NCBI RefSeq assembly: GCF_003367705.1
Contig: NZ_CP031425.1
Location: 558,001-622,000, forward strand
DNA from: Microbacterium foliorum
GTDB taxonomy: Bacteria > Actinomycetota > Actinomycetes > Actinomycetales > Microbacteriaceae
Reading direction: 5' to 3'
Length of the DNA: 64,000 nucleotides
Below, piece by piece: positions 1 to 64,000 of this stretch (its first letter is position 1; the number at the start of each line of letters is the position of its first letter). Both the position numbers and the translations under genes were made by a program. The notes beneath the pieces are model-generated. The model made no database searches and was not told where the DNA came from. It worked only from the letters and a program-made list of their open reading frames with translations.

Positions 1-695
1 GCCAGACGGCGGGTGAACTGCAGCACGAGCTGCGCTCGCTCGCGTCGGCGTCAGAGCAGCTGGCCCCGGTCACGGTCACAGACGACGCCGGCGCCATCAC
101 ACTCACTCTCGCGGCGAACGGCGCTGTGCAGTCCCTCGCGCTCGATGAGGACTGGCGCGACACGATCGGCGAGGACGCACTCGGACCCGTCATCAGCACC
201 TGCTACCAGGACGCGATCGGTCAGCGCGCGGGCCAGTGGATGAAGGCCTATTCCGAGACCGCCGAACAGGGCGAGGCGGCTCCGCTGCCTGAACCGGCTC
301 CGGTGCAGCTCGGCGACCCGAGCGTGTCGTGGGGCATCGACGCGCGGGAGCAGCTGCGTGACATGTACGCCGCGGCCGACGCCCAGCAGCAGGAGTTCCT
401 GGCCCACCGTGCGCAGCGCGCGCGTCAGGAGCGAGACGGGGTCAACGCCGCGAAGACGGTGATGGTCACCCGCGAGGGAGACACCATCACCGCGGTCAAG
501 GTCGACGAGCGCTGGGTGCGCAACACGAACGACGAAGTGATCGAGAAAGAGGTCGTGCGGGCGCTGAACAACGTCATGGCCATGTCGGCACGCGAACGTG
601 AGAACAAGTACGAGGGGTTCCCCGCGATCGAGCAGCTCATGCAGCTCGCGCACAACCCCCAGGAACTGATGCGCCGCATGGGCGCTATCCGCTGA
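1..695 (+). CDS. YbaB/EbfC-like nucleoid-associated protein, 5'-truncated by window edge
   Basis: The frame is open from base 3 with no stop, so the true start lies before the window; an internal GTG at 126 is not the natural start. The visible N-terminus is an alpha-helix followed by alternating strands (VTDDAGAITLTLAANGAVQSL), the pattern of the YbaB/EbfC fold. The C-terminal half is helical and charged. YbaB-like proteins are often encoded beside ESX loci in actinobacteria, which fits the downstream genes. It is followed after 16 bp by the next gene, which has a GGGAGAA ribosome-binding site, so the two are probably one operon. The family assignment rests on pattern and context, so moderate confidence. 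Confidence 0.6.
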   Translation, partial: QTAGELQHELRSLASASEQLAPVTVTDDAGAITLTLAANGAVQSLALDEDWRDTIGEDALGPVISTCYQDAIGQRAGQWMKAYSETAEQGEAAPLPEPAPVQLGDPSVSWGIDAREQLRDMYAAADAQQQEFLAHRAQRARQERDGVNAAKTVMVTREGDTITAVKVDERWVRNTNDEVIEKEVVRALNNVMAMSARERENKYEGFPAIEQLMQLAHNPQELMRRMGAIR

Positions 696-711
696 GTCAG
701 GGAGAACGACA

Positions 712-2439
712 ATGGGATTCGGAATTCCGGATGTACTGGGCGACGTCGCCGACGCCCTCAACCCGATCGACGAGATCGTCGATTTCGCGGGCAACGTCGC
801 CGATGGTGACGTCATCGGTGCCGTCGGCAACGTCATCGACGCCAGTACTCCGCTCGATGAGATGTTCAGCGCGGGGAACCACCTGCTCGGTGGCGGCAGC
901 GGGGGAGGGGTCTCGTCGGGCGGCGGTATTCAGCAGCCCACGACGGTCGCTCCGCTCGACGACACCCCGGGCGAATCGATCCTGCCCGAGCCGCCCCCGC
1001 AGCCGGGTGCGTCGTCGTTCGGCGGCGAGGGTGAAGTCGACGTCGAGACGGAGTACCTGCACAAGGACGCGAATGCCTTCGATTCCGCAGCGAGCTCGTA
1101 CGGCAGCATCACCTCTGCAGCGGAGGGCCTGACCATCCCGGCATCCGCCTTCTCGTTCATCGGAGGCCAGGCATCGGCGGCGTACAACACGTTCCAGGCG
1201 ACCATGGCGCAGCTGCTCGGCACGGCGCCCGACGCTCTGGCCGGATTCGCCGCCTCGCTCAGGCTCACGGCTGAGGCGTACGAACAGACCGATATCGACT
1301 CCGCCAGGGCCGAGGACCGCCCCATCGACACCGAGGTGCCGTCGACCAACGGCGGTTCGACTGGCGGAGACGGTGCCAGCTCGGGCGGCGGAACGGGCGG
1401 GGGACCGGGAGGCGGAACCGGCGGCGGCGGAAGTGTCGGCGGCGGTGGCGGCGAGAACCCGCAGATCGATGACCCGCGAGTCGACGGTGACACCGACGGT
1501 GAGACCGGCGACGACGAGGCCCGTGCCGAGGCGGATGCCAAGGCCGACAGGATCGACGGTCGCGCCGACGCGCTCGACCGGCAGGCCGATCAGGCCGATC
1601 AGCACGCCGAGAAGGCTCAGGAGCAGGTCGAGACGATCGACAAGCAGATCGACGCGCTCGAGGACCGGGCTGCAGAGCTCGACCGCAGCGCCACGGACGG
1701 CGAGCGTCGGGCGACCGAGCTCGATCTGAAGGCGACGCAGCAGGAGCAGGCCGGCGACTCGGCCGGAGCGCTGCAGAGTCGCTCCGAGTCGGCCGCCGTG
1801 CGCGCCGACGCGGCAGCCCAGCGGGCGGAGGCCGCGGAGATCCGCGAGCAGATCGAGACGCTCGAGGACACCCGCGACGAGGCCATGGAAGAGATGACCG
1901 ATGCGCGCGAGGATGCCGCAGAGCTGCGTGACAAGGCGGCCGACCTGCGCGACCAGGCCGCGCAGCTTCGTGACGAAGCCGCAGGCACCGACTCCACGGG
2001 CACCGGGTCGCAGGTCGATTCCGACGTGATCACCGACGGCGGTTCGGAGACGGACGGAGACGGCTCGACGCCGACGACCGACGGAAGTGTCGACGGCACC
2101 GACGGCGCCGACGTCACGGATGGCACCGACGGAACTGACGGCACCGGGGTCACGGATGGCACCGGCGTCACGGACGGCACCGACGGAACTGACGGCACCG
2201 GGTTCACCGACGGTTCCGGTGTCACCGATGGCACCGGAGTCACGGATGGTGCGGATGGCACCGGAGTCACGGATGGCACCGAGACTCCCGTGGTCGACGG
2301 CATCGGAGGCGATGCGCCGACTCCCGTGATCGACGGCGACGGTGGTCCCTCGATCCTGAAGGAGTTCGACGCGGATGAGTTCCGTGCCGAGTCCCAGCCG
2401 CAACCGGCACCGTCCTGGCAGACCCGGCTGAACAGCTGA
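712..2439 (+). CDS. Large coiled-coil, ESX-associated candidate substrate (575 aa)
   Basis: I do not recognise a named family. Residues about 120-205 form an Ala-rich helical pair (NAFDSAASSYGSITSAAEGL onward) resembling WXG100/PE-type helical hairpins. Gly/Ser-rich linkers lie at about 60-75 and 215-250. A long coiled coil of Ala, Asp, Glu, Arg and Gln follows at about 265-425. The tail, about 430-530, is built of repeats such as TDGTDG and TGVTDG. There is no signal peptide or membrane segment, as expected for a type VII substrate. It sits between the YbaB-like gene and another WXG-like gene, 33 bp upstream of the latter. A role as a secreted substrate or surface filament is inference from context. 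Confidence 0.6.
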   Translation: MGFGIPDVLGDVADALNPIDEIVDFAGNVADGDVIGAVGNVIDASTPLDEMFSAGNHLLGGGSGGGVSSGGGIQQPTTVAPLDDTPGESILPEPPPQPGASSFGGEGEVDVETEYLHKDANAFDSAASSYGSITSAAEGLTIPASAFSFIGGQASAAYNTFQATMAQLLGTAPDALAGFAASLRLTAEAYEQTDIDSARAEDRPIDTEVPSTNGGSTGGDGASSGGGTGGGPGGGTGGGGSVGGGGGENPQIDDPRVDGDTDGETGDDEARAEADAKADRIDGRADALDRQADQADQHAEKAQEQVETIDKQIDALEDRAAELDRSATDGERRATELDLKATQQEQAGDSAGALQSRSESAAVRADAAAQRAEAAEIREQIETLEDTRDEAMEEMTDAREDAAELRDKAADLRDQAAQLRDEAAGTDSTGTGSQVDSDVITDGGSETDGDGSTPTTDGSVDGTDGADVTDGTDGTDGTGVTDGTGVTDGTDGTDGTGFTDGSGVTDGTGVTDGADGTGVTDGTETPVVDGIGGDAPTPVIDGDGGPSILKEFDADEFRAESQPQPAPSWQTRLNS

Positions 2440-2472
2440 TCCCCGACCTCACGACTGGAAGAAGACGACATC

Positions 2473-3336
2473 ATGGCTAGGCTCCCCTCTCCTCCGTCCC
2501 CTCCCCGCCCGCGTCCTGACGCCCCCAGCGGCAACTCGTCGCCCGGTCCGTCGGGAAGCCACGGCCCGTCGGGGAGCCACGGCTCCTCCGGAAGCCATGG
2601 CGGTCGCGACAACGCCGGCGACGTCGAACGCTCGCGCTCGAAGTTCCAGGAGTTCGTCGACGGCGCGGATTCCGTCGTCGGCCTCATCAACGAGGTGCTC
2701 GAGCTCGCGAGTCACATCCCGTTCATCGGCGATCTGATCGACCGGATCAACCAGCTGATCCAGCGCATGTTCGAGAAGGTCAACGAGGCGATCCAGCGGA
2801 CCACCGAGATCTTCGCCTATGTCGGCAGCCCCACCACGCTGCGTCAGACCGGCGTGAGCTGGGTGCAGAACGTGGGCACGCCGGCCACCGTCGCGACCTC
2901 GACGGTCGTCCTCTCCGCGCTCCCGAGCACGGGGCACTGGGAGGGTGCGGCGCACAACGCTTACGCGGCACGGGTGGAGCTGCAGAATCCGGCGTCCGAC
3001 AGCATCTACGCCAAGTGCACGATGATCGACGAGCAGCTGAACACGTTCGCCGACGCGATCGTCGACTTCTGGGTCGCCTTCTCGATCGCGGCCATCACCA
3101 CGGCGATCGGCGTCGCGCTCGGCATCGCTGAGATCGTCTCGGTGTTCGGGGCGCCGGGCGGTGTGGCGACGATCATCGTCGAGGTGCTGGCGTTCATCGC
3201 CGATGTCATCGGCCTGGTGAACATCATCCTGACGGCCAACCAGGCTGCTGCCGACTTCATGACCCAGGTGACGGCCGAACTCGGCGCCGTCAGCGCGTTC
3301 CCCGGTGGGGCGTGGCCCCGTCACACGGCAGCATGA
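2473..3336 (+). CDS. WXG-like ESX-associated protein with C-terminal membrane helices (287 aa)
   Basis: The N-terminus is Pro-rich and carries three near-tandem GSHG/SSGSHG repeats (residues about 26-44). A helical region follows, and near residue 155 there is HWEGAAHNAYAARVE, the W-x-G turn typical of the WXG100 superfamily. Two long hydrophobic stretches near the C-terminus (FWVAFSIAAITTAIGVALG and IIVEVLAFIADVIGLVNIIL) look like membrane helices or a hydrophobic helical hairpin. Its stop overlaps the next start as ATGA (3333-3336), so translation with the FHA gene is coupled. It could be a polymorphic-toxin-type WXG protein or an ESX structural component; the sequence does not decide. Confidence 0.6.
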   Translation: MARLPSPPSPPRPRPDAPSGNSSPGPSGSHGPSGSHGSSGSHGGRDNAGDVERSRSKFQEFVDGADSVVGLINEVLELASHIPFIGDLIDRINQLIQRMFEKVNEAIQRTTEIFAYVGSPTTLRQTGVSWVQNVGTPATVATSTVVLSALPSTGHWEGAAHNAYAARVELQNPASDSIYAKCTMIDEQLNTFADAIVDFWVAFSIAAITTAIGVALGIAEIVSVFGAPGGVATIIVEVLAFIADVIGLVNIILTANQAAADFMTQVTAELGAVSAFPGGAWPRHTAA

Positions 3337-4094
3337 CCGTGGTCGACGTGGGAGGGTCGGGGGGCGCTGCGGTGGGCGGTGCACTGGTGCTGCAGTTCGG
3401 CGATCGACGCGAGGAGATCCCCGCGGGGAGCACCTTCGTCCTGGGTCGCAGTGCCGATCTGTCGTTCGACGAGAATCAGTACGTGCATCGGCGATTCCTC
3501 GAGATCGAGCAGCGCGAGGGCATCTGGCGACTGACGAACGTCGGGTCGGGTCTGACGGCATCCGTGGCGTCGGCCGACGGGATGGCGCAGTCGTGGCTGG
3601 CGCCGGGAGCGTCGATGCCGCTGGTGTTCGCGACCACGGTCGTGATGTTCACCGCCGGATCCACGACCTACGAGTTCTCGTTGACCGCAGAGTCGCCGTT
3701 CTACGAGGTCTCGACACTGTGGTCTCAGCCGTCGGGCGGTGCGGGCGTCGCTGATCTGCTCTCGCCGATGCAGCGCATCCTGCTGACGGCTCTCGCCGAG
3801 CCCATGCTGCGGCTGAACGTCCCGGGCGCTGCGGAGCTGCCCGATCTCGACCAGGCGGCGCATCGGCTGCGCTGGTCGTTCGAGAAGCTCGAACGTCGCG
3901 TGGGCAGTCTGTGCGACAAGTTCTCCCGACGCGGCATCCGAGGCCTGCAGCGCGACGCGGAGGGGCGACTGCCGGATTCGGCGCGTTCGCGTCTCGTCGA
4001 GCATGCGGTGGGCGCGCGCATCGTCACGGCCGACGATCTCGAAGTGCTCGACGCGTTCATCGCGCAGGACGCGCTGGTGGGCGTGGGATCCTGA
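3333..4094 (+). CDS. FHA-domain-like protein of the ESX locus
   Basis: I chose ATG 3333 because it overlaps the previous stop as ATGA; an earlier in-frame start at 3312 would overlap more. The N-terminal 100 residues fit a forkhead-associated fold, with FVLGRSADLSFDENQYVHRR carrying the G-R-S turn and the H-R pair that bind phosphothreonine in true FHA domains. The usual Ser before the His is Val here, so phosphopeptide binding may be altered. The C-terminal 140 residues are helical, including a basic patch (LERRVGSLCDKFSRRGIRG). FHA proteins regulate type VII secretion downstream of Ser/Thr kinases in related bacteria; that role here is inferred from the neighbourhood. Confidence 0.65.
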   Translation: MTVVDVGGSGGAAVGGALVLQFGDRREEIPAGSTFVLGRSADLSFDENQYVHRRFLEIEQREGIWRLTNVGSGLTASVASADGMAQSWLAPGASMPLVFATTVVMFTAGSTTYEFSLTAESPFYEVSTLWSQPSGGAGVADLLSPMQRILLTALAEPMLRLNVPGAAELPDLDQAAHRLRWSFEKLERRVGSLCDKFSRRGIRGLQRDAEGRLPDSARSRLVEHAVGARIVTADDLEVLDAFIAQDALVGVGS

Positions 4095-4142
4095 TCATCG
4101 CGTCGAGACTTCGACGTGCGGTGAACCGGGGGGGAGACGTAC

Positions 4143-4862
4143 ATGAGTATGCCGGCTGGATGGTACGACGACGGTTCCGGGCGTCAGAGGTGGTGGGACG
4201 GCGCGCGGTGGACCGAGCATCTCGCGCCTGACGGGAGCGCGGCTGCTCCTTCCGGGTCTGCGCCCGGATCGCGGGTCGCGCCGGTGCTGGGTTTCGTCGG
4301 TCTCGGTCTGGCTGTGCTGGGCACGGTCCTCGCGTGCATCCCGGTGACGTTCGTCGTCGGCGTGGTGGTGCTGATCGCGGCGTTCGTGGTGTCGCTGGTC
4401 GGAGTGTTCACGAAGAACACGGCGAAGTGGCCGTCGATCGTCGGCATGGTCCTCTCGGTGATCGGCGGTGTGATCGGCACGATCGTGACTCTGGTGATCG
4501 TCGCGGCCGCCCTCGTCGGGCCGGTTTCTCCTGGCGTTCCGACGAGCGAGCCTCCTGCCACGTCCACCGCGCAGCCGACGCCGTCCGCCAGCGCTCAGCC
4601 GTCCGACGAGCGTCCTTCGCCCGAGCAGATCGCCGTCGAGGTGCAGCGGACGTTCCAGGGCGACGGAATGACGAACTACGACGGTATGCCGGATTTCTAC
4701 CCGTGCATGGGAGAGCAGCTCTACGCATCGGATATGTCGGATGAGACGCTATCCGCAGTGATCACCGGAGGAGAACCGCTCGAGGCCGAGCGCGTCACGG
4801 CAGAGAAGGCGATCACCGACGCGATCCTCTTCTGCGACCCCGACGGTGAAGGAGCCTTCTGA
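4143..4862 (+). CDS. DUF2510 membrane protein, copy 1 of 3
   Basis: The protein starts with a DUF2510 motif (PAGWYDDGSGRQRWWDG, then W-T-E-H), a short Pro/Ala/Ser linker, then two or three hydrophobic helices (APVLGFVGLGLAVLGTVLAC and following) and a further one after KWPSIVGMVL. A low-complexity Pro/Thr/Ser stretch leads to an extracytoplasmic C-terminal domain with two cysteines (FYPCMGEQLY and ILFCDPDG) that could form a disulfide. The stop and next start overlap as TGATG (4860-4864). It is the first of three tandem paralogues, all in the ESX operon direction. Function is unknown; it may be an anchored partner or accessory of the secretion locus. Confidence 0.8.
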   Translation: MSMPAGWYDDGSGRQRWWDGARWTEHLAPDGSAAAPSGSAPGSRVAPVLGFVGLGLAVLGTVLACIPVTFVVGVVVLIAAFVVSLVGVFTKNTAKWPSIVGMVLSVIGGVIGTIVTLVIVAAALVGPVSPGVPTSEPPATSTAQPTPSASAQPSDERPSPEQIAVEVQRTFQGDGMTNYDGMPDFYPCMGEQLYASDMSDETLSAVITGGEPLEAERVTAEKAITDAILFCDPDGEGAF

Positions 4863-5626
4863 TGAGTATGCCGGCTGGATGGTACGACGACGGCTCCGGG
4901 CGTCAGAGATGGTGGGACGGCGAGAAGTGGAGCGAGCATGTCGCTCCCGAGCAGAGCGGCGGCGCTGCTGCTGCTCAGCCGCCGACCGGGCCGTCCGCGC
5001 CGAGCGCGAATGGCTACGCGGCGGCCACGACGGGGCCGCCCTCGTCGCCTGACCGGGTCGCGCCGGTGCTGGGTTTCGTCGGTCTCGGTCTGGCTGTGCT
5101 GGGCACGGTCCTCGCGTGCATTCCGGTGACGTTCGTCGTCGGCGTGGTGGTGCTGATCGCGGCGTTCGTGGTGTCGCTGGTGGGGGTGCTCACGAAGAAC
5201 ACGGCGAAGTGGCCGTCGATCGTGGGCATGGTCCTGTCGGTGATCGGCGGTGTGATCGGCACGATCGTGACGCTGGTGATCGTCGCTGCCACCCTCGTCG
5301 GGCCGGTTCCCCCTGCCGTTCCGACGAGCGAGCCTCCTGCCACGTCTACCGCGCAGCCGACATCCCCTCCGACCTCCGACGCCGTCGACGCGCGCCCGAC
5401 GCCTGAAGAGATCGCAGCCCAGTTCGAGATTCTCGCGAAGGAAGGCGGCATCGTCGGATACGAGGGGGATCCAGACTTCTACCCTTGTATGGGGAGATTC
5501 ATGTACGACTCGGAGGTCTCAGATGAGAGCCTCCGGCTCATCGTGCAGGGCGAAGATCCGCTTGAAACGGAGCGTGAGATAGCGGGAGAGGCGATCAAGC
5601 AGGCGACTCTCTCGTGCCAGTCCTGA
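4862..5626 (+). CDS. DUF2510 membrane protein, copy 2 of 3
   Basis: Same architecture as copy 1: DUF2510 at the N-terminus, a 30-residue Ala/Pro linker, then the hydrophobic core with the conserved KNTAKWPSIVGMVL segment. Its C-terminal domain differs (FYPCMGRFMYDSEVSDESLR, ending ATLSCQS) but keeps the two cysteines. The first 430 bp are almost base-for-base identical to copy 3, differing at only a few positions, while the last third has diverged, so recent duplication or gene conversion is likely. Translation is coupled to copy 1 through TGATG. Function unknown. Confidence 0.8.
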   Translation: MSMPAGWYDDGSGRQRWWDGEKWSEHVAPEQSGGAAAAQPPTGPSAPSANGYAAATTGPPSSPDRVAPVLGFVGLGLAVLGTVLACIPVTFVVGVVVLIAAFVVSLVGVLTKNTAKWPSIVGMVLSVIGGVIGTIVTLVIVAATLVGPVPPAVPTSEPPATSTAQPTSPPTSDAVDARPTPEEIAAQFEILAKEGGIVGYEGDPDFYPCMGRFMYDSEVSDESLRLIVQGEDPLETEREIAGEAIKQATLSCQS

Positions 5627-5779
5627 CGAGGAGTATGTCAAGACGTCGACCATCGCGGAACCGGAAGCGGCGCGTGATCGTCTCGTCGAGATGAAGAACA
5701 GGACTAAGGCCCGTCGATCTCGGCGACATAAGATGGTTGCTCGCACGGCGGTCGCCGTGACGACGAGGAGGGTGCGCTG

Positions 5780-6559
5780 ATGAGTATGCCGGCTGGATGG
5801 TACGACGACGGCTCCGGGCGTCAGAGATGGTGGGACGGCGAGAAGTGGAGCGAGCATGTCGCTCCCGAGCAGAGCGGCGGCTCTGCTGCTGCTCAGCCGC
5901 CGACCGGGCCGTCCGCGCCGAGCGCGAATGGCTACGCGGCGGCCACGACGGGGCCGCCCTCGTCGCCTGACCGGGTCGCGCCGGTGCTGGGTTTCGTCGG
6001 TCTCGGTCTGGCTGTGCTGGGCACGGTCCTCGCGTGCATTCCGGTGACGTTCGTCGTCGGCGTGGTGGTGCTGATCGCGGCGTTCGTGGTGTCGCTGGTG
6101 GGGGTGTTCACGAAGAACACGGCGAAGTGGCCGTCGATCGTGGGCATGGTCCTGTCGGTGATCGGCGGTGTGATCGGCACGATCGTGACTCTGGTGATCG
6201 TCGCGGCCGCCCTCGTCGGACCGACGGGTCCGATGACACCCACCGTCGCTCCTCCCACACCGAGCATCAGCGCGCAGCCGTCGTCGGAGCCCTCCCCCTC
6301 GTCACCGCCCGTCGGCGAAGAACGGCCTTCGGCAGAGGCTCTCGGCGCGGCCCTGCTCGCCGACCTGCAGCGCACCGGCATCACGGACTACGACAACGAC
6401 CCGGAGTTCGTCGCCTGCTGGGGGGAGTTCGTCTATGCATCCGAGCTGTCCGATGAGGCGCTTCTCGAGTACGTCGACACATTGACCATCACCGGGTCGG
6501 AAGCCGACCTGATGAAAACTGTGAGCACCGACGCCACCGTCTCCTGCTCGACGCCCTAG
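5780..6559 (+). CDS. DUF2510 membrane protein, copy 3 of 3
   Basis: It has a good ribosome-binding site (GAGGAGGG, 5765-5772) before ATG 5780. The N-terminal DUF2510 and membrane segments match copy 2 nearly exactly, while the C-terminal domain is the most divergent of the three (FVACWGEFVYASELSDEAL, ending TVSCSTP) yet retains two cysteines. The 153-bp gap before it contains a possible -10 box (TAAGAT, 5729-5734), so it may have its own promoter. The pattern of constant anchor and variable outer domain across the array suggests diversification of an outward-facing function; this is inference. Confidence 0.8.
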   Translation: MSMPAGWYDDGSGRQRWWDGEKWSEHVAPEQSGGSAAAQPPTGPSAPSANGYAAATTGPPSSPDRVAPVLGFVGLGLAVLGTVLACIPVTFVVGVVVLIAAFVVSLVGVFTKNTAKWPSIVGMVLSVIGGVIGTIVTLVIVAAALVGPTGPMTPTVAPPTPSISAQPSSEPSPSSPPVGEERPSAEALGAALLADLQRTGITDYDNDPEFVACWGEFVYASELSDEALLEYVDTLTITGSEADLMKTVSTDATVSCSTP

Positions 6560-6580
6560 CCTGCCGCGGAGCAACCGCGC

Positions 6581-6632
6581 GCCATCTCTGCTTCTCCATG
6601 GGTAGCTCTCCCCATGGAGAAGCAGAGATGGC
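6581..6632. repeat. Perfect 22-bp inverted repeat with 8-bp loop
   Basis: Arms 6581-6602 and 6611-6632 are exactly complementary, with loop TAGCTCTC. There is no T-run after either arm, so it is not a standard intrinsic terminator in either direction, although it could still stop transcription. The right arm contains TGGAGA (6615-6620), which is correctly spaced to serve as the -35 of the promoter for the next gene, so the repeat could be an operator. Confidence 0.8.
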
Positions 6633-6644
6633 TGGGACTATTAT
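6615..6644 (+). promoter_or_regulatory. Candidate promoter for the 6678 operon
   Basis: A -35-like TGGAGA (6615-6620), an 18-bp spacer and -10 TATTAT (6639-6644) precede the 6678 start by a short leader. The -35 lies inside the right arm of the inverted repeat, which suggests that a protein bound there, or a cruciform, would control this promoter. Confidence 0.5.
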
Positions 6645-6677
6645 CGTCGTGCGCACTAACGCAGGAGGGGGAGCGCG

Positions 6678-7040
6678 ATGCTAATCAAAATGCAGCGGGT
6701 CTTCGAGATGGATGGGGACACAGCTCAAAATCAGGTTGCGCTCATCACCGAGGCTTATGACGCATTGAACCAGTCGCGAGGGACGCTGGCCGACTTGGCC
6801 GATGGGCAGACTGTGACGGTGTGGACATCGGACGGGAAGTCCGTTCCACTGGCTGCCGAACTCGCGGCCAAGTATCGTGCAGCGCTGAAGTGGCGCGATG
6901 CGATCGAGGAGAACCTGCGAGCCGCGGCGGAGAACATCCGTCTCGCCATCACCGAGACCACCCAGCTGAACGAGGCTCAGAAGAGTCGCTACTACGCGCA
7001 GCTCGATGCTGTGCTCGGTCAGAATTCACGCGAGGCCTGA
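6678..7040 (+). CDS. Small helical WXG100-like protein (120 aa)
   Basis: A strong ribosome-binding site (AGGAGGGGGAG, 6663-6673) precedes ATG 6678; ATG 6690 is possible. The protein is nearly all helix with a central turn around DLADGQTVTVWTSDGKSVPL, giving helix-turn-helix-pair topology as in small ESX proteins, although the canonical W-x-G is missing. The gene runs into the larger Gly-rich gene with only an 11-bp gap and a similar ribosome-binding site, so the pair is probably co-expressed. I infer a chaperone or secretion partner for the larger protein; it has no named family that I can recognise. Confidence 0.6.
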   Translation: MLIKMQRVFEMDGDTAQNQVALITEAYDALNQSRGTLADLADGQTVTVWTSDGKSVPLAAELAAKYRAALKWRDAIEENLRAAAENIRLAITETTQLNEAQKSRYYAQLDAVLGQNSREA

Positions 7041-7051
7041 GGGGGAGCGCC

Positions 7052-8422
7052 ATGGGAGAGAACCGGGAACGACTCGATCGGCTGATCGCCAACCGCGAGA
7101 GCCCTGCTGTCGCTGGTCTTCGGGTAGGTCAGCAGATTCTGCAACTCGCTGCGAGCACAGCGACGAAAGACGCGACACAGAACATCCAGAAGGCCGCACG
7201 CTCCGAGGGCTTCGGGGGCGACTACGGCATGACCGTGACTGAGGCTCTCACCGTGATCCGCGCCGACCTCAACCGGTTCGCGGACTACCAGACAGCATTG
7301 CGATCTGCAGTCACGCGAGCGACAGACGCATTGGGTGAGGCCGCGAGCGGAACTGCCGATCTTCCGGAAGCGGCACTGACTTCGTCTCAGCAGAGCACCA
7401 TAGACCTGGCTGCAAAAACAGACAGTCCGGTGCAGGTGCGGCCAGGCGTGACCATGCCTGCTGCCCAGGCGCAGCAGTACTTCCTCGAGCAGGCTGCTGC
7501 CGAACAGGAAGAAGCCGCGCGCAAAGTCACGACCGCCCTGGACGCACGGCTGGATGAGATCATCCAGAGTCTGCCGACAAGCGAATACGACGAGAAGCCG
7601 CCTGCCGACGACCCGATGGATCACGACGGCCCCGGTGCCAACCCTCCGGTGGACTACCCCGGCGGCGGCTCAGGCGGCGGCTCGGGCGGCGGAGAATACG
7701 AAGGCCCCGGAATCATCGGCCCCGGCATCGACGACAACGGGGGGAACGACGGAGACGGAGACGGTGACGGGGACGACGACGACTCGAAGACCGATCCTCC
7801 TCGCGTCATCGAGCCGCCGCGCGTGTACCCTCCGGTCGAGCCCCCGGTGTATCCCCCGCTGCCTCCCGACCGGACGTGGCCCGACCCTGACGGCACGGGG
7901 GGAGACGACACCCCGCGTGTCGACGGCGGCATCGACGGAGTGACCGGCGGTGGCGGCGGCGGATCCGGCCTCACCGGTGGGGTCGGCGGCACGGGCGGTG
8001 GCGGTGGCGGCGGAACCTCCGGGTCGGTCGGCGGCGCAGGAGGCCTCGTCGGCGGTGCCGGGGGCGTGGTCGGCGGCGCGGCCGCGGGCCTCGCCGGACG
8101 TCTTGGCGGTGGCGGCGGGCTCATCGGCGGCGTCGGTGGCGTCGGCGGAGTGGGTGGCGTCGGCGGTACCGGGACGGGTGCAGGCGCGAGCGGCGTCGTC
8201 GCGCAGTCGGGTGCCGCGAACGGCGGACGCGGTGGCATGGTCGGCGGCGCGGCGGCCGGCGGCGGGGCCGGGGGCGGCAGTGACAAGCGCAACCGCCGCC
8301 GCGGACAGGACCTCCTCGCCTTCGAGGTCGAACCGGATGACGACCAGATCGCTCCCGATCTCGGGGCTGCCGGCGCTGCCGGTCGCTCGGCGTCCGACGG
8401 ACGCGAAGAGCTCGGCTGGTAA
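7052..8422 (+). CDS. Gly-rich large ESX-type secreted candidate (456 aa)
   Basis: I chose ATG 7052 because GAGGGGGAG lies just before it; the frame is open further upstream, but that part overlaps the previous gene. Residues 1-180 are helical (LRVGQQILQLAASTATKDAT onward), like an ESX/PPE-type helical bundle. The middle is an acidic and Pro-rich linker (about 185-290), followed by about 100 residues of Gly/Val/Ala repeats. The end has a basic patch and an acidic tail (NRRRGQDLLAFEVEPDDDQI), a layout common in actinobacterial type VII-associated proteins. No signal peptide is visible. The gene ends this rightward cluster at a strong terminator. Substrate status is inference. Confidence 0.65.
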   Translation: MGENRERLDRLIANRESPAVAGLRVGQQILQLAASTATKDATQNIQKAARSEGFGGDYGMTVTEALTVIRADLNRFADYQTALRSAVTRATDALGEAASGTADLPEAALTSSQQSTIDLAAKTDSPVQVRPGVTMPAAQAQQYFLEQAAAEQEEAARKVTTALDARLDEIIQSLPTSEYDEKPPADDPMDHDGPGANPPVDYPGGGSGGGSGGGEYEGPGIIGPGIDDNGGNDGDGDGDGDDDDSKTDPPRVIEPPRVYPPVEPPVYPPLPPDRTWPDPDGTGGDDTPRVDGGIDGVTGGGGGGSGLTGGVGGTGGGGGGGTSGSVGGAGGLVGGAGGVVGGAAAGLAGRLGGGGGLIGGVGGVGGVGGVGGTGTGAGASGVVAQSGAANGGRGGMVGGAAAGGGAGGGSDKRNRRRGQDLLAFEVEPDDDQIAPDLGAAGAAGRSASDGREELGW

Positions 8423-8457
8423 CGAAGGACTCTCGACCGGGGCTTCACGTCCTACAG

Positions 8458-8493
8458 AGAAAGCCGCTCACCCCTCAGGGTGAGCGGCTTTCT
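8458..8493 (+). terminator. Terminator after the Gly-rich ESX gene
   Basis: A perfect 16-bp stem (arms AGAAAGCCGCTCACCC and its complement) with loop CTCA. It lies between convergent genes and, being symmetrical with A-rich and T-rich ends, could act on both strands. Confidence 0.8.
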
Positions 8494-8546
8494 GGCGTCA
8501 GAGCGTGAGCAGATCCGTCGGAGCGTGAGCGGATGTCGTCGTCGTG

Positions 8547-10211
8547 TCAGACCGCGACGATCTGGATCAGGCAGTCGCCGACCTGCAGCGTCATGCCCGA
8601 TGTCAGCCCGAATCGCTGGTGCGGAGTCATCGGCCCCGACCGTCCGTCGGCCGTGCGCAGCGACGAGCCGTTGCCCGAGCCGAGGTCCTCGAACCAGGGC
8701 TCACCGTCGACCACCCCGAAGCGACCGTGCGTGCGCGACACCGAGCGGTCTCCGTCGGGCACTGCGACGAGCACGGCCTCGGCATGCTCTCCCTCGGGCA
8801 CACGCGGCGCGCGTCCGATGTACCCCAGCCCGGTGATCGGCACGGTCGTGCCGTCGGTGAACTGCAGGGCGACGACCGCCTGCGGCGCCTCCGAGGGCAC
8901 GGGGAGTGCGGTCGGCTGCGCATCGCTCGGCGTGGTCGGCGTAGCGGGAACAGCGGCGGAGGCGCCCGGACCAGCGGGCGCCTGGGCGGCGGGAGCGCCC
9001 GCCTGCGTCAGACGCGCGGCCGATCGTGTCGTGGGCCTCTCTGCGGGCGCCTGGGGCGCAGGCAGTGCCGACGCTGCGGCGGGCACCGCATCCACGACGG
9101 CGGGGAAAGGAGATCCCATCGGCGTCGATTCGACCACCGGCGTCACGACAGCAGGCGTCACGACAGCAGGTGTCACGACCGCGGGTGTCGGCACCGCAGG
9201 CTCACTCGGCGTGGCCGGCCCCTCGGTCGCAGGTGTCGAGGGGAGTGCGGACGGTCGGGCGCCGCGTCCCGCCACTCGGCGATACGTGAGCTCCGCATCG
9301 CCTCCGAGCACCAGCACGTCGCCCGGCACGAGGAAGTACGGGTTGTGCGCGCTCAGCTCGGTCTCGCTGCCGCCGAGGTGTCGTACCGACGCCCCGTTCG
9401 CGGAGCCCAGATCCTGCACCCACAGCTTCCCGTCCTCCACGCCGAAGGCGGCGTGGGTGCGCGAGAGCGAGCGGGTGCCGTCGGGCACGCGTACGAGGAT
9501 CGCGTCGGGAATGGTCTCCGGAGCGCGGGGCGCGCGGCCGATGTAGCCGAGGCCGGTGGCCTCGATCACGGTGCCGTCCGAGAGCTCGAACACGGCCACG
9601 CTGCCGGCATCGACGGGGTCGGAGACCGGTGCCGCGACGACCGGCTGCGACGGCGACAGCGGCGTCTGGCTGATGACCCCCGGCGCGGCCGCGATGACCC
9701 CTGCTGACGCATCGGGACCGGTGACCCTGGCTTCGAGATCCGGCGCGAGGAACATGCCGTCCGTCGCGGCGCTGCGGGTCTTGCGCACATCGATGACGCG
9801 GGCGCGCCCCAGGCCGTCGAGAACCCCTGCGGCTGCGAGGCCCACGGGCAGCAGCACGGGGATCACGTGCGCGAGGCCCATCACCAGGTTGCGCAGGAAC
9901 AGGCCGCGCGCACCGACGCTGGCATCCTTGTCGCGCTGCACGGTGCGCAGGCCGCAGATCAGGTTCCCGGGCGTCGCCCCGGTGTGGCCCTCCCACACCC
10001 AGCCGATGGCCCACAGCTCGATCACGGTCACGGCGACGAGCACGAGCGATCCGGTGAGCATCCAGACCAGCGTCGCGATGACCGCGATGATCCCGATGTC
10101 GATCAGGTAGGCGCCTGCGCGCTGGCCTGCGGTGGCGCGCACCCCCGGGGCAGCCGTGCGGACGGGGGATGCCGGTGGCCGCAGTCGCGCGGCCGGAGGG
10201 GCGATGGTCAT
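8547..10211 (-). CDS. RDD membrane protein with two FHA domains
   Basis: Residues about 25-145 form an RDD domain with membrane helices (AYLIDIGIIAVIATLVWMLT onward, with Gly-rich TPGNLICGLR). Two FHA domains follow, at about 205-305 (GYIGRAPRAPE, then SLSRTHAAFGV and DLGSANG) and about 455-550 (GYIGRAPRVPE, then SVSRTHGRFGV and DLGSGNGS). Both keep the G-R, S-R-x-H and N-G positions that bind phosphothreonine. An Ala/Pro/Thr/Val linker separates them, with VVTPA repeats. Its start overlaps the end of eccD as ATGA (10208-10211), so it is coupled to it. It probably recruits phosphorylated partners to the secretion machine at the membrane. Confidence 0.85.
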   Translation of the reverse strand: MTIAPPAARLRPPASPVRTAAPGVRATAGQRAGAYLIDIGIIAVIATLVWMLTGSLVLVAVTVIELWAIGWVWEGHTGATPGNLICGLRTVQRDKDASVGARGLFLRNLVMGLAHVIPVLLPVGLAAAGVLDGLGRARVIDVRKTRSAATDGMFLAPDLEARVTGPDASAGVIAAAPGVISQTPLSPSQPVVAAPVSDPVDAGSVAVFELSDGTVIEATGLGYIGRAPRAPETIPDAILVRVPDGTRSLSRTHAAFGVEDGKLWVQDLGSANGASVRHLGGSETELSAHNPYFLVPGDVLVLGGDAELTYRRVAGRGARPSALPSTPATEGPATPSEPAVPTPAVVTPAVVTPAVVTPVVESTPMGSPFPAVVDAVPAAASALPAPQAPAERPTTRSAARLTQAGAPAAQAPAGPGASAAVPATPTTPSDAQPTALPVPSEAPQAVVALQFTDGTTVPITGLGYIGRAPRVPEGEHAEAVLVAVPDGDRSVSRTHGRFGVVDGEPWFEDLGSGNGSSLRTADGRSGPMTPHQRFGLTSGMTLQVGDCLIQIVAV

Positions 10212-11563
10212 GAGAAGACCTCCAGGATCTGCCCAGCGATGCCGGAACCGTACAGCAGCGCCGCGGGGGCCAGGGCGAGGAACAGGCCCTCGACGATGTC
10301 ACCGGTGCGGGACCAGCCGAGGGAACGCCAATCCCGAGCCAGCGGCACGGTCAGCGAGGCGACGATCGCGCCGGCGATGATCACGACGACGGCGACGAGC
10401 AGGGCGCTCAGCTGCAGTGCGATCACCAGGGCCGCCGCAGAGGTCACGGCGACGACGGTTCCCGTGACGAGCGCGGCCGCCCGGGCGACCCCGTCGCGCA
10501 GCATCCGTGCGGTGAGCAGGAAGTAGCATCCGACGCCCAGCGCTCCGCCCAGGACGCACCACGTCTCGACCGAGGGTCCGGAGGTGTCTATCGACGCGGC
10601 CGTGACCACCACGGTGTAGATCGTCGACAGCAGAGCGAGTGCGCAGGCGATGACGATCCCCGCCTCGGACCTGCGGCGAGCGAGTTGGAACTGCCGACGT
10701 GCGGTGTCGGCTCCGACGGGGGACGGCTCCCGTGGAGGCGTCTGTCGAAGACCCTGCGCGTCGCGGATGACATAGGGCGTGTCGATGAGCTCGCTCGCGT
10801 CGACGTCGAGCGCGGCGGCGCGGATGAAATGGAAGACCGGCACGGCGCAGGCGACCTGTACGGCCGTGATCGCCACGGCGGGCACACCGGCGAGGAACGC
10901 GGCGGCGTTCAGCACCGCGAGCACCGACCACATCACCGCGATCACCGCGGTGGTCGCGGCGGCCAGCCGTCCGCGCATCAGCGCCTGCGCGTGACGCACG
11001 CAGGCGAGCGTGGCCCCCGTGACGAAGCCTGCGGCCATCATCGCGCCGGTGTCGTGGAAGACCGAGAGGGCGACCGCGCCGGCCGCGCCGCCGAGCACCG
11101 GCGCGACGAGGGCGACGTAGATGGTGGAGTCCCGCACCGGCTGGGCCAGCAACGTCAGCGCGCCGACGAGCAGCAGCACTGTCGCCACGGAGACGACGGT
11201 CGCCGACGGCATGATCACCGCGCACGACACGAGAACCATGGTGATCGCGAGCAGCAGAGCGAGCAGCAGGGTGTTCCGGCGAGGCTGCCCCGCGGTCGAC
11301 ACATCTGTCGCGGATGCCTCGGAGCCCGTCGTCTGCGCCGTCGCCGCGCGGTCGAACAGCCAGATCACGCCGCCGTCGCCGGGGATGACCGACACTTCGC
11401 TGTCGAGGTCGATCGCCGCCCCGGAGGTGGTCGTGCCGACGTACCGCTGCAGGTCGACGCCGCCGACCGTGAGCAGCTCTGCGACCGTCGAATCGGCGGG
11501 GACGACCAGGTCGTTGCGCCCGTTCGCATCAGCTACGGTGAGGCGTATCGTCTTCGCTGACAT
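10208..11563 (-). CDS. eccD: EccD-type ESX membrane protein
   Basis: The 451-aa product starts MSAKTIRLTVADANGRNDL. Residues about 1-85 fit the YukD/ubiquitin-like N-terminal domain of EccD. The remainder contains roughly eleven hydrophobic helices, as in the EccD channel component of ESX machines. Longer upstream starts in this frame would run antisense through eccC and are rejected; ATG at 11563 is the natural start. It is divergent from eccC, with only 84 bp between the two starts. EccD dimers form the periphery of the ESX membrane complex in mycobacteria; the same role here is inferred from the domain layout. Confidence 0.8.
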   Translation of the reverse strand: MSAKTIRLTVADANGRNDLVVPADSTVAELLTVGGVDLQRYVGTTTSGAAIDLDSEVSVIPGDGGVIWLFDRAATAQTTGSEASATDVSTAGQPRRNTLLLALLLAITMVLVSCAVIMPSATVVSVATVLLLVGALTLLAQPVRDSTIYVALVAPVLGGAAGAVALSVFHDTGAMMAAGFVTGATLACVRHAQALMRGRLAAATTAVIAVMWSVLAVLNAAAFLAGVPAVAITAVQVACAVPVFHFIRAAALDVDASELIDTPYVIRDAQGLRQTPPREPSPVGADTARRQFQLARRRSEAGIVIACALALLSTIYTVVVTAASIDTSGPSVETWCVLGGALGVGCYFLLTARMLRDGVARAAALVTGTVVAVTSAAALVIALQLSALLVAVVVIIAGAIVASLTVPLARDWRSLGWSRTGDIVEGLFLALAPAALLYGSGIAGQILEVFS

Positions 11564-11647
11564 CCTCGCCTCTCGATGTTCCGACGCACAATGCCGGTTC
11601 CGCGCGGCATCCTGACACAATAGTAGGTGACTCGAGGAGGGCCAGTC

Positions 11648-14600
11648 GTGAGCATCACCAGCAATCGCCGCGCGCCGAAACCGCCGGCAGGCGGACAGCT
11701 CACGCTGCAGCAGGCGCCCGAGCTGCCCAAGCCCGAGGGTGCGTCGAACACCCTGATGATGGCCCTGCCGATGGTGGGCAGCCTCGGATCGGTCGCGGTG
11801 CTCTCGCTCACTCAGGGCGGAGATGCGACCCGCACGTACATCATGGGCGGTCTGTTCCTCTTCATGGCCCTGTCGATGGTGGGCGGGCAGATGTGGCGGC
11901 AGAAGTCGCAGCACTCGACGAACGTCGAGAACACGCGACGCGAATACCTCGCCTACCTCTCCGAGACCCGAGACGCGGTGCGCGAGGTCGCCTCGCGGCA
12001 GCGCCGGTACGAGGAGTGGATGCTGCCCGCACCCGACTCGCTCCCCTTCGTCGCCGAGGAGGGATCCCGCGTGTGGGAACGCCCCGCCGGTGACCCGCAG
12101 TTCCTGGTGACCCGAGTGGGCACGGCCACTCAGCCGCTCGCCATGACGCTCGACGAGGCGCCCATCCCGCCGCTCGCCCAGCTCGACCCGGTGAGCGCAT
12201 CGGCGGCGCACCGCTTCGTGCTCACCCACGACCAGGTGCCCGACCTGCCGCTCGGACTCAACATCAGCACGTGTGCGCGCATCGAGGTCGTCGGCGACAT
12301 CGTGCGCGGGCGGGGGCTGGCCCGCGCCATGGTCTCGCATCTCACCACCTTCACCGCCCCCGAGGATCTGCAGGTCGCCGTCATCGCCTCGGCGGCCGAC
12401 CTGCCGTACTGGGAGTGGGCGAAGTGGCTGCCGCACGCGCAGTCCGACAGTCGCAAGGACGCCGTCGGCGGTGCCCGCCGCATCGGCTCGTCGTGGGCCG
12501 AGGTCGAGCCGCTGATCGCCGACATCCGCTCGCGCGGACCGGTCAGCGGTCGCGGCGGGGGCGCGATGCCTCACATCGTGGTCATCCTCGACGGCGTCGA
12601 ACTGCCCCAGGGCAACCTCCTCGACGAGGAGGGCGGCGTCGACGGCGTCACCGTCATCGACATCGCTCGCGAATGGGCGGAGCTCACCGACCCGCTCACC
12701 GTCCGCCTGATCCTCGACGGCGCCGACGGGGAGAAGCTCACTGTCGCCCGCCGCAGCATGGGCATGGTCCCGGCGAGCCCCGACTTCCTCGGGATCAGCT
12801 CGGCCGAAGCGGTGGCGCGGCGTCTCACCGGCCTCGGTGAGAGCGCTCAGGACGAGGAGGCGGGCGGCGCGCGCACGATCAGCGCCGAGCTGACCGATCT
12901 GCTGAACCTCCCCGATGTGCGGGACTTCGACCCGGATGTGGCCTGGAAGCCCCGCTCCGCGCGCGATCGCCTGCGAGTCCCGATCGGATTGACGAGCACC
13001 GGCCAGCCGATGATCCTCGACATCAAGGAATCCGCCCAGCAGGGCATGGGGCCGCACGGCATGCTCATCGGCGCCACCGGCTCGGGAAAGTCCGAGGTGC
13101 TGCGCACCCTGGTCCTCTCCCTGGCGATGACGCACTCGTCCGAAGCGCTGAACTTCGTGCTGATCGACTTCAAGGGCGGTGCGACCTTCGCGGGCATGGC
13201 GGATATGCCGCACGTCTCCGCCGTCATCACCAACCTCGGTGACGACCTCACTCTGGTCGACCGCATGCAGGACGCCATCCAGGGGGAGATGACCCGGCGC
13301 CAGGAGCTGCTGCGCGACGCCGGCAACTTCGCCAACGTCACCGACTACGAGGCCGCCCGCAGGGGCGGTCGCACCGACCTCAAGCCGCTGCCCGCGCTGC
13401 TGATCGTCGCCGACGAGTTCTCCGAGCTGCTCGCCGCGAAACCCGACTTCACCGAGCTGTTCGTCGCGATCGGCCGACTCGGCCGATCGCTGCAGGTGCA
13501 CCTCCTGCTCTCGACCCAGCGTCTGGAAGAGGGCAAGCTGCGCGGACTCGACTCCCACCTGTCGTACCGCATCGGTCTGAAGACGTTCTCCGGTGCCGAC
13601 TCGCGCGCGGTCATCGGCGTCCCCGACGCGTTCACACTTCCGGGCGGTGGCGGCCACGGCATCCTGAAATCGGATGCCGAGACCCTCACGCAGTTCCGCG
13701 CCGCGTACGTGTCGGCCCCTCCCAAGACCCGCCGGCGCAAGCCGGGCGCGACGGCTGAGGCAGACGGTTCAGGGGCGGAGGTCCGGGCGATCGAGGCCCG
13801 GTCGTTCACGGCCGCGCCGGTGCTCGAGCAGGAGAGCTCCGATGACCAGGCTCCCGCCCTCGACGTCGTGCGGGGCGAGGCGCCCGAGCAGCGGGTGACG
13901 TTCGACATCGCCGTCGCGCAGATGAAGGGTCGCAGCATGCCCGCCCACCAGGTGTGGCTGCCTCCGCTCGATGTGCCGGCGACGTTCGACGAGATGCTCG
14001 GCGATCTGGTCGAAGACCCGCAGCTCGGACTGATCTCGCCGCGCTGGCGACAGGCCGGCCCCCTCACGATTCCGCTGGGCACCGTGGACCGACCGCTCGA
14101 GCAGCGTCGCGATCGGCTGACGCTGACGCTCACCGGTGCGGGCGGTCACCTCGCGATCGTCGGCGGCGCGCGCAGCGGCAAGAGCACGCTCGCCCGCAGC
14201 GTCCTCACCGGCATCGCGCTGACGCACACTCCGCAGGAGGTGCAGTTCTACGTCATGGACTTCGGCGGGGGAACCTTCGTGCCGTTCGCCAAGATGGCCC
14301 ACGTCGCCGGCGTCGCCGGTCGCAACCAGCCCGACGTGCTGCGACGCATGTTCCAGGAGGTCGTCGGCATCGTCAACGCCCGCGAGCGCTATTTCACGGC
14401 GAACTCGATCGACTCGATCGAGACCTATCGGCGTCTGCGCGCGCAGGGGAAGGCCGACGACGGCTACGGCGACGTGTTCCTCATCATCGACGGATGGCCC
14501 ACGATCCGGGCCGAGTTCGACGAGATGGAGTTCGAGATCCAGTCGCTCGCGGGGCGGGCGCTCACCTTCGGCGTGCACATCGTGGCGACGACCTCTCGGT

Positions 14601-15637
14601 GGATGGACTTCCGCACCGCGATCCGCGACACGTTCGGTTCGAAGCTCGAGCTGCGCCTCGGCGACACCAGCGATTCGGAGATCGACCGCAAGGTCGCCGT
14701 CAACGTGCCGCTGAGCCGTCCCGGTCGCGGACTCGCTCCGTCGAAGCACCACATGCTCACCGCTCTGCCGCGCGTCGACGGCTCCGGCGATCCCGACACG
14801 CTCAGCGAGGGCGTCGAACACCTGATCGAGCGCGTGAACACGGCGTGGAAGGGTCCCCGCGGCCCCAAGCTGCGTCTGCTGCCCGAGATGCTCGAGCTCT
14901 CGGCACTGCAGCAGCTGGCTGCCGGCACCCCGCTGCAGAACCAGGTGCTGCTGGGCGTCGATGAGGCGGCGCTCGCCCCCTCCGCGTTCGATGTGCGGCG
15001 CAACCCGCACCTGTACCTGTTCGGCGACAGCCAGTCGGGCAAGTCGAGCTTCCTGCGCACGTTCGCGCACGAGGTGATGCGCACGACGACTCCTCAGTCG
15101 GCGCAGATCTTCGTCGTCGACTACCGGCGCGCCCTGCTGTCCGAGATCCCCGAGGAATACCTCGCCGGGTACTACACGACCGCGCAGCAGGCGTCGGAAG
15201 AGCTGGGAGGGCTCGCCGAGTACCTGCGAGGCCGCATGCCTGGGCCGGACATCACGCCCCAGCAGCTGCGAGACCGCTCGTGGTGGACGGGTGCAGAGGT
15301 CTACGTGCTCGTCGACGACTACGACCTCGTCAACACGCAATCGGGCAACCCGATCGCGGCGCTGCAGCCGCTCCTCGCCCAGGCGACGGACGTCGGGCTG
15401 CATCTGATCATCGCCCGCCGTTCCGGTGGCGCGTCGCGGGCGACGTTCGAGCCGGTCATGCAGACGCTGCGCGACCTCGCGGCTCCCGGCATCCTGCTCT
15501 CGGGCAGCCCCGACGAGGGGCCGCTGATCGGCAACGTGAAGGCCACGCCCGCCGTGCCGGGGCGTGCCAGGGTGATCACTCGCGAACGCGGACTCCAGAC
15601 CATGCAGCTCGCCTTCGCCCCGTCGTCGCACCCGTAG
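11648..15637 (+). CDS. eccC: EccC-type type VII secretion ATPase, fused Ca+Cb form
   Basis: This about 1329-aa protein is the motor of the ESX system. I chose GTG 11648 because GAGGAGG lies about 8 bp upstream; GTG 11627 is in frame but lacks one. Membrane helices lie at about residues 35-75, followed by a linker and three FtsK/SpoIIIE-type ATPase domains. Domain 1 has GATGSGKSE near 475 and Walker B LLIVADEFSELL near 585; domain 2 has GGARSGKST near 838 and a Walker B reading LIIDGW, without the usual Glu; domain 3 has GDSQSGKSS near 1125 and VLVDDYDLV. The single-chain, three-ATPase form resembles EssC/YukB more than the split mycobacterial EccCa/EccCb. It is followed by the WXG100 pair. 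Confidence 0.92.
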   Translation: MSITSNRRAPKPPAGGQLTLQQAPELPKPEGASNTLMMALPMVGSLGSVAVLSLTQGGDATRTYIMGGLFLFMALSMVGGQMWRQKSQHSTNVENTRREYLAYLSETRDAVREVASRQRRYEEWMLPAPDSLPFVAEEGSRVWERPAGDPQFLVTRVGTATQPLAMTLDEAPIPPLAQLDPVSASAAHRFVLTHDQVPDLPLGLNISTCARIEVVGDIVRGRGLARAMVSHLTTFTAPEDLQVAVIASAADLPYWEWAKWLPHAQSDSRKDAVGGARRIGSSWAEVEPLIADIRSRGPVSGRGGGAMPHIVVILDGVELPQGNLLDEEGGVDGVTVIDIAREWAELTDPLTVRLILDGADGEKLTVARRSMGMVPASPDFLGISSAEAVARRLTGLGESAQDEEAGGARTISAELTDLLNLPDVRDFDPDVAWKPRSARDRLRVPIGLTSTGQPMILDIKESAQQGMGPHGMLIGATGSGKSEVLRTLVLSLAMTHSSEALNFVLIDFKGGATFAGMADMPHVSAVITNLGDDLTLVDRMQDAIQGEMTRRQELLRDAGNFANVTDYEAARRGGRTDLKPLPALLIVADEFSELLAAKPDFTELFVAIGRLGRSLQVHLLLSTQRLEEGKLRGLDSHLSYRIGLKTFSGADSRAVIGVPDAFTLPGGGGHGILKSDAETLTQFRAAYVSAPPKTRRRKPGATAEADGSGAEVRAIEARSFTAAPVLEQESSDDQAPALDVVRGEAPEQRVTFDIAVAQMKGRSMPAHQVWLPPLDVPATFDEMLGDLVEDPQLGLISPRWRQAGPLTIPLGTVDRPLEQRRDRLTLTLTGAGGHLAIVGGARSGKSTLARSVLTGIALTHTPQEVQFYVMDFGGGTFVPFAKMAHVAGVAGRNQPDVLRRMFQEVVGIVNARERYFTANSIDSIETYRRLRAQGKADDGYGDVFLIIDGWPTIRAEFDEMEFEIQSLAGRALTFGVHIVATTSRWMDFRTAIRDTFGSKLELRLGDTSDSEIDRKVAVNVPLSRPGRGLAPSKHHMLTALPRVDGSGDPDTLSEGVEHLIERVNTAWKGPRGPKLRLLPEMLELSALQQLAAGTPLQNQVLLGVDEAALAPSAFDVRRNPHLYLFGDSQSGKSSFLRTFAHEVMRTTTPQSAQIFVVDYRRALLSEIPEEYLAGYYTTAQQASEELGGLAEYLRGRMPGPDITPQQLRDRSWWTGAEVYVLVDDYDLVNTQSGNPIAALQPLLAQATDVGLHLIIARRSGGASRATFEPVMQTLRDLAAPGILLSGSPDEGPLIGNVKATPAVPGRARVITRERGLQTMQLAFAPSSHP

Positions 15638-15708
15638 GAGCGGCGTCGCAGAGGTGTCGCAGAGCAGGGTGGGCAGAGCTACCCATGGGCATACGCGCAC
15701 GAGCGCCG

Positions 15709-15742
15709 TATGGTGTTACTTGTCACCGAAACATCGGTGACA
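15709..15742 (+). promoter_or_regulatory. Candidate promoter and 9-bp inverted repeat before the esx pair
   Basis: A -10-like TATGGT (15709-15714) is followed by TGTCACCGA (15721-15729), four bases, and its exact complement TCGGTGACA (15734-15742). The repeat falls in the early transcribed region and could be a repressor site or a 5' hairpin. The -35 is weak, so the promoter call is tentative. Confidence 0.4.
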
Positions 15743-15800
15743 CGGCCCTCCGGGGCTGACTCAGACAGGGCGGTTTCGCCCATACGACCAGGAGGTGACC

Positions 15801-16112
15801 GTGAGCGGAGAGATCTCTGCAGCGGATGGAGCCCTGCAGCGGGGCGCCGGTATCGTCAGCAGCTCGAAGCAGGACATCATCGGCGAACTGAACTCGATTC
15901 AGTCTCAGCTGTCAAGCATCGGATCGTCGTGGCAGGGCGCGGGGGCCGCGGCGTTCACACAGACGTTCCAGGCGTGGCAGGAGAAGTCCCGCCGCATCAC
16001 GAACGCTCTGGACGAGTTCGAGCAGAACCTGCGCGACTCGCAGTCGGCCTACACGCAGACCGACGACACGTCTGCGCAGTCGCAGAACAAGTTCATGGGC
16101 CGTCTCGGCTGA
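15801..16112 (+). CDS. WXG100 family protein (EsxB/EsxA-like), first of pair
   Basis: A 103-aa protein with the defining turn SSIGSSWQGAGAAAF (W-Q-G) between two helices and no signal peptide. I chose GTG 15801 because AGGAGG (15790-15795) ends 5 bp before it; GTG 15795 overlaps that site. WXG100 proteins form antiparallel helical-hairpin dimers and are exported by EccC, so it is presumed to dimerise with the next product. The pair lies directly downstream of eccC, as in many ESX loci. The usual C-terminal YxxxD/E export signal may be represented by AYTQTDDTS; this is tentative. Confidence 0.9.
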   Translation: MSGEISAADGALQRGAGIVSSSKQDIIGELNSIQSQLSSIGSSWQGAGAAAFTQTFQAWQEKSRRITNALDEFEQNLRDSQSAYTQTDDTSAQSQNKFMGRLG

Positions 16113-16131
16113 GACCGGAGGGAAAAAGATC

Positions 16132-16422
16132 ATGAGTGGTAACGGATACAAGATGCAGTTCGGCGCCGTCGACACGGCGGGTGCCGATCTCGTTCGCGGC
16201 GCGAACAACATCGACAACAAGCTCTCTCAGATGGAAGACGCGCTCAAGCCGCTTCAGGCGGACTGGACCGGTTCGGCATCCGAGGCGTACATCCAGGCGA
16301 AGGCCAAGTGGAACGCGGCCCTGACCGAGATGAAGGCGCTTCTGAACGACATCGGGCGTCAGGTCTCGCAGGACTCGCAGGACGGTCAGGCGAACGAGAA
16401 CAGGAACATGAACCGCTGGTGA
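16132..16422 (+). CDS. WXG100 family protein, second of pair
   Basis: A 96-aa helical-hairpin protein with the W-x-G turn in QADWTGSASEAYIQAKAKW. GGAGGGAAAA precedes ATG 16132. It is 19 bp after the first WXG100 gene and probably translated from the same message, giving a heterodimeric substrate as known for EsxA/EsxB. A strong terminator follows, so the esx pair ends its transcription unit here. The C-terminal tail (QANENRNMNRW) is unusually polar. Confidence 0.9.
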   Translation: MSGNGYKMQFGAVDTAGADLVRGANNIDNKLSQMEDALKPLQADWTGSASEAYIQAKAKWNAALTEMKALLNDIGRQVSQDSQDGQANENRNMNRW

Positions 16423-16439
16423 TCACGCGGTGAGAGTTC

Positions 16440-16477
16440 GAGCCGGCTGTCGCCCCTTCGGGGGTGACAGCCGGCTC
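16440..16477 (+). terminator. Terminator after the WXG100 pair
   Basis: A 17-bp stem (left arm GAGCCGGCTGTCGCCCC) closed by the stable tetraloop TTCG, with one G-T pair, followed by TCTCT. It ends the ESX cluster. Confidence 0.85.
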
Positions 16478-16531
16478 TCTCTGTGTCCGGGTGTCTGCGT
16501 GGGTACCGCGCGGTGCGACCGCGAGAGCGGC

Positions 16532-17002
16532 TCAGCGGGTGGCGTCGGCCAGGTGGCGAGCGTTGTGGCTCAGCACCTTGACGATGATGCCGTGGCTGCG
16601 CAGCTCCTTGGCGGTGCGCGCGCCCTCTTCGGCGTCACGCCCGAGGGCGTTGATGTTCGCCACGACGAGGACGTCGCCGGGCTTCAACGTCGCGATCAGG
16701 CGCGAGAGCCGGTCGCTCCAGGACTCGAGGATGTCGGGGGCCGGATGACGGAATCCCTCGATCGGCACCCCGAACCGGGTGAGGTCCTCACGCTGCTCGA
16801 CGACCGAGGGCATGCCCTCTCGCGAGACGACGAGCCCGACCAGGCGCGATCCGTCCGGGCGCGCGACCCAGAAATCGCGGTTCTGCTGCAGCTCGGTGAA
16901 GCACTTCGGGCACTCCGCGGCCGCGTGCGGCAGGTGCAGCGGACTCGTCAGGGCCTCGTCGACGGATGCCGTCGCCTTCATCGGATCGATCGTCTCGCTC
17001 AT
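16532..17002 (-). CDS. Degenerate serine-recombinase-like (resolvase N-terminal) protein
   Basis: The 156-aa protein aligns by eye with the catalytic domain of resolvase/invertase serine recombinases: LVGLVVSREGMPSVVEQREDL matches the strand with the nucleophilic Ser, and LKPGDVLVVANINALGRDAE matches the GD-x-L-V-V-x-x-x-D-R-L-G-R-D block. Three key residues are changed: the Arg two before the Ser is Val, and the D-R pair is N-A. Only the Ser and last Arg remain. No DNA-binding domain follows, and an extra AECPKC pair at the front may bind zinc. It is probably not an active recombinase; it may be a domesticated regulator. It stands alone between the ESX terminator and mdh. Confidence 0.55.
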   Translation of the reverse strand: MSETIDPMKATASVDEALTSPLHLPHAAAECPKCFTELQQNRDFWVARPDGSRLVGLVVSREGMPSVVEQREDLTRFGVPIEGFRHPAPDILESWSDRLSRLIATLKPGDVLVVANINALGRDAEEGARTAKELRSHGIIVKVLSHNARHLADATR

Positions 17003-17054
17003 CGCGCACCTCCGGGGTCCATTCTGCCCTGTCGGAGCCGCCCGTGGCGACCGT

Positions 17055-18044
17055 TCAGAGCATCCCGAGGGCGCGGACGGCCTCGCGTTCCTCGGTCAGC
17101 TCGGCGACGGATGCGTCGATGCGCGATCGCGCCCACTCGCTGACCTCGAGGCCCTCGACGATCCGCCATTCTCCGTCGACCGCCCGCACCGGGAACGACG
17201 AGATCAGGCCCTCGGGCACGCCATACTCGCCGTGGGAGACCACGCCCGCCGACGTCCAGTCGTCGGTGCCGTGCACCCAGTCGCGCACGTGCTCGATCGT
17301 CGCGTTCGCGGCCGACGCCACCGAAGACGATCCGCGCACCGCGATGATCTCGGCCCCGCGCTTCGCTACGCGGGGGATGAAGGTCTCGTCGAGCCAGACC
17401 GAGACGTCGCCGACGATGGTCTCGAGCGCCTCCGTCACCGGCCGTCCGGCGACCGTCGCGTGCGACACGTCGGGGAACTGCGTCGCGGAGTGATTGCCCC
17501 AGATCGGGACCCGGCGCACGGTGTCGACGGGCACCGCGAGTGTCTGCGCCAGCTGCGCCCTCGCGCGGTTCTCGTCGAGCCTGGTCAGCGCGCTGAAGCG
17601 TTCGGCGGGAACGCCGTCGGCCGAGGCCGCGGCGATGAGCGCGTTCGTGTTGGCCGGGTTCCCCACGACCGTGACACGCACACCGTCGGCCGCGTGCGCG
17701 GCGATCGCGGCACCCTGCGGGCCGAAGATGCCCGCGTTCGCGGCGAGGAGGTCACCGCGCTCCATGCCGGGGCCGCGAGGACGAGCGCCCACCAGCAGCG
17801 CCAGGTCGGCGCCGTCGAATCCCACGGCGGGGTCGTCGGTCACCTCGACCTGCTCGAGGAGGCCGAAGGCGCCGTCCTGCAGCTCGAGCGCCGCCCCCTC
17901 GGCCGCACCCAGCCCCTGAGGGATCTCCAGCAGTCGCAGCCGCACCTTCTCCTCCGGCCCGAGGAGGTCACCGGCGGCGATGCGGAACAGCAGCGCGTAT
18001 CCGATCTGTCCGCCGGCACCGGTCAGTGTGATCGTGGTCGTCAT
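17055..18044 (-). CDS. mdh: Malate dehydrogenase
   Basis: A 329-aa NAD-dependent dehydrogenase of the TCA cycle, interconverting malate and oxaloacetate in the cytoplasm. The N-terminus has the Rossmann glycine motif GAGGQIG (residues 9-15). The substrate-binding arginines occur in [12 protein letters not shown] and RLDENRA, and the catalytic His lies in [12 protein letters not shown]. Length and motif spacing match the Mdh family of the type used by actinobacteria. It is transcribed leftward and divergent from the zinc peptidase, with a triple direct repeat in the gap. Confident call. Confidence 0.96.
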
Positions 18045-18069
18045 GATCCGAGCCTACGTCCGTGCGGCG

Positions 18070-18111
18070 CGGTCCGGGAGGGGCGGTCCGGGAGGGGCGG
18101 TCCGGGAGGGG
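18070..18111. repeat. Three tandem 14-bp repeats in a divergent promoter region
   Basis: CGGTCCGGGAGGGG occurs three times head to tail with no mismatch, between divergent mdh and the zinc peptidase. It may be a chain of regulator sites or a slippage-prone repeat altering promoter spacing. Confidence 0.9.
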
Positions 18112-18135
18112 CGTCGTGCGGAGTACCCTCATGGC

Positions 18136-19020
18136 ATGACCTTCAACCCAGACGCCGACGTCTCCGGCAACACCGCTCGCCGACGGGGCCGCGGAGCCGT
18201 CGTCGCCGGGGCGGGCGGGGTCGGACTGCTCGGCATCATCGCCCTCATCGCCGGGCCCCTTCTGGGCATCGATCTGACCGGCCTGCTCGGCGGCGGGGGC
18301 GCCACCGGCGGCGGCTCCGAGCCCGAGGGCGGCAGCGTGATCGAGAACTGCCTCACCGGGGAAGACGCGAACGAGGACGTCGACTGCCGGGTGGCGAGCG
18401 CACAGCTCGCGCTCGACGGGTTCTGGGAGGACCGCATCGACCAGTACCGGGCGCCGCAGCTGATCATCGTCGACGGAGCGACCTCGACCGCCTGCGGCAC
18501 CGCCTCGAACGCGGTCGGGCCGTTCTACTGCCCGCCCGAGGAGACGGTCTACGTCGACCCGACGTTCTTCGATCTCATGCAGCAGCAGTTCGGAGCATCC
18601 GCGGGCGAGCTCGCGCAGCTCTACATCGTGGGCCATGAGTGGGGCCACCACATCCAGTACATCACCGGTGTGATGGACCGGTACCCGAACAACGGCACGG
18701 GCCCGGACAGCAACGGCGCGCGCATCGAACTGCAGGCCGACTGCTACGCGGGAGCGTGGATCGGGCGGATGACCGAGGAGGAGGACAAGAACGGCGTCCC
18801 CTACCTGCAGGCGCCGACCGAGGCCGAGATCACGGACGCCCTGAACGCGGCGAACACGGTCGGTGACGACAACATCCAGCAGCAGTCGTCCGGGTCGGTG
18901 AACCCCGAGAGCTTCACGCACGGCACCAGCGCGCAGAGGCAGGGGTGGTTCGCCAGCGGGTACAGGTACGGACTCGACATGTGCGCCGATCCGCTGACCG
19001 TGTCCGGCGCAGAGCTCTAG
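18136..19020 (+). CDS. Membrane-anchored neutral zinc metallopeptidase
   Basis: A 294-aa protein of the YpfJ-type putative neutral zinc metallopeptidase family. ATG 18136 (MTFNPDADVSG) is chosen because the open frame before it runs into mdh antisense. One N-terminal membrane helix lies at about residues 22-45, then a Gly-rich linker, then the peptidase domain. The zinc motif HEWGHH is near residue 168 and the downstream ELQADCYAGAW block near 198 supplies the third ligand region. The active site is expected outside the membrane. The gene is followed immediately by the prolyl aminopeptidase gene (2 bp apart), so they are likely co-transcribed. Confidence 0.9.
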   Translation: MTFNPDADVSGNTARRRGRGAVVAGAGGVGLLGIIALIAGPLLGIDLTGLLGGGGATGGGSEPEGGSVIENCLTGEDANEDVDCRVASAQLALDGFWEDRIDQYRAPQLIIVDGATSTACGTASNAVGPFYCPPEETVYVDPTFFDLMQQQFGASAGELAQLYIVGHEWGHHIQYITGVMDRYPNNGTGPDSNGARIELQADCYAGAWIGRMTEEEDKNGVPYLQAPTEAEITDALNAANTVGDDNIQQQSSGSVNPESFTHGTSAQRQGWFASGYRYGLDMCADPLTVSGAEL

Positions 19021-19021
19021 G

Positions 19022-19993
19022 GTGACGACGATGGACCTGGACGCGCTGTATCCGCCGATCGAGCCGTACGAGACCGGCGAGCTGCTGGTCGGCGACGGTC
19101 ATCGGCTGTACTGGGAGGTCAGCGGCAACCCCGAGGGCAAGCCCGTGGTGTTCCTGCACGGTGGACCCGGCAGCGGCACCTCGCCCTGGCAGCGGCGGTT
19201 CTTCGACCCCGCCGCGTATCGGATCGTGCTGTTCGACCAGCGCGGCTGCGGACGCAGCACTCCGCATGCGAGCGCGCCGGATGCCGATCTGCGCTTCATC
19301 ACCACCGCGCATCTGATCGCCGACATCGAGCTGCTGCGCCGGAACCTCGGGGTCGAGCAGTGGCAGGTGTTCGGCGGGTCGTGGGGGAGCGCGCTCGCGC
19401 TCGCCTATGCGCAGGCGCATCCGGAGGCTGTCAGCGAACTCGTCCTGCGCGGCATCTTCACGTTGCGTCGCGAGGAGCTCGAGTGGTTCTACGAGGGTGG
19501 CGCGGCGGCGCTGTTCCCCGATCTGTGGGAGGAGTACCTCGCCCCCATCCCGGTGTTGGAGCGCTCGCACCTGATCCGGGCGTACCACCGGCGGCTCTTC
19601 GATCCCGATCCCGCCGTGCACGAGCCCGCCGCCCTCGCGTGGTCGCGGTGGGAGGCGTCGACGGTCACGCTGCGCCCGGATGCCGCGCAGATCGCGGCGA
19701 TGTCGGACCCGCGTACCGCGACCGCGTTCGCCCGCATCGAGAACCACTTCTTCGTGAATCGCGGCTGGTGGACCGAGGGGCAGCTGATCGCCGGCGTCGA
19801 CGGCATCCGGCACATCCCCGCCGTCATCGTGCAGGGGCGCCATGACGTCTGCACGCCGATGATGACCGCATGGGATCTGCACACGGCCTGGCCCGAGGCG
19901 GACTTCGTGGTCGTCGACGACGCCGGTCACTCGGCCGCCGAGCCGGGCATCCAGCGCGCGCTGCGTGCAGCCACCGACCGGTTCGCGGGCTGA
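19022..19993 (+). CDS. pip: Prolyl aminopeptidase (alpha/beta hydrolase)
   Basis: It removes N-terminal proline from peptides in the cytoplasm. The product has the oxyanion motif HGGPGSGTSPW, the strand FDQRGCGRSTP typical of Pip, and the nucleophile elbow GGSWGS (Ser near 120). The catalytic Asp is in GRHDVCTP (near 274) and the His in DDAGHSA (near 302). The 323-aa length fits the family. GTG 19022 is two bases after the previous stop; ATG 19031 is an equally plausible start. It is convergent with the aldehyde dehydrogenase gene. Confidence 0.92.
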   Translation: MTTMDLDALYPPIEPYETGELLVGDGHRLYWEVSGNPEGKPVVFLHGGPGSGTSPWQRRFFDPAAYRIVLFDQRGCGRSTPHASAPDADLRFITTAHLIADIELLRRNLGVEQWQVFGGSWGSALALAYAQAHPEAVSELVLRGIFTLRREELEWFYEGGAAALFPDLWEEYLAPIPVLERSHLIRAYHRRLFDPDPAVHEPAALAWSRWEASTVTLRPDAAQIAAMSDPRTATAFARIENHFFVNRGWWTEGQLIAGVDGIRHIPAVIVQGRHDVCTPMMTAWDLHTAWPEADFVVVDDAGHSAAEPGIQRALRAATDRFAG

Positions 19994-20020
19994 CACGACG
20001 TCGCCCGCTGAACCCGATCG

Positions 20021-21772
20021 TCAGGCGCGCAGCGCCGCCGTCAGCGTCTTCAGGAGTCCGAGGACGCCGCCGTCGGCGCGGAAGCGCGTCAGCCCTTCGC
20101 TGACCGTCGCCCCGGAGCGCGACGACACGAACCACGGGGGCTTCGGCAGGATCGTGAGGTGTCCGCCGCCGTTGGCGATCGGCAGCGAGCGGGGGAACGG
20201 CCGGAACGGTCCGCGGACGACCGACCGCTCGACATCGTCGAGCAGCAGCGCATTGTGCACGACGCCGATCCCGCTGCCGACGTCGTCGATCGTGCTTCCG
20301 GGGAACGCACCCCAGGTGAGGGTCGGCGTGATGAAGCCGAAGGCCGTCCAGCCGTTGATGGCGATGGAGCCGTAGTGCAGCGCTGCCACGGATCGGTCGA
20401 ATCCTGCGCCGAGCTTCTTCTCGGTGGCCGGGTCGATCAGCAGGTTCGCACCGAGCGTGCCCTGCAGCTGCTCGTTCGCGTAGGCCACGGCGGTGTCGAG
20501 GAACTCCTGCCCGGTGCCGGGCACCGAGACGACGCCGAGCACGGGTGCGAAGTACTCGGTGCCCTGCAGCGCCGTCGCGTCGTCGTCCTCCGCGATCTCG
20601 ACCAGCAGCCGGTCGCCGAGGACGAGAGCGTCAGGGTAGGAGTCGGCCGCGAGGTCCATCCGCGACGCCGCTCCCGGGTACCAGGTCGGTCGCTCGGGGG
20701 CGTTCGCGTAGGCCCGTCGGAGTGCCGCACGGAAGTCGTCGGCCTGAGCCCAGTCGGACGACAGGATCACCACCTGGCCGGCGATGCAGTTGTGGCCGCT
20801 GTTCTGCAGGCGCATGGTGGCGACGTGCTCCGCCTGATAGGCGAGGTCGGCGTCCGTCCACTCGCCCGGCACGATGATGATCGGCGAGACGCCGCCGAGC
20901 TCCGCCGTGATGGGCTTCTGCAGTCGGGGGGTGTGCGCGCGGCGGCGCTCGGCTGCGTCCGTGCCGGTTCCCCAGACGATCGCGTCGAAGGTCGCCGCCG
21001 AACCCGTGATGTGCACGTGCGCCGGATCGGGATGCTCGGTCAGGTAGGCGCCGACGGACGGGCCGCCCCGCACGATGCGCAGCAGTCCGAGGCCGATCAG
21101 CGGGGCGAGCGCGCGCTTGTAGATCGGCACGAGAGCGTCTTGCGTCGGGTTGACCTTCAGCAGGGCGACGCGGTTGTGGGCGAGCAGCTCGTACAGCACG
21201 TCCAGCACGGGGATCGAGGTGATGTTGCCCGCGCCGAGCACGAGGGCGACGCCCGCCGATTCCGACGGCGTGCGCTGCGCGAGCCCGGCTGCGGCCCTGG
21301 CGCGGTTCGGGGTGGTGCCGGGCTTCAGCCACACCTCGCCGGTGTAGCCCGAGAGCAGCAGACGGTCGATGCCGGTCAGCGGGAATGCGTGCACGCGGGT
21401 GCGGCCGCCGGGCGCACGGTCGACGCGCACGCCGTCGAGCGGGTTCGTTCCCCGTGCGAGGCGGGAGAGCGTCTCGATGTAGGCGTCGAGGGCACCCAGA
21501 ACGCTGTACGGCCCACTGAGCCACTCCTCGCCGCGCAGCGGATGGCGTGCGTCGAGACCCTTCGAGGCGGCGGCGGTGCGGGCCCAGTCCTCGGCGGCGG
21601 CAGCCACGCCGGTGCGCACGCCGTGCAGCAGGGTGACGCGCTGCGCCAGTGTCAGCGCCGCCCAGGTGCGGCCGCCCACCTGCAGCTCGCCGATCGCCTC
21701 GTCGAGGCGGGCCCGATCTCCGTCGCCCAGATCCGAGGTCATCGATCCGGTGGGTGTGGTCGCGGAAGTCAT
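20021..21772 (-). CDS. Aldehyde dehydrogenase family protein
   Basis: A 583-aa NAD(P)-dependent aldehyde dehydrogenase superfamily member. The catalytic Cys is in NSGHNCIAGQ (near residue 329) and the general base Glu in ITAELGGVSPI (near 290); the proline-rich strand KPGTTPNRAR and LGAGNITSIPVLD match cofactor-binding regions. It is longer than the typical 480-500 aa, with an N-terminal extension of about 100 residues. Substrate cannot be assigned from sequence. A GPH transporter gene lies 61 bp downstream on the same strand, suggesting it may act on a compound related to what that carrier imports; this is speculative. Confidence 0.88.
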   Translation of the reverse strand: MTSATTPTGSMTSDLGDGDRARLDEAIGELQVGGRTWAALTLAQRVTLLHGVRTGVAAAAEDWARTAAASKGLDARHPLRGEEWLSGPYSVLGALDAYIETLSRLARGTNPLDGVRVDRAPGGRTRVHAFPLTGIDRLLLSGYTGEVWLKPGTTPNRARAAAGLAQRTPSESAGVALVLGAGNITSIPVLDVLYELLAHNRVALLKVNPTQDALVPIYKRALAPLIGLGLLRIVRGGPSVGAYLTEHPDPAHVHITGSAATFDAIVWGTGTDAAERRRAHTPRLQKPITAELGGVSPIIIVPGEWTDADLAYQAEHVATMRLQNSGHNCIAGQVVILSSDWAQADDFRAALRRAYANAPERPTWYPGAASRMDLAADSYPDALVLGDRLLVEIAEDDDATALQGTEYFAPVLGVVSVPGTGQEFLDTAVAYANEQLQGTLGANLLIDPATEKKLGAGFDRSVAALHYGSIAINGWTAFGFITPTLTWGAFPGSTIDDVGSGIGVVHNALLLDDVERSVVRGPFRPFPRSLPIANGGGHLTILPKPPWFVSSRSGATVSEGLTRFRADGGVLGLLKTLTAALRA

Positions 21773-21833
21773 CGGCGTCTCCTTCTGGCGGGATCCCAGC
21801 TTAGGCCGCCCGCGAGCCTCACGCGGCGATGCC

Positions 21834-23210
21834 TCACGCCTCGATGTCAGAGCGGCGCAGCCGGTATCGGCGCAGCGTCAGCAGGCTCGCGAGCATGAGC
21901 ACCGCGGGCAGGATGCTGAAGCTGAGCACGATGCCCGTGAGGGCCTCGTCCGGCTGCTGCGCGGTCGTGCCGGCGACGGTCGAGATGTACCCGGTGGCCG
22001 CGAGCGTGAGCGAGACGGCCGTGGCGCCGAGGGCGAAGCCGATGGTCTCGCCCGCGGTCCACACCCCCGTGAAGGTGCCGGCGTGTCCCGCACCGCTGCG
22101 CTGCTCGTCGTGCGAGATCACATCCGGCAGCATCGCCATCGGCAGGGACTGGAGTCCGGCGTACGCGATGCCCGCCATCGCTATCGAGCCGTACATCCAG
22201 CCGCCGGGAAGCCAGGCGGCGATCACGAGCGTGGCGGCGGCCACCGTGAACAGGCCGCTCGCGACGGCGAACGCCCGCTCCTTGCCGATCCGTCGCGCGA
22301 TCGCGGTCCACACGGGGGTCGCGACGAGGGCGGGCCCGACCAGCGACAGGAACACGAGGGTGACGGCAGCCTCGCTGCGCAGCACCCAGGTGGCGACGTA
22401 CTGTGCGGCGGCGAGCATCGTGCCGGTCGCGAGAGCCTGCAGGAGGAAGGTGCCCAGAAGTGCGCGGAAGGGCTGACTGCGCCGCAGCGTCTGCAGACCG
22501 GCGGTGTACGGGGCTCGGAACCCGGTGGCGGCGAGGTCCTCGCGCGGTGCCGCTGCGCCGGCGACGGGGGCGGCATCCGCGGTGCGGGAGGCGATGAGCA
22601 TCCCGATCCCGATCGCGACGCCTGCGACGACGCCCATCAGCAGGTATCCGGCGACCGGGTCCGACCCGGCGCGGCGCAGCTCGGGTCCGCCGGCGCCGAA
22701 GAGCAGGATCGCGGCGGTGAGCACGACCACCCGCCATCCCAGCAGACGGGTGCGCTCGTCGTAGCCGCGGGTGAGTTCGGCGGGCAGCGCCACGTAGGGC
22801 ACCTGGAACAGGCTGAACGAGGTGGCGGTGGCGAGAAAGGCCAGGAGCACGCAGATCGCCCCGGCGGTCGGCCCCCACGACGGCGGCACCGCGAAGGTCA
22901 GCGCGAAGAAGAGAGGAAGCGTGAGCGCCCCCACGACCATGAGGCCGCGACGTGAACCGGTGCGCGCGTACTGGCGGTCCGACGCGGCGCCGATGAGCGG
23001 ATCGATCACGACGTCCCAGACCTTCGCCGCCGTCACGATGACGCCGGCCACGAGGGCCGCGACACCGAGATTGTCGGTGAGGAAGTAGGTGAGCACCAAC
23101 CCGGGAAGGGTCGCATAGCCACCGGTGCCGAGCGACCCCACCGCGTACAGCGCGATCGTGCGCGGGGAGAGGTGGGCGGGGGCGTGTTCCGGCCGAGCCA
23201 CGGAGCTCAT
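21834..23210 (-). CDS. GPH-type MFS sugar/cation symporter
   Basis: A 458-aa transporter with about 12 membrane helices. The start is ATG 23210 (MSSVARPEHA); a longer reading frame upstream has shadow-like composition. TFYTD-like LVLTYFLTDNLG and KVWDVVIDPLIGAASD match the MelB/GPH (glycoside-pentoside-hexuronide:cation) signature, and TGSRRGLMVVG is the conserved loop between helices 2 and 3. Such proteins import sugars or related solutes with Na+ or H+. The substrate is not evident; the aldehyde dehydrogenase gene is its only close co-directional neighbour. Confidence 0.85.
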   Translation of the reverse strand: MSSVARPEHAPAHLSPRTIALYAVGSLGTGGYATLPGLVLTYFLTDNLGVAALVAGVIVTAAKVWDVVIDPLIGAASDRQYARTGSRRGLMVVGALTLPLFFALTFAVPPSWGPTAGAICVLLAFLATATSFSLFQVPYVALPAELTRGYDERTRLLGWRVVVLTAAILLFGAGGPELRRAGSDPVAGYLLMGVVAGVAIGIGMLIASRTADAAPVAGAAAPREDLAATGFRAPYTAGLQTLRRSQPFRALLGTFLLQALATGTMLAAAQYVATWVLRSEAAVTLVFLSLVGPALVATPVWTAIARRIGKERAFAVASGLFTVAAATLVIAAWLPGGWMYGSIAMAGIAYAGLQSLPMAMLPDVISHDEQRSGAGHAGTFTGVWTAGETIGFALGATAVSLTLAATGYISTVAGTTAQQPDEALTGIVLSFSILPAVLMLASLLTLRRYRLRRSDIEA

Positions 23211-23252
23211 CGCGCCAGTGTAGCGGCGGGAGACTCCCCGCCGGAGGGGAAT

Positions 23253-23292
23253 CTCGGTCAGATGAGGGAGAGCTCGGTCAGATGAGGGAGAG
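23253..23292. repeat. Tandem 20-bp duplication at the glutaredoxin stop codon
   Basis: CTCGGTCAGATGAGGGAGAG occurs twice in immediate succession (23253-23272 and 23273-23292). The second copy carries the glutaredoxin C-terminal codons and stop on the minus strand; the first lies just past the stop. Confidence 0.95.
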
Positions 23293-23538
23293 CTCGCGCA
23301 GCTTCGCCTCGACGTCGGCGTTCGACGGCTCGACGTGGTGCGAGGAGTCCGGGTAGACCACCACGGGGATGTTGGTGCGCCCCGAGATCTCCTTGGCGAC
23401 ATCTGCGGCCGACGGCTCCGCGACGAGGTCGACGTAGGTGTACTCGATGCCGAGCGAGTCGAGCTGCTTCTTGGTGCGGATGCAGTCGCGGCACCAGTCG
23501 GCGCCGAAGAGGGTGATGGTGGATTCTGCGGAGGTCAT
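23278..23538 (-). CDS. Glutaredoxin/mycoredoxin-like thiol oxidoreductase
   Basis: An 86-aa thioredoxin-fold protein with the redox pair CRDC at residues 16-19 after TLFGADW, and the cis-proline in NIPVVVYPD. Size and C-terminal SNADVEAKLRELS resemble mycoredoxins, which reduce mycothiol mixed disulfides in actinobacteria. The CxxC variant is unusual for mycoredoxin (CGYC or CPFC are more common). It is 67 bp upstream of the transporter gene on the same strand, so co-transcription is possible. Its 3' end is within a tandem duplication. Confidence 0.88.
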   Translation of the reverse strand: MTSAESTITLFGADWCRDCIRTKKQLDSLGIEYTYVDLVAEPSAADVAKEISGRTNIPVVVYPDSSHHVEPSNADVEAKLRELSLI

Positions 23539-23612
23539 GTCCTCCAGCGTACGTCCGCGCGGCTGAGCGGGCGCCGATACGGGCCCCGGTCACCGCGATC
23601 ACAGGACGGCCA

Positions 23613-23642
23613 TTGCAAACTAAGGGTACCCTTACCTATGCT
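23613..23642 (+). promoter_or_regulatory. Promoter with 14-bp palindrome, candidate iron-dependent operator
   Basis: TTGCAA (23613-23618) and TATGCT (23637-23642) are separated by 18 bp. The spacer contains the perfect palindrome TAAGGGTACCCTTA (23621-23634), resembling a DtxR/IdeR-type iron box in layout but not an exact consensus match. The predicted start of transcription coincides with ATG 23649, so the message is probably leaderless. Confidence 0.6.
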
Positions 23643-23648
23643 GGATCC

Positions 23649-24041
23649 ATGACCACCGCCTGTGAGCACCTCGAGGATCCGGACTGGGAGACCATCGAAG
23701 GGGTGGTGCTCATCGCGGGCGACTCGTCGGATGCCGCCGCCATCGCCGCCGTCACCGCGCGGCTGCCGTGGGATGCGGAGGGCGTGGTGCTGATCGAGGC
23801 GGCGGCACGTGTGCAGTTCCGCCACATCGATGTGCCCGAAGGGGTCTCGGTGCGCTGGCTCCTCCGAGGCGACGGTGCACGGCAGCATGCCAAGGGCGAA
23901 CGACTGGCCAACGCCGTGCACTCATGGTGCGTCGAATGGACATGCGCGGAGCCGCCGCTGCAGTGGACGGTCTGGCTCGGTGCGCACACGCCGGCCCACG
24001 TCGCACGGATGGCGCGGAGCCTGCTCGGCGTCGCGAACTGA
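23649..24041 (+). CDS. Siderophore-interacting-protein (SIP) C-terminal-domain-like protein
   Basis: A 130-aa protein. VVLIAGDSSDAAAIAAVTAR followed by a strand and the pair VRWLLRGDGA resembles the NAD(P)H-binding C-terminal domain of siderophore-interacting proteins, which lack here their FAD-binding N-terminal half. SIP proteins reduce ferric siderophores in the cytoplasm; this stand-alone domain might be a partner or remnant. The palindrome in its promoter fits iron control. It starts directly at the predicted transcription start with no ribosome-binding site. Family assignment is by motif recognition and moderately sure. Confidence 0.65.
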   Translation: MTTACEHLEDPDWETIEGVVLIAGDSSDAAAIAAVTARLPWDAEGVVLIEAAARVQFRHIDVPEGVSVRWLLRGDGARQHAKGERLANAVHSWCVEWTCAEPPLQWTVWLGAHTPAHVARMARSLLGVAN

Positions 24042-24051
24042 CGGCGACGCC

Positions 24052-24091
24052 GTCGCGTCCCCACCCGCATCGTCGGGGGAGCGGGCGCGAC
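24052..24091. terminator. Weak candidate hairpin between convergent genes
   Basis: GTCGCG/CGCGAC outer arms and CCCGC/GCGGG inner arms with a one-sided bulge; no T-run. It is the only hairpin found between the SIP-like gene and the convergent nucleotidyltransferase gene. Confidence 0.35.
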
Positions 24092-24108
24092 AGCGCCGGA
24101 TCCGTGTG

Positions 24109-24570
24109 TCAGCGCGTCGCGAGCACGGGCGTGCCACCGACCGTGGCGCCCGCCGAGATCGCATCGAGCGCGCGCCGCAACGACGAGCTCGACGTGTGCG
24201 CGGTGTACGGGAAGTAGACGACCTCGACACCCACCTCGGCGAAGTCGCGCTCGAGGCGCAGGCCCTTCTCGGTGCCGCGCCAGTCGTCTCCCTTGAAGAA
24301 GTGCGTGAACCCCACGTCGTGCCAGGAGTCCATCTTCGACGGAGTCGTCTCGACGTACACGTCGTCGACGAACGAGATGTGGCGCACGATCTCCGCGCGC
24401 TCGGCCGTCGGGATGACGGGCTCGATGCCCTTCACCTGCCGCAGCATCTCATCGCTGACGACACCGGCGACGAGGACGTCGCAGTGCTGCTTCGCGTGAC
24501 GAAGAAGGTTGAGATGCCCGACGTGAAACAGGTCGAAAGCACCCACGGCATAGCCGATGCGCGTCCCCAT
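24109..24570 (-). CDS. TagD-like cytidylyltransferase (HxGH nucleotidyltransferase)
   Basis: A 153-aa protein of the nucleotidyltransferase superfamily. GAFDLFHVGHLNLL holds the HVGH motif at residues 16-19, and the SSSSLRRALDAI block stands where the family has RTxGIST-type residues. The closest familiar relatives are glycerol-3-phosphate cytidylyltransferases, which make CDP-glycerol for wall polymers. A CDP-alcohol phosphotransferase is encoded nearby at 28019, so the product could supply its substrate. Its start codon is at the foot of a hairpin with loop GGGG, so initiation may be regulated by RNA structure. It opens the polysaccharide locus. Confidence 0.85.
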   Translation of the reverse strand: MGTRIGYAVGAFDLFHVGHLNLLRHAKQHCDVLVAGVVSDEMLRQVKGIEPVIPTAERAEIVRHISFVDDVYVETTPSKMDSWHDVGFTHFFKGDDWRGTEKGLRLERDFAEVGVEVVYFPYTAHTSSSSLRRALDAISAGATVGGTPVLATR

Positions 24571-24615
24571 GATCTCCCCAGATCAGTAATTCCCCAGAAG
24601 CGGATCCCCATCCGC
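24570..24615 (-). promoter_or_regulatory. 5' leader with two GGGG-tetraloop hairpins before the nucleotidyltransferase gene
   Basis: Read on the minus strand, GCGGAT-GGGG-ATCCGC (24615-24600) and TGATCT-GGGG-AGATCA (24585-24570) are perfect 6-bp stems with GGGG loops. The last A of the second is the first base of the start codon. TGGGGA occurs at 24605, 24591, 24575 and 24564 (the last inside ATGGGGAC). A possible -10 is TACACT (24649-24644). Confidence 0.7.
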
Positions 24616-24742
24616 CAGCGACTCCCACAGCCGCACCGGAGCGAGTGTAGCAGGTCTCGGTTTCGCCCCGCACAGGAACCCGTGGAACGATGGACCCCGC
24701 AACGCGGGCCCCTCGGTCTGCACAGGGGGAAGGGAAAGGCTC

Positions 24743-25918
24743 GTGGCGACACCGGTCACGGTCATCGTGCCGACCTACAACGAGCGCGACAACGTCGCCG
24801 AGCTCGTCGCGCGCACCGCGACCGCGCTCGCCGCGTACGACGCGGAGATCCTGTTCGTCGACGACAGCGGCGACGACACCGCGTCCGAGATCGCCAGGGT
24901 CGCGGCCGACGCCCCGCTGCCCGTGCGCGTCATCCACCGTGAGCACAACACCGGCGGCCTCGGCGGGGCCGTGCTGGTCGGGCTCGAGGCCGCCGCCGCC
25001 GACCTCTGCATCGTCATGGACGGCGACCTGCAGCATCCGCCCGAGCTCCTCTCCGTGCTCCTGGAACGTCATGCGGAGGGCGACGCCGATGTCGTCGCCG
25101 CCTCGCGGTACGTGGGCGGCGGTGACACCAGCGGTCTCGGCACGGCGGTGCGCTTCGGCGTGTCGCGCGTGGCGACCTGGCTGACCCGAGCCATGTTCCC
25201 GATCCGTCTCGCTCGCAGCACCGATCCGATGACCGGGTTCTTCCTCGTCGATCGGAGCCGGCTCGACCTGGCGGCGCTCAAGCCGCAGGGATTCAAGATC
25301 CTCCTCGAGATCCTCGCGCGCACGGATCTGCGCATCGCCGAGGTGCCGATGGAGTTCGGCGAGCGCAGGCACGGCACGTCGAAGGCGAGCCTGCGCCAGG
25401 GCGGCACCTTCATCGCCCACCTCGCCAGACTGCGCTTCGGCAAGATGTCGCTGTTCGCTCTGATCGGTCTGATCGGCGCCATCGCGAACCTGGGCATCAT
25501 GTGGCTGCTGACCCTGACCGGGGTGCCCTACATCTGGGCGGCGATCATCGGCGCCGAAGTCACCATCATCGGCAATTTCCTGCTGCAGGAGCGCTTCGTC
25601 TTCGCCGACATGCGCACCGACGCGCGCGGCATCGGCGGTCGGTTCGCGGCCTCGTTCGCCTTCAACAACGCCGAGGCCGCTCTGCGCATCCCGGTGATGG
25701 CGCTGATGGTCGAGACCTGGCACATCTCCAGCGTGCTGGCCACGGGGCTGTCGCTCATCGTCGCCTTCGTCGCGAGGTTCCTCTTCCATTCCCTGGTCGT
25801 CTACGCGCCCCGGAGACCGCGCTCGACTGATGCCGACGCCGAGCCGAAGCCCGACACCGCGACGATCCGCATCATCCGCGCGATCGACTCCGAGGCGATG
25901 AAGCCGGGCGAGCTGTAG
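24743..25918 (+). CDS. Polyprenol-phosphate glycosyltransferase (GT2) with GtrA-like membrane domain
   Basis: A 391-aa fusion. Residues 1-about 225 are a GT2 catalytic domain (VIVPTYNERDNV at the start, the acidic DGDLQHP motif near 93, and FGERRHGTSKA), like dolichol-phosphate-mannose synthases. Residues about 232-355 form four membrane helices of a GtrA/DPMS type, ending with a charged cytoplasmic tail. Such enzymes transfer sugar from a nucleotide sugar to undecaprenyl phosphate for later outer-face glycosylation. GTG 24743 follows AGGGGGAAGGGAAAGG. It diverges from the nucleotidyltransferase gene and probably serves the same polysaccharide pathway. Confidence 0.9.
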   Translation: MATPVTVIVPTYNERDNVAELVARTATALAAYDAEILFVDDSGDDTASEIARVAADAPLPVRVIHREHNTGGLGGAVLVGLEAAAADLCIVMDGDLQHPPELLSVLLERHAEGDADVVAASRYVGGGDTSGLGTAVRFGVSRVATWLTRAMFPIRLARSTDPMTGFFLVDRSRLDLAALKPQGFKILLEILARTDLRIAEVPMEFGERRHGTSKASLRQGGTFIAHLARLRFGKMSLFALIGLIGAIANLGIMWLLTLTGVPYIWAAIIGAEVTIIGNFLLQERFVFADMRTDARGIGGRFAASFAFNNAEAALRIPVMALMVETWHISSVLATGLSLIVAFVARFLFHSLVVYAPRRPRSTDADAEPKPDTATIRIIRAIDSEAMKPGEL

Positions 25919-25939
25919 GCGATGCGCGCGTGCGCGCAG

Positions 25940-25958
25940 GCCCGCCATCCGGGCGGGC
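25940..25958. terminator. Candidate terminator between convergent genes
   Basis: GCCCGCC and GGCGGGC around a 5-base loop between two convergent glycosyltransferase genes; no T-run, so it is a candidate only. Confidence 0.5.
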
Positions 25959-25974
25959 GTCGCGAGCGGCTCGC

Positions 25975-26886
25975 CTAGCTCTTCTTCGGCCGGGCGTACT
26001 CGCCGCGCACGATGCCGAGGGCCGCCAGCATCCGACCCTGGGCGAACCACGCCCGGCGCTGGAAGACGGCGTTCGCTGCGGTGTCTCGTCGTAGGGCGGA
26101 GATCGCACGGCCGCCGGTGAACGCGACCCAGCGCACCGCGCCGCCGGCCAGGTGCGCGAGGTGGAGGAGCGGACGCCTCCACGCCGGTGCCTCGCGGATC
26201 AGCAGCCGCACACGGGCCTGTCCGTGCGCGATCGCTCGCCGGTGCACGAACACCCGTGTCGCGCGTTCCGGCGCGATGTCGTCGCGGGCCACGGAATCCG
26301 CGGATGCGACGATCGAGCCGCCCCGGGCGACGACCGTGCGGCCGAACACGTTGTCCTCGCCGCCGATCAGGCCGAGCGAGACGTCGAAACGCACCCCGAG
26401 AGCGCGAACCTGGGCGGTGTCGATGAGCACGTTGCCCGTCGCCAGCGACTCCAGCCGCTTTCCGTTCGGGAAGCGCGTGCGGCGCATGAAGCCTCCCGCG
26501 GCGATCCACGGATCGGTTCCCTCGGGCCACACGTAGCGCACGAAGCCCATCACGACGGCAGCGCGGGTCTCGCGCCAGACGGCGACCAGACCGTGCAGCC
26601 ACCCTTCTTCGGGGAACACGTCGTCGTCGATCATGACCGTGAGCTCCCCGTCGGACGCCGCGTCCAGCGCCGCCTGCCGGACGGCGGCGATGCCCGGTGT
26701 CTTCTCGGAGAGGTACTCGACCCCGAGGTCGGACGCGACGGACTCCGCCGATCTCCCGGGGTCGTTGTCGACGAGCAGGATGCGTGTGCGCACTCCCTCG
26801 GTCTGCGCGCGGATCGCCTCGACCAGAGGCGGCAGCAGGGCCGTGCGGCGATACGTCGGCACGGCGATCAGGACCGACTCGGTCAC
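25975..26886 (-). CDS. GT2 family glycosyltransferase
   Basis: A 303-aa GT-A-fold enzyme. It starts GTG 26886 (VTESVLIAVPTYRRTALLPP), overlapping the preceding gene's stop as GTGA, so it is coupled to it. The acidic metal-binding motif is IDDDVFPEEGWL, and the later LIGGEDNVFGRTV matches the GT2 ED-x-x-x-x region. The end is basic and lacks membrane helices, so it is cytoplasmic or peripheral. It likely adds one sugar to the lipid-linked repeat unit. Acceptor and donor cannot be predicted. Confidence 0.88.
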   Translation of the reverse strand: MTESVLIAVPTYRRTALLPPLVEAIRAQTEGVRTRILLVDNDPGRSAESVASDLGVEYLSEKTPGIAAVRQAALDAASDGELTVMIDDDVFPEEGWLHGLVAVWRETRAAVVMGFVRYVWPEGTDPWIAAGGFMRRTRFPNGKRLESLATGNVLIDTAQVRALGVRFDVSLGLIGGEDNVFGRTVVARGGSIVASADSVARDDIAPERATRVFVHRRAIAHGQARVRLLIREAPAWRRPLLHLAHLAGGAVRWVAFTGGRAISALRRDTAANAVFQRRAWFAQGRMLAALGIVRGEYARPKKS

Positions 26887-27926
26887 CGCGCCCCCGCCCG
26901 GCGGTGCGCGATGGCGCGCCGGAACGCGTCGCGGTGGGCGACTCCCGCACGGTCCCAGTCGCGCGCCGACAGATCGGGTTCTCCCTCGGGGAGAGTGCGG
27001 ATGGCCTCGGCGAACGCCAGGAGGTCCGAGTCGGCGAGTTCGTCGTCGAACATCGTGATCCAGCCGCGGCCGACCTCGGCCGACAGGGCGTCGTTCACGG
27101 CGGTGCGGGGAACCAGCACCGGGCGATTCAGCGACAGCGCCGCGAGCACGGTGCCGGAGTTGTGCATGAACCGGTACGGCAGCACGATGCCGGAGCTGCC
27201 CATGACGGCACGGGCGAAATCCGGCTCGGACAGGTAGCGCAGATCGAGCTCGATGCGGCCGTCTGCCTTCGCACTCTCCCGCACCTCGTCGGCGATCCCC
27301 GCGCTCGTCGGGTTGCCGGCGATGTGCAGTCGCAGGTCGGGGGCGACATCCGCCGTGTCCCGGAAGACGCGGATCAGGTCTTCGACGCCCTTGTAGCGCC
27401 GCACGAGGCCGACGAAACCGAGCGTTCCGGGAGCGGCATCCGTCTTCTCGACGTCCGCGAACCACTCACGGTAGTGGCCGTGCGGGATCAGAGTGGATTC
27501 CGCGCCCTCCGGCAGCTCCGTGAGGTCGTTGAGCACGATGCGGTGGTCGGTGCGCCGCTCCACCCACTCCAGGTATCGGCGCTGCCAGGGTGCCACGTCG
27601 TTCGGGAGCTCGACGTTGTGCACGGTGCGGATGATCGCGACGCGGCCCAGAGAGATGCGCGCGCGCAGCGCGACCGCGAATGCCCGGCGTGCAAGTGCCT
27701 TCGCACCCGTGCCCGCGCCGAACAGCGTCTCCGGCCAATGGAACTGGATGGCGTCCAGCCGACCGAACAGCGCCTGTCGCCGGTCGAAGCGCACATGCTC
27801 CACCCCCGGCGTCGCCGCGAGCGCGTCGTCGAGCATGTGCACGTACGGATTCGATGTGGGGCGCGGCGCCCCGAACGACTGCATGACCCTGATCGGGCGC
27901 GCAGAACCCCCTGATTTGTTCCCCAT
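26883..27926 (-). CDS. GT-B family glycosyltransferase
   Basis: A 347-aa GT4/GT1-like enzyme. Start ATG 27926 (MGNKSGGSARPIRV); an upstream in-frame ATG would overlap the divergent promoter. RPIRVMQSFGAPRPTSNPYVHM is the N-terminal Rossmann start, and the C-terminal donor-binding half has TLGFVGLVRRYKGVEDL and NSGTVLAALSLNRPVL, in place of the usual E-x7-E. It is the first gene of a two-gene leftward operon with the GT2 gene. The message may be leaderless. The start codon itself is part of a TGGGGA motif, but I saw no G-loop hairpin here. Confidence 0.85.
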   Translation of the reverse strand: MGNKSGGSARPIRVMQSFGAPRPTSNPYVHMLDDALAATPGVEHVRFDRRQALFGRLDAIQFHWPETLFGAGTGAKALARRAFAVALRARISLGRVAIIRTVHNVELPNDVAPWQRRYLEWVERRTDHRIVLNDLTELPEGAESTLIPHGHYREWFADVEKTDAAPGTLGFVGLVRRYKGVEDLIRVFRDTADVAPDLRLHIAGNPTSAGIADEVRESAKADGRIELDLRYLSEPDFARAVMGSSGIVLPYRFMHNSGTVLAALSLNRPVLVPRTAVNDALSAEVGRGWITMFDDELADSDLLAFAEAIRTLPEGEPDLSARDWDRAGVAHRDAFRRAIAHRRAGAR

Positions 27927-27953
27927 GGGTCCAGTGTGCCAGCAGTCGGGCTC

Positions 27954-28001
27954 TACACTGGTCGGGAACGACCTGGGCATGTGGGGTGCCCGAGAGGTCG
28001 T
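27954..28001 (+). promoter_or_regulatory. Promoter and stem-loop with loop TGTGGGG before the CDP-alcohol transferase gene
   Basis: A -10-like TACACT (27954-27959) precedes a leader whose outer stem is ACGACCT/AGGTCGT (27968-27974 and 27995-28001) and inner stem GGGCA/TGCCC (27975-27979 and 27987-27991), with loop TGTGGGG. GAG bulges on the 3' side. A ribosome-binding site AGGGGAG (28007-28013) follows. The -10 is part of a 7-bp inverted repeat (CCAGTGT/ACACTGG) shared with the divergent gene. Confidence 0.6.
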
Positions 28002-28018
28002 GACCTAGGGGAGTCGAC

Positions 28019-28753
28019 ATGTCCGTATCCTTCGCTGCCGCATATCGGCAGCTCTCAGCGGCGCAGAAGGGGCATGCGCGCGGAGCGCCCGGATACTCGG
28101 TCTACGTGAACCGTCGCATCGGGCGGATGCTCGCGGCCTTCGCCTTCCGCGTCGGCATCACGCCGAACCAGGCGACCGTGATCAGCGCCCTGCACACGTT
28201 CTCCGCCCTCGCGCTGCTGCTCATCCTTCCGGCGGCCTGGTGGACGGGGATCCTCGTCGCGCTGCTGCTCGCACTCGGCTACGCCTGGGATTCTGCCGAC
28301 GGTCAGATCGCGCGGCTGCGCGGCGGGGGCAGCCTCGCCGGAGAGTGGCTGGACCACTTCGTCGACGCCCTCAAGATCGCCTCGCTGCATCTCGTCGTCC
28401 TGCTCGCCCTGCACCTGCACACGCCGTTGGCCGGCACGCCGTGGCTGCTCATCCCTCTCGCCTTCTCGGTCGTCGACGTCGTGACCTTCTTCGGCATGCT
28501 GCTCAACGACCTGCTGAAGCAGAAGAAGGGCGTGCAGTCGACGCACTCCCGCGGAGGCGGGACCTTCCTCCGGTCGATGATCCTGCTGCCGACGGACTTC
28601 GGCGTGCTGTGCCTCGTGTTCGCCCTCTGGGGGTGGACCGCCGGCTTCCTCGCCGTCTACGCGGTGCTCGCCCTGATCAACGCACTCTTCCTCGCGCTCG
28701 CCGCGGCGAAGTGGTTCCGTGAGATCAGCGCCCTCGACCGCGAGGTCGGCTGA
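28019..28753 (+). CDS. CDP-alcohol phosphatidyltransferase family enzyme
   Basis: A 244-aa integral membrane enzyme with about six helices. The complete CDP-alcohol phosphotransferase signature is present: D91-x2-D94-G95-x2-A98-R99-x8-G108-x3-D112-x3-D116, in AWDSADGQIARL through EWLDHFVD. These enzymes displace CMP from a CDP-alcohol, making phosphodiester-linked lipids or polymers; the partner alcohol is unknown. Its location among glycosyltransferases and near the TagD-like gene suggests it builds or decorates a cell-envelope polymer rather than a bulk phospholipid. The next gene starts 4 bp after its stop. Confidence 0.9.
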   Translation: MSVSFAAAYRQLSAAQKGHARGAPGYSVYVNRRIGRMLAAFAFRVGITPNQATVISALHTFSALALLLILPAAWWTGILVALLLALGYAWDSADGQIARLRGGGSLAGEWLDHFVDALKIASLHLVVLLALHLHTPLAGTPWLLIPLAFSVVDVVTFFGMLLNDLLKQKKGVQSTHSRGGGTFLRSMILLPTDFGVLCLVFALWGWTAGFLAVYAVLALINALFLALAAAKWFREISALDREVG

Positions 28754-28757
28754 GATC

Positions 28758-29663
28758 GTGGCCGTCTCGCCGTCGTTCGCGGTCGTCACGGTCAACTACG
28801 GTTCCAGTGCGCTGATCGCCGAGAATTTCGGAGGCCTCGCGCTTCCGCCGCAGGGCCGCCTCATCATCGTCGACAGCTTCAGCTCGACCGCCGAACGCGA
28901 GGCCGTCCGCATCGTGGCCGGCGAACTCGGCGCCGAGTGCGTGCTGCTCGACGAGAACCTCGGGTACGGGGGAGGGACCAATGCCGGAGCGGCACGGGCC
29001 CTCGAGCTCGGGGCCGAGGTGATCGTGCCGCTCAATCCGGATGCGAGCATCGCGATCGCCGACCTGCAGACGCTCGTCGACGCCGCGCACGGCACGCGTG
29101 ATCTCGTATCGCCTCGTATCGTCACCGGCGCGGGCGCGACCTGGTTCGCGGGAGCCGACCTGTACCTCGACGACGGCACCACGGCCGGGCGGGCGGCCAG
29201 GGCCCGGCACGAGGGCAGGCCTCGACGCGAGTGGGCGACGGGTGCATGCTTCGCGCTGTCCGCCGACGTCTGGCAGCGACTCGGGGGCCTCGACGAGGAC
29301 TACTTCCTGTACTGGGAGGACATCGATCTCTCGCACCGGGTGCTCGACGCCGGGGGCTCGCTGATCCTGAGCGATGCGATCGTCGTGCACGACGAGGGCG
29401 GCACTCACGACGGCGTGGCCAGCGATCGTGCGAAGTCGTCGACGTACTACTACTTCAACATCCGAAACCGGATGCTGTACGCCCGCAAGCACCTGAATCG
29501 GAGCGACGTCCGTCGCTGGCGCCGATCGTCGCTGCGCGTCGGCTACGGCATCCTCCTTCAGGGAGGGCGGCGTCAACTGCTGTCTGCGGCGCCATGGCGT
29601 GCCTATGCGCGCGGAATCCGCGACGGGTACCGCGTGAGTCGCGGGAAGGCGGAGGCGCGATGA
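28758..29663 (+). CDS. GT2 family glycosyltransferase (rhamnosyltransferase-like)
   Basis: A 301-aa GT-A enzyme beginning at GTG 28758 just after the previous stop. FAVVTVNYGSSALI, then LDENLGYGGGTNAGA, PLNPDAS and GLDEDYFLYWEDIDLSHR are the hallmark blocks of GT2 enzymes close to rhamnosyltransferases (WbbL/RfbF-type). The C-terminal segment is basic, fitting peripheral membrane binding. It ends in an ATGA overlap with the phosphatase gene, so these three genes form an operon. A rhamnose donor is a family-based guess. Confidence 0.88.
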   Translation: MAVSPSFAVVTVNYGSSALIAENFGGLALPPQGRLIIVDSFSSTAEREAVRIVAGELGAECVLLDENLGYGGGTNAGAARALELGAEVIVPLNPDASIAIADLQTLVDAAHGTRDLVSPRIVTGAGATWFAGADLYLDDGTTAGRAARARHEGRPRREWATGACFALSADVWQRLGGLDEDYFLYWEDIDLSHRVLDAGGSLILSDAIVVHDEGGTHDGVASDRAKSSTYYYFNIRNRMLYARKHLNRSDVRRWRRSSLRVGYGILLQGGRRQLLSAAPWRAYARGIRDGYRVSRGKAEAR

Positions 29664-30289
29664 GCGGCATCCTCACCGTCTGCGACGCGAACGTGTGCCG
29701 CTCGGTCGCCGCCGAGCTCCTGCTCACGGAGCAGTTCTCGCGGCACCTCGCTGCGGCGGGGATACAGGTGCAGAGCCGCGGTGCGCAGGCGCTGCCTGCG
29801 CACTCCGCCTGTCGACTCGTCGAGGATCTCCGTGACGATGAGGCGTGGAGGTCGCGCGCACGCAAGCACCAGTCCGCACAGTTGGATGTCGCGGCGATCG
29901 AGGAGGCCGACCTCATCCTCACGGCGACGATCAGCACGCGCGCCTCGGTCGTATCCCTGGTTCCGAGTGCGCGGCGTCGCGTCTTCACGCTTCGGGAAGC
30001 CGTGTCGTCGGCGTCCGGGTTCATCCCCTCGACGGGAGCTGCCGGCGATGACCTGGTGCGTGACTTCACCGCGCACCTGGATTCGCGGAGGGGCCTCCAG
30101 TCGCTTCCGACGACGCGCGGGTCTCGCTGGCGACGGGCATCGCATCCGTTCGACATCGCGGACGGGCACACCGGCGGGCACCACGCCCATGTCGAGGCTG
30201 TCGCACAGGTCGAGAAGGCGGTCTCACAGCTGGTGGGCGCGATGACCGCGGATCCGACGCTGCCCTTCTTGGCGGGCGACCGGCGCTGA
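29660..30289 (+). CDS. Low-molecular-weight protein-tyrosine-phosphatase-like protein
   Basis: A 209-aa protein with the P-loop C8-D-A-N-V-C-R14-S near the N-terminus (CX5R-S). FDIADGHTGGHHAHVEAVAQ resembles the C-terminal D-P-F/Y-G loop, with Asp kept and Gly replacing Pro. The family is usually about 150-165 aa, and extra residues lie in the middle. Such phosphatases (Wzb/Wzc pair) control exopolysaccharide chain length by reversing tyrosine phosphorylation of the Wzc-like kinase, which is encoded at 49806. Substrate is inferred from that context. It overlaps the GT2 gene by ATGA. Confidence 0.85.
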   Translation: MSGILTVCDANVCRSVAAELLLTEQFSRHLAAAGIQVQSRGAQALPAHSACRLVEDLRDDEAWRSRARKHQSAQLDVAAIEEADLILTATISTRASVVSLVPSARRRVFTLREAVSSASGFIPSTGAAGDDLVRDFTAHLDSRRGLQSLPTTRGSRWRRASHPFDIADGHTGGHHAHVEAVAQVEKAVSQLVGAMTADPTLPFLAGDRR

Positions 30290-30309
30290 CCGTCGAGTTC
30301 GAGTGTGAC

Positions 30310-30337
30310 CCCGGCGATCACTTGGTGATATTCCGGG
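30310..30337. promoter_or_regulatory. Two-step hairpin between the phosphatase and first surface-protein gene
   Basis: Arms CCCGG/CCGGG (30310-30314 and 30333-30337) and ATCAC/GTGAT (30317-30321 and 30325-30329) with a TTG loop. It could terminate the upstream operon or structure the 5' leader of the surface-protein gene; there is no T-run. Confidence 0.4.
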
Positions 30338-30381
30338 TGAATTCATGAATCGACGAACGGATGCCGGTTACGGTGACCAAG

Positions 30382-30433
30382 GCGATTCGTGGGGAATCGC
30401 ATTCTGGGGAAAAACTGGGGGAACCTTTGGGGA
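30382..30433 (+). promoter_or_regulatory. Leader with CGTGGGG-loop hairpin and four TGGGGA repeats
   Basis: GCGATT and AATCGC (30382-30387, 30395-30400) enclose the loop CGTGGGG. TGGGG(G)A copies begin at 30390, 30405, 30416 and 30428. The element lies 57-80 bp before ATG 30457 and helps choose that start over the earlier in-frame ATG 30361. Confidence 0.6.
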
Positions 30434-30456
30434 TCAATCGGCGCGCGCGCACACAC

Positions 30457-33400
30457 ATGACGTCACCGCCGTCAGGCGGGATCACACCGTCGGGGGGTAC
30501 CGAGAGCAAGAGCTCGGGACGGAAGCGGTCCGGACTCGCGTTTCTCATCGGCGTCGTCCTGGCGTCCTCCGCCATCGTCGCGTTCCCTGCATCCGGGTCC
30601 GCTGCCGTCCCTCAGACGAAGGCGCCCCTGTTGGAGCGCACTTCCGATGTCGTGACCTCCGATCCGTTGCCCACCGTGCAGATCGACAGCGGGTACGTCT
30701 GGTCGCAGGCCACCGTCGGCACGACCGTCTATGCCGGTGGCAGCTTCTCGAATGCCCGCGCGGCTCTCGCCGATCCGGGAACGAACCTGACGCCGCGAAG
30801 CAACATCCTGGCGTTCGACATCACCACCGGCGCCCTGCTGCCGTTCGCGCCGCAGGTGAACGGCCTCATCAAGGCGGTCGCGGCCTCTCCTGACGGCAGT
30901 CGGATCTACATCGGCGGCACGTTCACACAGGTCAATGGAGCATCGCGCCACAACTTCGCCGCGCTCGATGCGCGCACCGGCGCACTCGTGCCCGGCTTCG
31001 CTCCTGCCGTCGGCGGCACCGGCGTCTACGCTGTCGCGGCGACGGCCGACGCCGTCTACGTCGGCGGTCTCTTCACCCAGGCCAACACGGTGGCTCGCAA
31101 GAACTTCGCGGCCTTCTCGACCAAGAACGGGGCGCTGCTTCCCTGGGCGCCCACCAGCGACCGGCAGGTCGACTCGATGATCGTCGAGCCCGGTGCCGCG
31201 CGCGTGATCGCCGGTGGGCGGTTCGACAGCGTCAACGGCGCGATTCAGCGAGGCCTCGTCGCGTTGGATCCGGTCAGCGGAGGCACGGACGCCTCCTGGG
31301 CGGCGCCGAAGACCGTGAAGAACTCCACACCCGCGGCGGTGAACCGCAACGGCTACTCCGGCATCTTCGGTCTCACGGCCGATGCCACCGCGGTATACGG
31401 CACGGGATGGTCGATGGGCGATACGGCAGCGACCCGTGGCAACCTCGAAGGCGCATTCGCTGCAGAGGTGGGCAGCGGCGCGATCCGCTGGGTCGCCGAC
31501 TGCCACGGAGACAGCTACGGGGTCTACTCCACCGGAAAGACGGTGTACACGACCAATCACACCCACACGTGCGAGAGCGCCAACCTCTGGCCCGAGCAGA
31601 AGCAGCGCACCTGGCGCTACTTCTCCGCTTTCACCGCCACGGCGGAAGGAACGCTCGCTTCGAGTCAGTTCACCAACGGCACGTACAGCGACTGGGGTGG
31701 AACGCCGTCGCCCTCGGCCTACGCCGTCACGCCTGACTTCGCTGTCGGCACGGCGACCGGTCTCGGCCAGGCCGGGCTCTCGATCACCGGTTCCGGCGAC
31801 TTCATCGCCGTCGCCGGGGAATTCACGAGCGTCAACAACAGGCGCTTCCAGGGGATCGTGCGCTTCTCGACGAAGCCGGACGGCGGCGCAGCGCAGGGCC
31901 CCTATCGGAAGGACGCCGCCTGGGCGACGCCCCAGGTGGCATCGGATGTCCCCGTGCGCGTGACGATCGAGACGAACTGGGATCGGGACAATCGCGACCT
32001 CACGTATCAGCTGATGCGTAGCGACCAGACGCAGCCCGTGTCGCAGACCGTCGCCACCTCGCTCTGGTGGGACAAGGGCACGGTGACGTTGGAAGACCCG
32101 ACCGCGGTGGCGGGAGCGACGTACACCTACACGGTGAAAGCGGTGGACGCCGACGGCAACTCCGCCGTGAGCCTGCCCGTGAACACGACGGCCTCGGGAG
32201 CCGACATCGCCGGTTATTCGAAGGTCGTGCGGCGAGACGGCGCGGATGCGTACTTCCCGCTCGGCAATGCCAGGACCGACTACGTCAGCGCCGGCGCCCT
32301 CAACGTCGGGCCGGGTGTCACGGTGACCGCCTCCGGTGCGGTGGGGGGAGCGACACCCGCAGGATCGGTCTTCAACGGGACGCCGGACGGGCGCGTCTCC
32401 TCCGCCGCGGCGGTGGCTCTCGACGACAACTTCTCGGCAGAGGTCTGGTTCAAGACGACCACTCGTCAGGGCGGGAAGATCTTCGGGGCCGGTTCGTCGC
32501 AGACGGGGAGCTCCGCCAGCAACGACCGTGATCTCTACATGCAGAACGACGGGCGGCTGCGGTTCGGCGTGTATCCGTACGCGGGGAGCCCCGTCAGGTC
32601 TGTCGCCACCACCTCGGCGTACAACGACGGTCAATGGCATCATGTCGTCGCGACCATGAGTCCCCGGGGGACGACGATCTACGTCGATGGCAAAGCCGCG
32701 GCAGCGGACGAATCCATGACGGCGGCGCAGAAGAGCTACAACGGCTTCTGGCGTCTCGGCTGGGACGGACGCCTCTCTTCCTGGCCCTCAGCCCCCGCGT
32801 CCGACGCGTTCTCGGGCAGCATCGATGAGTTCGCCGCGTACCCCTCGGCGCTTAATGCCGATCAGGTCATGCGGCACTACGCCGCGGGCAAGGGGTACAA
32901 GGCTCCGGTCGCGTCGTGGTCGACATCGAGCCCCGGTCCGGATATGACCTTCACCGGGGAGGCGACCTTCGTGGACGCCGGGCAGAAGATCGTCAGCGCC
33001 GCGTGGGACTTCGGTGACGGCTCGACAGGGACCGGGCTGCCGACGGCCACGCACACCTACACCGCAGCCGGGACCTATACCGTGACCCTCACGGTGACCG
33101 ACAGTCGAGGACTCACCGGAACCGTGAAGAAGCAGGCTGTCGTCACGGCACCCAACGTCGCTCCCGTGGCGGACTTCGCGTCGTCGGTCTCCGAGCTGAC
33201 CGCGTCGGTCGACGCCGCCGGATCGACGGATGCCGACGGCACGATCGCGGCGTATTCGTGGGAGTGGGGCGACGGCACGGCGGCAGGGAGCGGAGCAGCG
33301 GCGACGCACACCTACGCGGCGGCCGGTACCTATCGGATCACGCTCACCATCACGGATGACCGCGGTGGCGCTGCGACGAAGGCCGCCGATGTGACGGTGG

Positions 33401-34029
33401 CAGCAGCGGCAGCGCTCGCCGAGGACGCCTTCGAGCGCACGGCGACGTCCGGGTGGGGTGCCGCCGACATCGGCGGAGCCTGGACTCTGGCGGGCGGCGC
33501 GGCCTCGGCGGCGGCCGTCTCCGGCGGAGCCGGCACGCTGACGCTCGGCGCAGGGAGCACGCGCAACCTGACGGTGAACGCGGTGTCGGCGAAGAACGTG
33601 ACGATGTCGATGGACTTCAGCCTCGACACCCCGCCCGCGCAGGGTTCCACGTACGCCGGTCTCATCGCGAGGTCGAGTGCGTCCGGAAACTACACGACCC
33701 GCGCGTGGCTCAACGCCAACGGGAGAGTGTCGATCGTCATCCAGCGAGGGACGACCGTGCTCTCCAGCTATCAGGTTCCGGGCATCACGAGGGGCGCAGG
33801 CGACGCGTTCACCCTGAAGGTGGATGTGTCGGGTGATGCGTCGACGAAGATCTCGGCGAAGCTCTGGAAGAAGGGCTCGCCGGAGCCGGCCGACTGGCAG
33901 ACGTCGTTCACCGACGCCAACGGCATCGACAGCGCGGGGGCGGTCGGCGTGCACGGCAGTCGCGCGGCTTCGGCCTCGGGCACGGGCGTCGTCTCCGTCG
34001 ACGCGTTCCGCGTCATCGACAACGGCTGA
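30457..34029 (+). CDS. Giant secreted PKD/LamG surface protein A (about 1190 aa)
   Basis: ATG 30457 gives a good signal peptide (GLAFLIGVVLASSAIVAFPA, ending SAAVP). Layout: a beta-propeller-like N-terminal region (about 45-490) with repeats such as YAGGSFSNARAAL and IYIGGTFTQVNG; an FN3-like region (about 498-580); a LamG/ConA-type domain (about 588-811, with AEVWFKTTTRQGGKIFG); two PKD domains (about 816-900 and 901-983, WDFGDGSTGTG and WEWGDGTAAG); and a 200-residue beta-sandwich (from AEDAFERTATSGWG). There is no LPXTG or C-terminal helix, so it is released or held by carbohydrate binding. It is the shortest of three paralogues here. A glycan-binding matrix role is inference. Confidence 0.9.
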   Translation: MTSPPSGGITPSGGTESKSSGRKRSGLAFLIGVVLASSAIVAFPASGSAAVPQTKAPLLERTSDVVTSDPLPTVQIDSGYVWSQATVGTTVYAGGSFSNARAALADPGTNLTPRSNILAFDITTGALLPFAPQVNGLIKAVAASPDGSRIYIGGTFTQVNGASRHNFAALDARTGALVPGFAPAVGGTGVYAVAATADAVYVGGLFTQANTVARKNFAAFSTKNGALLPWAPTSDRQVDSMIVEPGAARVIAGGRFDSVNGAIQRGLVALDPVSGGTDASWAAPKTVKNSTPAAVNRNGYSGIFGLTADATAVYGTGWSMGDTAATRGNLEGAFAAEVGSGAIRWVADCHGDSYGVYSTGKTVYTTNHTHTCESANLWPEQKQRTWRYFSAFTATAEGTLASSQFTNGTYSDWGGTPSPSAYAVTPDFAVGTATGLGQAGLSITGSGDFIAVAGEFTSVNNRRFQGIVRFSTKPDGGAAQGPYRKDAAWATPQVASDVPVRVTIETNWDRDNRDLTYQLMRSDQTQPVSQTVATSLWWDKGTVTLEDPTAVAGATYTYTVKAVDADGNSAVSLPVNTTASGADIAGYSKVVRRDGADAYFPLGNARTDYVSAGALNVGPGVTVTASGAVGGATPAGSVFNGTPDGRVSSAAAVALDDNFSAEVWFKTTTRQGGKIFGAGSSQTGSSASNDRDLYMQNDGRLRFGVYPYAGSPVRSVATTSAYNDGQWHHVVATMSPRGTTIYVDGKAAAADESMTAAQKSYNGFWRLGWDGRLSSWPSAPASDAFSGSIDEFAAYPSALNADQVMRHYAAGKGYKAPVASWSTSSPGPDMTFTGEATFVDAGQKIVSAAWDFGDGSTGTGLPTATHTYTAAGTYTVTLTVTDSRGLTGTVKKQAVVTAPNVAPVADFASSVSELTASVDAAGSTDADGTIAAYSWEWGDGTAAGSGAAATHTYAAAGTYRITLTITDDRGGAATKAADVTVAAAAALAEDAFERTATSGWGAADIGGAWTLAGGAASAAAVSGGAGTLTLGAGSTRNLTVNAVSAKNVTMSMDFSLDTPPAQGSTYAGLIARSSASGNYTTRAWLNANGRVSIVIQRGTTVLSSYQVPGITRGAGDAFTLKVDVSGDASTKISAKLWKKGSPEPADWQTSFTDANGIDSAGAVGVHGSRAASASGTGVVSVDAFRVIDNG

Positions 34030-34043
34030 GTCCCTGGTGCGGG

Positions 34044-34072
34044 GGCGCAGAAGCGGAACGGGCTGCTGCGCC
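34044..34072 (+). terminator. Candidate terminator after surface protein A
   Basis: GGCGCAG and CTGCGCC arms (34044-34050, 34066-34072) with a 15-base loop; no clear T-run. Confidence 0.45.
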
Positions 34073-34099
34073 TCCGGAGCACGAGCACGAGATTGCCTC

Positions 34100-34201
34100 T
34101 CGACAAGCGACGGCAAGGTCGAGTAGAGTGCCCCTGTGCGGCTTGGGAAGCCGCATTTCAGGCGACTTCAGGGGATGTCGCTTTTTTGGGGAAACTGGGG
34201 A
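34100..34201 (+). promoter_or_regulatory. Promoter and attenuator-like leader with G-loop hairpins and a T6 terminator
   Basis: A -35 TCGACA (34100-34105), 18-bp spacer and -10 TAGAGT (34124-34129) are followed by a hairpin TGCGGCTT-GGG-AAGCCGCA (34137-34155). Next comes GCGAC/GTCGC (34162-34166, 34177-34181) around a loop containing AGGGGA, with TTTTTT directly after it (34182-34187), the shape of an intrinsic terminator. TGGGGA repeats at 34187 and 34196 lead to GTG 34205. Read-through past this terminator would be needed to express the lipoprotein and surface protein B. Confidence 0.6.
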
Positions 34202-34204
34202 AAC

Positions 34205-34831
34205 GTGAACCTTCATTGGTGCGCGCGTCGAGATGGACATTCGGCGCTGTCAAAAACTCTCGGGGGAGCCGTCGTCATCGCGACGATGCTCACCCTCGCC
34301 GCCTGCGCGCCTGCCGAGTCGGGCAGTGCCGCGGCGTCGCCATCGCCCGCACCGTCGCCGAGTGCGACTCAGATTCTGCCGCCCGACGCGACCGCTGCGC
34401 CGGATGCCGGAGAGGGTCCGCAGACTGCGGCGCCGCTTCCGACGCAGGAGGCGACGATCGGTGAGGCCGTCGCCTTCGACACGGGCATCTCCGTGAAGAT
34501 CGAGAAGGTGGAGGTCATCGACGTCGAGGCGCAGACGCCGGGCGAGGTCTCCGGATCCGCCGTGGTCGTCACGGTGGCGGCCGACAACGGCACCGCCGAC
34601 ACGCAGAGCCTCGACTCGGCCGTCGTCACCCTCGACGCGCAAGACGGCGAGGTCGGCATCGGAACCACTGCCGGCGACCCTGCTCCCTTGGCCGGTTCGC
34701 TCGAGCCGGGAAAGAGCGCCACCGGACGCTACGTCTTCATGCTCGGATCAGCCGCAGGCCGTGACGTGTCGGTGTCGGTCAACTACGCGGCAGGCGAACC
34801 CGTCGCGATCTTCACCGGGAAGATCTCCTGA
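34205..34831 (+). CDS. Small lipoprotein coupled to surface protein B (208 aa)
   Basis: GTG 34205 is preceded at four bases by GGGGA and is the last in-frame start before the signal sequence. The N-terminus VNLHWCARRDGHSAL is followed by a hydrophobic segment ending in the lipobox LAAC, so the mature protein begins with a lipidated Cys. A Pro/Ser/Ala linker precedes a beta-rich domain (about 90-208) without a family I recognise. Its stop overlaps the start of surface protein B as TGATG, so translation is coupled. The first 15 residues resemble the leader ORF before surface protein C. Perhaps it anchors protein B; this is inference. Confidence 0.8.
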   Translation: MNLHWCARRDGHSALSKTLGGAVVIATMLTLAACAPAESGSAAASPSPAPSPSATQILPPDATAAPDAGEGPQTAAPLPTQEATIGEAVAFDTGISVKIEKVEVIDVEAQTPGEVSGSAVVVTVAADNGTADTQSLDSAVVTLDAQDGEVGIGTTAGDPAPLAGSLEPGKSATGRYVFMLGSAAGRDVSVSVNYAAGEPVAIFTGKIS

Positions 34832-37800
34832 TGGGCGTTCGCGGGGGATCCTCCCGTTCCCGTCTGCGCGCGACCCTCGGTCTCGCGGTCTGTCTCGCGC
34901 TCGCCTCGGCCGCCATCGTCGCCGTTCCGCTCGGCGCGTCCGCAGCCGTGCCCGCGGCCAAGGCCCCGCTGCTCGAGCGCACGGCCGATGTGATCACATC
35001 CGACCCGTTGCCGACGGTGCAGATCGATTCGGGATACGTGTGGGCTCAGGCCACCATCGGAAACATCGTCTACGCCGCGGGGAGTTTCTCGAATGCTCGG
35101 GCTTCGCTCGCTGCCGCGGGGACGAGTCTCACGCCTCGTAACAATATATTGGCATATGACATCACCACCGGTGAGCTGCAGGGCTTCGCCCCGGCCGTCA
35201 ACGGTGTGATCAAAGCAGTCGCGGCGTCTCCCGACGGCACGCGCATCTACATCGGCGGCTCGTTCACTCAGGTCAACGGCACCGCACGCTACAACTTCGC
35301 CGCGCTCGACGCGCAGACCGGGCAGCTGATCGCCGGCGTCGCCCCGTCTGTCGGAGGTGCGGGCGTCTACGGCATCGCGGTGAGCGCCGACTCGGTCTAC
35401 GTCGCGGGCAACTTCACCCAGGCGAACACCGTCGCACGCAAGAACTTCGCTGCCTTCGCGACCTCCAACGGCGCGCTGCGCGAGTGGGCTCCGACCTCCG
35501 ACCAGCAGGTCGATGCGCTGGTGATGGAACCCGGCGGACAGCGCGTGATCGCCGGAGGCCGCTTCTACCTGATCAACAGTGCCGTCCAGCGGGGCCTCGT
35601 CGCTCTCGACCCGACGACGGGCGGCATCGACACCGGGTGGGCCGCGCCCAACACCGTGAAGAACGGCGCTGCGCTGGGCTCGAGCTATGCGGGCAAGACC
35701 GGCATCTTCGGACTCTCGGTCGACCAGACAGGTGTCTACGGAACCGGTTGGGTGTTCGCGAACGCGGCATCCGGCAACCTCGAAGGCGCGTTCGCGGCCG
35801 AGGCAGGCAGCGGAGCGATCCGCTGGGTCGCCGACTGCCACGGCGACAACTACGGCGTCTACTCGACCGGCAAGGTCGTCTACACCACGAGCCACACCCA
35901 CGCGTGCGAGACGGCCAATCTGTGGCCCGAGCAGAGCACGCGCACGTGGCGCTACATGCTCGCGTTCACGGCGACAGCCGAGGGATCGCTCACGCGCAGC
36001 CTCACGGCGGGTTCCACCTACGCCGACTGGAACGGCACTCCGTCGCCTTCCGCGTATGCGGTGACACCCGACTACACGGTCGGAACCGCGACCGGTCTCG
36101 GCCAGGCCGGGCTCTCGATCACCGGTGCGGGCGACTACGTCGCTGTGGCGGGCGAGTTCACCAGCGTCAACAACAAGCAGTTCCAGGGCATCGTGCGTTT
36201 CTCGACCAAGCCCGCGGGCGGCGCCAAGCAGGGCCCGCGCCTGTCCGGCACGGACTGGACGGCTCCGACGGCGACGTCGACCCAGTCCGGCCGTGTGCGA
36301 GTGACGACGACGACCAACTGGGACCGCGACAACCGCGATCTCACCTACCAGCTGATCCGCTCCGACTCCGCCGCGCCGATCGACCAGGTGACCACGCAGT
36401 CCGTGTGGTGGCAGACCGGTGCTGTCGTGCTCAACGACGCGACGGCCGTGCCCGGCACGAACTACACCTATACCGTCAGAGCCGTCGATTCCGATGGAAA
36501 CTCCGCGTCGAGTCAGCCGGTCTCGGTGACCGCGGCCGGCGGCACCGGCTCCGACTACGCGAACATGGTTCTCGGCGACCGTGCCGAGCTGTACTACCCG
36601 CTCGGCAGCCTCGGGGGCAACTGGGCGGGCGGGGCGAATCCGGTCGTCGGCAGTGGCGTGAGCAACACCTCGCCGGGGGCCGTGCAGGGCACCACGGGTG
36701 CCAGCGCCTCCACCTTCAGCGGATCGACCTCCGGGCGTGTGTCGTCGGCCGCGTCGGCGAAGGGCGACGACAATTACGCCGCTGAGGCCTGGTTCAAGAC
36801 CAGCACCACCAGGGGCGGGAAGATCTTCGGCTACGGCAGCGCCCAGACCAGCGGTTCCGGAACCAACGATCGCAACGTCTACATGCTGAACAACGGGCGC
36901 CTGACGTACGGGGTGTACCCCGGTTCGACCAAGACCGTGACCACGACGGGGTCGTACAACGACAACAAGTGGCATCATGTCGTCTCGACGCTGAGCCCGG
37001 GCGGGATGGTGCTCTACGTCGACGGGAAGGTCGTCGCGCAGGACGCCTCGGTCGTCTCTGCGCAGGACAACTACCTCGGATATTGGCGGGTGGGATACGA
37101 CAGCCTGAGTGGCTGGCCCAACGCTCCGACATCGGCCTCCTTCGCGGGCGGCATCGACGAGTTCGCCGTGTATCCCGACGCCCTGAGCGCGGCGCAGGTC
37201 GCGCAGCACTACGCGACCGGCATGGGGTTCAAGGCTCCGACGGCGTCGTTCACGAGCGCCGCGACCGATCTCTCGGTGGCCTTCACCGGCACGGCGATCG
37301 CCGACACCGGCCAGAGCATCGTCGGGTACTCGTGGAACTTCGGCGACGGCCAATCCGCCACCGGTGCGACGCCCGTGCATGAGTACGCCGCGTCGGGTAC
37401 CTACACCGTCACTCTCACCGCGACGGACAGTCGAGGCATCATCGGCGTATCGACGCAGCAGGTCACCGCCCTCGCCCCGAACGTCGTTCCGACGGCAGCC
37501 TTCACCTCGACCGCCTCCGGCCTCACCGCCGCGGTGAACGGCATGACGTCGACCGACGCCGACGGCACGATCACCGGATATTCCTGGAACTGGGGCGACG
37601 GCACCGCGGCGGGCAGCGGAGTCACCGCCAGCCACCTGTACGGCGCCGCCGGAACCTACACCGTGACGCTCACGGCGACCGATGACCGCGGCGGGCAGGC
37701 GACCACGACGGCCGATGTCGTCGTGACCCACGCAGCACCGGTGGCAGCGTTCGAGGCGAGCACCAACGTGCTCGATGTGAACGTGAACGCCTCGGCGTCG

Positions 37801-39501
37801 ACCGCATCGGATGCCGCGACCCTGACGTACTCCTGGAACTGGGGGGACTCCTCTGCAGCGGGCAGCGGCGTGACCGCATCGCACCACTACGCCGCGGCCG
37901 GAAACTACACGGTCACCCTCACGGTCACAGACAGCCTCGGAGCGACCGCTACGACGGCGCGCACCGCGACCGTGGCCGACAAGCCGTTTGCGATCCGTGA
38001 CGACTTCGATCGCTCCTCGGCCTCGGGGTGGGGTTCGGCGGAGACCGGCGGCGCCTACTCCGTGATGAACGGCTCGGCAGCGGCGGCATCCGTGTCGGGT
38101 GGGCGCGGACTGCTGACGCTCGCGACCGGCCAGACCCGCAACCTGGCTCTGCAGGGCACGGCACTCGCCGACACGCTCACGACACTCTCGTATTCGCTCG
38201 ATCAGGCGCCCACCACCGGCGGCTCCTATGTCGGAGTGAGCGCTCGCAAATCTGCGACGAATGAGTATCTGGCCCGCGTCTGGATGCGCACCGACGGCAA
38301 GCTGTGGCTCACCGTCCAGCGCGGCAGCACCGTCATCGCCACGCAGGCGCTCACCACGACGTGGGCCGCAGGAGACGTGTTCCGTCTCGCGGTGAACGTC
38401 AGTGGCGCGTCGCCGACGACCATCCAGGTCAAGACCTGGAAGGACGGTGCGATCGAACCGACCGACTGGCAGCTGACCGTGACCGATGCGACGACCGACC
38501 TCCAGGGTGCGGGGTGGAGCAGCGTGCACGCTTCTCGCGGCTCCACGGCGACCTCGACCGCGGTCTTCTCGTTCGACTCGCTGCGGGTCACCGACCTCAA
38601 GGCGCCGCCGCCGAACGTGGCCCCGACAGCGGTGTTCACCAGCACCGTGTCGAACCGCGATGTCGCGGTGGACGGTTCCACGTCGACGGACAGCGATGGC
38701 GCGGTCGCCGGATACTCCTGGAACTGGGGAGACGGCACAGCCGCGGGCACGGGGGCGACTGCGACCCACGCCTACGCGGCGGCAGGCACCTATGACGTCA
38801 CCCTGACCATCACGGACGACGATGGCGCCTCGAGTGCGGTCACCCATCAGGTCGTCGCCACGGACCCGCCGGTCGTCGACCCGGCCATTGCTCGTGACGC
38901 GTTCGCGCGCACCGCGACATCGGGGTGGGGATCCTCCGACCTGGGAGGGGCGTGGACTCTCGCAGGAGGCGCGGCGTCGGCCGCATCGGTGGCGGACGGC
39001 GTCGGCAGGCTCACTCTCGCGGCGGGCGGAACGCGCAACATGCTCCTGAACGCGTCATCGGTGAAGAACGTCACGATGTCGGCTGACTTCAGCGTCGATG
39101 CGGCGCCGTCCACGGGGGCGGCCTACGTCGGCCTGATCGCCCGGTCGAGCGCGACGGACAATTATCTGGTGCGCGCGTGGCTGAACGCCAACGGTACGGT
39201 GTCGATCGTGATCCAGCAGGGATCCGCGGTGCTCTCGTCGTCTGTGGTTCCGGGAATCACTCGCGGTGCCGGCGATGCCTTCACGCTCAAGGTCGATGTC
39301 TCCGGCGGAGCGTCCACGACGATCTCGGCGAAGCTGTGGCGTCAGGGCACGGCAGAGCCTGCCACCTGGCAGACCTCGTTCGTCGACACCACCGGAATCG
39401 ACGCCGCGGGCGCTGTCGGAGTGCACGGCAACCGGGTGAGCTCGGCGACTGCTCCGGCGGTCATCGCCGTCGACAACTTCCGGGTGCTCGACAACGGCTG
39501 A
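34831..39501 (+). CDS. Giant secreted PKD/LamG surface protein B (1556 aa)
   Basis: Starts in a TGATG overlap with the lipoprotein gene. Signal peptide ends near ASA-AVPAAKAP. Order: propeller-like region (about 35-480, IYIGGSFTQVNG and VYVAGNFTQANT), FN3-like (about 487-568), LamG (about 575-795), three PKD domains (about 801-885, 885-968, 968-1050), beta-sandwich (about 1054-1255, DDFDRSSASGWG), a fourth PKD (about 1263-1345) and a final beta-sandwich (about 1352-1556, ARDAFARTATSGWG). The ends of A, B and C are very similar, so these proteins share domain modules by duplication. No sorting signal is visible. A strong terminator follows. Confidence 0.92.
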   Translation: MGVRGGSSRSRLRATLGLAVCLALASAAIVAVPLGASAAVPAAKAPLLERTADVITSDPLPTVQIDSGYVWAQATIGNIVYAAGSFSNARASLAAAGTSLTPRNNILAYDITTGELQGFAPAVNGVIKAVAASPDGTRIYIGGSFTQVNGTARYNFAALDAQTGQLIAGVAPSVGGAGVYGIAVSADSVYVAGNFTQANTVARKNFAAFATSNGALREWAPTSDQQVDALVMEPGGQRVIAGGRFYLINSAVQRGLVALDPTTGGIDTGWAAPNTVKNGAALGSSYAGKTGIFGLSVDQTGVYGTGWVFANAASGNLEGAFAAEAGSGAIRWVADCHGDNYGVYSTGKVVYTTSHTHACETANLWPEQSTRTWRYMLAFTATAEGSLTRSLTAGSTYADWNGTPSPSAYAVTPDYTVGTATGLGQAGLSITGAGDYVAVAGEFTSVNNKQFQGIVRFSTKPAGGAKQGPRLSGTDWTAPTATSTQSGRVRVTTTTNWDRDNRDLTYQLIRSDSAAPIDQVTTQSVWWQTGAVVLNDATAVPGTNYTYTVRAVDSDGNSASSQPVSVTAAGGTGSDYANMVLGDRAELYYPLGSLGGNWAGGANPVVGSGVSNTSPGAVQGTTGASASTFSGSTSGRVSSAASAKGDDNYAAEAWFKTSTTRGGKIFGYGSAQTSGSGTNDRNVYMLNNGRLTYGVYPGSTKTVTTTGSYNDNKWHHVVSTLSPGGMVLYVDGKVVAQDASVVSAQDNYLGYWRVGYDSLSGWPNAPTSASFAGGIDEFAVYPDALSAAQVAQHYATGMGFKAPTASFTSAATDLSVAFTGTAIADTGQSIVGYSWNFGDGQSATGATPVHEYAASGTYTVTLTATDSRGIIGVSTQQVTALAPNVVPTAAFTSTASGLTAAVNGMTSTDADGTITGYSWNWGDGTAAGSGVTASHLYGAAGTYTVTLTATDDRGGQATTTADVVVTHAAPVAAFEASTNVLDVNVNASASTASDAATLTYSWNWGDSSAAGSGVTASHHYAAAGNYTVTLTVTDSLGATATTARTATVADKPFAIRDDFDRSSASGWGSAETGGAYSVMNGSAAAASVSGGRGLLTLATGQTRNLALQGTALADTLTTLSYSLDQAPTTGGSYVGVSARKSATNEYLARVWMRTDGKLWLTVQRGSTVIATQALTTTWAAGDVFRLAVNVSGASPTTIQVKTWKDGAIEPTDWQLTVTDATTDLQGAGWSSVHASRGSTATSTAVFSFDSLRVTDLKAPPPNVAPTAVFTSTVSNRDVAVDGSTSTDSDGAVAGYSWNWGDGTAAGTGATATHAYAAAGTYDVTLTITDDDGASSAVTHQVVATDPPVVDPAIARDAFARTATSGWGSSDLGGAWTLAGGAASAASVADGVGRLTLAAGGTRNMLLNASSVKNVTMSADFSVDAAPSTGAAYVGLIARSSATDNYLVRAWLNANGTVSIVIQQGSAVLSSSVVPGITRGAGDAFTLKVDVSGGASTTISAKLWRQGTAEPATWQTSFVDTTGIDAAGAVGVHGNRVSSATAPAVIAVDNFRVLDNG

Positions 39502-39530
39502 CGCCGAAGCGGATCCCGCGGCCGAGAGGC

Positions 39531-39567
39531 GGTCACGTTGCGCGGACACCGTCCGCGCGACGTGACC
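39531..39567 (+). terminator. Strong intrinsic terminator after surface protein B
   Basis: A 17-bp stem (arms 39531-39547 and 39551-39567, one G-T pair) with an ACC loop, followed by GTTTTC. Confidence 0.9.
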
Positions 39568-39609
39568 GTTTTCGCGCGCGAAATACGCTCGGATCAGGCA
39601 AAAAAGCTC

Positions 39610-39690
39610 TCGACGCAGCGCGTGGGGAGAGGTAGTATATTGCTGCGGCCACTGGGGGAGTGATCGCAGTATTGGGGAACTGGGGATCAC
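39610..39690 (+). promoter_or_regulatory. Promoter and GGGGG-loop leader before surface protein C
   Basis: TCGACG (39610-39615), 17 bp, then -10 TAGTAT (39633-39638). The leader folds as CTGCG/CGCAG (39643-39647, 39665-39669) around CACT-GGGGG-AGTG (39650-39662). TGGGG(G)A repeats begin at 39623, 39653, 39673 and 39681. The last is five bases before GTG 39691. Confidence 0.6.
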
Positions 39691-39828
39691 GTGAACAGTC
39701 ATCGGTGCATGCGTCGAGAAAGCATCTCGGCGCAGCCTGCAATCTCTGCGTCTGGCCTTTCCGCCACAGCCTCCGTCAGTCATGCCGTCGGGGAGTCCGC
39801 GGCAGCAAACTTTGGAAAGGTCACCTGA
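39691..39828 (+). CDS. 45-codon leader ORF coupled to surface protein C
   Basis: GTG 39691 (after CTGGGGATCAC) opens a reading frame VNSHRCMRRESISAQPAISA and on to GNFGKVT-like ANFGKVT, stopping at TGA 39826-39828, which overlaps the ATG of surface protein C as TGATG. Its first residues, VN-x-H-x-C-x-R-R, match the start of the lipoprotein before protein B (VNLHWCARRDG), and the DNA is conserved over about 40 bases. It may be a regulatory leader peptide, or a remnant of a former lipoprotein gene whose coupling role is kept. It has no recognisable domain. Confidence 0.5.
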   Translation: MNSHRCMRRESISAQPAISASGLSATASVSHAVGESAAANFGKVT

Positions 39829-42800
39829 TGAGCATTCAGGTTGTGAGTCGCAGGTCCCCACGCTGGCGCGCGGCATTCGCCGCGATCGTCGGCGTCGTCC
39901 TCGTGTTCAGTGCAGCGCTGGTCGCTCCTGTCGCGGCATCCGCTGCCGTCCCGGCCGCCAAGGCGCCCTTCCTCCAGCGAACCGCCGACGTCGCGACGGC
40001 TGACGCCCTGCCGACGGTGCAGATCGACTCCGGGTATGTCTGGGCCCAGACGACGGTGGGCAACACCGTGTATGCGGCGGGCAGCTTCTCGAACGCCCGG
40101 GCCGCGCTCGCGTCTCCCGGTACGAGCCTGACTCCCCGCAGCAACATCCTCGCGTACGACATCGCGACCGGTAACCTCCTTCCCTTCGCCCCCACGGTCA
40201 ATGGCGTGATCAAGTCGATCGCGCGCTCGAACGACGGTTCGCGCATCTACATCGGAGGGTCGTTCACTCAGGTCAACGGCACGGCGCGGTTCAACTTCGC
40301 CGCGCTCGACGCGCAGACGGGGCAGCTGATCGCAGGCTTCGCCCCGTCGGTCGGAGGTGTCGGTGTATTCGGCATCACGCTGCTCGGCGACTCGGTCTAC
40401 GTCGCCGGCAACTTCACTCAGGCCAACGGAACCGCGCGCAAGAACTTCGCCGCGTTCGCGACGTCGAACGGGGCGCTGCGGAGCTGGGCTCCGACGTCCG
40501 ATCTGCAGGTCGACGCACTCGTCACCGACCCTGACGGCTCGCAGGTCATCGCGGGCGGACGGTTCTCGATGGTCAACGGCCTCGCCACGCAACGCGGCCT
40601 CTCGGCCATCGACCCGGTCTCGGGCATCGTGAACACCGGGTGGCAGGCGAACAGCACCGTCATGAACGGCGCGACATCCGGAAAGGCCGGCATCTTCGCC
40701 CTCTCCACCGACGCCACCGGCGTCTACGGCACCGGGTGGGTCTTCGCCGATGTCGCGACGGGAAACCTCGAGGGTGTCTTCGCCGCGGATGCCGGAAGCG
40801 GTGCCATCCGCTGGGTGGCCGACTGCCACGGAGACCACTACGGCGTGTACTCCACGGGCAAGGTCGTGTACGCCACGAGCCACACCCATCAGTGCGAGAC
40901 CGTGAGTCTCTGGCCAGAGCAGTCGGTGCGTCAGTACCGCTACATGGAGGCCTTCACCACGACGGCGGAGGGAACCCTGAGCCGTTCGGCGTCGGTCGGC
41001 TCCATCTACAAGGACTGGAGCGGCACGCCCTCCCCGTCCGCGTACGCCTGGTACCCCGACTTCACCGTCGGAACGGCATCGGGGCTCGGCCAGGCCGGCC
41101 TCTCGATCACCGGTGCGGGCGACTACATCTCCGTGGCCGGCGAGTTCACGAGCGTGAACGGACAGCGCTATCAGGGCATCGTGCGATTCTCGACCACGCC
41201 GAGCGGCGGCGCGAAACAGGGGCCACGGCTCACCGGCGCGAGTTGGAGCGCCCCGACCGCGACCACCGCTTCGCCAGGACGCGTGCGAGTATCGATCCCC
41301 GTGAACTGGGATCGGGATGACCGCGACCTCACCTACCAGCTTCTGCGCACCGGTACGGCCGGCGTGATCGACCAGAAGGTCGTGTCGTCCGGATGGTGGA
41401 GCACGGCGCAGGCCTCTCTCACCGACAAGACGGTCACTCCTGGGGCGACCTACACCTATACGGTGCGAGCGGTCGACGGGAACGGCAACGCGACGACCAG
41501 TCAGCCCGTCACGGCCACCGCTACCAGCGGCGTGACGTCGGACTACGCCAACGCCGTGCTCGATGACGGAGCCCAGCTCTACTATCCGCTCGGCAGCACC
41601 ACGACCAACTGGGCAGGCGGGGCATCCCCGTCGTACGGCAGCGGTGTGAGCGTGGCCTCCCCCGGAGCCGTCGAGGGAGCAACGGGCACGACGGCGTCGA
41701 AGCTCGACGGCACCACCTCGGGGCTCATCTCCTCGGGGGCGGCTGTCAGTGGACCGACCGACTTCTCGGCCGAGACGTGGTTCAAGACGACCACCGACAA
41801 CGGTGGCAAGATCTTCGGCTTCGGTGATCAGCAGACGAGCTTCTCGGGCAGTTACGACCGCCATCTGTATATGCAGAACAACGGCCGACTCACGTTCGGG
41901 GTGTACCCCGGGGCGGTCCGCACCGTGAGCTCGACCACGTCGTACAACGACGGCAGATGGCACCACGCGGTGGCATCGTTGGGCTCGGCCGGCATGGAGC
42001 TCTACGTCGACGGCGTGCTCGTCGCGCAGGATGCCGCGGTCACCGATGCGCAAGGCTACAACGGCTATTGGCGGGTGGGCGGAGACAGCCTCGGTGGCTG
42101 GCCCGACGGCCCGGCGCGCTGGGAGTTCGACGGCACCGTCGACGAGTTCGCGGTCTACCCGAGCGCTCTGAGTGCGGCTCAGGTCGCCACGCACTACGCG
42201 GTGGGAGCCGGCATCCATGCCCCGACGGCCGCGTTCGATGCGACCCCGACGAACCTGACGGTGGCGTTCGACGCGACCGCCAGCACGGTCGATGCGGGGC
42301 AGACGCTCACCGGCTACTCGTGGGACTTCGGCGACGGCCATACCGGAACAGGGGCGACCCCGACCCACGTCTACAGCGCCTCCGGCACGTACGACGTCGT
42401 GCTGAACGTCACCGACAGCCGCGGCCTCACCGGCACGGTCAGCCACCCGGTCACCGTCACCGGCCCCAACGCTCTGCCTACCGCGGACTTCACGTCGACG
42501 GCCTCCGGTCTCACCGCGTCGGTGAACGGCACGACGTCGGTCGACTCCGACGGCACGATCGCGGCGTATTCCTGGAACTGGGGCGACGGCTCCGCGGCGG
42601 GCACGGGCGCCACGGCGACGCACGCCTATGCAGCGCCGGGCACGTACGCGGTGACGCTGACGGTGACCGACGATCGCGGCGGGCAGGCGACCAAGACCGC
42701 GAACGTCATCGTGACCCACGCGGCGCCGGTGGCGAGCTTCACGGCCACGGCCAACGCGCTCACGGTCTCGGTCGATGGAGCGGCGTCGACCGCATCGGAT

Positions 42801-44507
42801 GCCGCGACACTGGCGTACTCGTGGAACTGGGGAGACGGCAGCCCCGCGGGCAGCGGCGGCACCGCCTCGCACGTGTACGCGACCGCCGGCGACTTCACGA
42901 TCACCCTCACGTTGACCGACAGCGTCGGCGCGACCGCCACGGCCACTCGCGCCGTCACGGTGGCCGATCAGGCCTTCGCGATCAGGGATGACTTCGAGCG
43001 CACCACTGCCTCCGGATGGGGATCCGCCGAGCTCGGCGGCGCCTACACCGTGATGAACGGGGCCGCATCCGCGGCATCCGTCTCCGGTGGCGCGGCGAAG
43101 CTGACGCTCGCTGCGGGGCAGACGCGCAATGTGGCCCTGCAGAGCACGTCGCTCGCCGACACTCTCACGACGCTGATGTACTCGTCTGATCAGGGACCCG
43201 CCACCGGCGGCTCCTATGTGGGGGTGAGTGCGCGCAAGTCGGCGTCGTCCGAGTACCTCACTCGTGTGTGGATGCGCAACGACGGCAAGCTGTGGCTGGT
43301 GATCCAGCGCGACAGCACCGTCCTGGTCTCCAAGGCGCTGACGACCACGTGGGCGGCGGGCGATGTGTTCCGCCTCTCGGTCAAGGTCTCGGGTGCGTCG
43401 CCGACCACCATCCAGGCGAAGACCTGGAAGGACGGCACCGCGGAGCCCGCCGACTGGCAGCTCTCGACGACCGATGCGACCGCGAGCCTGCAGGGCAGTG
43501 GCTGGACGAGCGTGCATGCGAACCGCGCCGGCAGCGCGACATCGACCGCGGTCTTCTCGTTCGACTCGCTGCGGGTCACCGACCTCAAGGCGCCGGTCGG
43601 GCCCGTGCCGAACGTGGCGCCGACGGCGGCATTCACCAGCACGGTGACGAACCTCGGTGTCGCGGTGGATGGGTCGACCTCGTCTGACAGCGACGGCACC
43701 GTCGTCGGACACTCCTGGAACTGGGGAGACGGCACCCCCGCGGGCACCGGGGCGGCCGCGACGCACACGTATGCCGCAGCGGGCACGTACACCGTCACCC
43801 TGACGGTCACGGACGACGATGGCGCCACCGGAACCGCCACGCGCCAGGTGGTCGCGACGTCACCGCCCGTGGAACCGCAGCCCGGCGCTGTCGTCGCCAG
43901 CGACGACTTCGCACGGACGGCGACCGGTGGCTGGTCCACGGCAGGTGTCGGCGGGGCGTGGACGCTCGCCGGCGGTGCGGCCTCCGCGGCATCCGTGGCG
44001 GACGGCACCGGTGTGCTCACGCTCGCCGCAGGCAGCACGCGCAACATGCTGCTCAACTCGGTGTCGGCGAAGAACGTCACGATGTCCATGGACTTCAGTG
44101 CGGATGCCGCGCCGTCGACGGGGCAGGCGTACGTCGGGCTGATCGCTCGATCGAGTGCGACGGACAACTATCTGGTGCGGGCCTGGCTGAATGCCAACGG
44201 CACCGTCTCGATCGTGACCCAGCAGGGATCCGCGGTGCTCTCCACATACGTGGTTCCGGGCATCACCCGCGGTGCCGGCGACGCCTTCACTCTGAAGGTC
44301 GACGTGGCGGGTGGAGCCTCGACGACGATCTCGGCGAAGCTGTGGAAGCAGGGAACCGCCGAGCCCGCCGCGTGGCAGACATCGTTCGTCGACACCACGG
44401 GGATCGACGCGGCCGGCGCCGTCGGCGCGCACGCGAATCGTACGAGTTCCGCCACCGGCCCGGTCGTCGTGAAGGTGGACAATTTCCGGGTCACAGACAA
44501 CGGGTGA
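39828..44507 (+). CDS. Giant secreted PKD/LamG surface protein C (1559 aa)
   Basis: ATG 39828 follows the leader ORF; a longer ORF from 39660 exists but the signal peptide starts here (MSIQVVSRRSPRWRAAFAAI, ending ASAAVPAAKAP). Same order as B: propeller-like region, FN3-like, LamG (about 571-790), three PKD domains (from about 797), beta-sandwich, a fourth PKD and a final beta-sandwich ending VDNFRVTDNG. The PKD blocks show WDFGDGHTGTG and WNWGDGSAAG. Its protein sequence is most like B. It has no clear terminator; the polymerase-like gene begins 60 bp later. Confidence 0.92.
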   Translation: MSIQVVSRRSPRWRAAFAAIVGVVLVFSAALVAPVAASAAVPAAKAPFLQRTADVATADALPTVQIDSGYVWAQTTVGNTVYAAGSFSNARAALASPGTSLTPRSNILAYDIATGNLLPFAPTVNGVIKSIARSNDGSRIYIGGSFTQVNGTARFNFAALDAQTGQLIAGFAPSVGGVGVFGITLLGDSVYVAGNFTQANGTARKNFAAFATSNGALRSWAPTSDLQVDALVTDPDGSQVIAGGRFSMVNGLATQRGLSAIDPVSGIVNTGWQANSTVMNGATSGKAGIFALSTDATGVYGTGWVFADVATGNLEGVFAADAGSGAIRWVADCHGDHYGVYSTGKVVYATSHTHQCETVSLWPEQSVRQYRYMEAFTTTAEGTLSRSASVGSIYKDWSGTPSPSAYAWYPDFTVGTASGLGQAGLSITGAGDYISVAGEFTSVNGQRYQGIVRFSTTPSGGAKQGPRLTGASWSAPTATTASPGRVRVSIPVNWDRDDRDLTYQLLRTGTAGVIDQKVVSSGWWSTAQASLTDKTVTPGATYTYTVRAVDGNGNATTSQPVTATATSGVTSDYANAVLDDGAQLYYPLGSTTTNWAGGASPSYGSGVSVASPGAVEGATGTTASKLDGTTSGLISSGAAVSGPTDFSAETWFKTTTDNGGKIFGFGDQQTSFSGSYDRHLYMQNNGRLTFGVYPGAVRTVSSTTSYNDGRWHHAVASLGSAGMELYVDGVLVAQDAAVTDAQGYNGYWRVGGDSLGGWPDGPARWEFDGTVDEFAVYPSALSAAQVATHYAVGAGIHAPTAAFDATPTNLTVAFDATASTVDAGQTLTGYSWDFGDGHTGTGATPTHVYSASGTYDVVLNVTDSRGLTGTVSHPVTVTGPNALPTADFTSTASGLTASVNGTTSVDSDGTIAAYSWNWGDGSAAGTGATATHAYAAPGTYAVTLTVTDDRGGQATKTANVIVTHAAPVASFTATANALTVSVDGAASTASDAATLAYSWNWGDGSPAGSGGTASHVYATAGDFTITLTLTDSVGATATATRAVTVADQAFAIRDDFERTTASGWGSAELGGAYTVMNGAASAASVSGGAAKLTLAAGQTRNVALQSTSLADTLTTLMYSSDQGPATGGSYVGVSARKSASSEYLTRVWMRNDGKLWLVIQRDSTVLVSKALTTTWAAGDVFRLSVKVSGASPTTIQAKTWKDGTAEPADWQLSTTDATASLQGSGWTSVHANRAGSATSTAVFSFDSLRVTDLKAPVGPVPNVAPTAAFTSTVTNLGVAVDGSTSSDSDGTVVGHSWNWGDGTPAGTGAAATHTYAAAGTYTVTLTVTDDDGATGTATRQVVATSPPVEPQPGAVVASDDFARTATGGWSTAGVGGAWTLAGGAASAASVADGTGVLTLAAGSTRNMLLNSVSAKNVTMSMDFSADAAPSTGQAYVGLIARSSATDNYLVRAWLNANGTVSIVTQQGSAVLSTYVVPGITRGAGDAFTLKVDVAGGASTTISAKLWKQGTAEPAAWQTSFVDTTGIDAAGAVGAHANRTSSATGPVVVKVDNFRVTDNG

Positions 44508-44512
44508 TTCCC

Positions 44513-44526
44513 ATGGCACGTGCCAT
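44513..44526. promoter_or_regulatory. 14-bp palindrome overlapping a possible -10
   Basis: ATGGCACGTGCCAT is a perfect palindrome and its last T begins TAGGCT (44526-44531), a possible -10 for the polymerase-like gene. The -35 is poor. A repressor site is the natural guess. Confidence 0.45.
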
Positions 44527-44567
44527 AGGCTCGTGCTGATGTCCATACAGTCGAAGCGCCGATCGCC

Positions 44568-45866
44568 GTGAACGGGAGCACCATCCTGCTCGCGGCGATC
44601 GCCGCCGGCGCGGGCGTGATCGGCATCCTGCTGTTCCGAGCCAGCCCGCGCCTCACTTTCGTGGTCTGGGCTCTCGTGCTGTTCTTCGTTCCCGTGTGGA
44701 TCGGCGTCAACGTCGGGTTCTTCTGGTCGGCGATCACCCTGCTCACCCTCGTGGCGGTGGTGACCAACATCTCCGACATCCGGCTCAACGGGATCGACCT
44801 GCTGATGGCGGTGTTCGCGTTGATGGCGGCCACCCAGTTCGCGTTGAAGATGACCGGACTGTCGGCGACCGTGATCGCGCTGCTCGAGTGGGTCCTGCCG
44901 TACGTCTGGGGACGACTGGTGCTCGCGCGTGTGACGCGCTCGTTCGTCACGGCGGTCATCGCCGCCGTCGTGACGGCGGCAGCGGTGCTCGGCCTCGTGG
45001 AGTTCGCGAGCGGGACGAACTTCTTCGTCTCGCTGCCCGCCATGGGCGCAGACCTCTACGCCACCTGGGGACCGTTGCAGGTTCGTGCTGATCGCTTGCG
45101 GGTGGAGGGCGCCTGGGGCCACTCGATCGCGATGGGCGCCGCGTTCGCGATGTCCTCGGTCTTCGTCGTCGCGGCTCGCTGGCCTGTGGCCGTGCGGCTG
45201 GTCGCGCTCGGCCTGATCACCGCCGCGACGGTGACCACCATCAGCCGTATCGGCATCCTCACGCTCGCCTTCAGCGTCGTGCTCTCCGTCCTGCTCCTCC
45301 CCGGACTCGCCAAAGCCATGCGCTGGTCGGTCGCCGTGCTCGCGGTGGTCGCGATGCTCGTCATCATCCCGTTCCTCGGCGAGGTGTTCCTCGAGGCGGG
45401 CGACGAGGCGGGCGGCAGTGCCGACTACCGGTCCGGACTGTTCTCGTTGGTCTCCCAGGTGCAGCTGTTCGGCAGCGCGGGCGATTGGAGCGGACTCACC
45501 GTCGGGGGCGAGTACCTCGGCGCCTACGCGAAGTCGGTCGACAACGCGTTCCTCGTCTTCGCGCTGCGGTTCGGCTGGATCCCGTCTCTGCTCCTGGTCG
45601 CCGTTCTCGTGCTCGCCGCGACCTACATCCTCCGCCGCGCCACGGTGTCACCGCCCTCGATCGCGGTGGCGTCGCAGCTGCCGGCGATCTTCGCCGTCGC
45701 GCTGATCACCCAGGCGGGTTCGTACCTGTGGTTCCTCGCCGGCCTCGCGGTCGCCTGGGCGCAGCGGGGGCACGACGCCGATGCGGCTGCCGATCAGTCG
45801 GAGCGGCCGTCTCTCTTCAGCATGAGCCGCACGAACGACGCCAGCGTCTTCGCATCACGCCGGTAG
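44568..45866 (+). CDS. O-antigen ligase/polymerase-like membrane protein
   Basis: A 432-aa protein with about ten or eleven membrane helices and a large extracytoplasmic loop (about 255-325), the layout of Wzy/WaaL-type polymerases and ligases. GTG 44568 begins it. The region with RVEGAWGHSIAMGAAFAMS and the Arg-containing SRIGILTLAFS fits O-antigen ligase/polymerase conserved sites. The last 73 bases overlap the convergent flippase gene. It probably joins lipid-linked repeat units outside the membrane. Wzy and WaaL cannot be told apart from sequence alone. Confidence 0.8.
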   Translation: MNGSTILLAAIAAGAGVIGILLFRASPRLTFVVWALVLFFVPVWIGVNVGFFWSAITLLTLVAVVTNISDIRLNGIDLLMAVFALMAATQFALKMTGLSATVIALLEWVLPYVWGRLVLARVTRSFVTAVIAAVVTAAAVLGLVEFASGTNFFVSLPAMGADLYATWGPLQVRADRLRVEGAWGHSIAMGAAFAMSSVFVVAARWPVAVRLVALGLITAATVTTISRIGILTLAFSVVLSVLLLPGLAKAMRWSVAVLAVVAMLVIIPFLGEVFLEAGDEAGGSADYRSGLFSLVSQVQLFGSAGDWSGLTVGGEYLGAYAKSVDNAFLVFALRFGWIPSLLLVAVLVLAATYILRRATVSPPSIAVASQLPAIFAVALITQAGSYLWFLAGLAVAWAQRGHDADAAADQSERPSLFSMSRTNDASVFASRR

Positions 45867-47260
45867 ACGGGGATCGTCAGAGCGACGGCGGAGACTGCGA
45901 GGCCCGCCGCGAGCCCGACGCCGAGCTGCACCCAGGCGTCCGTCGCCGCGAGAGCCTGAGCGACGCCCCAGGCTGCGAGACCGGCGGCTGCGGAGACCGC
46001 GATGATCCGCCCCGCACCCTGGTACAGCTGTCGGCGCGGCATCGGCGTGATCCGCGAGAGCCACGCGAGCGAGATGGGCCAGGCGATGGCGGGGTGCACC
46101 GCGAAGGCGATCGCGACACCCAGGACCCCGAAGAAGGAACCGATCACGACGCAGACCACCTTGATGAGGGCTGTGACAATCGAGTAGCGCAGCAGGTCGG
46201 CGCCCAGACCGCGCGCGAGATACACCCAGTACCCCACGAAGGAGACGGTGGTCAGGATGCCGGCGATCGCGAACATGCGCAGCATCGGTGCCGCCTCCGC
46301 CCATCGACTGCCGAGCATGATGTCGACGGCCGGTTCGGCGAGGCCCGCCACGATCGCGACCGGGATGCCGAAAAGGAATCCCAGCGCGAGCTGTGCTGCG
46401 GTGACGTACGCCTCGAATCGGGGCTGATCCTGCTGCACGCGCGACAACACGGGAAGCGCGACGGACTGGAGCGGTGAGCGCACCTGGGTCAGCGGCGTCA
46501 TGATCAGCTGGAAGGCGCGGTTGTAGAGCCCCAGGGGAGCGGTCCCGAACCGGAAGCTGATCAGCACGGTGTCGATCTGACGGGAGGCGTAGCCGATCAG
46601 GTTCGTGGCCACGAGGGTCCACCCGAAGTTCACGAGCTGCTTGACCGGGTGCGCGCGGGAGTACCGGCGCGGCCACCAGCGCCCGGCCGCGACGACGCCG
46701 ACGAGCAGGATCGCTCCGGTCACGAGCTGCTGGATCACCAGCGCCCAGTACCCCATGCCGGCCACCGCGGCGATGATCGCGACCGCGAGGGCGATGGCCG
46801 ACGATGCGACGTCGATGACCGCGAGCGGTCGCAGTTTGAGGTCGCGCATCAGGTTGGCTCTGTGCTGGGTGGCGAGTCCGTTGAGCAGGAAGGTCAACGC
46901 GAGCCATTGCGAGATGCCCACGAGATCCGGCTCGCCGGTGACGGCGCCGATGGCCCACGACAGCGAGTACATGATCGCTGTGAGCAGCACCCCGATCGCG
47001 GCGTTGATCCAGAATAGGTTGTCGCGCTGGCCCGTGGACAGCTCGGGTGCCTGGATGGATGCCGAGGTGAGTCCGAAGTCGCGGAAGATCTCGCCGAGCC
47101 CGACGACGACCAGGACGATCGCCAGGAGTCCGTAGTCGTGCGGAGACAGTATCCGCGCGAGGACGACGACCGACAGCAGCTGCAGGAGGATTCTCGCTGC
47201 CTGTGCGGCGAGGGTGAAGTACGCGCCGCGGGCTGCGGAGTGCGCGAGAGAGGAGGCCAT
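45794..47260 (-). CDS. Polysaccharide flippase (Wzx/MVF-type)
   Basis: A 488-aa transporter with about 14 helices of the polysaccharide flippase family: GAYFTLAAQAARILLQLLSV at the start, VVLARILSPHDYGLLAIVLV, and RDFGLTSASIQAPELSTGQ, the classic WzxC/RfbX opening pattern. It should move lipid-linked sugar repeats from the cytoplasmic to the outer face. It overlaps the upstream gene by TGATG, so it is coupled with the F420-hydrogenase-beta-like and pyruvyltransferase genes. Its 3' end overlaps the convergent polymerase-like gene by 73 bp. Confidence 0.9.
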   Translation of the reverse strand: MASSLAHSAARGAYFTLAAQAARILLQLLSVVVLARILSPHDYGLLAIVLVVVGLGEIFRDFGLTSASIQAPELSTGQRDNLFWINAAIGVLLTAIMYSLSWAIGAVTGEPDLVGISQWLALTFLLNGLATQHRANLMRDLKLRPLAVIDVASSAIALAVAIIAAVAGMGYWALVIQQLVTGAILLVGVVAAGRWWPRRYSRAHPVKQLVNFGWTLVATNLIGYASRQIDTVLISFRFGTAPLGLYNRAFQLIMTPLTQVRSPLQSVALPVLSRVQQDQPRFEAYVTAAQLALGFLFGIPVAIVAGLAEPAVDIMLGSRWAEAAPMLRMFAIAGILTTVSFVGYWVYLARGLGADLLRYSIVTALIKVVCVVIGSFFGVLGVAIAFAVHPAIAWPISLAWLSRITPMPRRQLYQGAGRIIAVSAAAGLAAWGVAQALAATDAWVQLGVGLAAGLAVSAVALTIPVYRRDAKTLASFVRLMLKRDGRSD

Positions 47261-48471
47261 CAGCGCCTCTGCGCCGCACGGACCCGGCGGAACGTTCCGC
47301 GCAGCACCCTGATGGCTTCGCGCGGCGCGGCCGCGGTCAGTCGGATCAGGGCGAAACCGCGGTAGCGGGGAGGACGGCGGCCGGCGAGACGAGAGCCGAG
47401 GAGCCGCGCGAAGAGAAACCGGCGTCGGGCCGTCTGCAATGGTTGGGCGTCACGCAGGTGCGCACCCTGGAGCGGTCGCACGGCGATCACGCCGGCGTCG
47501 ATCGCGGCGAGGATCACCTCCCGCCCTCGCGGGGTGCGGGCGACGAGTGCGCTGAAGCCGTCTCCTTCGGCGAAGGTCGGATACCCGCGATCGTCGGTCT
47601 CCCAGGAGTCGGCGCACACGATGTCGGCGGCCTGTCCGACGCCGTCCGGGCATATCTTGCAGCGCCACTGAGTGGTAGGACCGAGGACTCTGCCCCAGGA
47701 CTCGTCGTAGTCGGCGGAGACCTCGAGCTCGCCGCTGCGCGCGGTGAAGCGGCCCGGCCATCCGTTGCCGCGATAACGGAGTGCGTCGACACGCTGCTCG
47801 GCCGAGATGCCGAGCTCCGTGAGCAGCGATTCGGTCGCGTGCTGGCTCGGTGTGCCTGCGCAGAAGAACGAGAGCAGCAACGGAGCTTCTCCGTCGACCA
47901 GCTGCGGTGCCGACGCGCGGAGCGCCGCCACCTCGCAGGGTTTGGCCGCCACCGCGCTGTCGCTGCGGAAGGCATCGGGGTTCTCGAGCGCGCCGACGGG
48001 GGCGTAGCGCGAGCCCGCGGCAGCGAGGGCCTGCTCCCGCGTCGTGATCGTCACCGGCACCGTGCGTCGCGGCGAGGTGCGTTCTGCGGCGGCGCCGGTG
48101 ATGCGGGCGGCGCGCCCCGTGGCGAGCAGCCAGGTGTGCAGCGCGGTCAGCGCACCACCGCTGCTGCCCGCACGACGGATCTCGTCGTCGGTCGCCCAGG
48201 CCTGCCAGAGACCGACGTTCGGTCCGAGCAGTGGATCGTGCTCGGCTCCTTCGGGCGCAGCCGGAGCGGTGATGCGCATGCCTGGGCACGAGCGGTCGAA
48301 GACATCGACCGCTCCGTCGATCGGCGTCGACGCTCCTTCCTGGACGGGCCGCAGGTAGCCGCGGTCGTCGAGGCGCATGGTCACGCCGGGGTCGAGGCGG
48401 GGGCACAGTCCGCAGCCGGAGCACGCGTCGCGATCGAGCACGTCGGCGATGCGCTCCTGCAGCGCGGTCAC
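47260..48471 (-). CDS. Coenzyme F420 hydrogenase/dehydrogenase beta-subunit-like protein
   Basis: A 403-aa protein. It opens with a Cys-rich ferredoxin-like motif, C17-S-G-C20-G-L-C23, followed by RSCPG near 60 and CKICPDG near 268; the middle and end (KPCEVAALR, SFFCAGTPS, ADSWETDDRGYP) match the F420 hydrogenase beta-subunit family that is often found next to pyruvyltransferases in polysaccharide loci. It may bind FeS clusters and a flavin or F420 and act on a sugar or the pyruvyl transfer. GTG 48471 overlaps the pyruvyltransferase stop (GTGA). The partnership is by context; the reaction is unknown. Confidence 0.8.
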   Translation of the reverse strand: MTALQERIADVLDRDACSGCGLCPRLDPGVTMRLDDRGYLRPVQEGASTPIDGAVDVFDRSCPGMRITAPAAPEGAEHDPLLGPNVGLWQAWATDDEIRRAGSSGGALTALHTWLLATGRAARITGAAAERTSPRRTVPVTITTREQALAAAGSRYAPVGALENPDAFRSDSAVAAKPCEVAALRASAPQLVDGEAPLLLSFFCAGTPSQHATESLLTELGISAEQRVDALRYRGNGWPGRFTARSGELEVSADYDESWGRVLGPTTQWRCKICPDGVGQAADIVCADSWETDDRGYPTFAEGDGFSALVARTPRGREVILAAIDAGVIAVRPLQGAHLRDAQPLQTARRRFLFARLLGSRLAGRRPPRYRGFALIRLTAAAPREAIRVLRGTFRRVRAAQRR

Positions 48472-49544
48472 AGCGACTGCTTCAGGCCGGCCACCAGGGG
48501 CTCGAGCAGAGCGCGACCCTTGTCGCGTGCGTCCTCTGCGCCGCTGCGCAGGTCGGGTGCCGCGGCGTGCGCGAGAACCTGGCCCGCCCAGTCGCCGCTC
48601 TCGGTGATCGAGACGACCCTGGTCCATCCGACGGCATCCATCAGCGGTGCGAACTTGCGGGAGTAGGCCATGGCGATCGCGGGGGTGCCGGTCGAGAGCG
48701 CATTGAGGCACGCGTGCATGCGCGCCCCGATCACGAGCGCGCTCGCCGCGATGATCGACCGCGCATCCTCGAGGTCGGCGGGGACGACCAGGTCGACCCG
48801 TGCGTCGTACTCGTCGGCGAGGTCGCGGCTCACGGGCACGTCGTTGTCGTGGCTCTGCGAGTCGAGCACGTGCGGGAAGATCGTGACCGACCGGCCCGAC
48901 GTCAGCAGCTCGTCGATGATGCGGCGGATTGCTTCGCGGTAGCGGGCGGCGTCGACATGCGGATTCTCGTTCCAGAGCAGACCGGACACGTTCAGCAGCA
49001 CGTCGCGCTTCACCGTCGAGGGCGTCGGCTGGTCGATGCCGAACACGAGGTCGCTCGTGACGGCGGCGACCGGACGTCCCAACTCGGCCGAGGCTGTCGC
49101 ACTGACGATGTCGCGGGCGAAGACCAGGCTGCTGCGACGCAGGTTGCGTCGGGCCAGCGCGCGTCCGCGGCGGGTGTGGAACGGGCCGATCGTCTGCGGT
49201 GCCATGACGGAGGGGACCCCCGCCTGGGTCGCGAACTCGTGCAGCAGCGACATCGTAGTGTGTCGTGTGAGGCCGTAGATGTCGGCGAAGCTGTCGCCCG
49301 AGCGGGTGTCCCAGACGAGATCGAAGCCGCTGAGCCAGCGCTGCATACCGAGACGACCGGTGACCCGCTCGCGCACCAGGGCGCGCGGAGTCCACGGGAC
49401 CTCCGGCTGCCGTCGGCCGTAGTTGAGATAGGTGAATTCCGCATCGGGCCAGACCGATCTGACCAGGTCTTCGGAACCGCGCGCGAGCGCGCGGACCCCG
49501 AGATTGACGCTGGAATCGTTCGCCCAAGCAATGAGAACGCGCAC
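48468..49544 (-). CDS. Polysaccharide pyruvyl transferase family protein
   Basis: A 358-aa enzyme of the CsaB/WcaK family. GTG 49544 (VRVLIAWANDSSVNLGVRAL) is preceded by GAGGGGG. The N-terminal strand and the late ALVIGARMHACLNALSTGTP block, with HACLNAL, are diagnostic of the family; PQTIGPF and FPHVLDSQSHDND occupy the middle. It transfers a pyruvyl group from phosphoenolpyruvate to a sugar, adding negative charge to an exopolysaccharide. It leads a three-gene leftward operon with the F420-beta-like protein and the flippase. An eight-codon leader ORF lies in its 5' region. Confidence 0.9.
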   Translation of the reverse strand: MRVLIAWANDSSVNLGVRALARGSEDLVRSVWPDAEFTYLNYGRRQPEVPWTPRALVRERVTGRLGMQRWLSGFDLVWDTRSGDSFADIYGLTRHTTMSLLHEFATQAGVPSVMAPQTIGPFHTRRGRALARRNLRRSSLVFARDIVSATASAELGRPVAAVTSDLVFGIDQPTPSTVKRDVLLNVSGLLWNENPHVDAARYREAIRRIIDELLTSGRSVTIFPHVLDSQSHDNDVPVSRDLADEYDARVDLVVPADLEDARSIIAASALVIGARMHACLNALSTGTPAIAMAYSRKFAPLMDAVGWTRVVSITESGDWAGQVLAHAAAPDLRSGAEDARDKGRALLEPLVAGLKQSL

Positions 49545-49596
49545 GTGAAACCCCCTCGACTCCGTCGTGCCCCGTACACGATCGAGCCGCTGCCCT

Positions 49597-49623
49597 TCAG
49601 ACGCGGTCCAGATGACCGCACAT
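49597..49623 (-). CDS. Eight-codon leader ORF before the pyruvyltransferase operon
   Basis: The ORF reads MCGHLDRV and stops, starting at 49623. Its ATG is the 3' side of a GGGG-loop hairpin (49621-49634). It is very short and may be coincidence, but it has the same layout as the longer leaders at 39691 and 58494: TGGGGA, start, a Cys and a His, then the gene. Confidence 0.3.
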   Translation of the reverse strand: MCGHLDRV

Positions 49624-49681
49624 CTCCCCAGATGAATGCCCAGCGCGTCGTTCGAGGATACGGCTGAGCAGCCTCATCCTA
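49621..49681 (-). promoter_or_regulatory. Promoter and GGGG-loop hairpin of the pyruvyltransferase operon
   Basis: On the minus strand a -10 TAGGAT (49681-49676) with a -35-like TGAGCA (49704-49699) is followed by CATCT-GGGG-AGATG (49634-49621), a perfect 5-bp stem. Its last three bases are the leader-ORF ATG. Confidence 0.55.
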
Positions 49682-49725
49682 GCATCACGCCCTCCCTTTG
49701 CTCAGGGTTGGCGTGCACGGTCGGC

Positions 49726-49780
49726 TACCATGAGAGCGCGCCGCGTTCGATCGGCGATGTCGTCACGCGGGGAGGCGACG
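49726..49780 (+). promoter_or_regulatory. Promoter and imperfect G-loop hairpin before the Wzc-like gene
   Basis: TACCAT (49726-49731) is a possible -10. The hairpin CGT-ca-CGC/GCG-ACG (49761-49780) has loop GGGGAG, but a two-base bulge makes it weaker than the others. Confidence 0.35.
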
Positions 49781-49805
49781 CTTGCCGGCACTGGAGGGGG
49801 CACGG

Positions 49806-51179
49806 ATGAAAGCCGACGCGACGGGATGGTCTCTCGCCAGCGCATGGGGAGCGGTTCGCAAGTTCTGGTTCGTGATCCTGGGCATGGCTCTCATCGGAGG
49901 CGCTGTCGGGTACGGGGTCTCGGCGGCGACGCCGCCGCAGTACCAGTCGACGGCGACGCTGTACTTCGCGATGAACCAGGGCACGACGGGCACTGATCTC
50001 AACCAGGGCTCGACGTACACCCAGTCGCAGATGCTCTCCTTCGCTCAGCTCGCGACGTCTTCGCGTGTCCTGGCACCGGTCATCGAGGACCTCGACCTCG
50101 CGCTGACGCCCAAGGAGCTGACCCGGAACATCGCCATCACGATCCCGCAGGACACCACGATCCTCGGCGTCGAAGTGACCTCGACCAGCGCGGCGCGCGC
50201 GACCGACATCGCGAATGCGATCTCCGAGGAGCTGTCCAGCGCCGTCGAGGAGATCGTCGCGAAGGGCGTCGATCAGAAGCCGACGATCATCCCCTCCGTC
50301 ATCGACGAGGCGGTCGTCCCTCAGTTCCAGTCGCTGCCGAACAAGACCAAGGATGCCGGCCTCGCCGCGGTCCTCGGACTCATCCTCGGCGTACTCGTCG
50401 CGTTCGTCGCGACCGTCGCCGACAACCGGGTGCGCAACGAAGCTGCCCTCGCCCGCGTCACGGATCTGCCGTATCTCGGATCCATCACCCGCACCAAGCG
50501 GGGAGTGACTGCCGGGCTGATCGTGGTGCGCGAACCGCGCAGCCACATCGCAGAAGACTTCCGGCGTGTGCAGTCGGCTCTCGCTTTCGCGAACATCGAC
50601 GGGCAGTCGCGGCGCCTCCTGATCACATCGGCGTCACCGGCCGAGGGCAAGTCCACGTTCTCGGCGAACCTCGCCGTGACCCTGGCCGATCTCGGCGAGA
50701 ACACACTCCTCATCGATGCCGACCTCCGCCGTCCGCGCATCGGCGAGATCTTCGGATTGGACGCCTCTGTCGGGCTGACCTCGGTCGTCCTGGGTTCCGC
50801 CGCCCTCACGGAGGCGGTGATCCCGTGGCGTGAGGGAGGACCCGATCTGCTGCTCTCCGGTGAGGTTCCGCCCAACTCGGCATCCGTGCTGACCTCGCAT
50901 GCGTTCGCCGAGGTGCTGGGAGCCGCGAGCGAGGGGCACGATGTCGTGGTGATCGATTCGCCGCCGGTTCTGACCGTCGCCGACACGAATCTCGTCGCGC
51001 CGCTCGTCGACGGCGTCGTCATCGTCGTCGATGCCTCGAAGACCAGCCGTCCGCAGCTGGCTGCGACGATCCGCACGCTCGAAGGGGCCGGCGCGCCGAT
51101 CATCGGCATCGTCCTGAACAAGGTGCGACTCGCCCGTGGACGCACCACGTACTACACGCAGGAGGACTCCCCGGGTTAG
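49806..51179 (+). CDS. Wzc-like polysaccharide chain-length regulator / tyrosine kinase
   Basis: A 457-aa single-chain protein. Residues about 8-200 are a Wzz-like domain with two membrane helices (FWFVILGMALIGGAVGYG and GLAAVLGLILGVLVAFVA). The BY-kinase ATPase follows: Walker A SPAEGKST near 276, Walker A' LLIDADLRRPR near 301 and Walker B VVVIDSPP near 379. The C-terminus (TTYYTQEDSPG) has only two adjacent Tyr, fewer than in E. coli Wzc, so autophosphorylation may be limited. GGAGGGGG precedes ATG 49806. With the phosphatase at 29660 it would govern polymer length. Confidence 0.9.
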   Translation: MKADATGWSLASAWGAVRKFWFVILGMALIGGAVGYGVSAATPPQYQSTATLYFAMNQGTTGTDLNQGSTYTQSQMLSFAQLATSSRVLAPVIEDLDLALTPKELTRNIAITIPQDTTILGVEVTSTSAARATDIANAISEELSSAVEEIVAKGVDQKPTIIPSVIDEAVVPQFQSLPNKTKDAGLAAVLGLILGVLVAFVATVADNRVRNEAALARVTDLPYLGSITRTKRGVTAGLIVVREPRSHIAEDFRRVQSALAFANIDGQSRRLLITSASPAEGKSTFSANLAVTLADLGENTLLIDADLRRPRIGEIFGLDASVGLTSVVLGSAALTEAVIPWREGGPDLLLSGEVPPNSASVLTSHAFAEVLGAASEGHDVVVIDSPPVLTVADTNLVAPLVDGVVIVVDASKTSRPQLAATIRTLEGAGAPIIGIVLNKVRLARGRTTYYTQEDSPG

Positions 51180-51185
51180 TCCTGC

Positions 51186-51213
51186 TACTCTGATCTGCGG
51201 ATGGGGGCATCCG
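51186..51213 (+). promoter_or_regulatory. Promoter and GGGG-loop hairpin before the beta-helix protein
   Basis: TACTCT (51186-51191) is the -10; the predicted start is close to 51198, where CGGATG-GGGG-CATCCG (51198-51213) begins. The stem is perfect, 6 bp. The -35 is weak. Confidence 0.6.
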
Positions 51214-51257
51214 TTCTCGCGATGGGTGTGTCTTGTTGCATACAGAACGGCTCATAC

Positions 51258-54200
51258 GTGACTCCCATCCCATTCAGACTCCTCGGTGATCGCGCCTCGC
51301 GCGGATTCCTCGCCTTCCTCGTCGTGCTCAGCGCTCTCGCAGCGATGCTGACGGGTGTGTCCCGCGCCGATGCGGACACCGACGCGATCCTCACGGACAC
51401 CATGGATCGCACATCGGCATCCGGGTGGGGAGCGCCGCCGGTCGGCGGTGCCTACGCTTCGTCGCCCTCGGCAGTGACGAGCGTGACCGACGGAGCGGCA
51501 GCTCTGGCGGCACCGGGACCGGGACGCACGGCGAAGGTGAGCTGGAACGGCGCCCAGACCGGCGATGTCGATCTGGTCACGACGGCATCGGTGCCCGATC
51601 TCCCCGCCTCGAGCGGTGTGTACCTGAGCACCCACGTGCGCGAGACCGGCGACCGATCGTATGCTGCACGACTCAGGCTTCTCGGCGACGGCCGCACGGA
51701 TCTCGAGCTGGTCTCCTTCACCGGGTTCACGGCCACCGTGCTCTCAGCGCAGGGCGTCGACCTCGGTGCGGCCGTCGGCAGCGGGTTCTCCGTGGAGGTC
51801 GTGGCTGTCGGATCGGATCCGGTTCAGCTGCGAGCCCGCGTGTGGGCAACAGGGGAGACCCGCCCGGACTGGCAGGTGAAGGCGTCGGACGCGGGAGCGG
51901 AGCGCATCACCAGAGCGGGCGGCCTGGCGTGGAGCGCGTATGCCTCCACGGGCGGTTCCGTCGCCCCCGTCCTGATCGAGGACGTGTCGGCGACGCCCGG
52001 CGTGCTCTCTGAGGAGAACCCGACCCAGGCGTGCGCCGACGGTGACATCGCCTGCGATCAGTTCGATCGCAGCACCGACACCGTCTGGGGCGCTGCCGAT
52101 CGGGGTGGGGCGTGGACAGGATCCGGCGCCGCCGTGCTCACGGTCGACGGATCCGCGGGCGTCATCTCCAGTCCTGCGGCCGGACGATCCTCGACCGCTG
52201 TGCTGGCAGCGGCCGTGCCCGCCGACGCCCGTGTGACCACGGACATCGGGATCCGCACTCTGCCGACGGCGGGCTCGGGCATCTACCTGAGCATCGCGAC
52301 CCGTGTCGTGGGCGACTCCTCCTATGCCGTGCGGCTGAGGGTCATGCCCGACGGAGTGTCCGAGCTCCAGCTGGTTCGGCTCAAGAATCTGACGAGCGCC
52401 GACATCCTCGGTTCCGTCCGTCTGGCGAGCACGGTCGACGCCGGAGACGAGGTGCGCATCGCCTTCGAGACCACGGGGACGAAGACCGTGGCACTCGCCG
52501 CCAAGCTCTGGGAGCCCAGTGGCACGGAGCCTGCGGAGTGGACCGTCTCTGCGACCGACGCGTCGAAGGAGCGCATCGCAGACGCAGGACGCATCGGTGT
52601 GGCCCTGTATTCGGCGAACGGCGGTAACACGCCGCAGGTCGCGATCGAGGCGATCGCCGCCCGCGCCGCACAAGCCCCCGAGGAGCCGACCGAGCCGACC
52701 GAGCCGACGGAGCCGACGGAGCCGACGGAGCCGACGGAGCCGACGGAGCCGACGGAGCCGACCGAGCCGACCGAGCCGACCGAGCCGACGGTCCCGAACC
52801 CGGATCAGGAGTTCCCGCGCGGCGGTGCCGGCGCTGCAGCACCCGGATCCTTCTCGTACTCCGCACCGACGACCGCGGTGCACGTCGCCCGCACGGGGTC
52901 GGACGCCGCCGGCGGCACGGCCGCTCAGCCGGTGCAGACCATCACTGCGGCGCTGCGCAAGGTGCCCAGCGGCGGAACCATCGTCGTCCACGAGGGGTCG
53001 TACCACGAGGAGATCGTGGTGCCGCCCCAGAAGCGCGTCACGATCCAGCCGGCTCCCGGCGACGAGGTCTGGCTCGACGGCGCCGAGGCCGTGACCGGCT
53101 GGCGCGCAGAAGCGGGCGTGTGGGTCAAGGACGGGTGGAATCTCGCGCTGGACTCGAGCCCCACGTACACGAAGGGCGCGTCCGACGGCGGATCCGCGGG
53201 CTGGCAGTTCGTGAACCCCGAGTTCCCGATGGCCGCCCACCCCGATCAGCTCTGGGTCGGCGGCGTGCAGCTCACCGAGGTCGCGCGACGGGATCAGGTC
53301 ACGCCCAACACGTTCTATGTCGACGGCTCCCGGTCGCAGCTGGTCATGGGGTCGGACCCGTCCGGCAAGTCCGTGGAAGCCAGCACGTTGACGCAGGCGC
53401 TCTCGATCCGTTCGGCGGGATCGGTGCTCCAGGGCATCGGCGTACGCCGCTACGCCACGAGCGTCCCGCAGATGGGCACGGTCGTGGTGGCGGCCCCCGA
53501 CGTCACCGTCGCTGACGTCACGGTGCGTGACAACTCGACCACAGGTCTGTATTCCTGGGCTCTGCGGACGACGTTCACCCGTGTCTCGGTGATCGACAAC
53601 GGCCTGCTCGGCGCGGGCGCGTCGACAGCAGACGGTCTCCGGGTGAGCCATCTGTTGTCGACGGGCAACAACGCCCAGCGGTTCAACCGCGCTCCGGTCT
53701 CCGGCGCGTTCAAGGTGACCAGATCGCGCGATGTCGAGGTGAAAGACAGTGCGTTCCTCGACAACCTGGGCCAGGGGCCGTGGTTCGACGAGTCCGTCTA
53801 CGACATCACCTTCACCGGAAACGATGTGGTCGGCAACACCGGCAACGGACTCGTTCTCGAGCTTTCCGAGAAGGCGATCATCGCCGACAACATCGTGTCC
53901 GACAACGCTCTGAACGGCATCTACGTCATCGGAACCGGCAACGTCCAGATCTGGAACAACACCGCGGTCGGCAATCAGCGGAACATCGCGATCGTGCAGG
54001 ACAAACGTCGAGCGTCGGACAAGAGCGCGGCAGGACATGATCCGCGCCAGCAGCTCCCGGACCCCACCATGCCATGGGTCACACGCAAGACCGTGATCGT
54101 CAACAACGTCATCGGCGATGCGGTCGGCAACTGCCTGATCTGTGTGGAGGACTTCTCGAAGGAGTTCACCGGGGCGCAGCTCGTGTCCCGCAGTGACGGC

Positions 54201-54515
54201 AATCTCTATTCGCGGGTATCGGCCGCCTCGCCCGTGTGGTTCGGCGTCTGGTCGCGGGGCTCGGGCGGCAACCCCGCCGTCACGAACACGCTTTCGGAGT
54301 TCACTGGGGCGACGAAGCAGGATGCGAACTCCGTGCTCGTCGAGGGCCGGTCGGTCGTCGACGATTCATACCGGGTGGTGAGCGACGGATCGATCGACCG
54401 TGCTGCCGGTACCCTGCGGAGCGTCTCGACGATCGCGCAGTCGATTCCGTCGAGCATCGCGGCAGAGACGCACCTCGCGTCCGGCGCGAAGGTGCTGGGA
54501 GCCCAGCCGCGCTGA
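51258..54515 (+). CDS. Secreted beta-helix protein with repeated beta-sandwich modules (about 1085 aa)
   Basis: GTG 51258 gives a normal signal peptide (FRLLGDRASRGFLAFLVVLS, ending SRADA); ATG 51222 and 51201 are also in frame, and 51201 lies inside the hairpin. Two beta-sandwich modules at about 35-240 and 250-465 (DTMDRTSASGWG and DQFDRSTDTVWG) are of the same kind as in the PKD surface proteins. Then comes a twelve-fold Glu-Pro-Thr linker (about 476-511), and a right-handed parallel beta-helix (about 535-900) opening with HVARTGSDAAGGTA, the DUF1565/pectate-lyase-like entry. It may act on or bind the polysaccharide; no catalytic set is certain. A strong terminator follows. Confidence 0.85.
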   Translation: MTPIPFRLLGDRASRGFLAFLVVLSALAAMLTGVSRADADTDAILTDTMDRTSASGWGAPPVGGAYASSPSAVTSVTDGAAALAAPGPGRTAKVSWNGAQTGDVDLVTTASVPDLPASSGVYLSTHVRETGDRSYAARLRLLGDGRTDLELVSFTGFTATVLSAQGVDLGAAVGSGFSVEVVAVGSDPVQLRARVWATGETRPDWQVKASDAGAERITRAGGLAWSAYASTGGSVAPVLIEDVSATPGVLSEENPTQACADGDIACDQFDRSTDTVWGAADRGGAWTGSGAAVLTVDGSAGVISSPAAGRSSTAVLAAAVPADARVTTDIGIRTLPTAGSGIYLSIATRVVGDSSYAVRLRVMPDGVSELQLVRLKNLTSADILGSVRLASTVDAGDEVRIAFETTGTKTVALAAKLWEPSGTEPAEWTVSATDASKERIADAGRIGVALYSANGGNTPQVAIEAIAARAAQAPEEPTEPTEPTEPTEPTEPTEPTEPTEPTEPTEPTEPTVPNPDQEFPRGGAGAAAPGSFSYSAPTTAVHVARTGSDAAGGTAAQPVQTITAALRKVPSGGTIVVHEGSYHEEIVVPPQKRVTIQPAPGDEVWLDGAEAVTGWRAEAGVWVKDGWNLALDSSPTYTKGASDGGSAGWQFVNPEFPMAAHPDQLWVGGVQLTEVARRDQVTPNTFYVDGSRSQLVMGSDPSGKSVEASTLTQALSIRSAGSVLQGIGVRRYATSVPQMGTVVVAAPDVTVADVTVRDNSTTGLYSWALRTTFTRVSVIDNGLLGAGASTADGLRVSHLLSTGNNAQRFNRAPVSGAFKVTRSRDVEVKDSAFLDNLGQGPWFDESVYDITFTGNDVVGNTGNGLVLELSEKAIIADNIVSDNALNGIYVIGTGNVQIWNNTAVGNQRNIAIVQDKRRASDKSAAGHDPRQQLPDPTMPWVTRKTVIVNNVIGDAVGNCLICVEDFSKEFTGAQLVSRSDGNLYSRVSAASPVWFGVWSRGSGGNPAVTNTLSEFTGATKQDANSVLVEGRSVVDDSYRVVSDGSIDRAAGTLRSVSTIAQSIPSSIAAETHLASGAKVLGAQPR
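52683..52790 (+). repeat. Twelve tandem 9-bp units coding Glu-Pro-Thr
   Basis: GAGCCGACC or GAGCCGACG repeated 12 times in frame within the beta-helix gene. The length may vary by slippage without frameshift. Confidence 0.95.
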
Positions 54516-54530
54516 GTTCGGGTGCCCTCG

Positions 54531-54573
54531 TGAGTCGAGCGGCCTTCCCCGTGCGGGGAGGCCGCTCGACTCA
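54531..54573. terminator. Strong terminator between convergent genes
   Basis: A 14-bp perfect outer stem (54531-54544 with 54560-54573) plus CCCC/GGGG inner arms and a GTGC loop, with one bulge. It can serve both the beta-helix gene and the convergent glycosyltransferase operon. Confidence 0.85.
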
Positions 54574-54609
54574 TGCCGGCGGGTGCTGCCGAGCCGTGAT
54601 GCTCTTGTG

Positions 54610-55746
54610 TCAGAGGGGTGTGACGGCCTCGGCCACCACGGACCGATAGATCGCCGGGCCATGGCGCCGCAGGGCCTCGGAACGCGCGTCCTCGGTGTCG
54701 TCGACCACACGGTTCCATGTATCGCGCACGTGGATCAGACCAGCGGCGATCGCGTCGGCATCGCCTGCAGCCACGAGCTGGGCCGTGGCATAACCGCCGG
54801 CCGCCTCACGGAGACCGCTGCTGTCGCTCGCGATCACCGGACGCAGCGCGAGGATCCCCTCTACGGCGGTGTTCCCGAAGGGTTCGTCGATGCGCGAGGG
54901 CACGACCAGTACGTCGGCGTCGGCCAGGAATGGCCAGACATCGGGTTCGAACCCCGCGAACTCCACGTCCACTCCCGCGCGTTCGGCCTGTTCGCGCAGC
55001 TGCTGCTCGTACCACTCGTATCCGTCGAAGACGGCGCCGAGCAGGGTGACGGAGACCTCGACGCCCTGCGTCCTGAGTGCCGATGCGGCGTCGACGATGA
55101 GGTCAGGGCCTTTGCGCGGTGAGAGTCGACCGATGTACAGCACGCGCAACGGTCCGTCGATCGCGGATCGCGGGGGACGCGGACTCTCGGGGGAGCCCAC
55201 GCCGTTGTACGCCACGGTGGCGCGTCGGGCGAGAGCGGGAAGCGCGCGGTCGAGAGTCTCGAGGCTGAACCGACTGTTCACCAGCGTGCGCTGAGAAGCG
55301 AGATGCGGCAGGTACAGCAGGGCGTTCACGATTCGAGAGCCGGATGCCTCGGCCTCGTGCACATGGCTCACCGAGCGCGTACGGCGCAGACGCGCGATGA
55401 TCGGCCACTGAGGGATGATGATGGTCGAGACGTAGACGGCATCGGGGCGGATGCTGCCGATGAGGCGCCACGCCGCTCCCAGACCTCGGAACATGTCGCG
55501 GAACAGCCGGGGGAGCCCCCGCGGTGTGAGCAGGACCTTGCGGAGCACCAGCATGGGGATGATGACGACCTCGGCGCCGGCTTCGCGGAGCGCGACGTCG
55601 AGCAGTCCCCGGCTGGGCAGGGCGACGACCACACGCGCCCCCGACTCGACGAAACCGATCACGCTCTCGAGGAGCATCCGATCGGAGCCGAACATCTCGG
55701 CACCCGGATGCGCGACCAGCACGGTCCTTCTCGGCGGGTTCACCAC
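54610..55746 (-). CDS. GT4 family glycosyltransferase
   Basis: A 378-aa GT-B enzyme. It starts at GTG 55746 or 55743, overlapping the previous stop. The N-terminal domain has VLVAHPGAEMFGSDRMLLES; the donor domain has RVLYIGRLSPRKGPDLIVDA and SRIDEPFGNTAVEGILALRP, the E-F-x-x-x-x-x-E region of GT4. It is the last gene of the wcaJ-like operon, so it probably adds a later sugar to the repeat unit. Sugar specificity cannot be read from sequence. Confidence 0.9.
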   Translation of the reverse strand: MVNPPRRTVLVAHPGAEMFGSDRMLLESVIGFVESGARVVVALPSRGLLDVALREAGAEVVIIPMLVLRKVLLTPRGLPRLFRDMFRGLGAAWRLIGSIRPDAVYVSTIIIPQWPIIARLRRTRSVSHVHEAEASGSRIVNALLYLPHLASQRTLVNSRFSLETLDRALPALARRATVAYNGVGSPESPRPPRSAIDGPLRVLYIGRLSPRKGPDLIVDAASALRTQGVEVSVTLLGAVFDGYEWYEQQLREQAERAGVDVEFAGFEPDVWPFLADADVLVVPSRIDEPFGNTAVEGILALRPVIASDSSGLREAAGGYATAQLVAAGDADAIAAGLIHVRDTWNRVVDDTEDARSEALRRHGPAIYRSVVAEAVTPL

Positions 55747-56906
55747 TCCTCCGCCTGGCGGCGCGCCCGTCGCGCGATGCGGTGCACGCTGTCTCCGGCG
55801 GCGAGCCGTCGGGCGAGGTCTTCATAGGCATCGGCGACGTCGTCCCACCGGAACGCCACGCGTGCACGCTCCTGGCCACGACGGCCGGATTCGCGTGCAG
55901 CCGCGGCATCTTCCTCCGCGGTCTCGAACGCGGTGGTGACGTCGGCCGGAGTCGAGAAGAACCACCCGTTCCCGTCGAGCACCTCGCGGTTGAACGGCAC
56001 GTCGAAGGCGATGACTGCGGTGCCTGCGCCCATCGCGCGCAGCAACGAGGGGTTCGTGCCGCCGACCGAGTGGCCGTGATCGTAGGTGAGAGCGTGGAAG
56101 TACAGCGCGTCGAGCAGTTCCTGGTCGTACACGCCACCGACGAGGCGGATGCGCTCGTCTCCCGCCGCTGCGTGGTGGATCCGCTGCGTGTAGTCGCTGC
56201 TGTAGGGGGCGGATCCGACGACGACGAGCGGACGCGTCGCGCTGCTCCGGCGGTACCCCTCGACGATCTCGAGCACATGGTTCTCGGGCTCGAATCGCGC
56301 GACGACCAGGTGATAGCCCTCAGGCTTCAGACCGAGCTCCTCGATGCGACCGTCGGCGACGTCGTCGAGGATGGGCGCGCCGTAGCGGATCATCTCTGTC
56401 GGCACCTGGAACTGGTGCGAGTAGTAGTCGGCGATGCCCGGGGCGTCGGCGATGAGCGCGTCGCCCATCCGCACCCCGAACTGCTCCGCCCAGCGGTAGT
56501 ACGCCTTGCCGCGTGGGCCCCATTTGGATCGACGCCATTCCAGACCGTCCATATGCAGCGCGGTCGGCACGCGACGCAGCCGCAGCAAGGGCAGGAATGG
56601 CGAGTTCGCCGCATTGAACACGAACGCCGCATCAGGACGGCGGCGCACCATCAGGTGCAGCGTCGAGAGTCCGGTGTGGCTCAGCGTCTCGACCTGCTTC
56701 ACCGGCACGGCGGGCAGATGCACCACCCGCATGCCGAGGTGCTCGGTGGCGCGGCTCTCGGAGCCGCGTGTGTACACGACCACGTCGTGACCGCGCTCTG
56801 CGAGCCGCCTGCCCACCTCCTCGACTGCCGTCTCGAATCCGCCATAGGCTGCGGGCACCCCCCGTGTCCCCACCATCGCAATGGTGAGGGCGTTCCCCTT
56901 GTTCAT
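55740..56906 (-). CDS. DUF1972/GT4 glycosyltransferase (rhamnosyltransferase-like)
   Basis: A 388-aa enzyme beginning ATG 56906 (MNKGNALTIAMVGTRGVPAA). MVGTRGVPAAYGGFETAVEE is the signature of the DUF1972 family, which includes capsular rhamnosyltransferases acting as second enzyme after the initiating glucosyltransferase. It lies 5 bp after the wcaJ-like stop, in agreement with that order. The end overlaps the next GT4 gene. Assigning rhamnose is by family similarity only. Confidence 0.88.
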   Translation of the reverse strand: MNKGNALTIAMVGTRGVPAAYGGFETAVEEVGRRLAERGHDVVVYTRGSESRATEHLGMRVVHLPAVPVKQVETLSHTGLSTLHLMVRRRPDAAFVFNAANSPFLPLLRLRRVPTALHMDGLEWRRSKWGPRGKAYYRWAEQFGVRMGDALIADAPGIADYYSHQFQVPTEMIRYGAPILDDVADGRIEELGLKPEGYHLVVARFEPENHVLEIVEGYRRSSATRPLVVVGSAPYSSDYTQRIHHAAAGDERIRLVGGVYDQELLDALYFHALTYDHGHSVGGTNPSLLRAMGAGTAVIAFDVPFNREVLDGNGWFFSTPADVTTAFETAEEDAAAARESGRRGQERARVAFRWDDVADAYEDLARRLAAGDSVHRIARRARRQAEEW

Positions 56907-56911
56907 ACTTT

Positions 56912-58444
56912 TCAGTATGCCCCGCTGGGCTGCACCATGACCTTGGCTGTGCGCCACATGATCTGCAGGTCGTTCATGACCGACCAGTTCTCGACATAGC
57001 GCAGGTCGAGGCGAACGCTCTCGTCCCACGAGAGGTCACTGCGGCCGGAGACCTGCCACAGTCCGGTGATGCCCGGCTTGATGTACAGGCGGCGGAAGAC
57101 GGTGCCGTCGTACGAGGTGACCTCCGAAGGCAGCGGAGGACGCGGGCCGACGACGCTCATGTCTCCGATGAGGACGTTCCAGAACTGCGGCAGCTCGTCG
57201 AGCGACAGCTTGCGCAGGATCCGACCGACGCGGGTCACGCGAGGGTCGTCCTTCATCTTGAACAGCAGTCCGGCGCCCTGGTTCTGCTCCTTGAGGACAC
57301 TGAGCTGCTGCTCGGCGTCGGTCTTCATCGAGCGGAACTTCATGATCCTGAACGTCCGCCCGTCGCGCCCCACGCGCTCCTGAGAGAAGAACAGGGGACC
57401 CGGCGAGTCGAGCTTCACGAGCACGGCGAGCACGGGGGTGATCAGCGCGATCGGGATCAGCGCGACGGCAGCGACGAAGATGTCGAGTGCGCGCTTGAGC
57501 ACGTGGACACCGCCCTCGTACGTCGGGATCTTCACCTGGATGAGCGGCAGCCCGTCGACCTGACGCAGCGAGACACGCGGTCCTGCGACGTCGGTCAGGC
57601 GACTGGAGAGCACGAGCTCCGCAGCGGTGCCCTCGAGCTGCCAGCTCAGGTGCTTGACGAATTCGGGGTCCCCCTCGGGGCGGCTCGCCACGATGATGGT
57701 GTCCGCCCCGAGTTCCACCGCCGCCCCAGCGACGGTGTTCAGGTTGCCCACGCTCGGGTAGGTGCTCTCCCCGAGCGTCAACGTGCCGGCTTCGCGATCG
57801 AACAGCGTCGTCCCCACGACGTTGTACCCGTTCTCTCCACCCTTCTGGAGAGAGTTGATCACGTACTCGACATCGTCTACCGCGCCGACGACCAGGGTCC
57901 TCGATGCGTACTCGCCGCGCAGACGGCGGTGCTGCAGCCAGCGACGCCAGCTCCACCGTCCGAACAGCAGTCCCAGCGTGCCCACCGGGAGAGCGATGAA
58001 GAACAGCGGCTGCAGTCCTTCCAGCTCCAGGAGAACGCCGAGGATCGCGATCGCGCCGAAGGCCAGGCCTGCGGCATGAGCGACACGGCGGTACTCGGTC
58101 GCACCGGATCCGAGGATCGTGCCCGCCCTGGTGCCCAGCGCGGACAGCGCGACGATCCACGCCAACGACAGCAGCAGACCGTTGCGCAGGGCCTCTTCCC
58201 CCATCACGCCGGTCAGCAGCTGCACTGCGGCGGTCGCTCCCACGGCGAGCAGGATGACGCTGGCATCCGTGACGCCCAGGCGTCGCCGGTAGCGTCGCTC
58301 CCACTGCCTGCGTCGCTCCAGCGTGGCCGACACGCGTGGCGTGACGACGGTCTGGATGACGGATCTCGTCGCCCGCGGCGCGGCGACCGGTGTGAAGACC
58401 GAACCCGTGCGCGTGATGCTCATCGCATCCTCGACGGAGGTCAT
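56912..58444 (-). CDS. Undecaprenyl-phosphate sugar-1-phosphate transferase (WcaJ/CpsE-type)
   Basis: A 510-aa initiating enzyme. I chose ATG 58444 because it overlaps the stop of a 17-codon leader ORF (ATGA); a longer frame upstream covers the structured leader. The N-terminal half has about five membrane helices and a Rossmann-like domain (VVGAVDDVEYVINSL). The C-terminal half (about 320-510) is the bacterial sugar-transferase domain: KRALDIFVAAVALIPIALI, FFSQERVGRDGRTFRIMKFR, DELPQFWNVLIGDMSVVGPR, and GITGLWQVSGRSD. It attaches the first sugar phosphate to the lipid carrier. It heads an operon with two glycosyltransferases and a 200-base structured leader. Confidence 0.93.
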   Translation of the reverse strand: MTSVEDAMSITRTGSVFTPVAAPRATRSVIQTVVTPRVSATLERRRQWERRYRRRLGVTDASVILLAVGATAAVQLLTGVMGEEALRNGLLLSLAWIVALSALGTRAGTILGSGATEYRRVAHAAGLAFGAIAILGVLLELEGLQPLFFIALPVGTLGLLFGRWSWRRWLQHRRLRGEYASRTLVVGAVDDVEYVINSLQKGGENGYNVVGTTLFDREAGTLTLGESTYPSVGNLNTVAGAAVELGADTIIVASRPEGDPEFVKHLSWQLEGTAAELVLSSRLTDVAGPRVSLRQVDGLPLIQVKIPTYEGGVHVLKRALDIFVAAVALIPIALITPVLAVLVKLDSPGPLFFSQERVGRDGRTFRIMKFRSMKTDAEQQLSVLKEQNQGAGLLFKMKDDPRVTRVGRILRKLSLDELPQFWNVLIGDMSVVGPRPPLPSEVTSYDGTVFRRLYIKPGITGLWQVSGRSDLSWDESVRLDLRYVENWSVMNDLQIMWRTAKVMVQPSGAY

Positions 58445-58494
58445 ACTCGTGCCTCGTGCGTCACGAATGTACGCAGAATTCCGCAGTGCAACAT
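58441..58494 (-). CDS. 17-codon leader ORF overlapping the wcaJ-like start
   Basis: ATG 58494 (after TCTGGGGATTAC) opens MLHCGILRTFVTHEARV, and its TGA (58443-58441) overlaps ATG 58444 of the transferase as ATGA. Translational coupling is therefore likely. Like the leaders at 39691 and 49623 it has His and Cys near the start. It is too short for a domain and may be a regulatory leader peptide. Confidence 0.5.
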   Translation of the reverse strand: MLHCGILRTFVTHEARV

Positions 58495-58635
58495 GTAATC
58501 CCCAGATTTTCCCCAGACCACGGACCCCACGTCCATGGTGATTGTCCGCATACCCGACCCCTCGGGTCCTGCTGCACTCGTGATCCCACATCACGGGTTG
58601 CACTCACCGTCCCACACGGTGGTTCTGGCAGCAGG
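58495..58635 (-). promoter_or_regulatory. Structured leader RNA with four G-loop hairpins and a long-range stem
   Basis: Minus-strand elements in order: CCTGCTGC (58635-58628, pairs with GCAGCAGG at 58575-58568); CACCGT-GTGGG-ACGGTG (58621-58605); CGTGAT-GTGGG-ATCACG (58595-58579); then, directly after the long-range stem, ACCCGA-GGGG-TCGGGT (58567-58552); and arms CCATGGAC and GTCCGTGG around loop GTGGG (58538-58518). TGGGGA repeats at 58515-58510 and 58504-58499 precede the leader ATG 58494. The one mismatch in the fourth hairpin is a G-U pair only in the minus-strand RNA, which supports an RNA role. Confidence 0.7.
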
Positions 58636-58652
58636 AACTGCAGACATCGAAC

Positions 58653-58658
58653 ACTGTA
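58653..58658 (-). promoter_or_regulatory. Candidate -10 of the wcaJ-like operon
   Basis: TACAGT on the minus strand, with TTCCGT 17 bp upstream as a weak -35. Transcription would start near 58646, about 200 bases before ATG 58444, so the whole structured leader is included. Confidence 0.45.
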
Positions 58659-58722
58659 GCGGAAGCGGGCGTCCAACGGAAGGTAATTCGCGCGAGTGGA
58701 CGAACCAAGATTCCGGTACGCG

Positions 58723-58752
58723 TTTCAGCGGGTCGCGCGACGCCGATATTCT
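58723..58752 (+). promoter_or_regulatory. Candidate leaderless promoter for ltrA
   Basis: TTTCAG (58723-58728) and TATTCT (58747-58752) are 18 bp apart, and the predicted transcription start falls on GTG 58759, so the message is likely leaderless. Confidence 0.5.
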
Positions 58753-58758
58753 GACCGC

Positions 58759-59928
58759 GTGACCACCCCCTCCGAGCCGCGTTTCCGGCTGCAGCGCATG
58801 CTGCCCCGTGATCCTGCGCAGCCGCATCGCACCGCCAGCACGCTCGAGCTGTTCTTCGATCTCGTCTTCGTCGTCGCCGTCAGCATCGCCTCGGCCGAGC
58901 TGCACCACGCCCTCAGCCACGGCGACTTCGTGCACGGCATCACGTCGTACGCGATGGTCTTCTTCGCGGTGTGGTGGGCATGGATGAACTTCACCTGGTT
59001 CGCCACGTCGTTCGACACCGACGACTGGCTCTATCGGGTCATGACGATCGTGCAGATGGGTGGTGTGCTCGTCTTCGCAGCGGGAATCCCTGCGGCGTTC
59101 GAGCGCGGCGACTTCACCCTCTCCGTGCTCGGCTACATCGTGATGCGCATCGCGATGGTCGCGCAGTGGCTGCGTGCCTCTCGCGGCGCGGGCGAGCTCC
59201 GCGCGGCGACGAGACGCTACGCGGCCGGCATCGCGGCCGTGCAGGTGCTCTGGGTGCTCTTCCTCCTGATCCCGGCGGGACCGCTCCAGCTGATCGCCTT
59301 CGTGGTGTTCGCCCTGATCGAGGTCAGCGTGCCCGTGTTCGCCGAGTACCGCAGGCAGACGCCGTGGCATCCGCATCACATCACCGAGCGCTATGGGCTG
59401 TTCACGCTGATCGTGCTCGGCGAGAGCCTGCTGGCCTCGGCGAATGCCATCATCGACGCCAGCCATGAGCTGGAATCGCTGGTGCCCCTCATCTCCATCT
59501 CCGTGCTGACGCTGGTCGTCACGGCGTCGCTGTGGTGGATCTACTTCTGGGCGCCGCATCACCGCGCCATCACCAGCTTCGGCAGTTCGCTCCGGTACGG
59601 ATACACGCACTATGTCGTGTTCGGCGCCGCTGCGGCGTTCTCCGCGGGGATCGAGGTCGAGCTCGACGTCCTCACCGGCGAGAGCCACCTGTCGAACGTC
59701 GCGGCGTCCTTCACCGTCACGATCCCGATCGCCGTGTTCCTGCTCGGCATCTGGGTCGTCGCCATCCGTGCCAACGCCGACCGCCTGGTCAACACCGTGG
59801 TCCCGCTCGGCGCGCTGGTCGTGCTCCTCGATCCGATCCTGCCGATCCCGGTGGCGATCACCGCGCTGGTACTCGTCGCGATCGTCGCGGTGCTCGTGCT
59901 GCATCCACCCGTCGACAAGAGGCCATAG
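58759..59928 (+). CDS. Low temperature requirement A (LtrA) family membrane protein
   Basis: A 389-aa integral membrane protein with about 11-12 helices. The diagnostic opening is HRTASTLELFFDLVFVVAV, followed by SYAMVFFAVWWAWMNFTWFA, and YGLFTLIVLGESLLASANAI, the three best LtrA blocks. LtrA is linked with growth at low temperature in Listeria, but its biochemical role is unknown. GTG 58759 is preferred, since the -10 box puts the transcription start there. The gene diverges from the wcaJ-like operon. Confidence 0.92.
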   Translation: MTTPSEPRFRLQRMLPRDPAQPHRTASTLELFFDLVFVVAVSIASAELHHALSHGDFVHGITSYAMVFFAVWWAWMNFTWFATSFDTDDWLYRVMTIVQMGGVLVFAAGIPAAFERGDFTLSVLGYIVMRIAMVAQWLRASRGAGELRAATRRYAAGIAAVQVLWVLFLLIPAGPLQLIAFVVFALIEVSVPVFAEYRRQTPWHPHHITERYGLFTLIVLGESLLASANAIIDASHELESLVPLISISVLTLVVTASLWWIYFWAPHHRAITSFGSSLRYGYTHYVVFGAAAAFSAGIEVELDVLTGESHLSNVAASFTVTIPIAVFLLGIWVVAIRANADRLVNTVVPLGALVVLLDPILPIPVAITALVLVAIVAVLVLHPPVDKRP

Positions 59929-59982
59929 CTTTCACATAGACGGCGCATGGTCTCCTGATCGCCTCCTCCGTGACCCTGGGTA

Positions 59983-60042
59983 CATCGACATCGACATCGA
60001 CATCGACATCGACATCGACATCGACATCGACATCGACATCGA
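59983..60042. repeat. Ten tandem CATCGA repeats before the dioxygenase gene
   Basis: Ten perfect copies of the 6-bp unit end 30 bp before ATG 60073. Replication slippage could change the distance between an upstream promoter and the ribosome-binding site (GAGAGGAG). Confidence 0.95.
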
Positions 60043-60072
60043 TATCCCGAACTCATCGAGAGGAGCACGATC

Positions 60073-61068
60073 ATGAGCCGCATCCCCGAACCCGTCCAGA
60101 CCCCTGAGGGCCCCACCTATGAAGGGCGCCTGCTCGACCGGGCGGATGAGGAGGTCGTCGATCAGGGCGCAGCCTTCGACATCCGCACCCTCGTGACCCG
60201 TCGCGGAGCGCTTGGTCTCGCAGGTCTCGGCGTCGGAGCATTCGTCCTCGCCGCCTGTGCCCCCATCGCGACCGGCACATCGAGCACCAGCGGCAGCGGC
60301 CCGACGGCGAGCAGCGACGCAGGCACACCGACCGGCACCGTGACCGCGGCGGGCGAGATCCCCGACGAGACCGCCGGCCCCTATCCGGGCGACGGGTCCA
60401 ACGGCCCGGACGTGCTCGAGGAGTCGGGCATCGTGCGTCAGGACATCACGACCTCGATCGACGGCTCGGCCACCGCCGACGGCATCCCCCTCACCTTCGA
60501 CTTCCAGGTGCTCGACCTGGCGAACGGCGGAGTGCCGTTCGCGGGCGTGGCCGTCTACGCGTGGCACTGCACCGCCCAGGGGGAGTACTCGATGTACTCC
60601 TCCGGCCTCGAGGACGTCACCTACCTGCGCGGTGTGCAGGTCGCGGACGCCCACGGGAAGGTGTCCTTCGCATCGATCTTCCCCGGGTGCTACTCCGGCC
60701 GGTGGCCGCACATCCATTTCGAGGTCTATCCGGATGTCGATTCGATCAGCGACTCGACCTCCGCGATCGCGACCTCGCAGCTGGCGCTGCCGGAAGACGC
60801 CTGCAGTGCCGTCTACGCGGACTCGCGCTACGACGGCTCCTCGCGGAACCTGTCGCAGACGAGCCTCGCCGGCGACAACGTCTTCGGCGACGACTCCGCC
60901 GCCCTCCAGCTGCCCACCCTCACAGGGGACGTGACCCGCGGGTACGCGGCGACGCTGACCGTCGGGGTCGACACCGACACGGCGCCCTCCGCGGGATCCG
61001 CGCCGTCGGGCGGCGATGGCGGAACGGGCGGCAGAGGCCCGGGCGGGGGCACGCCGCCGGCCGGCTGA
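60073..61068 (+). CDS. Tat-type lipoprotein with intradiol dioxygenase fold
   Basis: A 331-aa protein. Residues 41-62 read VTRRGALGLAG then LAAC, a twin-arginine lipoprotein signal with Cys62. The mature region (about 95-270) resembles intradiol ring-cleavage dioxygenases: GVAVYAWHC holds the first Tyr (near 161), GCYSGRWPHIHFEV the second Tyr and the His-x-His pair (near 206-215), which ligate Fe(III). It ends in a Gly/Pro tail. It would be an exported enzyme acting on catechol-like compounds or a structural relative. It follows a CATCGA repeat and precedes a hairpin terminator. Confidence 0.88.
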   Translation: MSRIPEPVQTPEGPTYEGRLLDRADEEVVDQGAAFDIRTLVTRRGALGLAGLGVGAFVLAACAPIATGTSSTSGSGPTASSDAGTPTGTVTAAGEIPDETAGPYPGDGSNGPDVLEESGIVRQDITTSIDGSATADGIPLTFDFQVLDLANGGVPFAGVAVYAWHCTAQGEYSMYSSGLEDVTYLRGVQVADAHGKVSFASIFPGCYSGRWPHIHFEVYPDVDSISDSTSAIATSQLALPEDACSAVYADSRYDGSSRNLSQTSLAGDNVFGDDSAALQLPTLTGDVTRGYAATLTVGVDTDTAPSAGSAPSGGDGGTGGRGPGGGTPPAG

Positions 61069-61097
61069 CCGCGCTGCTCGTCGCTCGCGGTCGTGGT

Positions 61098-61144
61098 GTC
61101 GACATCCGGCTCCGAGGATCGAGACGTCGCAGCCGGAGGTCGAC
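61098..61144 (+). terminator. Long hairpin after the dioxygenase gene
   Basis: GTCGAC/GTCGAC outer arms and CCGGCT/AGCCGG inner arms, separated by two-base internal loops, with a 19-base loop. No T-run, but it is the only strong structure here. Confidence 0.55.
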
Positions 61145-61148
61145 TCTG

Positions 61149-61303
61149 CTATGATTGATGAGCTTCGTGTGTTCTGGCCGCCCTCTCGGCCACCGCGCAG
61201 CCACTGATCAGGGCCATCACGGACCACGCGCATCGATGCGCTCGGCATCCGCCCACGATCTCACATCTTGCGGGTCGCGACATCGCGCGCCCGCCGCACA
61301 GCA
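61149..61303 (+). promoter_or_regulatory. Candidate -10 and long leader for the small gene
   Basis: TATGAT (61149-61154) is a good -10; the -35 is weak. The following leader of about 145 bases, before ATG 61304, contains the 14-bp palindrome GCGCATCGATGCGC (61228-61241) and no convincing ORF. Long leaders like this occur in cold-shock messages; that link is speculative. Confidence 0.45.
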
Positions 61304-61600
61304 ATGAGTACCAGCATGACCATGACCACTTTTCCGCCCTCCGATCCTTTGACCTGGAAACAGGCCGACACCGACGTGCACGTCGCGACCCGCGCCGGGG
61401 AGTTCGCCGGCTTCGTCGAGTTCGACGGCACCGCCTACCTCGCTCGCGACAACCGCGGCATCGACCTCGGCTCGTTCGCCTCACTCGGCGATGCGCGCGA
61501 CGCTCTCGAAGAACAGATCCCCGTCGAAAGCCGCCCGTGGAGCTTCACCGTCTCGCTTCCTCGCGCGCTGCGGCGCCGTCCGCGCCGCGCCCGCGCCTGA
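61304..61600 (+). CDS. Small conserved-looking protein of unknown function (98 aa)
   Basis: I chose ATG 61304 (MSTSMTMTTFPPSDPLTW). The body, DVHVATRAGEFAGFVEFDGTAYLARDNRG, reads as a small antiparallel beta domain, followed by a helix and a strongly basic end (LPRALRRRPRRARA). I do not recognise a family. It stands between the dioxygenase and the desaturase, both on the plus strand, and has its own candidate promoter. No signal peptide or membrane helix. Confidence 0.65.
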   Translation: MSTSMTMTTFPPSDPLTWKQADTDVHVATRAGEFAGFVEFDGTAYLARDNRGIDLGSFASLGDARDALEEQIPVESRPWSFTVSLPRALRRRPRRARA

Positions 61601-61693
61601 CCCCGGAACGGGTGAAGCTGACCGGTTCCCCTCCGGGTTCTGTGAATATTCCGGGGATGCCGACGTATTCCCCAAGGCGCATGCGGTGCGGGC

Positions 61694-61744
61694 TAGCCTG
61701 AGGTAAGCGTTGGGCGATCTGCCTTGGGCTTTCACAGCCCAAGG
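61694..61744 (+). promoter_or_regulatory. Promoter and 9-bp hairpin in the desaturase leader
   Basis: A -10 TAGCCT (61694-61699) is followed by CCTTGGGCT-TTCAC-AGCCCAAGG (61722-61744), a perfect 9-bp stem ending 12 bp before the ribosome-binding site AGGAGA (61757-61762). A temperature-responsive role is a possibility, as the gene is a desaturase. Confidence 0.5.
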
Positions 61745-61767
61745 GCTCCAATCGACAGGAGAGCAAC

Positions 61768-62886
61768 ATCTCCATTTCGCAGGTCGAAAAGACCGCAGGC
61801 CAGCTCGGACCCGTACGTCAGACGTACTCCGGCAACGCAGAGTTCCCCCCGATGGCACAGGCCTACAAGCAGGTGTCGCAGGTCGTCAAGGAAACCGGAC
61901 TGCTGAGACGCGCAGGCTGGTTCTACATCTTCGTCGGAACCGCCCTCGCCATCGCCCTCGGCGGCGTGGTGACGGGTTTCATCCTCCTCGGTGACAGCTG
62001 GCTCCAGCTCCTGATGGCCGGCGCGCTCGGCATCATCCTCACGCAGGTCGCCTTCCTCGCTCACGAGGCGGCGCACCGGCAGATCCTCTCCTCGGGCCCG
62101 GCGAACTTCCGTCTCGCCCGCATCCTCGCCGCCGGAGTCGTCGGCATCAGCTACTCCTGGTGGGACTCGAAGCACACCAAGCACCACGGCAACCCGAACC
62201 AGGTGGGCAAGGACCCCGACATCGAGGTCGACACGGTCTCGTTCCTCGAGACCGATGCCGCGAAGTCCCGTGGTCTGGTCCGTCTGATCACCCGCAAGCA
62301 GGGGTGGCTGTTCTTCCCGCTGCTCACTCTCGAGGGGCTCAACCTTCACTACCTGGGCGTCAAGCACCTGGTCACGAGCAAGAAGGCCAAGGGCCGCTGG
62401 ATCGAGCTGGGCCTCATCGCCCTCCGCTTCGCGATCGTGCTCGTCCCCGTGTTCCTGATGCTCCCGCTCGGCATGGCGTTCGCCTTCATGGGCGTGCAGC
62501 TCGCCGTCTTCGGCGTGTACATGGGCGCATCGTTCGCGCCGAACCACAAGGGCATGCCGATCATCGACCCGAGCGCCCGCCTCGACTTCTTCTCGAAGCA
62601 GGTGCGCACCTCCCGCAACATCCGCGGCGGATGGTGGGCGACCTGGCTCATGGGCGGCCTGAACTACCAGGTCGAGCACCACCTCTTCCCCAACATGCCG
62701 CGTCCGCACCTGTCGAAGGCTCGCGAGATCGTTCGCGACTACTGCGCCGCGAACGACGTGCCGTACACGGAGACGAGCCTCGGCCGGTCCTACGCGATCG
62801 TCATCCAGTACCTGAACCGCGTCGGCCTCGCCGCCGGTGCGGACCCGTTCGACTGCCCCGCAGTCGCGCAGTTCGGTCGCGCCTGA
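61768..62886 (+). CDS. Fatty acid desaturase
   Basis: The enzyme introduces a double bond into acyl chains at the membrane. Three His boxes are present: HEAAH near residue 99, HTKHHGNPN near 135 and QVEHHLFPN near 303, with four hydrophobic helices between. The reading frame continues upstream of ATG 61852 with protein-like sequence (ISISQVEKTAGQLGPVRQTY) to ATC 61768, which is five bases after AGGAGA. I see no ATG, GTG or TTG between there and the stop at 61699-61701. An ATC start is therefore the best explanation; the alternative is ATG 61852, giving 344 aa. It sits next to a two-component system and probably adjusts membrane fluidity. Confidence 0.9.
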   Translation: MSISQVEKTAGQLGPVRQTYSGNAEFPPMAQAYKQVSQVVKETGLLRRAGWFYIFVGTALAIALGGVVTGFILLGDSWLQLLMAGALGIILTQVAFLAHEAAHRQILSSGPANFRLARILAAGVVGISYSWWDSKHTKHHGNPNQVGKDPDIEVDTVSFLETDAAKSRGLVRLITRKQGWLFFPLLTLEGLNLHYLGVKHLVTSKKAKGRWIELGLIALRFAIVLVPVFLMLPLGMAFAFMGVQLAVFGVYMGASFAPNHKGMPIIDPSARLDFFSKQVRTSRNIRGGWWATWLMGGLNYQVEHHLFPNMPRPHLSKAREIVRDYCAANDVPYTETSLGRSYAIVIQYLNRVGLAAGADPFDCPAVAQFGRA

Positions 62887-62912
62887 TCACCACGTCCGCA
62901 CGGCGGTCGGAT

Positions 62913-62946
62913 CGAAGGGCCCCATCCTCCGGGATGGGGCCTTTCG
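62913..62946. terminator. Terminator between desaturase and response regulator
   Basis: A 15-bp stem (62913-62927 with 62932-62946, one G-U pair) with a TCCG loop; the right arm ends CCTTTCG. It serves the convergent genes. Confidence 0.8.
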
Positions 62947-62958
62947 CGTATACGGCGT

Positions 62959-63582
62959 CTAGAGCAGGCCGAGTTCCAGGGCGAGGGTCACGGCGCGCGT
63001 GCGATCCGAGACCTCGAGCTTCTCGAAGACATGCAGCAGATGCGTCTTCACGGTCGCCTCGCCGATGAGCAGTTCGCGGGCGATCTCGGGGTTGCTCCGG
63101 CCGGCCGCGACGAGGCGCAGCACCTCGCGCTCCCGGGGGCTCAGCGGCGGCCTGCTCGGGCGATCGCTGCGCATGCGCGACACGAGAGTCGTGGCGATGC
63201 GGGGCGCGAGGACGGTGTGCCCCTCGGCGACCGCGCGGATGCCGGCGAGGATCTCCTCGTGCGGTGCGGCCTTGAGCAGGTAGCCGCTGGCACCCGCCTC
63301 GATCGCGCCGATGATGTCGTCGTCGCTCTCGTAGGTGGTCAGCACGAGCACGCGCGCGGTCGGCTGCGCGGCCGCGAGGCGCGCGGTGGCCTCGATGCCG
63401 GATCCAGCCGGCATGCGCAGATCCATGAGCACGACATCGGGATGCAGTCGCGCCGCGAGCTCGACAGCCTCGGGCCCGCTCGCCGCCTGTCCGACCACCT
63501 CGAGGGAGGGGTCGAGGTCGATGAGCCCCACGATCCCGGAGCGCACGATGGGATGGTCGTCGGCGACGATGACACGGATCAT
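62959..63582 (-). CDS. NarL/FixJ-type response regulator, DesR-like by context
   Basis: A 207-aa regulator. The receiver domain has D8, D9 and phospho-acceptor D54 (VVLMDLRMP), T82 region LVLTTYE and K104 (GYLLKA). A LuxR-type HTH follows at about 145-195 (SPREREVLRLVAAGRSNPEI). Its start overlaps the kinase stop (ATGA), so the pair is translated together. It is encoded convergently to the desaturase. In Bacillus, DesK/DesR respond to membrane fluidity and switch on des; a similar circuit here is inferred from gene order alone, since the regulator sequence by itself only shows the NarL family. Confidence 0.92.
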   Translation of the reverse strand: MIRVIVADDHPIVRSGIVGLIDLDPSLEVVGQAASGPEAVELAARLHPDVVLMDLRMPAGSGIEATARLAAAQPTARVLVLTTYESDDDIIGAIEAGASGYLLKAAPHEEILAGIRAVAEGHTVLAPRIATTLVSRMRSDRPSRPPLSPREREVLRLVAAGRSNPEIARELLIGEATVKTHLLHVFEKLEVSDRTRAVTLALELGLL

Positions 63583-64000
63583 GCGGTCTCCTCGTTCGGA
63601 AGCAGGGGGATGCGGACGGCGAGGCGGGTGCCCGCGGCGCCCCCGGTGTCGTCGCGTGCGTCCTGCACGGTGAGCGTGCCGCCGACGAGGGCGACCCGGT
63701 CGCGCATGCCGGCGAGTCCGAATCCTCGGTCGTCGTCGATGGTCACCCCGCCCAGGCCGCGGCCGTCGTCGCGGACGGTGAGCTCGGCGGCGTCTCCGAC
63801 GATCAGAGTCACGCGCGCGGAAGCCGCCCCGGAGTGCTTGCGCACGTTGGCGAGGCCCTCCTGGGCGCAGCGGAGCAGAACGACCTCGATCTCCCGCGCC
63901 AGCACGGCATCCGACACCGCGACGTCGACCTGCACCCCGGTCTCACGGGTGAAGCGGTCGCCCAGACGCTGGAGGGCATCGCCCAGAGAATCGGCGGACG
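63579..64000 (-). CDS. Histidine kinase C-terminal part, cut by window edge
   Basis: Open to the end of the window. The visible 140 residues are the HATPase domain of a NarL-family (HisKA_3) kinase: ANVRKHSGA (N box), DDGRGLGG (G1) and GFGLAGMRDRV (G2). The phospho-accepting His and any sensor helices are outside the window. The stop overlaps the response-regulator start. It is the expected partner of the regulator next to the desaturase gene. Confidence 0.9.
   Translation of the reverse strand, partial: SADSLGDALQRLGDRFTRETGVQVDVAVSDAVLAREIEVVLLRCAQEGLANVRKHSGAASARVTLIVGDAAELTVRDDGRGLGGVTIDDDRGFGLAGMRDRVALVGGTLTVQDARDDTGGAAGTRLAVRIPLLPNEETA

Follow-up and report, generated by a model that had tools for sequence, protein, structure and literature searches.

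The polysaccharide locus of Microbacterium foliorum raises the question of what reads the short hairpins with G-rich loops that stand in the leaders of eight of its genes. An earlier note on this DNA had suggested a trans-acting reader, either a protein or a small RNA, that coordinates polysaccharide and surface-protein genes, with RNA quadruplexes as another option. Evidence from the window, as we call the whole stretch of 64,000 nt that was analysed (GCF_003367705.1, NZ_CP031425.1:558,001-622,000, forward strand), and from congeneric genomes makes it likely that these leaders are the targets in a trans-acting small RNA (sRNA) regulon peculiar to Microbacterium, and that its regulators are two putative sRNAs encoded outside the window, RNA A and RNA B.

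The hairpins listed in the earlier note were found at, or a few bases from, the places given there, and, as it had said, their G-loops are in the sense orientation relative to the gene that follows; the leader at 24570 holds three of them and not two. With a GTGGG hairpin defined as a GTGGG pentaloop on a stem of 6 bp or more with at most one G-U pair, a scan of both strands finds 6 in the window, all 6 situated in leaders, against a mean of 0.18 and a maximum of 1 per window in 60 dinucleotide shuffles. TGGGGA hairpins (at least 4 more pairs) number 5, two of them in coding sequence (43013, plus strand; 57806, minus strand), compared with 0.4 in shuffles (maximum 2). Enrichment over shuffled sequence, proposed earlier as a check, thus holds for both of these classes and fails for plain GGGG loops on stems of at least 5 bp, which show no significant excess (8 versus 4.3, maximum 9). 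The 34-kb locus also stands out within its own genome, with 6 GTGGG hairpins versus 2 in 740 kb (37 stretches) and 5 TGGGGA hairpins versus 5 in the same 740 kb. A T precedes runs of four or five G in 18 of 23 cases within the eight leaders versus 84 of 463 in the rest of the window (Fisher p 2e-9), a comparison that carries a selection effect, the leaders having been picked for their G-runs. An Rfam scan of the window gave no match at gathering scores, so no curated riboswitch or cis-regulatory family was found in it.

Among hexamers forming over-represented close pairs in the locus, TGGGGA/TCCCCA ranks first (8 seen, 0.115 expected); the unrelated AGCCGA/TCGGCT is almost as extreme (11 seen, 0.438 expected). 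Among the TGGGGA pairs beyond the locus, six were set aside after reading, either as not leader-like (L009, L020, L022 and L024) or as ambiguous (L019 and L023). R1, a covariance model built on the GTGGG hairpin alone, proved too small to be useful and was dropped: its five matches over the whole genome at E <= 10 comprised three of its six training hairpins, the other three being missed, and two stretches of coding-like sequence.

The leader of an adenylyl/cytidylyltransferase-fold gene (TIGR00125; leader 24570..24634, minus strand) combines hairpins at 24618-24634 (GTGGG), 24599-24616 (GGGG) and 24570-24585 (GGGG) with an unpaired CTGGGGA at 24591. On the plus strand, the hairpin GGGCAT-GTGGG-GTGCCC (27975..27991) lies 5' of a CDP-alcohol phosphatidyltransferase-like gene at 28019; no such leader was seen at seven loci with homologues of this gene or at three non-Microbacterium loci with homologues of the 24570 gene. 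The leader of a PKD/laminin-G surface-protein gene at 30457 (30382..30433, plus strand) contains GCGATTC-GTGGG-GAATCGC (30382-30400) and TGGGGA at 30405 and 30428. That of the gene at 34205 (34136..34201, plus strand) has a GGG-loop hairpin (34136-34156), a second hairpin GCGAC-TTCAGGGGAT-GTCGC (34162-34181) and TGGGGA at 34187 and 34196. A short ORF (39691-39828) that overlaps the ATG of a surface protein at 39828 has a leader (39650..39686, plus strand) with CACT-GGGGG-AGTG (39650-39662), a stem of only 4 bp, and TGGGGA at 39673 and 39681. The hairpin CATCT-GGGG-AGATG (49621..49634, minus strand), in the leader of a polysaccharide pyruvyl transferase gene starting at 49544, is identical in two of the three relatives found and absent from the third (L057), and GGATG-GGGG-CATCC with flanking pairs (51197..51214, plus strand), in the leader of a beta-helix protein gene at 51258, is retained in the sole relative found (L062).

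The priming glycosyltransferase gene (exopolysaccharide polyprenyl glycosylphosphotransferase; PF02397, TIGR03025 above cut-off; 56912..58444, minus strand) is preceded by a structured leader (58492..58645, minus strand) that is conserved in Microbacterium by alignment, pair counts and fold. It is built from a closing helix GTCTGC/GCGGAC, a helix CCTGCTG/CAGCAGG and four G-loop hairpins, all on the minus strand: CACCGT-GTGGG-ACGGTG (58605..58621) and CGTGAT-GTGGG-ATCACG (58579..58595), both conserved in alignment A4; ACCCGA-GGGG-TCGGGT (58552..58567), nearly invariant among relatives and with an A before the loop; and a hairpin around GGAC-GTGGG-GTCC (58517..58539), whose stem covaries strongly among relatives. 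Its 3' part holds two TGGGGA repeats in the form CTGGGGA (TGGGGAAAATCTGGGGA, 58499..58515, minus strand), closely followed by the ATG of a 17-residue upstream ORF (58441..58494, minus strand) whose stop overlaps the glycosyltransferase ATG at 58444 (ATGA); a comparable upstream ORF start is present in relatives' leaders.

Alignment A4 (n = 36) unites the window with 35 of 47 glycosyltransferase loci and omits a truncated locus (L036), three loci with different leaders (L057-L059) and eight non-Microbacterium loci (L061, L063, L064, L066, L067, L068, L070 and L071). With the structure drawn from the window's own row, 96.4% of cells are paired, and the covariation in homologues that had been proposed as a check was found, both sides having changed at 14 of 38 pairs. 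Paired fraction, both-side changes and covariation score were reached by none of 500 shuffles and the number of pair types by 2 of 500, and sliding the pairing register by 1-3 columns left at most 42% of cells paired. The helix of hairpin 4 has 82.9% paired cells owing to an inserted A misplaced in the 3' arm in nine distinct rows. The strand signal is 56 G-U versus 8 A-C cells, and the minimum-free-energy fold yields the same helices (z -2.99; equalled by 2 of 200 shuffles). An Rfam search of two leader loci (L026 and L030) gave no match at E <= 1. At least three TGGGG occur upstream of the glycosyltransferase match at all 39 loci from Microbacterium and one further member of the Microbacteriaceae and none at 8 other, non-Microbacterium loci, where the match starts at query residue 20-309 and the upstream stretch may thus be coding and not a true leader.

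Several leaders (24570, 30457 and 34205) place three or four tracts of at least three G within about 70 nt, as would suit RNA quadruplexes that set translation. Such quadruplexes, however, leave unexplained the T before the G-run, the stems that covary around single loops and the complementary loops of the sRNAs described below; the U and A flanks of the G-runs recur, G-tracts are scarce around the hairpins of the 49544 and 51258 leaders, and complementary RNAs exist, so that the chance of this reading appears minimal.

These complementary RNAs are RNA A (C1:77401-77533, plus strand) and RNA B (C1:3041209-3041344, minus strand), sRNA-like elements of the same genome that are paralogous, conserved and without Rfam match; in a roughly calibrated covariance model they score 143.9 and 54.3 bits in their own genome. 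Both present CCCCA, often as UCCCCAG, in the loops of three hairpins, of which the third is long and terminator-like; both are predicted to fold into CCCC-loop hairpins, and the third loop of RNA B has two CCCC tracts. RNA A was first met through a search for TGGGGA pairs that matched its opposite strand, which is a selection effect. It has 29 long BLAST matches among 149 congeneric genomes, its own included, 28 of which entered alignment A2 (L103 was left out, its start pattern not being matched). In this alignment 98.4% of cells are paired, both sides change at 13 of 43 pairs, none of 500 shuffles does as well, and 137 G-U versus 4 A-C cells mark the strand. CCCCA is found at loops 1, 2 and 3 in 28, 26 and 27 of the 28 sequences, and UCCCCAG in 18, 20 and 0. 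Promoter-like boxes, judged by eye, are conserved 5' of both RNAs, and a T-run follows the terminator-like hairpin in one diverged relative's RNA; each element may form its own transcription unit. No paper on Microbacterium sRNAs or on a UCCCC/GGGGA loop pair was among the open-access literature matches listed.

The UCCCCAG of the RNA loops is the exact complement of the CUGGGGA of the leader repeats, and the A that follows the C-run in the RNAs matches the T often seen before G-runs in the leaders. Loops 1 and 2 of RNA A give duplex energies of -13.8 to -18.7 kcal/mol with UGGGGA sites, computed on fragments that carry a few stem bases as well, and the loop-complementary repeats sit directly before the starts in the 24570, 34205, 39691 and 58444 leaders. 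GUGGGA loops offer RNA A and RNA B only UGGG/CCCA (4 bp), the loop at 58579 yields weak energies (-7.1 to -8.5), and the A before the G-run at 58552 goes against a U-GGGG match; pure GUGGG loops, with their weak predicted pairing, remain partly unexplained. Because the loops are nearly invariant on both partners, intermolecular covariation cannot be seen.

The strong conservation of the GUGGG loops in the glycosyltransferase leader despite poor sRNA pairing would be accounted for by an RNA-binding protein, foremost CsrA, that reads UGGG(G) loops and repeats through GGA and blocks translation. The window's genome does encode CsrA (73.7 bits, C1:1951252-1951404), and the leaders resemble CsrA targets in that UGGGGA repeats place GGA at several positions in each leader, in some cases close to the start codon. 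GGA is nevertheless not found in every candidate binding loop: it is absent from the conserved glycosyltransferase-leader loops GAGGGGUC and those of CGUGGGGUU/CGUGGGGUC type (also CGUGGGGUU/C) and from the 27975 loop. The csrA gene adjoins a gene whose product we take to be an FlhA-like flagellar protein, and a protein reader is not needed and leaves two conserved RNAs with complementary loops unexplained, which makes it unlikely.

Another rival partner is the actinobacterial 6C RNA, whose CCCCCC loops could pair with any leader G-run. The genome has a 6C locus (43.7 bits, slightly below the gathering score of 47; C1:2667533-2667605), and 6C/B11 regulates lipooligosaccharide genes of M. marinum, the C-rich loop of B11 binding guanine tracts near their ribosome-binding sites (PMC12395582); B11 also represses a 5' UTR that contains six consecutive G (PMC10470900). 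By duplex energy 6C surpasses RNA A or B at GAGGGGUC and at the 28019 ribosome-binding region and equals RNA A loops 1-2 at the 39673 site; at the remaining six computed UGGGGA sites, however, RNA A loops 1-2 bind more strongly than the better 6C loop by about 3-8 kcal/mol, and a C6 loop offers nothing to pair with the T that precedes 18 of 23 leader G-runs. As sole partner 6C is disfavoured by the T flank and by most duplex energies, and we consider it very unlikely. RNA A and RNA B, as putative trans-acting sRNAs, share with 6C/B11 (RF01066) C-rich loops, one of them in a terminator or terminator-like hairpin, and their predicted targets are likewise G tracts near ribosome-binding sites. They differ in having three CCCCA-type loops where 6C has two hairpins with about six C per loop, in their closing helix and in forming two paralogues beside a separate 6C locus; the RNA A locus (L075) gave no 6C match at E <= 1 and did not reach the RF01066 gathering threshold, RNA B is absent among the genome's three 6C matches at E <= 1, and, unlike for 6C, the complementary sequence on the target side lies in conserved hairpins and repeats. 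We conclude that the putative regulon resembles the mycobacterial 6C/B11 system yet belongs to a separate family. The earlier note's interpretation is partly supported: a trans-acting reader for polysaccharide and surface-protein genes gains weight from the complementary sRNA loops and the co-occurrence described below, and of its options a C-rich-loop sRNA is retained, with the dedicated RNA A and RNA B and not 6C as partner, and the quadruplex is not.

The UGGGG loops and repeats of the leaders and the CCCCA loops of the two putative sRNAs probably pair and thereby control the cell surface. Partners of the CCCCA loops would be the CUGGGGA repeats and the U-GGGG loops of the leaders, the third loop of RNA B fitting the tandem TGGGGA-n-CTGGGGA directly before start codons, where a duplex would mask the ribosome-binding region and reduce translation. 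We infer repression and not activation: the priming glycosyltransferase would be repressed through its coupled upstream ORF, the other polysaccharide genes and the large surface proteins would likewise be lowered, and the upstream hairpins with GUGGG loops may serve as docking loops. As predicted from their sequences, RNA A and RNA B show one feature expected of a C-rich-loop trans-acting sRNA, in that their loops are complementary to stretches of the putative target leaders close to the start codons. Antisense RNAs controlling plasmid copy number use loop-loop pairing between complementary hairpin loops on both RNAs; the proposed system is trans-encoded and many-to-many, with two sRNAs of three loops each facing many leaders. 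Conserved loops without GGA and the presence of complementary RNAs separate it from CsrA targets. The loops of ANTAR-target RNAs are hexaloops with A1 and G4, a rule that would set the GUGGG/GGGG loops apart from them. Dual-hairpin ANTAR targets are alike in being conserved-loop hairpins in actinobacterial mRNAs (PMC8164766). If true, the proposed regulon would provide a target code of unusual legibility in a large, well-sampled genus and a second case, beside mycobacterial B11, of C-rich-loop sRNAs governing the actinobacterial surface. Since its targets are marked by a conserved loop, it might be listable from sequence, which in high-GC genomes is normally hard (PMC12395582).

Leaders and RNAs also co-occur. 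Every one of the 37 leader-positive genomes also belongs to the RNA-positive group (85 of 149), and none of the 64 RNA-negative genomes has the leader; p-values are inflated, as the genomes are related. No glycosyltransferase leader match was found in 48 RNA-positive genomes. With bit scores from a roughly calibrated covariance model, 13 genomes have a strong RNA A (at least 60 bits) without a strong leader (at least 100 bits), and two (G041 and G108) have strong leaders with weak RNA matches only. Close CTGGGGA pairs, counted to include the strands opposite the sRNAs, average 7.4 per genome in leader-positive, 2.1 in RNA-negative and 2.8 in RNA-positive, leader-negative genomes, some RNA-negative genomes being rich in them (13 in G017).

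The six T that follow hairpin 34162-34181 in the 34205 leader and the compact, multi-helix form of the glycosyltransferase leader would agree with leaders acting only in cis, for instance by attenuation, the match to sRNA loops being a coincidence. Against this stand the co-occurrence with the sRNAs and the similar loops on different stems in the leaders of eight genes and of other species, and we see only a slight chance that it is right. Within the sRNA regulon proposed here, the evidence is evenly balanced on whether a multivalent loop-to-loop code operates, in which two paralogous sRNAs with three nearly identical CCCCA loops each would read arrays of UGGG(G) loops and repeats on dedicated stems of many mRNAs, the number of loops and the strength of the stems in each leader would set how far capsule-type polysaccharide and giant surface proteins respond together, and, from species to species, both partners would acquire new stems around unchanged loops. 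The regulon as a whole is further favoured by apparent convergence. In three Microbacterium species the glycosyltransferase leader is built differently yet bears the loops or repeats seen here, and matching loops appear to be kept on different stems: the first has a diverged RNA that carries UCCCCAG in two loops (L240), the second a weak RNA match in which one CCCCA loop is clear (L241, E 0.12), and the third an element with three CCCCA loops, located by loop pattern only (L281).

The G-rich-loop hairpins that an earlier note listed in eight leaders of the polysaccharide and surface-protein locus were found again, on the sense strand. The window corresponds to C1:558001-622000 in a genome of 3.57 Mb. 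The window has six GTGGG-looped hairpins with stems of at least 6 bp, all inside leaders, against a mean of 0.18 and a maximum of 1 in 60 dinucleotide shuffles; their loop is invariant and their stem sequences all differ, and two were counted in 740 kb sampled elsewhere in the genome. Plain GGGG tetraloops alone are not significant against shuffles of the window. TGGGGA and its complement give the top over-represented close pairs among hexamers in the locus, the unrelated AGCCGA being nearly equal; genome-wide, eight of the 17 close TGGGGA pairs lie in five locus leaders, while a reversed control pattern gives three pairs. Two TGGGGA hairpins fall within coding sequence, at 43013 and 57806. 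Overall, the motif is a real and unusual regulatory one. Its leaders precede genes for a priming glycosyltransferase (58444; TIGR03025 above cut-off), a nucleotidyltransferase-fold protein, a CDP-alcohol phosphatidyltransferase-like protein, a polysaccharide pyruvyl transferase-like protein, a beta-helix protein and three large PKD/laminin-G proteins or their operons. At 58444 and 39828 the leader closes with a short ORF, and the stop codon of this ORF overlaps the start codon of the main gene, an arrangement that points to translational coupling.

The glycosyltransferase leader is conserved as an RNA structure. Relatives of the enzyme were collected from 47 loci, 38 of them named Microbacterium (59-85% identity), and 35 of the 47 were aligned with the window to give 36 rows. 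The common structure has a closing helix and a second helix, within which stand two GTGGG hairpins; it also has a GGGG hairpin and one more hairpin, whose loop is GTGGG in most rows. Two CTGGGGA repeats follow, and then the short ORF begins with its ATG. Pairing holds in 96.4% of 1288 cells, and the homologues covary, in keeping with the structured leaders first proposed, with both-side changes at 14 of the 38 pairs. In 500 shuffles the paired percentage, the covariation score and the counts of both-side changes are never reached, and the number of pair types is reached twice. When the partner is shifted by 1-3 columns, at most 42% of cells pair; this comparison favours the drawn register, since the window's row served as the template for the structure. 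Folded alone, the window leader gives the same helices. Three loci (L039, L043 and L054) keep the last stem and have lost its G-loop. Rfam has no match here, either in the window at gathering scores or in two leader loci at E <= 1. Homologues of the 28019 gene were compared in seven loci, and none of them has a G-loop leader.

A partner for these loops came from a TGGGGA pair outside the locus (L010), which is the opposite strand of a structured, small-RNA-like element at C1:77401-77533 (+), here RNA A. It has 29 long BLAST matches among 149 congeneric genomes, the own genome included, and 28 of them were aligned. A closing helix is followed by three hairpins, the third long and of the terminator kind; 98.4% of cells are paired, both sides have changed at 13 of 43 pairs, and the strand is clear because paired columns hold 137 G-U against 4 A-C cells. 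CCCCA stands in loops 1, 2 and 3 of 28, 26 and 27 of the 28 sequences, respectively. By eye, a conserved promoter-like TATGGT box lies upstream, with another conserved box about 17-18 nt before it. The covariance model finds a paralogue of the same architecture, RNA B, at C1:3041209-3041344 (-) with 54.3 bits. At E <= 0.01 the model hits 85 of the 149 genomes at least once; family-wide, matches occur in 2 of 150 genomes and 1 of 85 genera. Against Rfam (E <= 1), the RNA A locus matches nothing except the neighbouring cspA. RNA A and RNA B are a Microbacterium-specific pair of sRNA-like elements with loops matching the leaders, and this is the new part of the finding. The earlier note's logic, exposed G-loops read by a protein or small RNA, is supported in outline; the matching partner pair is added here. 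Directly downstream of RNA A stands a hairpin (TTTGTCCCCC/GGGGGACAAA) that many relatives share, and a second 6C-like hairpin (C1:77615-77675 +, 28.3 bits) lies between RNA A and a cold-shock-protein-like gene.

Leaders and RNAs probably belong together, to judge by their complementarity, co-occurrence and convergence. UCCCCAG, a frequent sRNA loop, and CUGGGGA, the leader repeat, are exact reverse complements. In the eight leaders, 18 of 23 G4-5 runs follow a T; for the rest of the window the figure is 84 of 463 (p 2e-9). The sRNA loops carry the complementary A after the C-run. The third loop of RNA B, with two CCCC tracts, best fits the tandem repeats before start codons (computed duplex energies -21.9 to -26.6 kcal/mol at three leaders). 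All 37 leader-positive genomes are among the 85 RNA-positive and none among the 64 RNA-negative ones, with a Fisher p of 1e-11 that is overstated since the genomes are related. In Microbacterium and one Microbacteriaceae genome, all 39 of 39 loci have TGGGG at least three times ahead of the glycosyltransferase match. It is absent in 8 other loci, where the match starts inside the protein, so the sequence examined may not reach the true leader. There are 48 RNA-positive genomes lacking the glycosyltransferase leader. Mean close CTGGGGA pairs, counted with the strands opposite the sRNAs, are 7.4 in leader-positive, 2.8 in RNA-positive leader-negative and 2.1 in RNA-negative genomes, the second slightly exceeding the third (p 0.03).

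In strain Root180, M. timonense and M. rhizomatis (L057, L058 and L059), the leaders could not be matched to the common structure, yet TGGGG loops and repeats are present in them too. For the RNA, M. rhizomatis gives a weak model match (L240), in which two loops read UCCCCAG and the third is changed, and M. timonense a weaker one (L241, E 0.12) with one clear CCCCA loop. The Root180 genome gives no covariance-model match; a loop-pattern search found there a diverged element (L281), in which two hairpins have CCCCA loops and another, T-tailed and terminator-like, has the loop GUCCCCAA, so model-negative genomes can hold diverged RNAs. In the nucleotidyltransferase leader of Root180, the stems that carry TGGGGA hairpins differ from those at 24570. 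Leaders and sRNAs are alike in keeping loops while stems change.

By eye, the repeats lie a few bases before several start codons with no better Shine-Dalgarno there, so pairing with the sRNAs should hide the ribosome-binding region. For lipooligosaccharide genes, the C-rich terminator loop of B11, the mycobacterial 6C RNA, is described as binding guanine tracts next to the ribosome-binding sites and impeding translation (PMC12395582), and B11 as repressing an ESX-4 gene with a six-G tract in its 5' UTR (PMC10470900). By analogy with this G-tract pairing, we infer that the putative sRNAs repress their predicted leader targets. RNA A and RNA B would work like 6C, with C-rich loops against guanine tracts near ribosome-binding sites, but the tests made place them outside that family. 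A separate 6C lies in the same genome at C1:2667533-2667605 (-), scoring 43.7 bits, just under the gathering score of 47; its loops are of C6 type, and TACACT forms a promoter-like box. Computed 6C duplexes are as good or better at GAGGGGUC, the 28019 region and 39673.

Some loops fit the sRNAs poorly: GUGGGA forms only four pairs with CCCCA, the GGGG loop at 58552 is preceded by A, and duplex energies are low. Such loops may serve for docking, through weak multivalent contact, or may have a reader other than the sRNAs. The genome encodes CsrA (C1:1951252-1951404 -), but GGA is absent from several of these loops, and csrA adjoins what we take to be an FlhA-like gene. The leader and sRNA-like system remains specific, conserved and immediately testable.

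Several further elements were observed. The short ORF at 39691-39828 (+; MNSHRCMRRE) and the lipoprotein-like ORF at 34205-34831 (+; MNLHWCARRD) are alike at the N-terminus, as if duplicated, and each overlaps the start of a large surface-protein gene. A hairpin at 34162-34190 (+), with loop TTCAGGGGAT followed by six T, is terminator-like, making attenuation inside the leader possible. The Wzz/tyrosine-autokinase leader has a CGGGGA version of the element (49750-49785 +), with ATGGGGA (L062) or a GGGG hairpin (L046) in relatives. Outside the locus, a leader of the same kind (C1:1315492-1315525 -) has CTGTC-GTGGG-GACAG and TTCT-GGGG-AGAA hairpins directly preceding the ATG of a small exported protein, and TGGGGA repeats with an 8-bp hairpin, ATGTCGAA-GGGG-TTCGACAT (C1:2779257-2779277 -), lie upstream of a ribosomal-protein-like gene, presumably S10.
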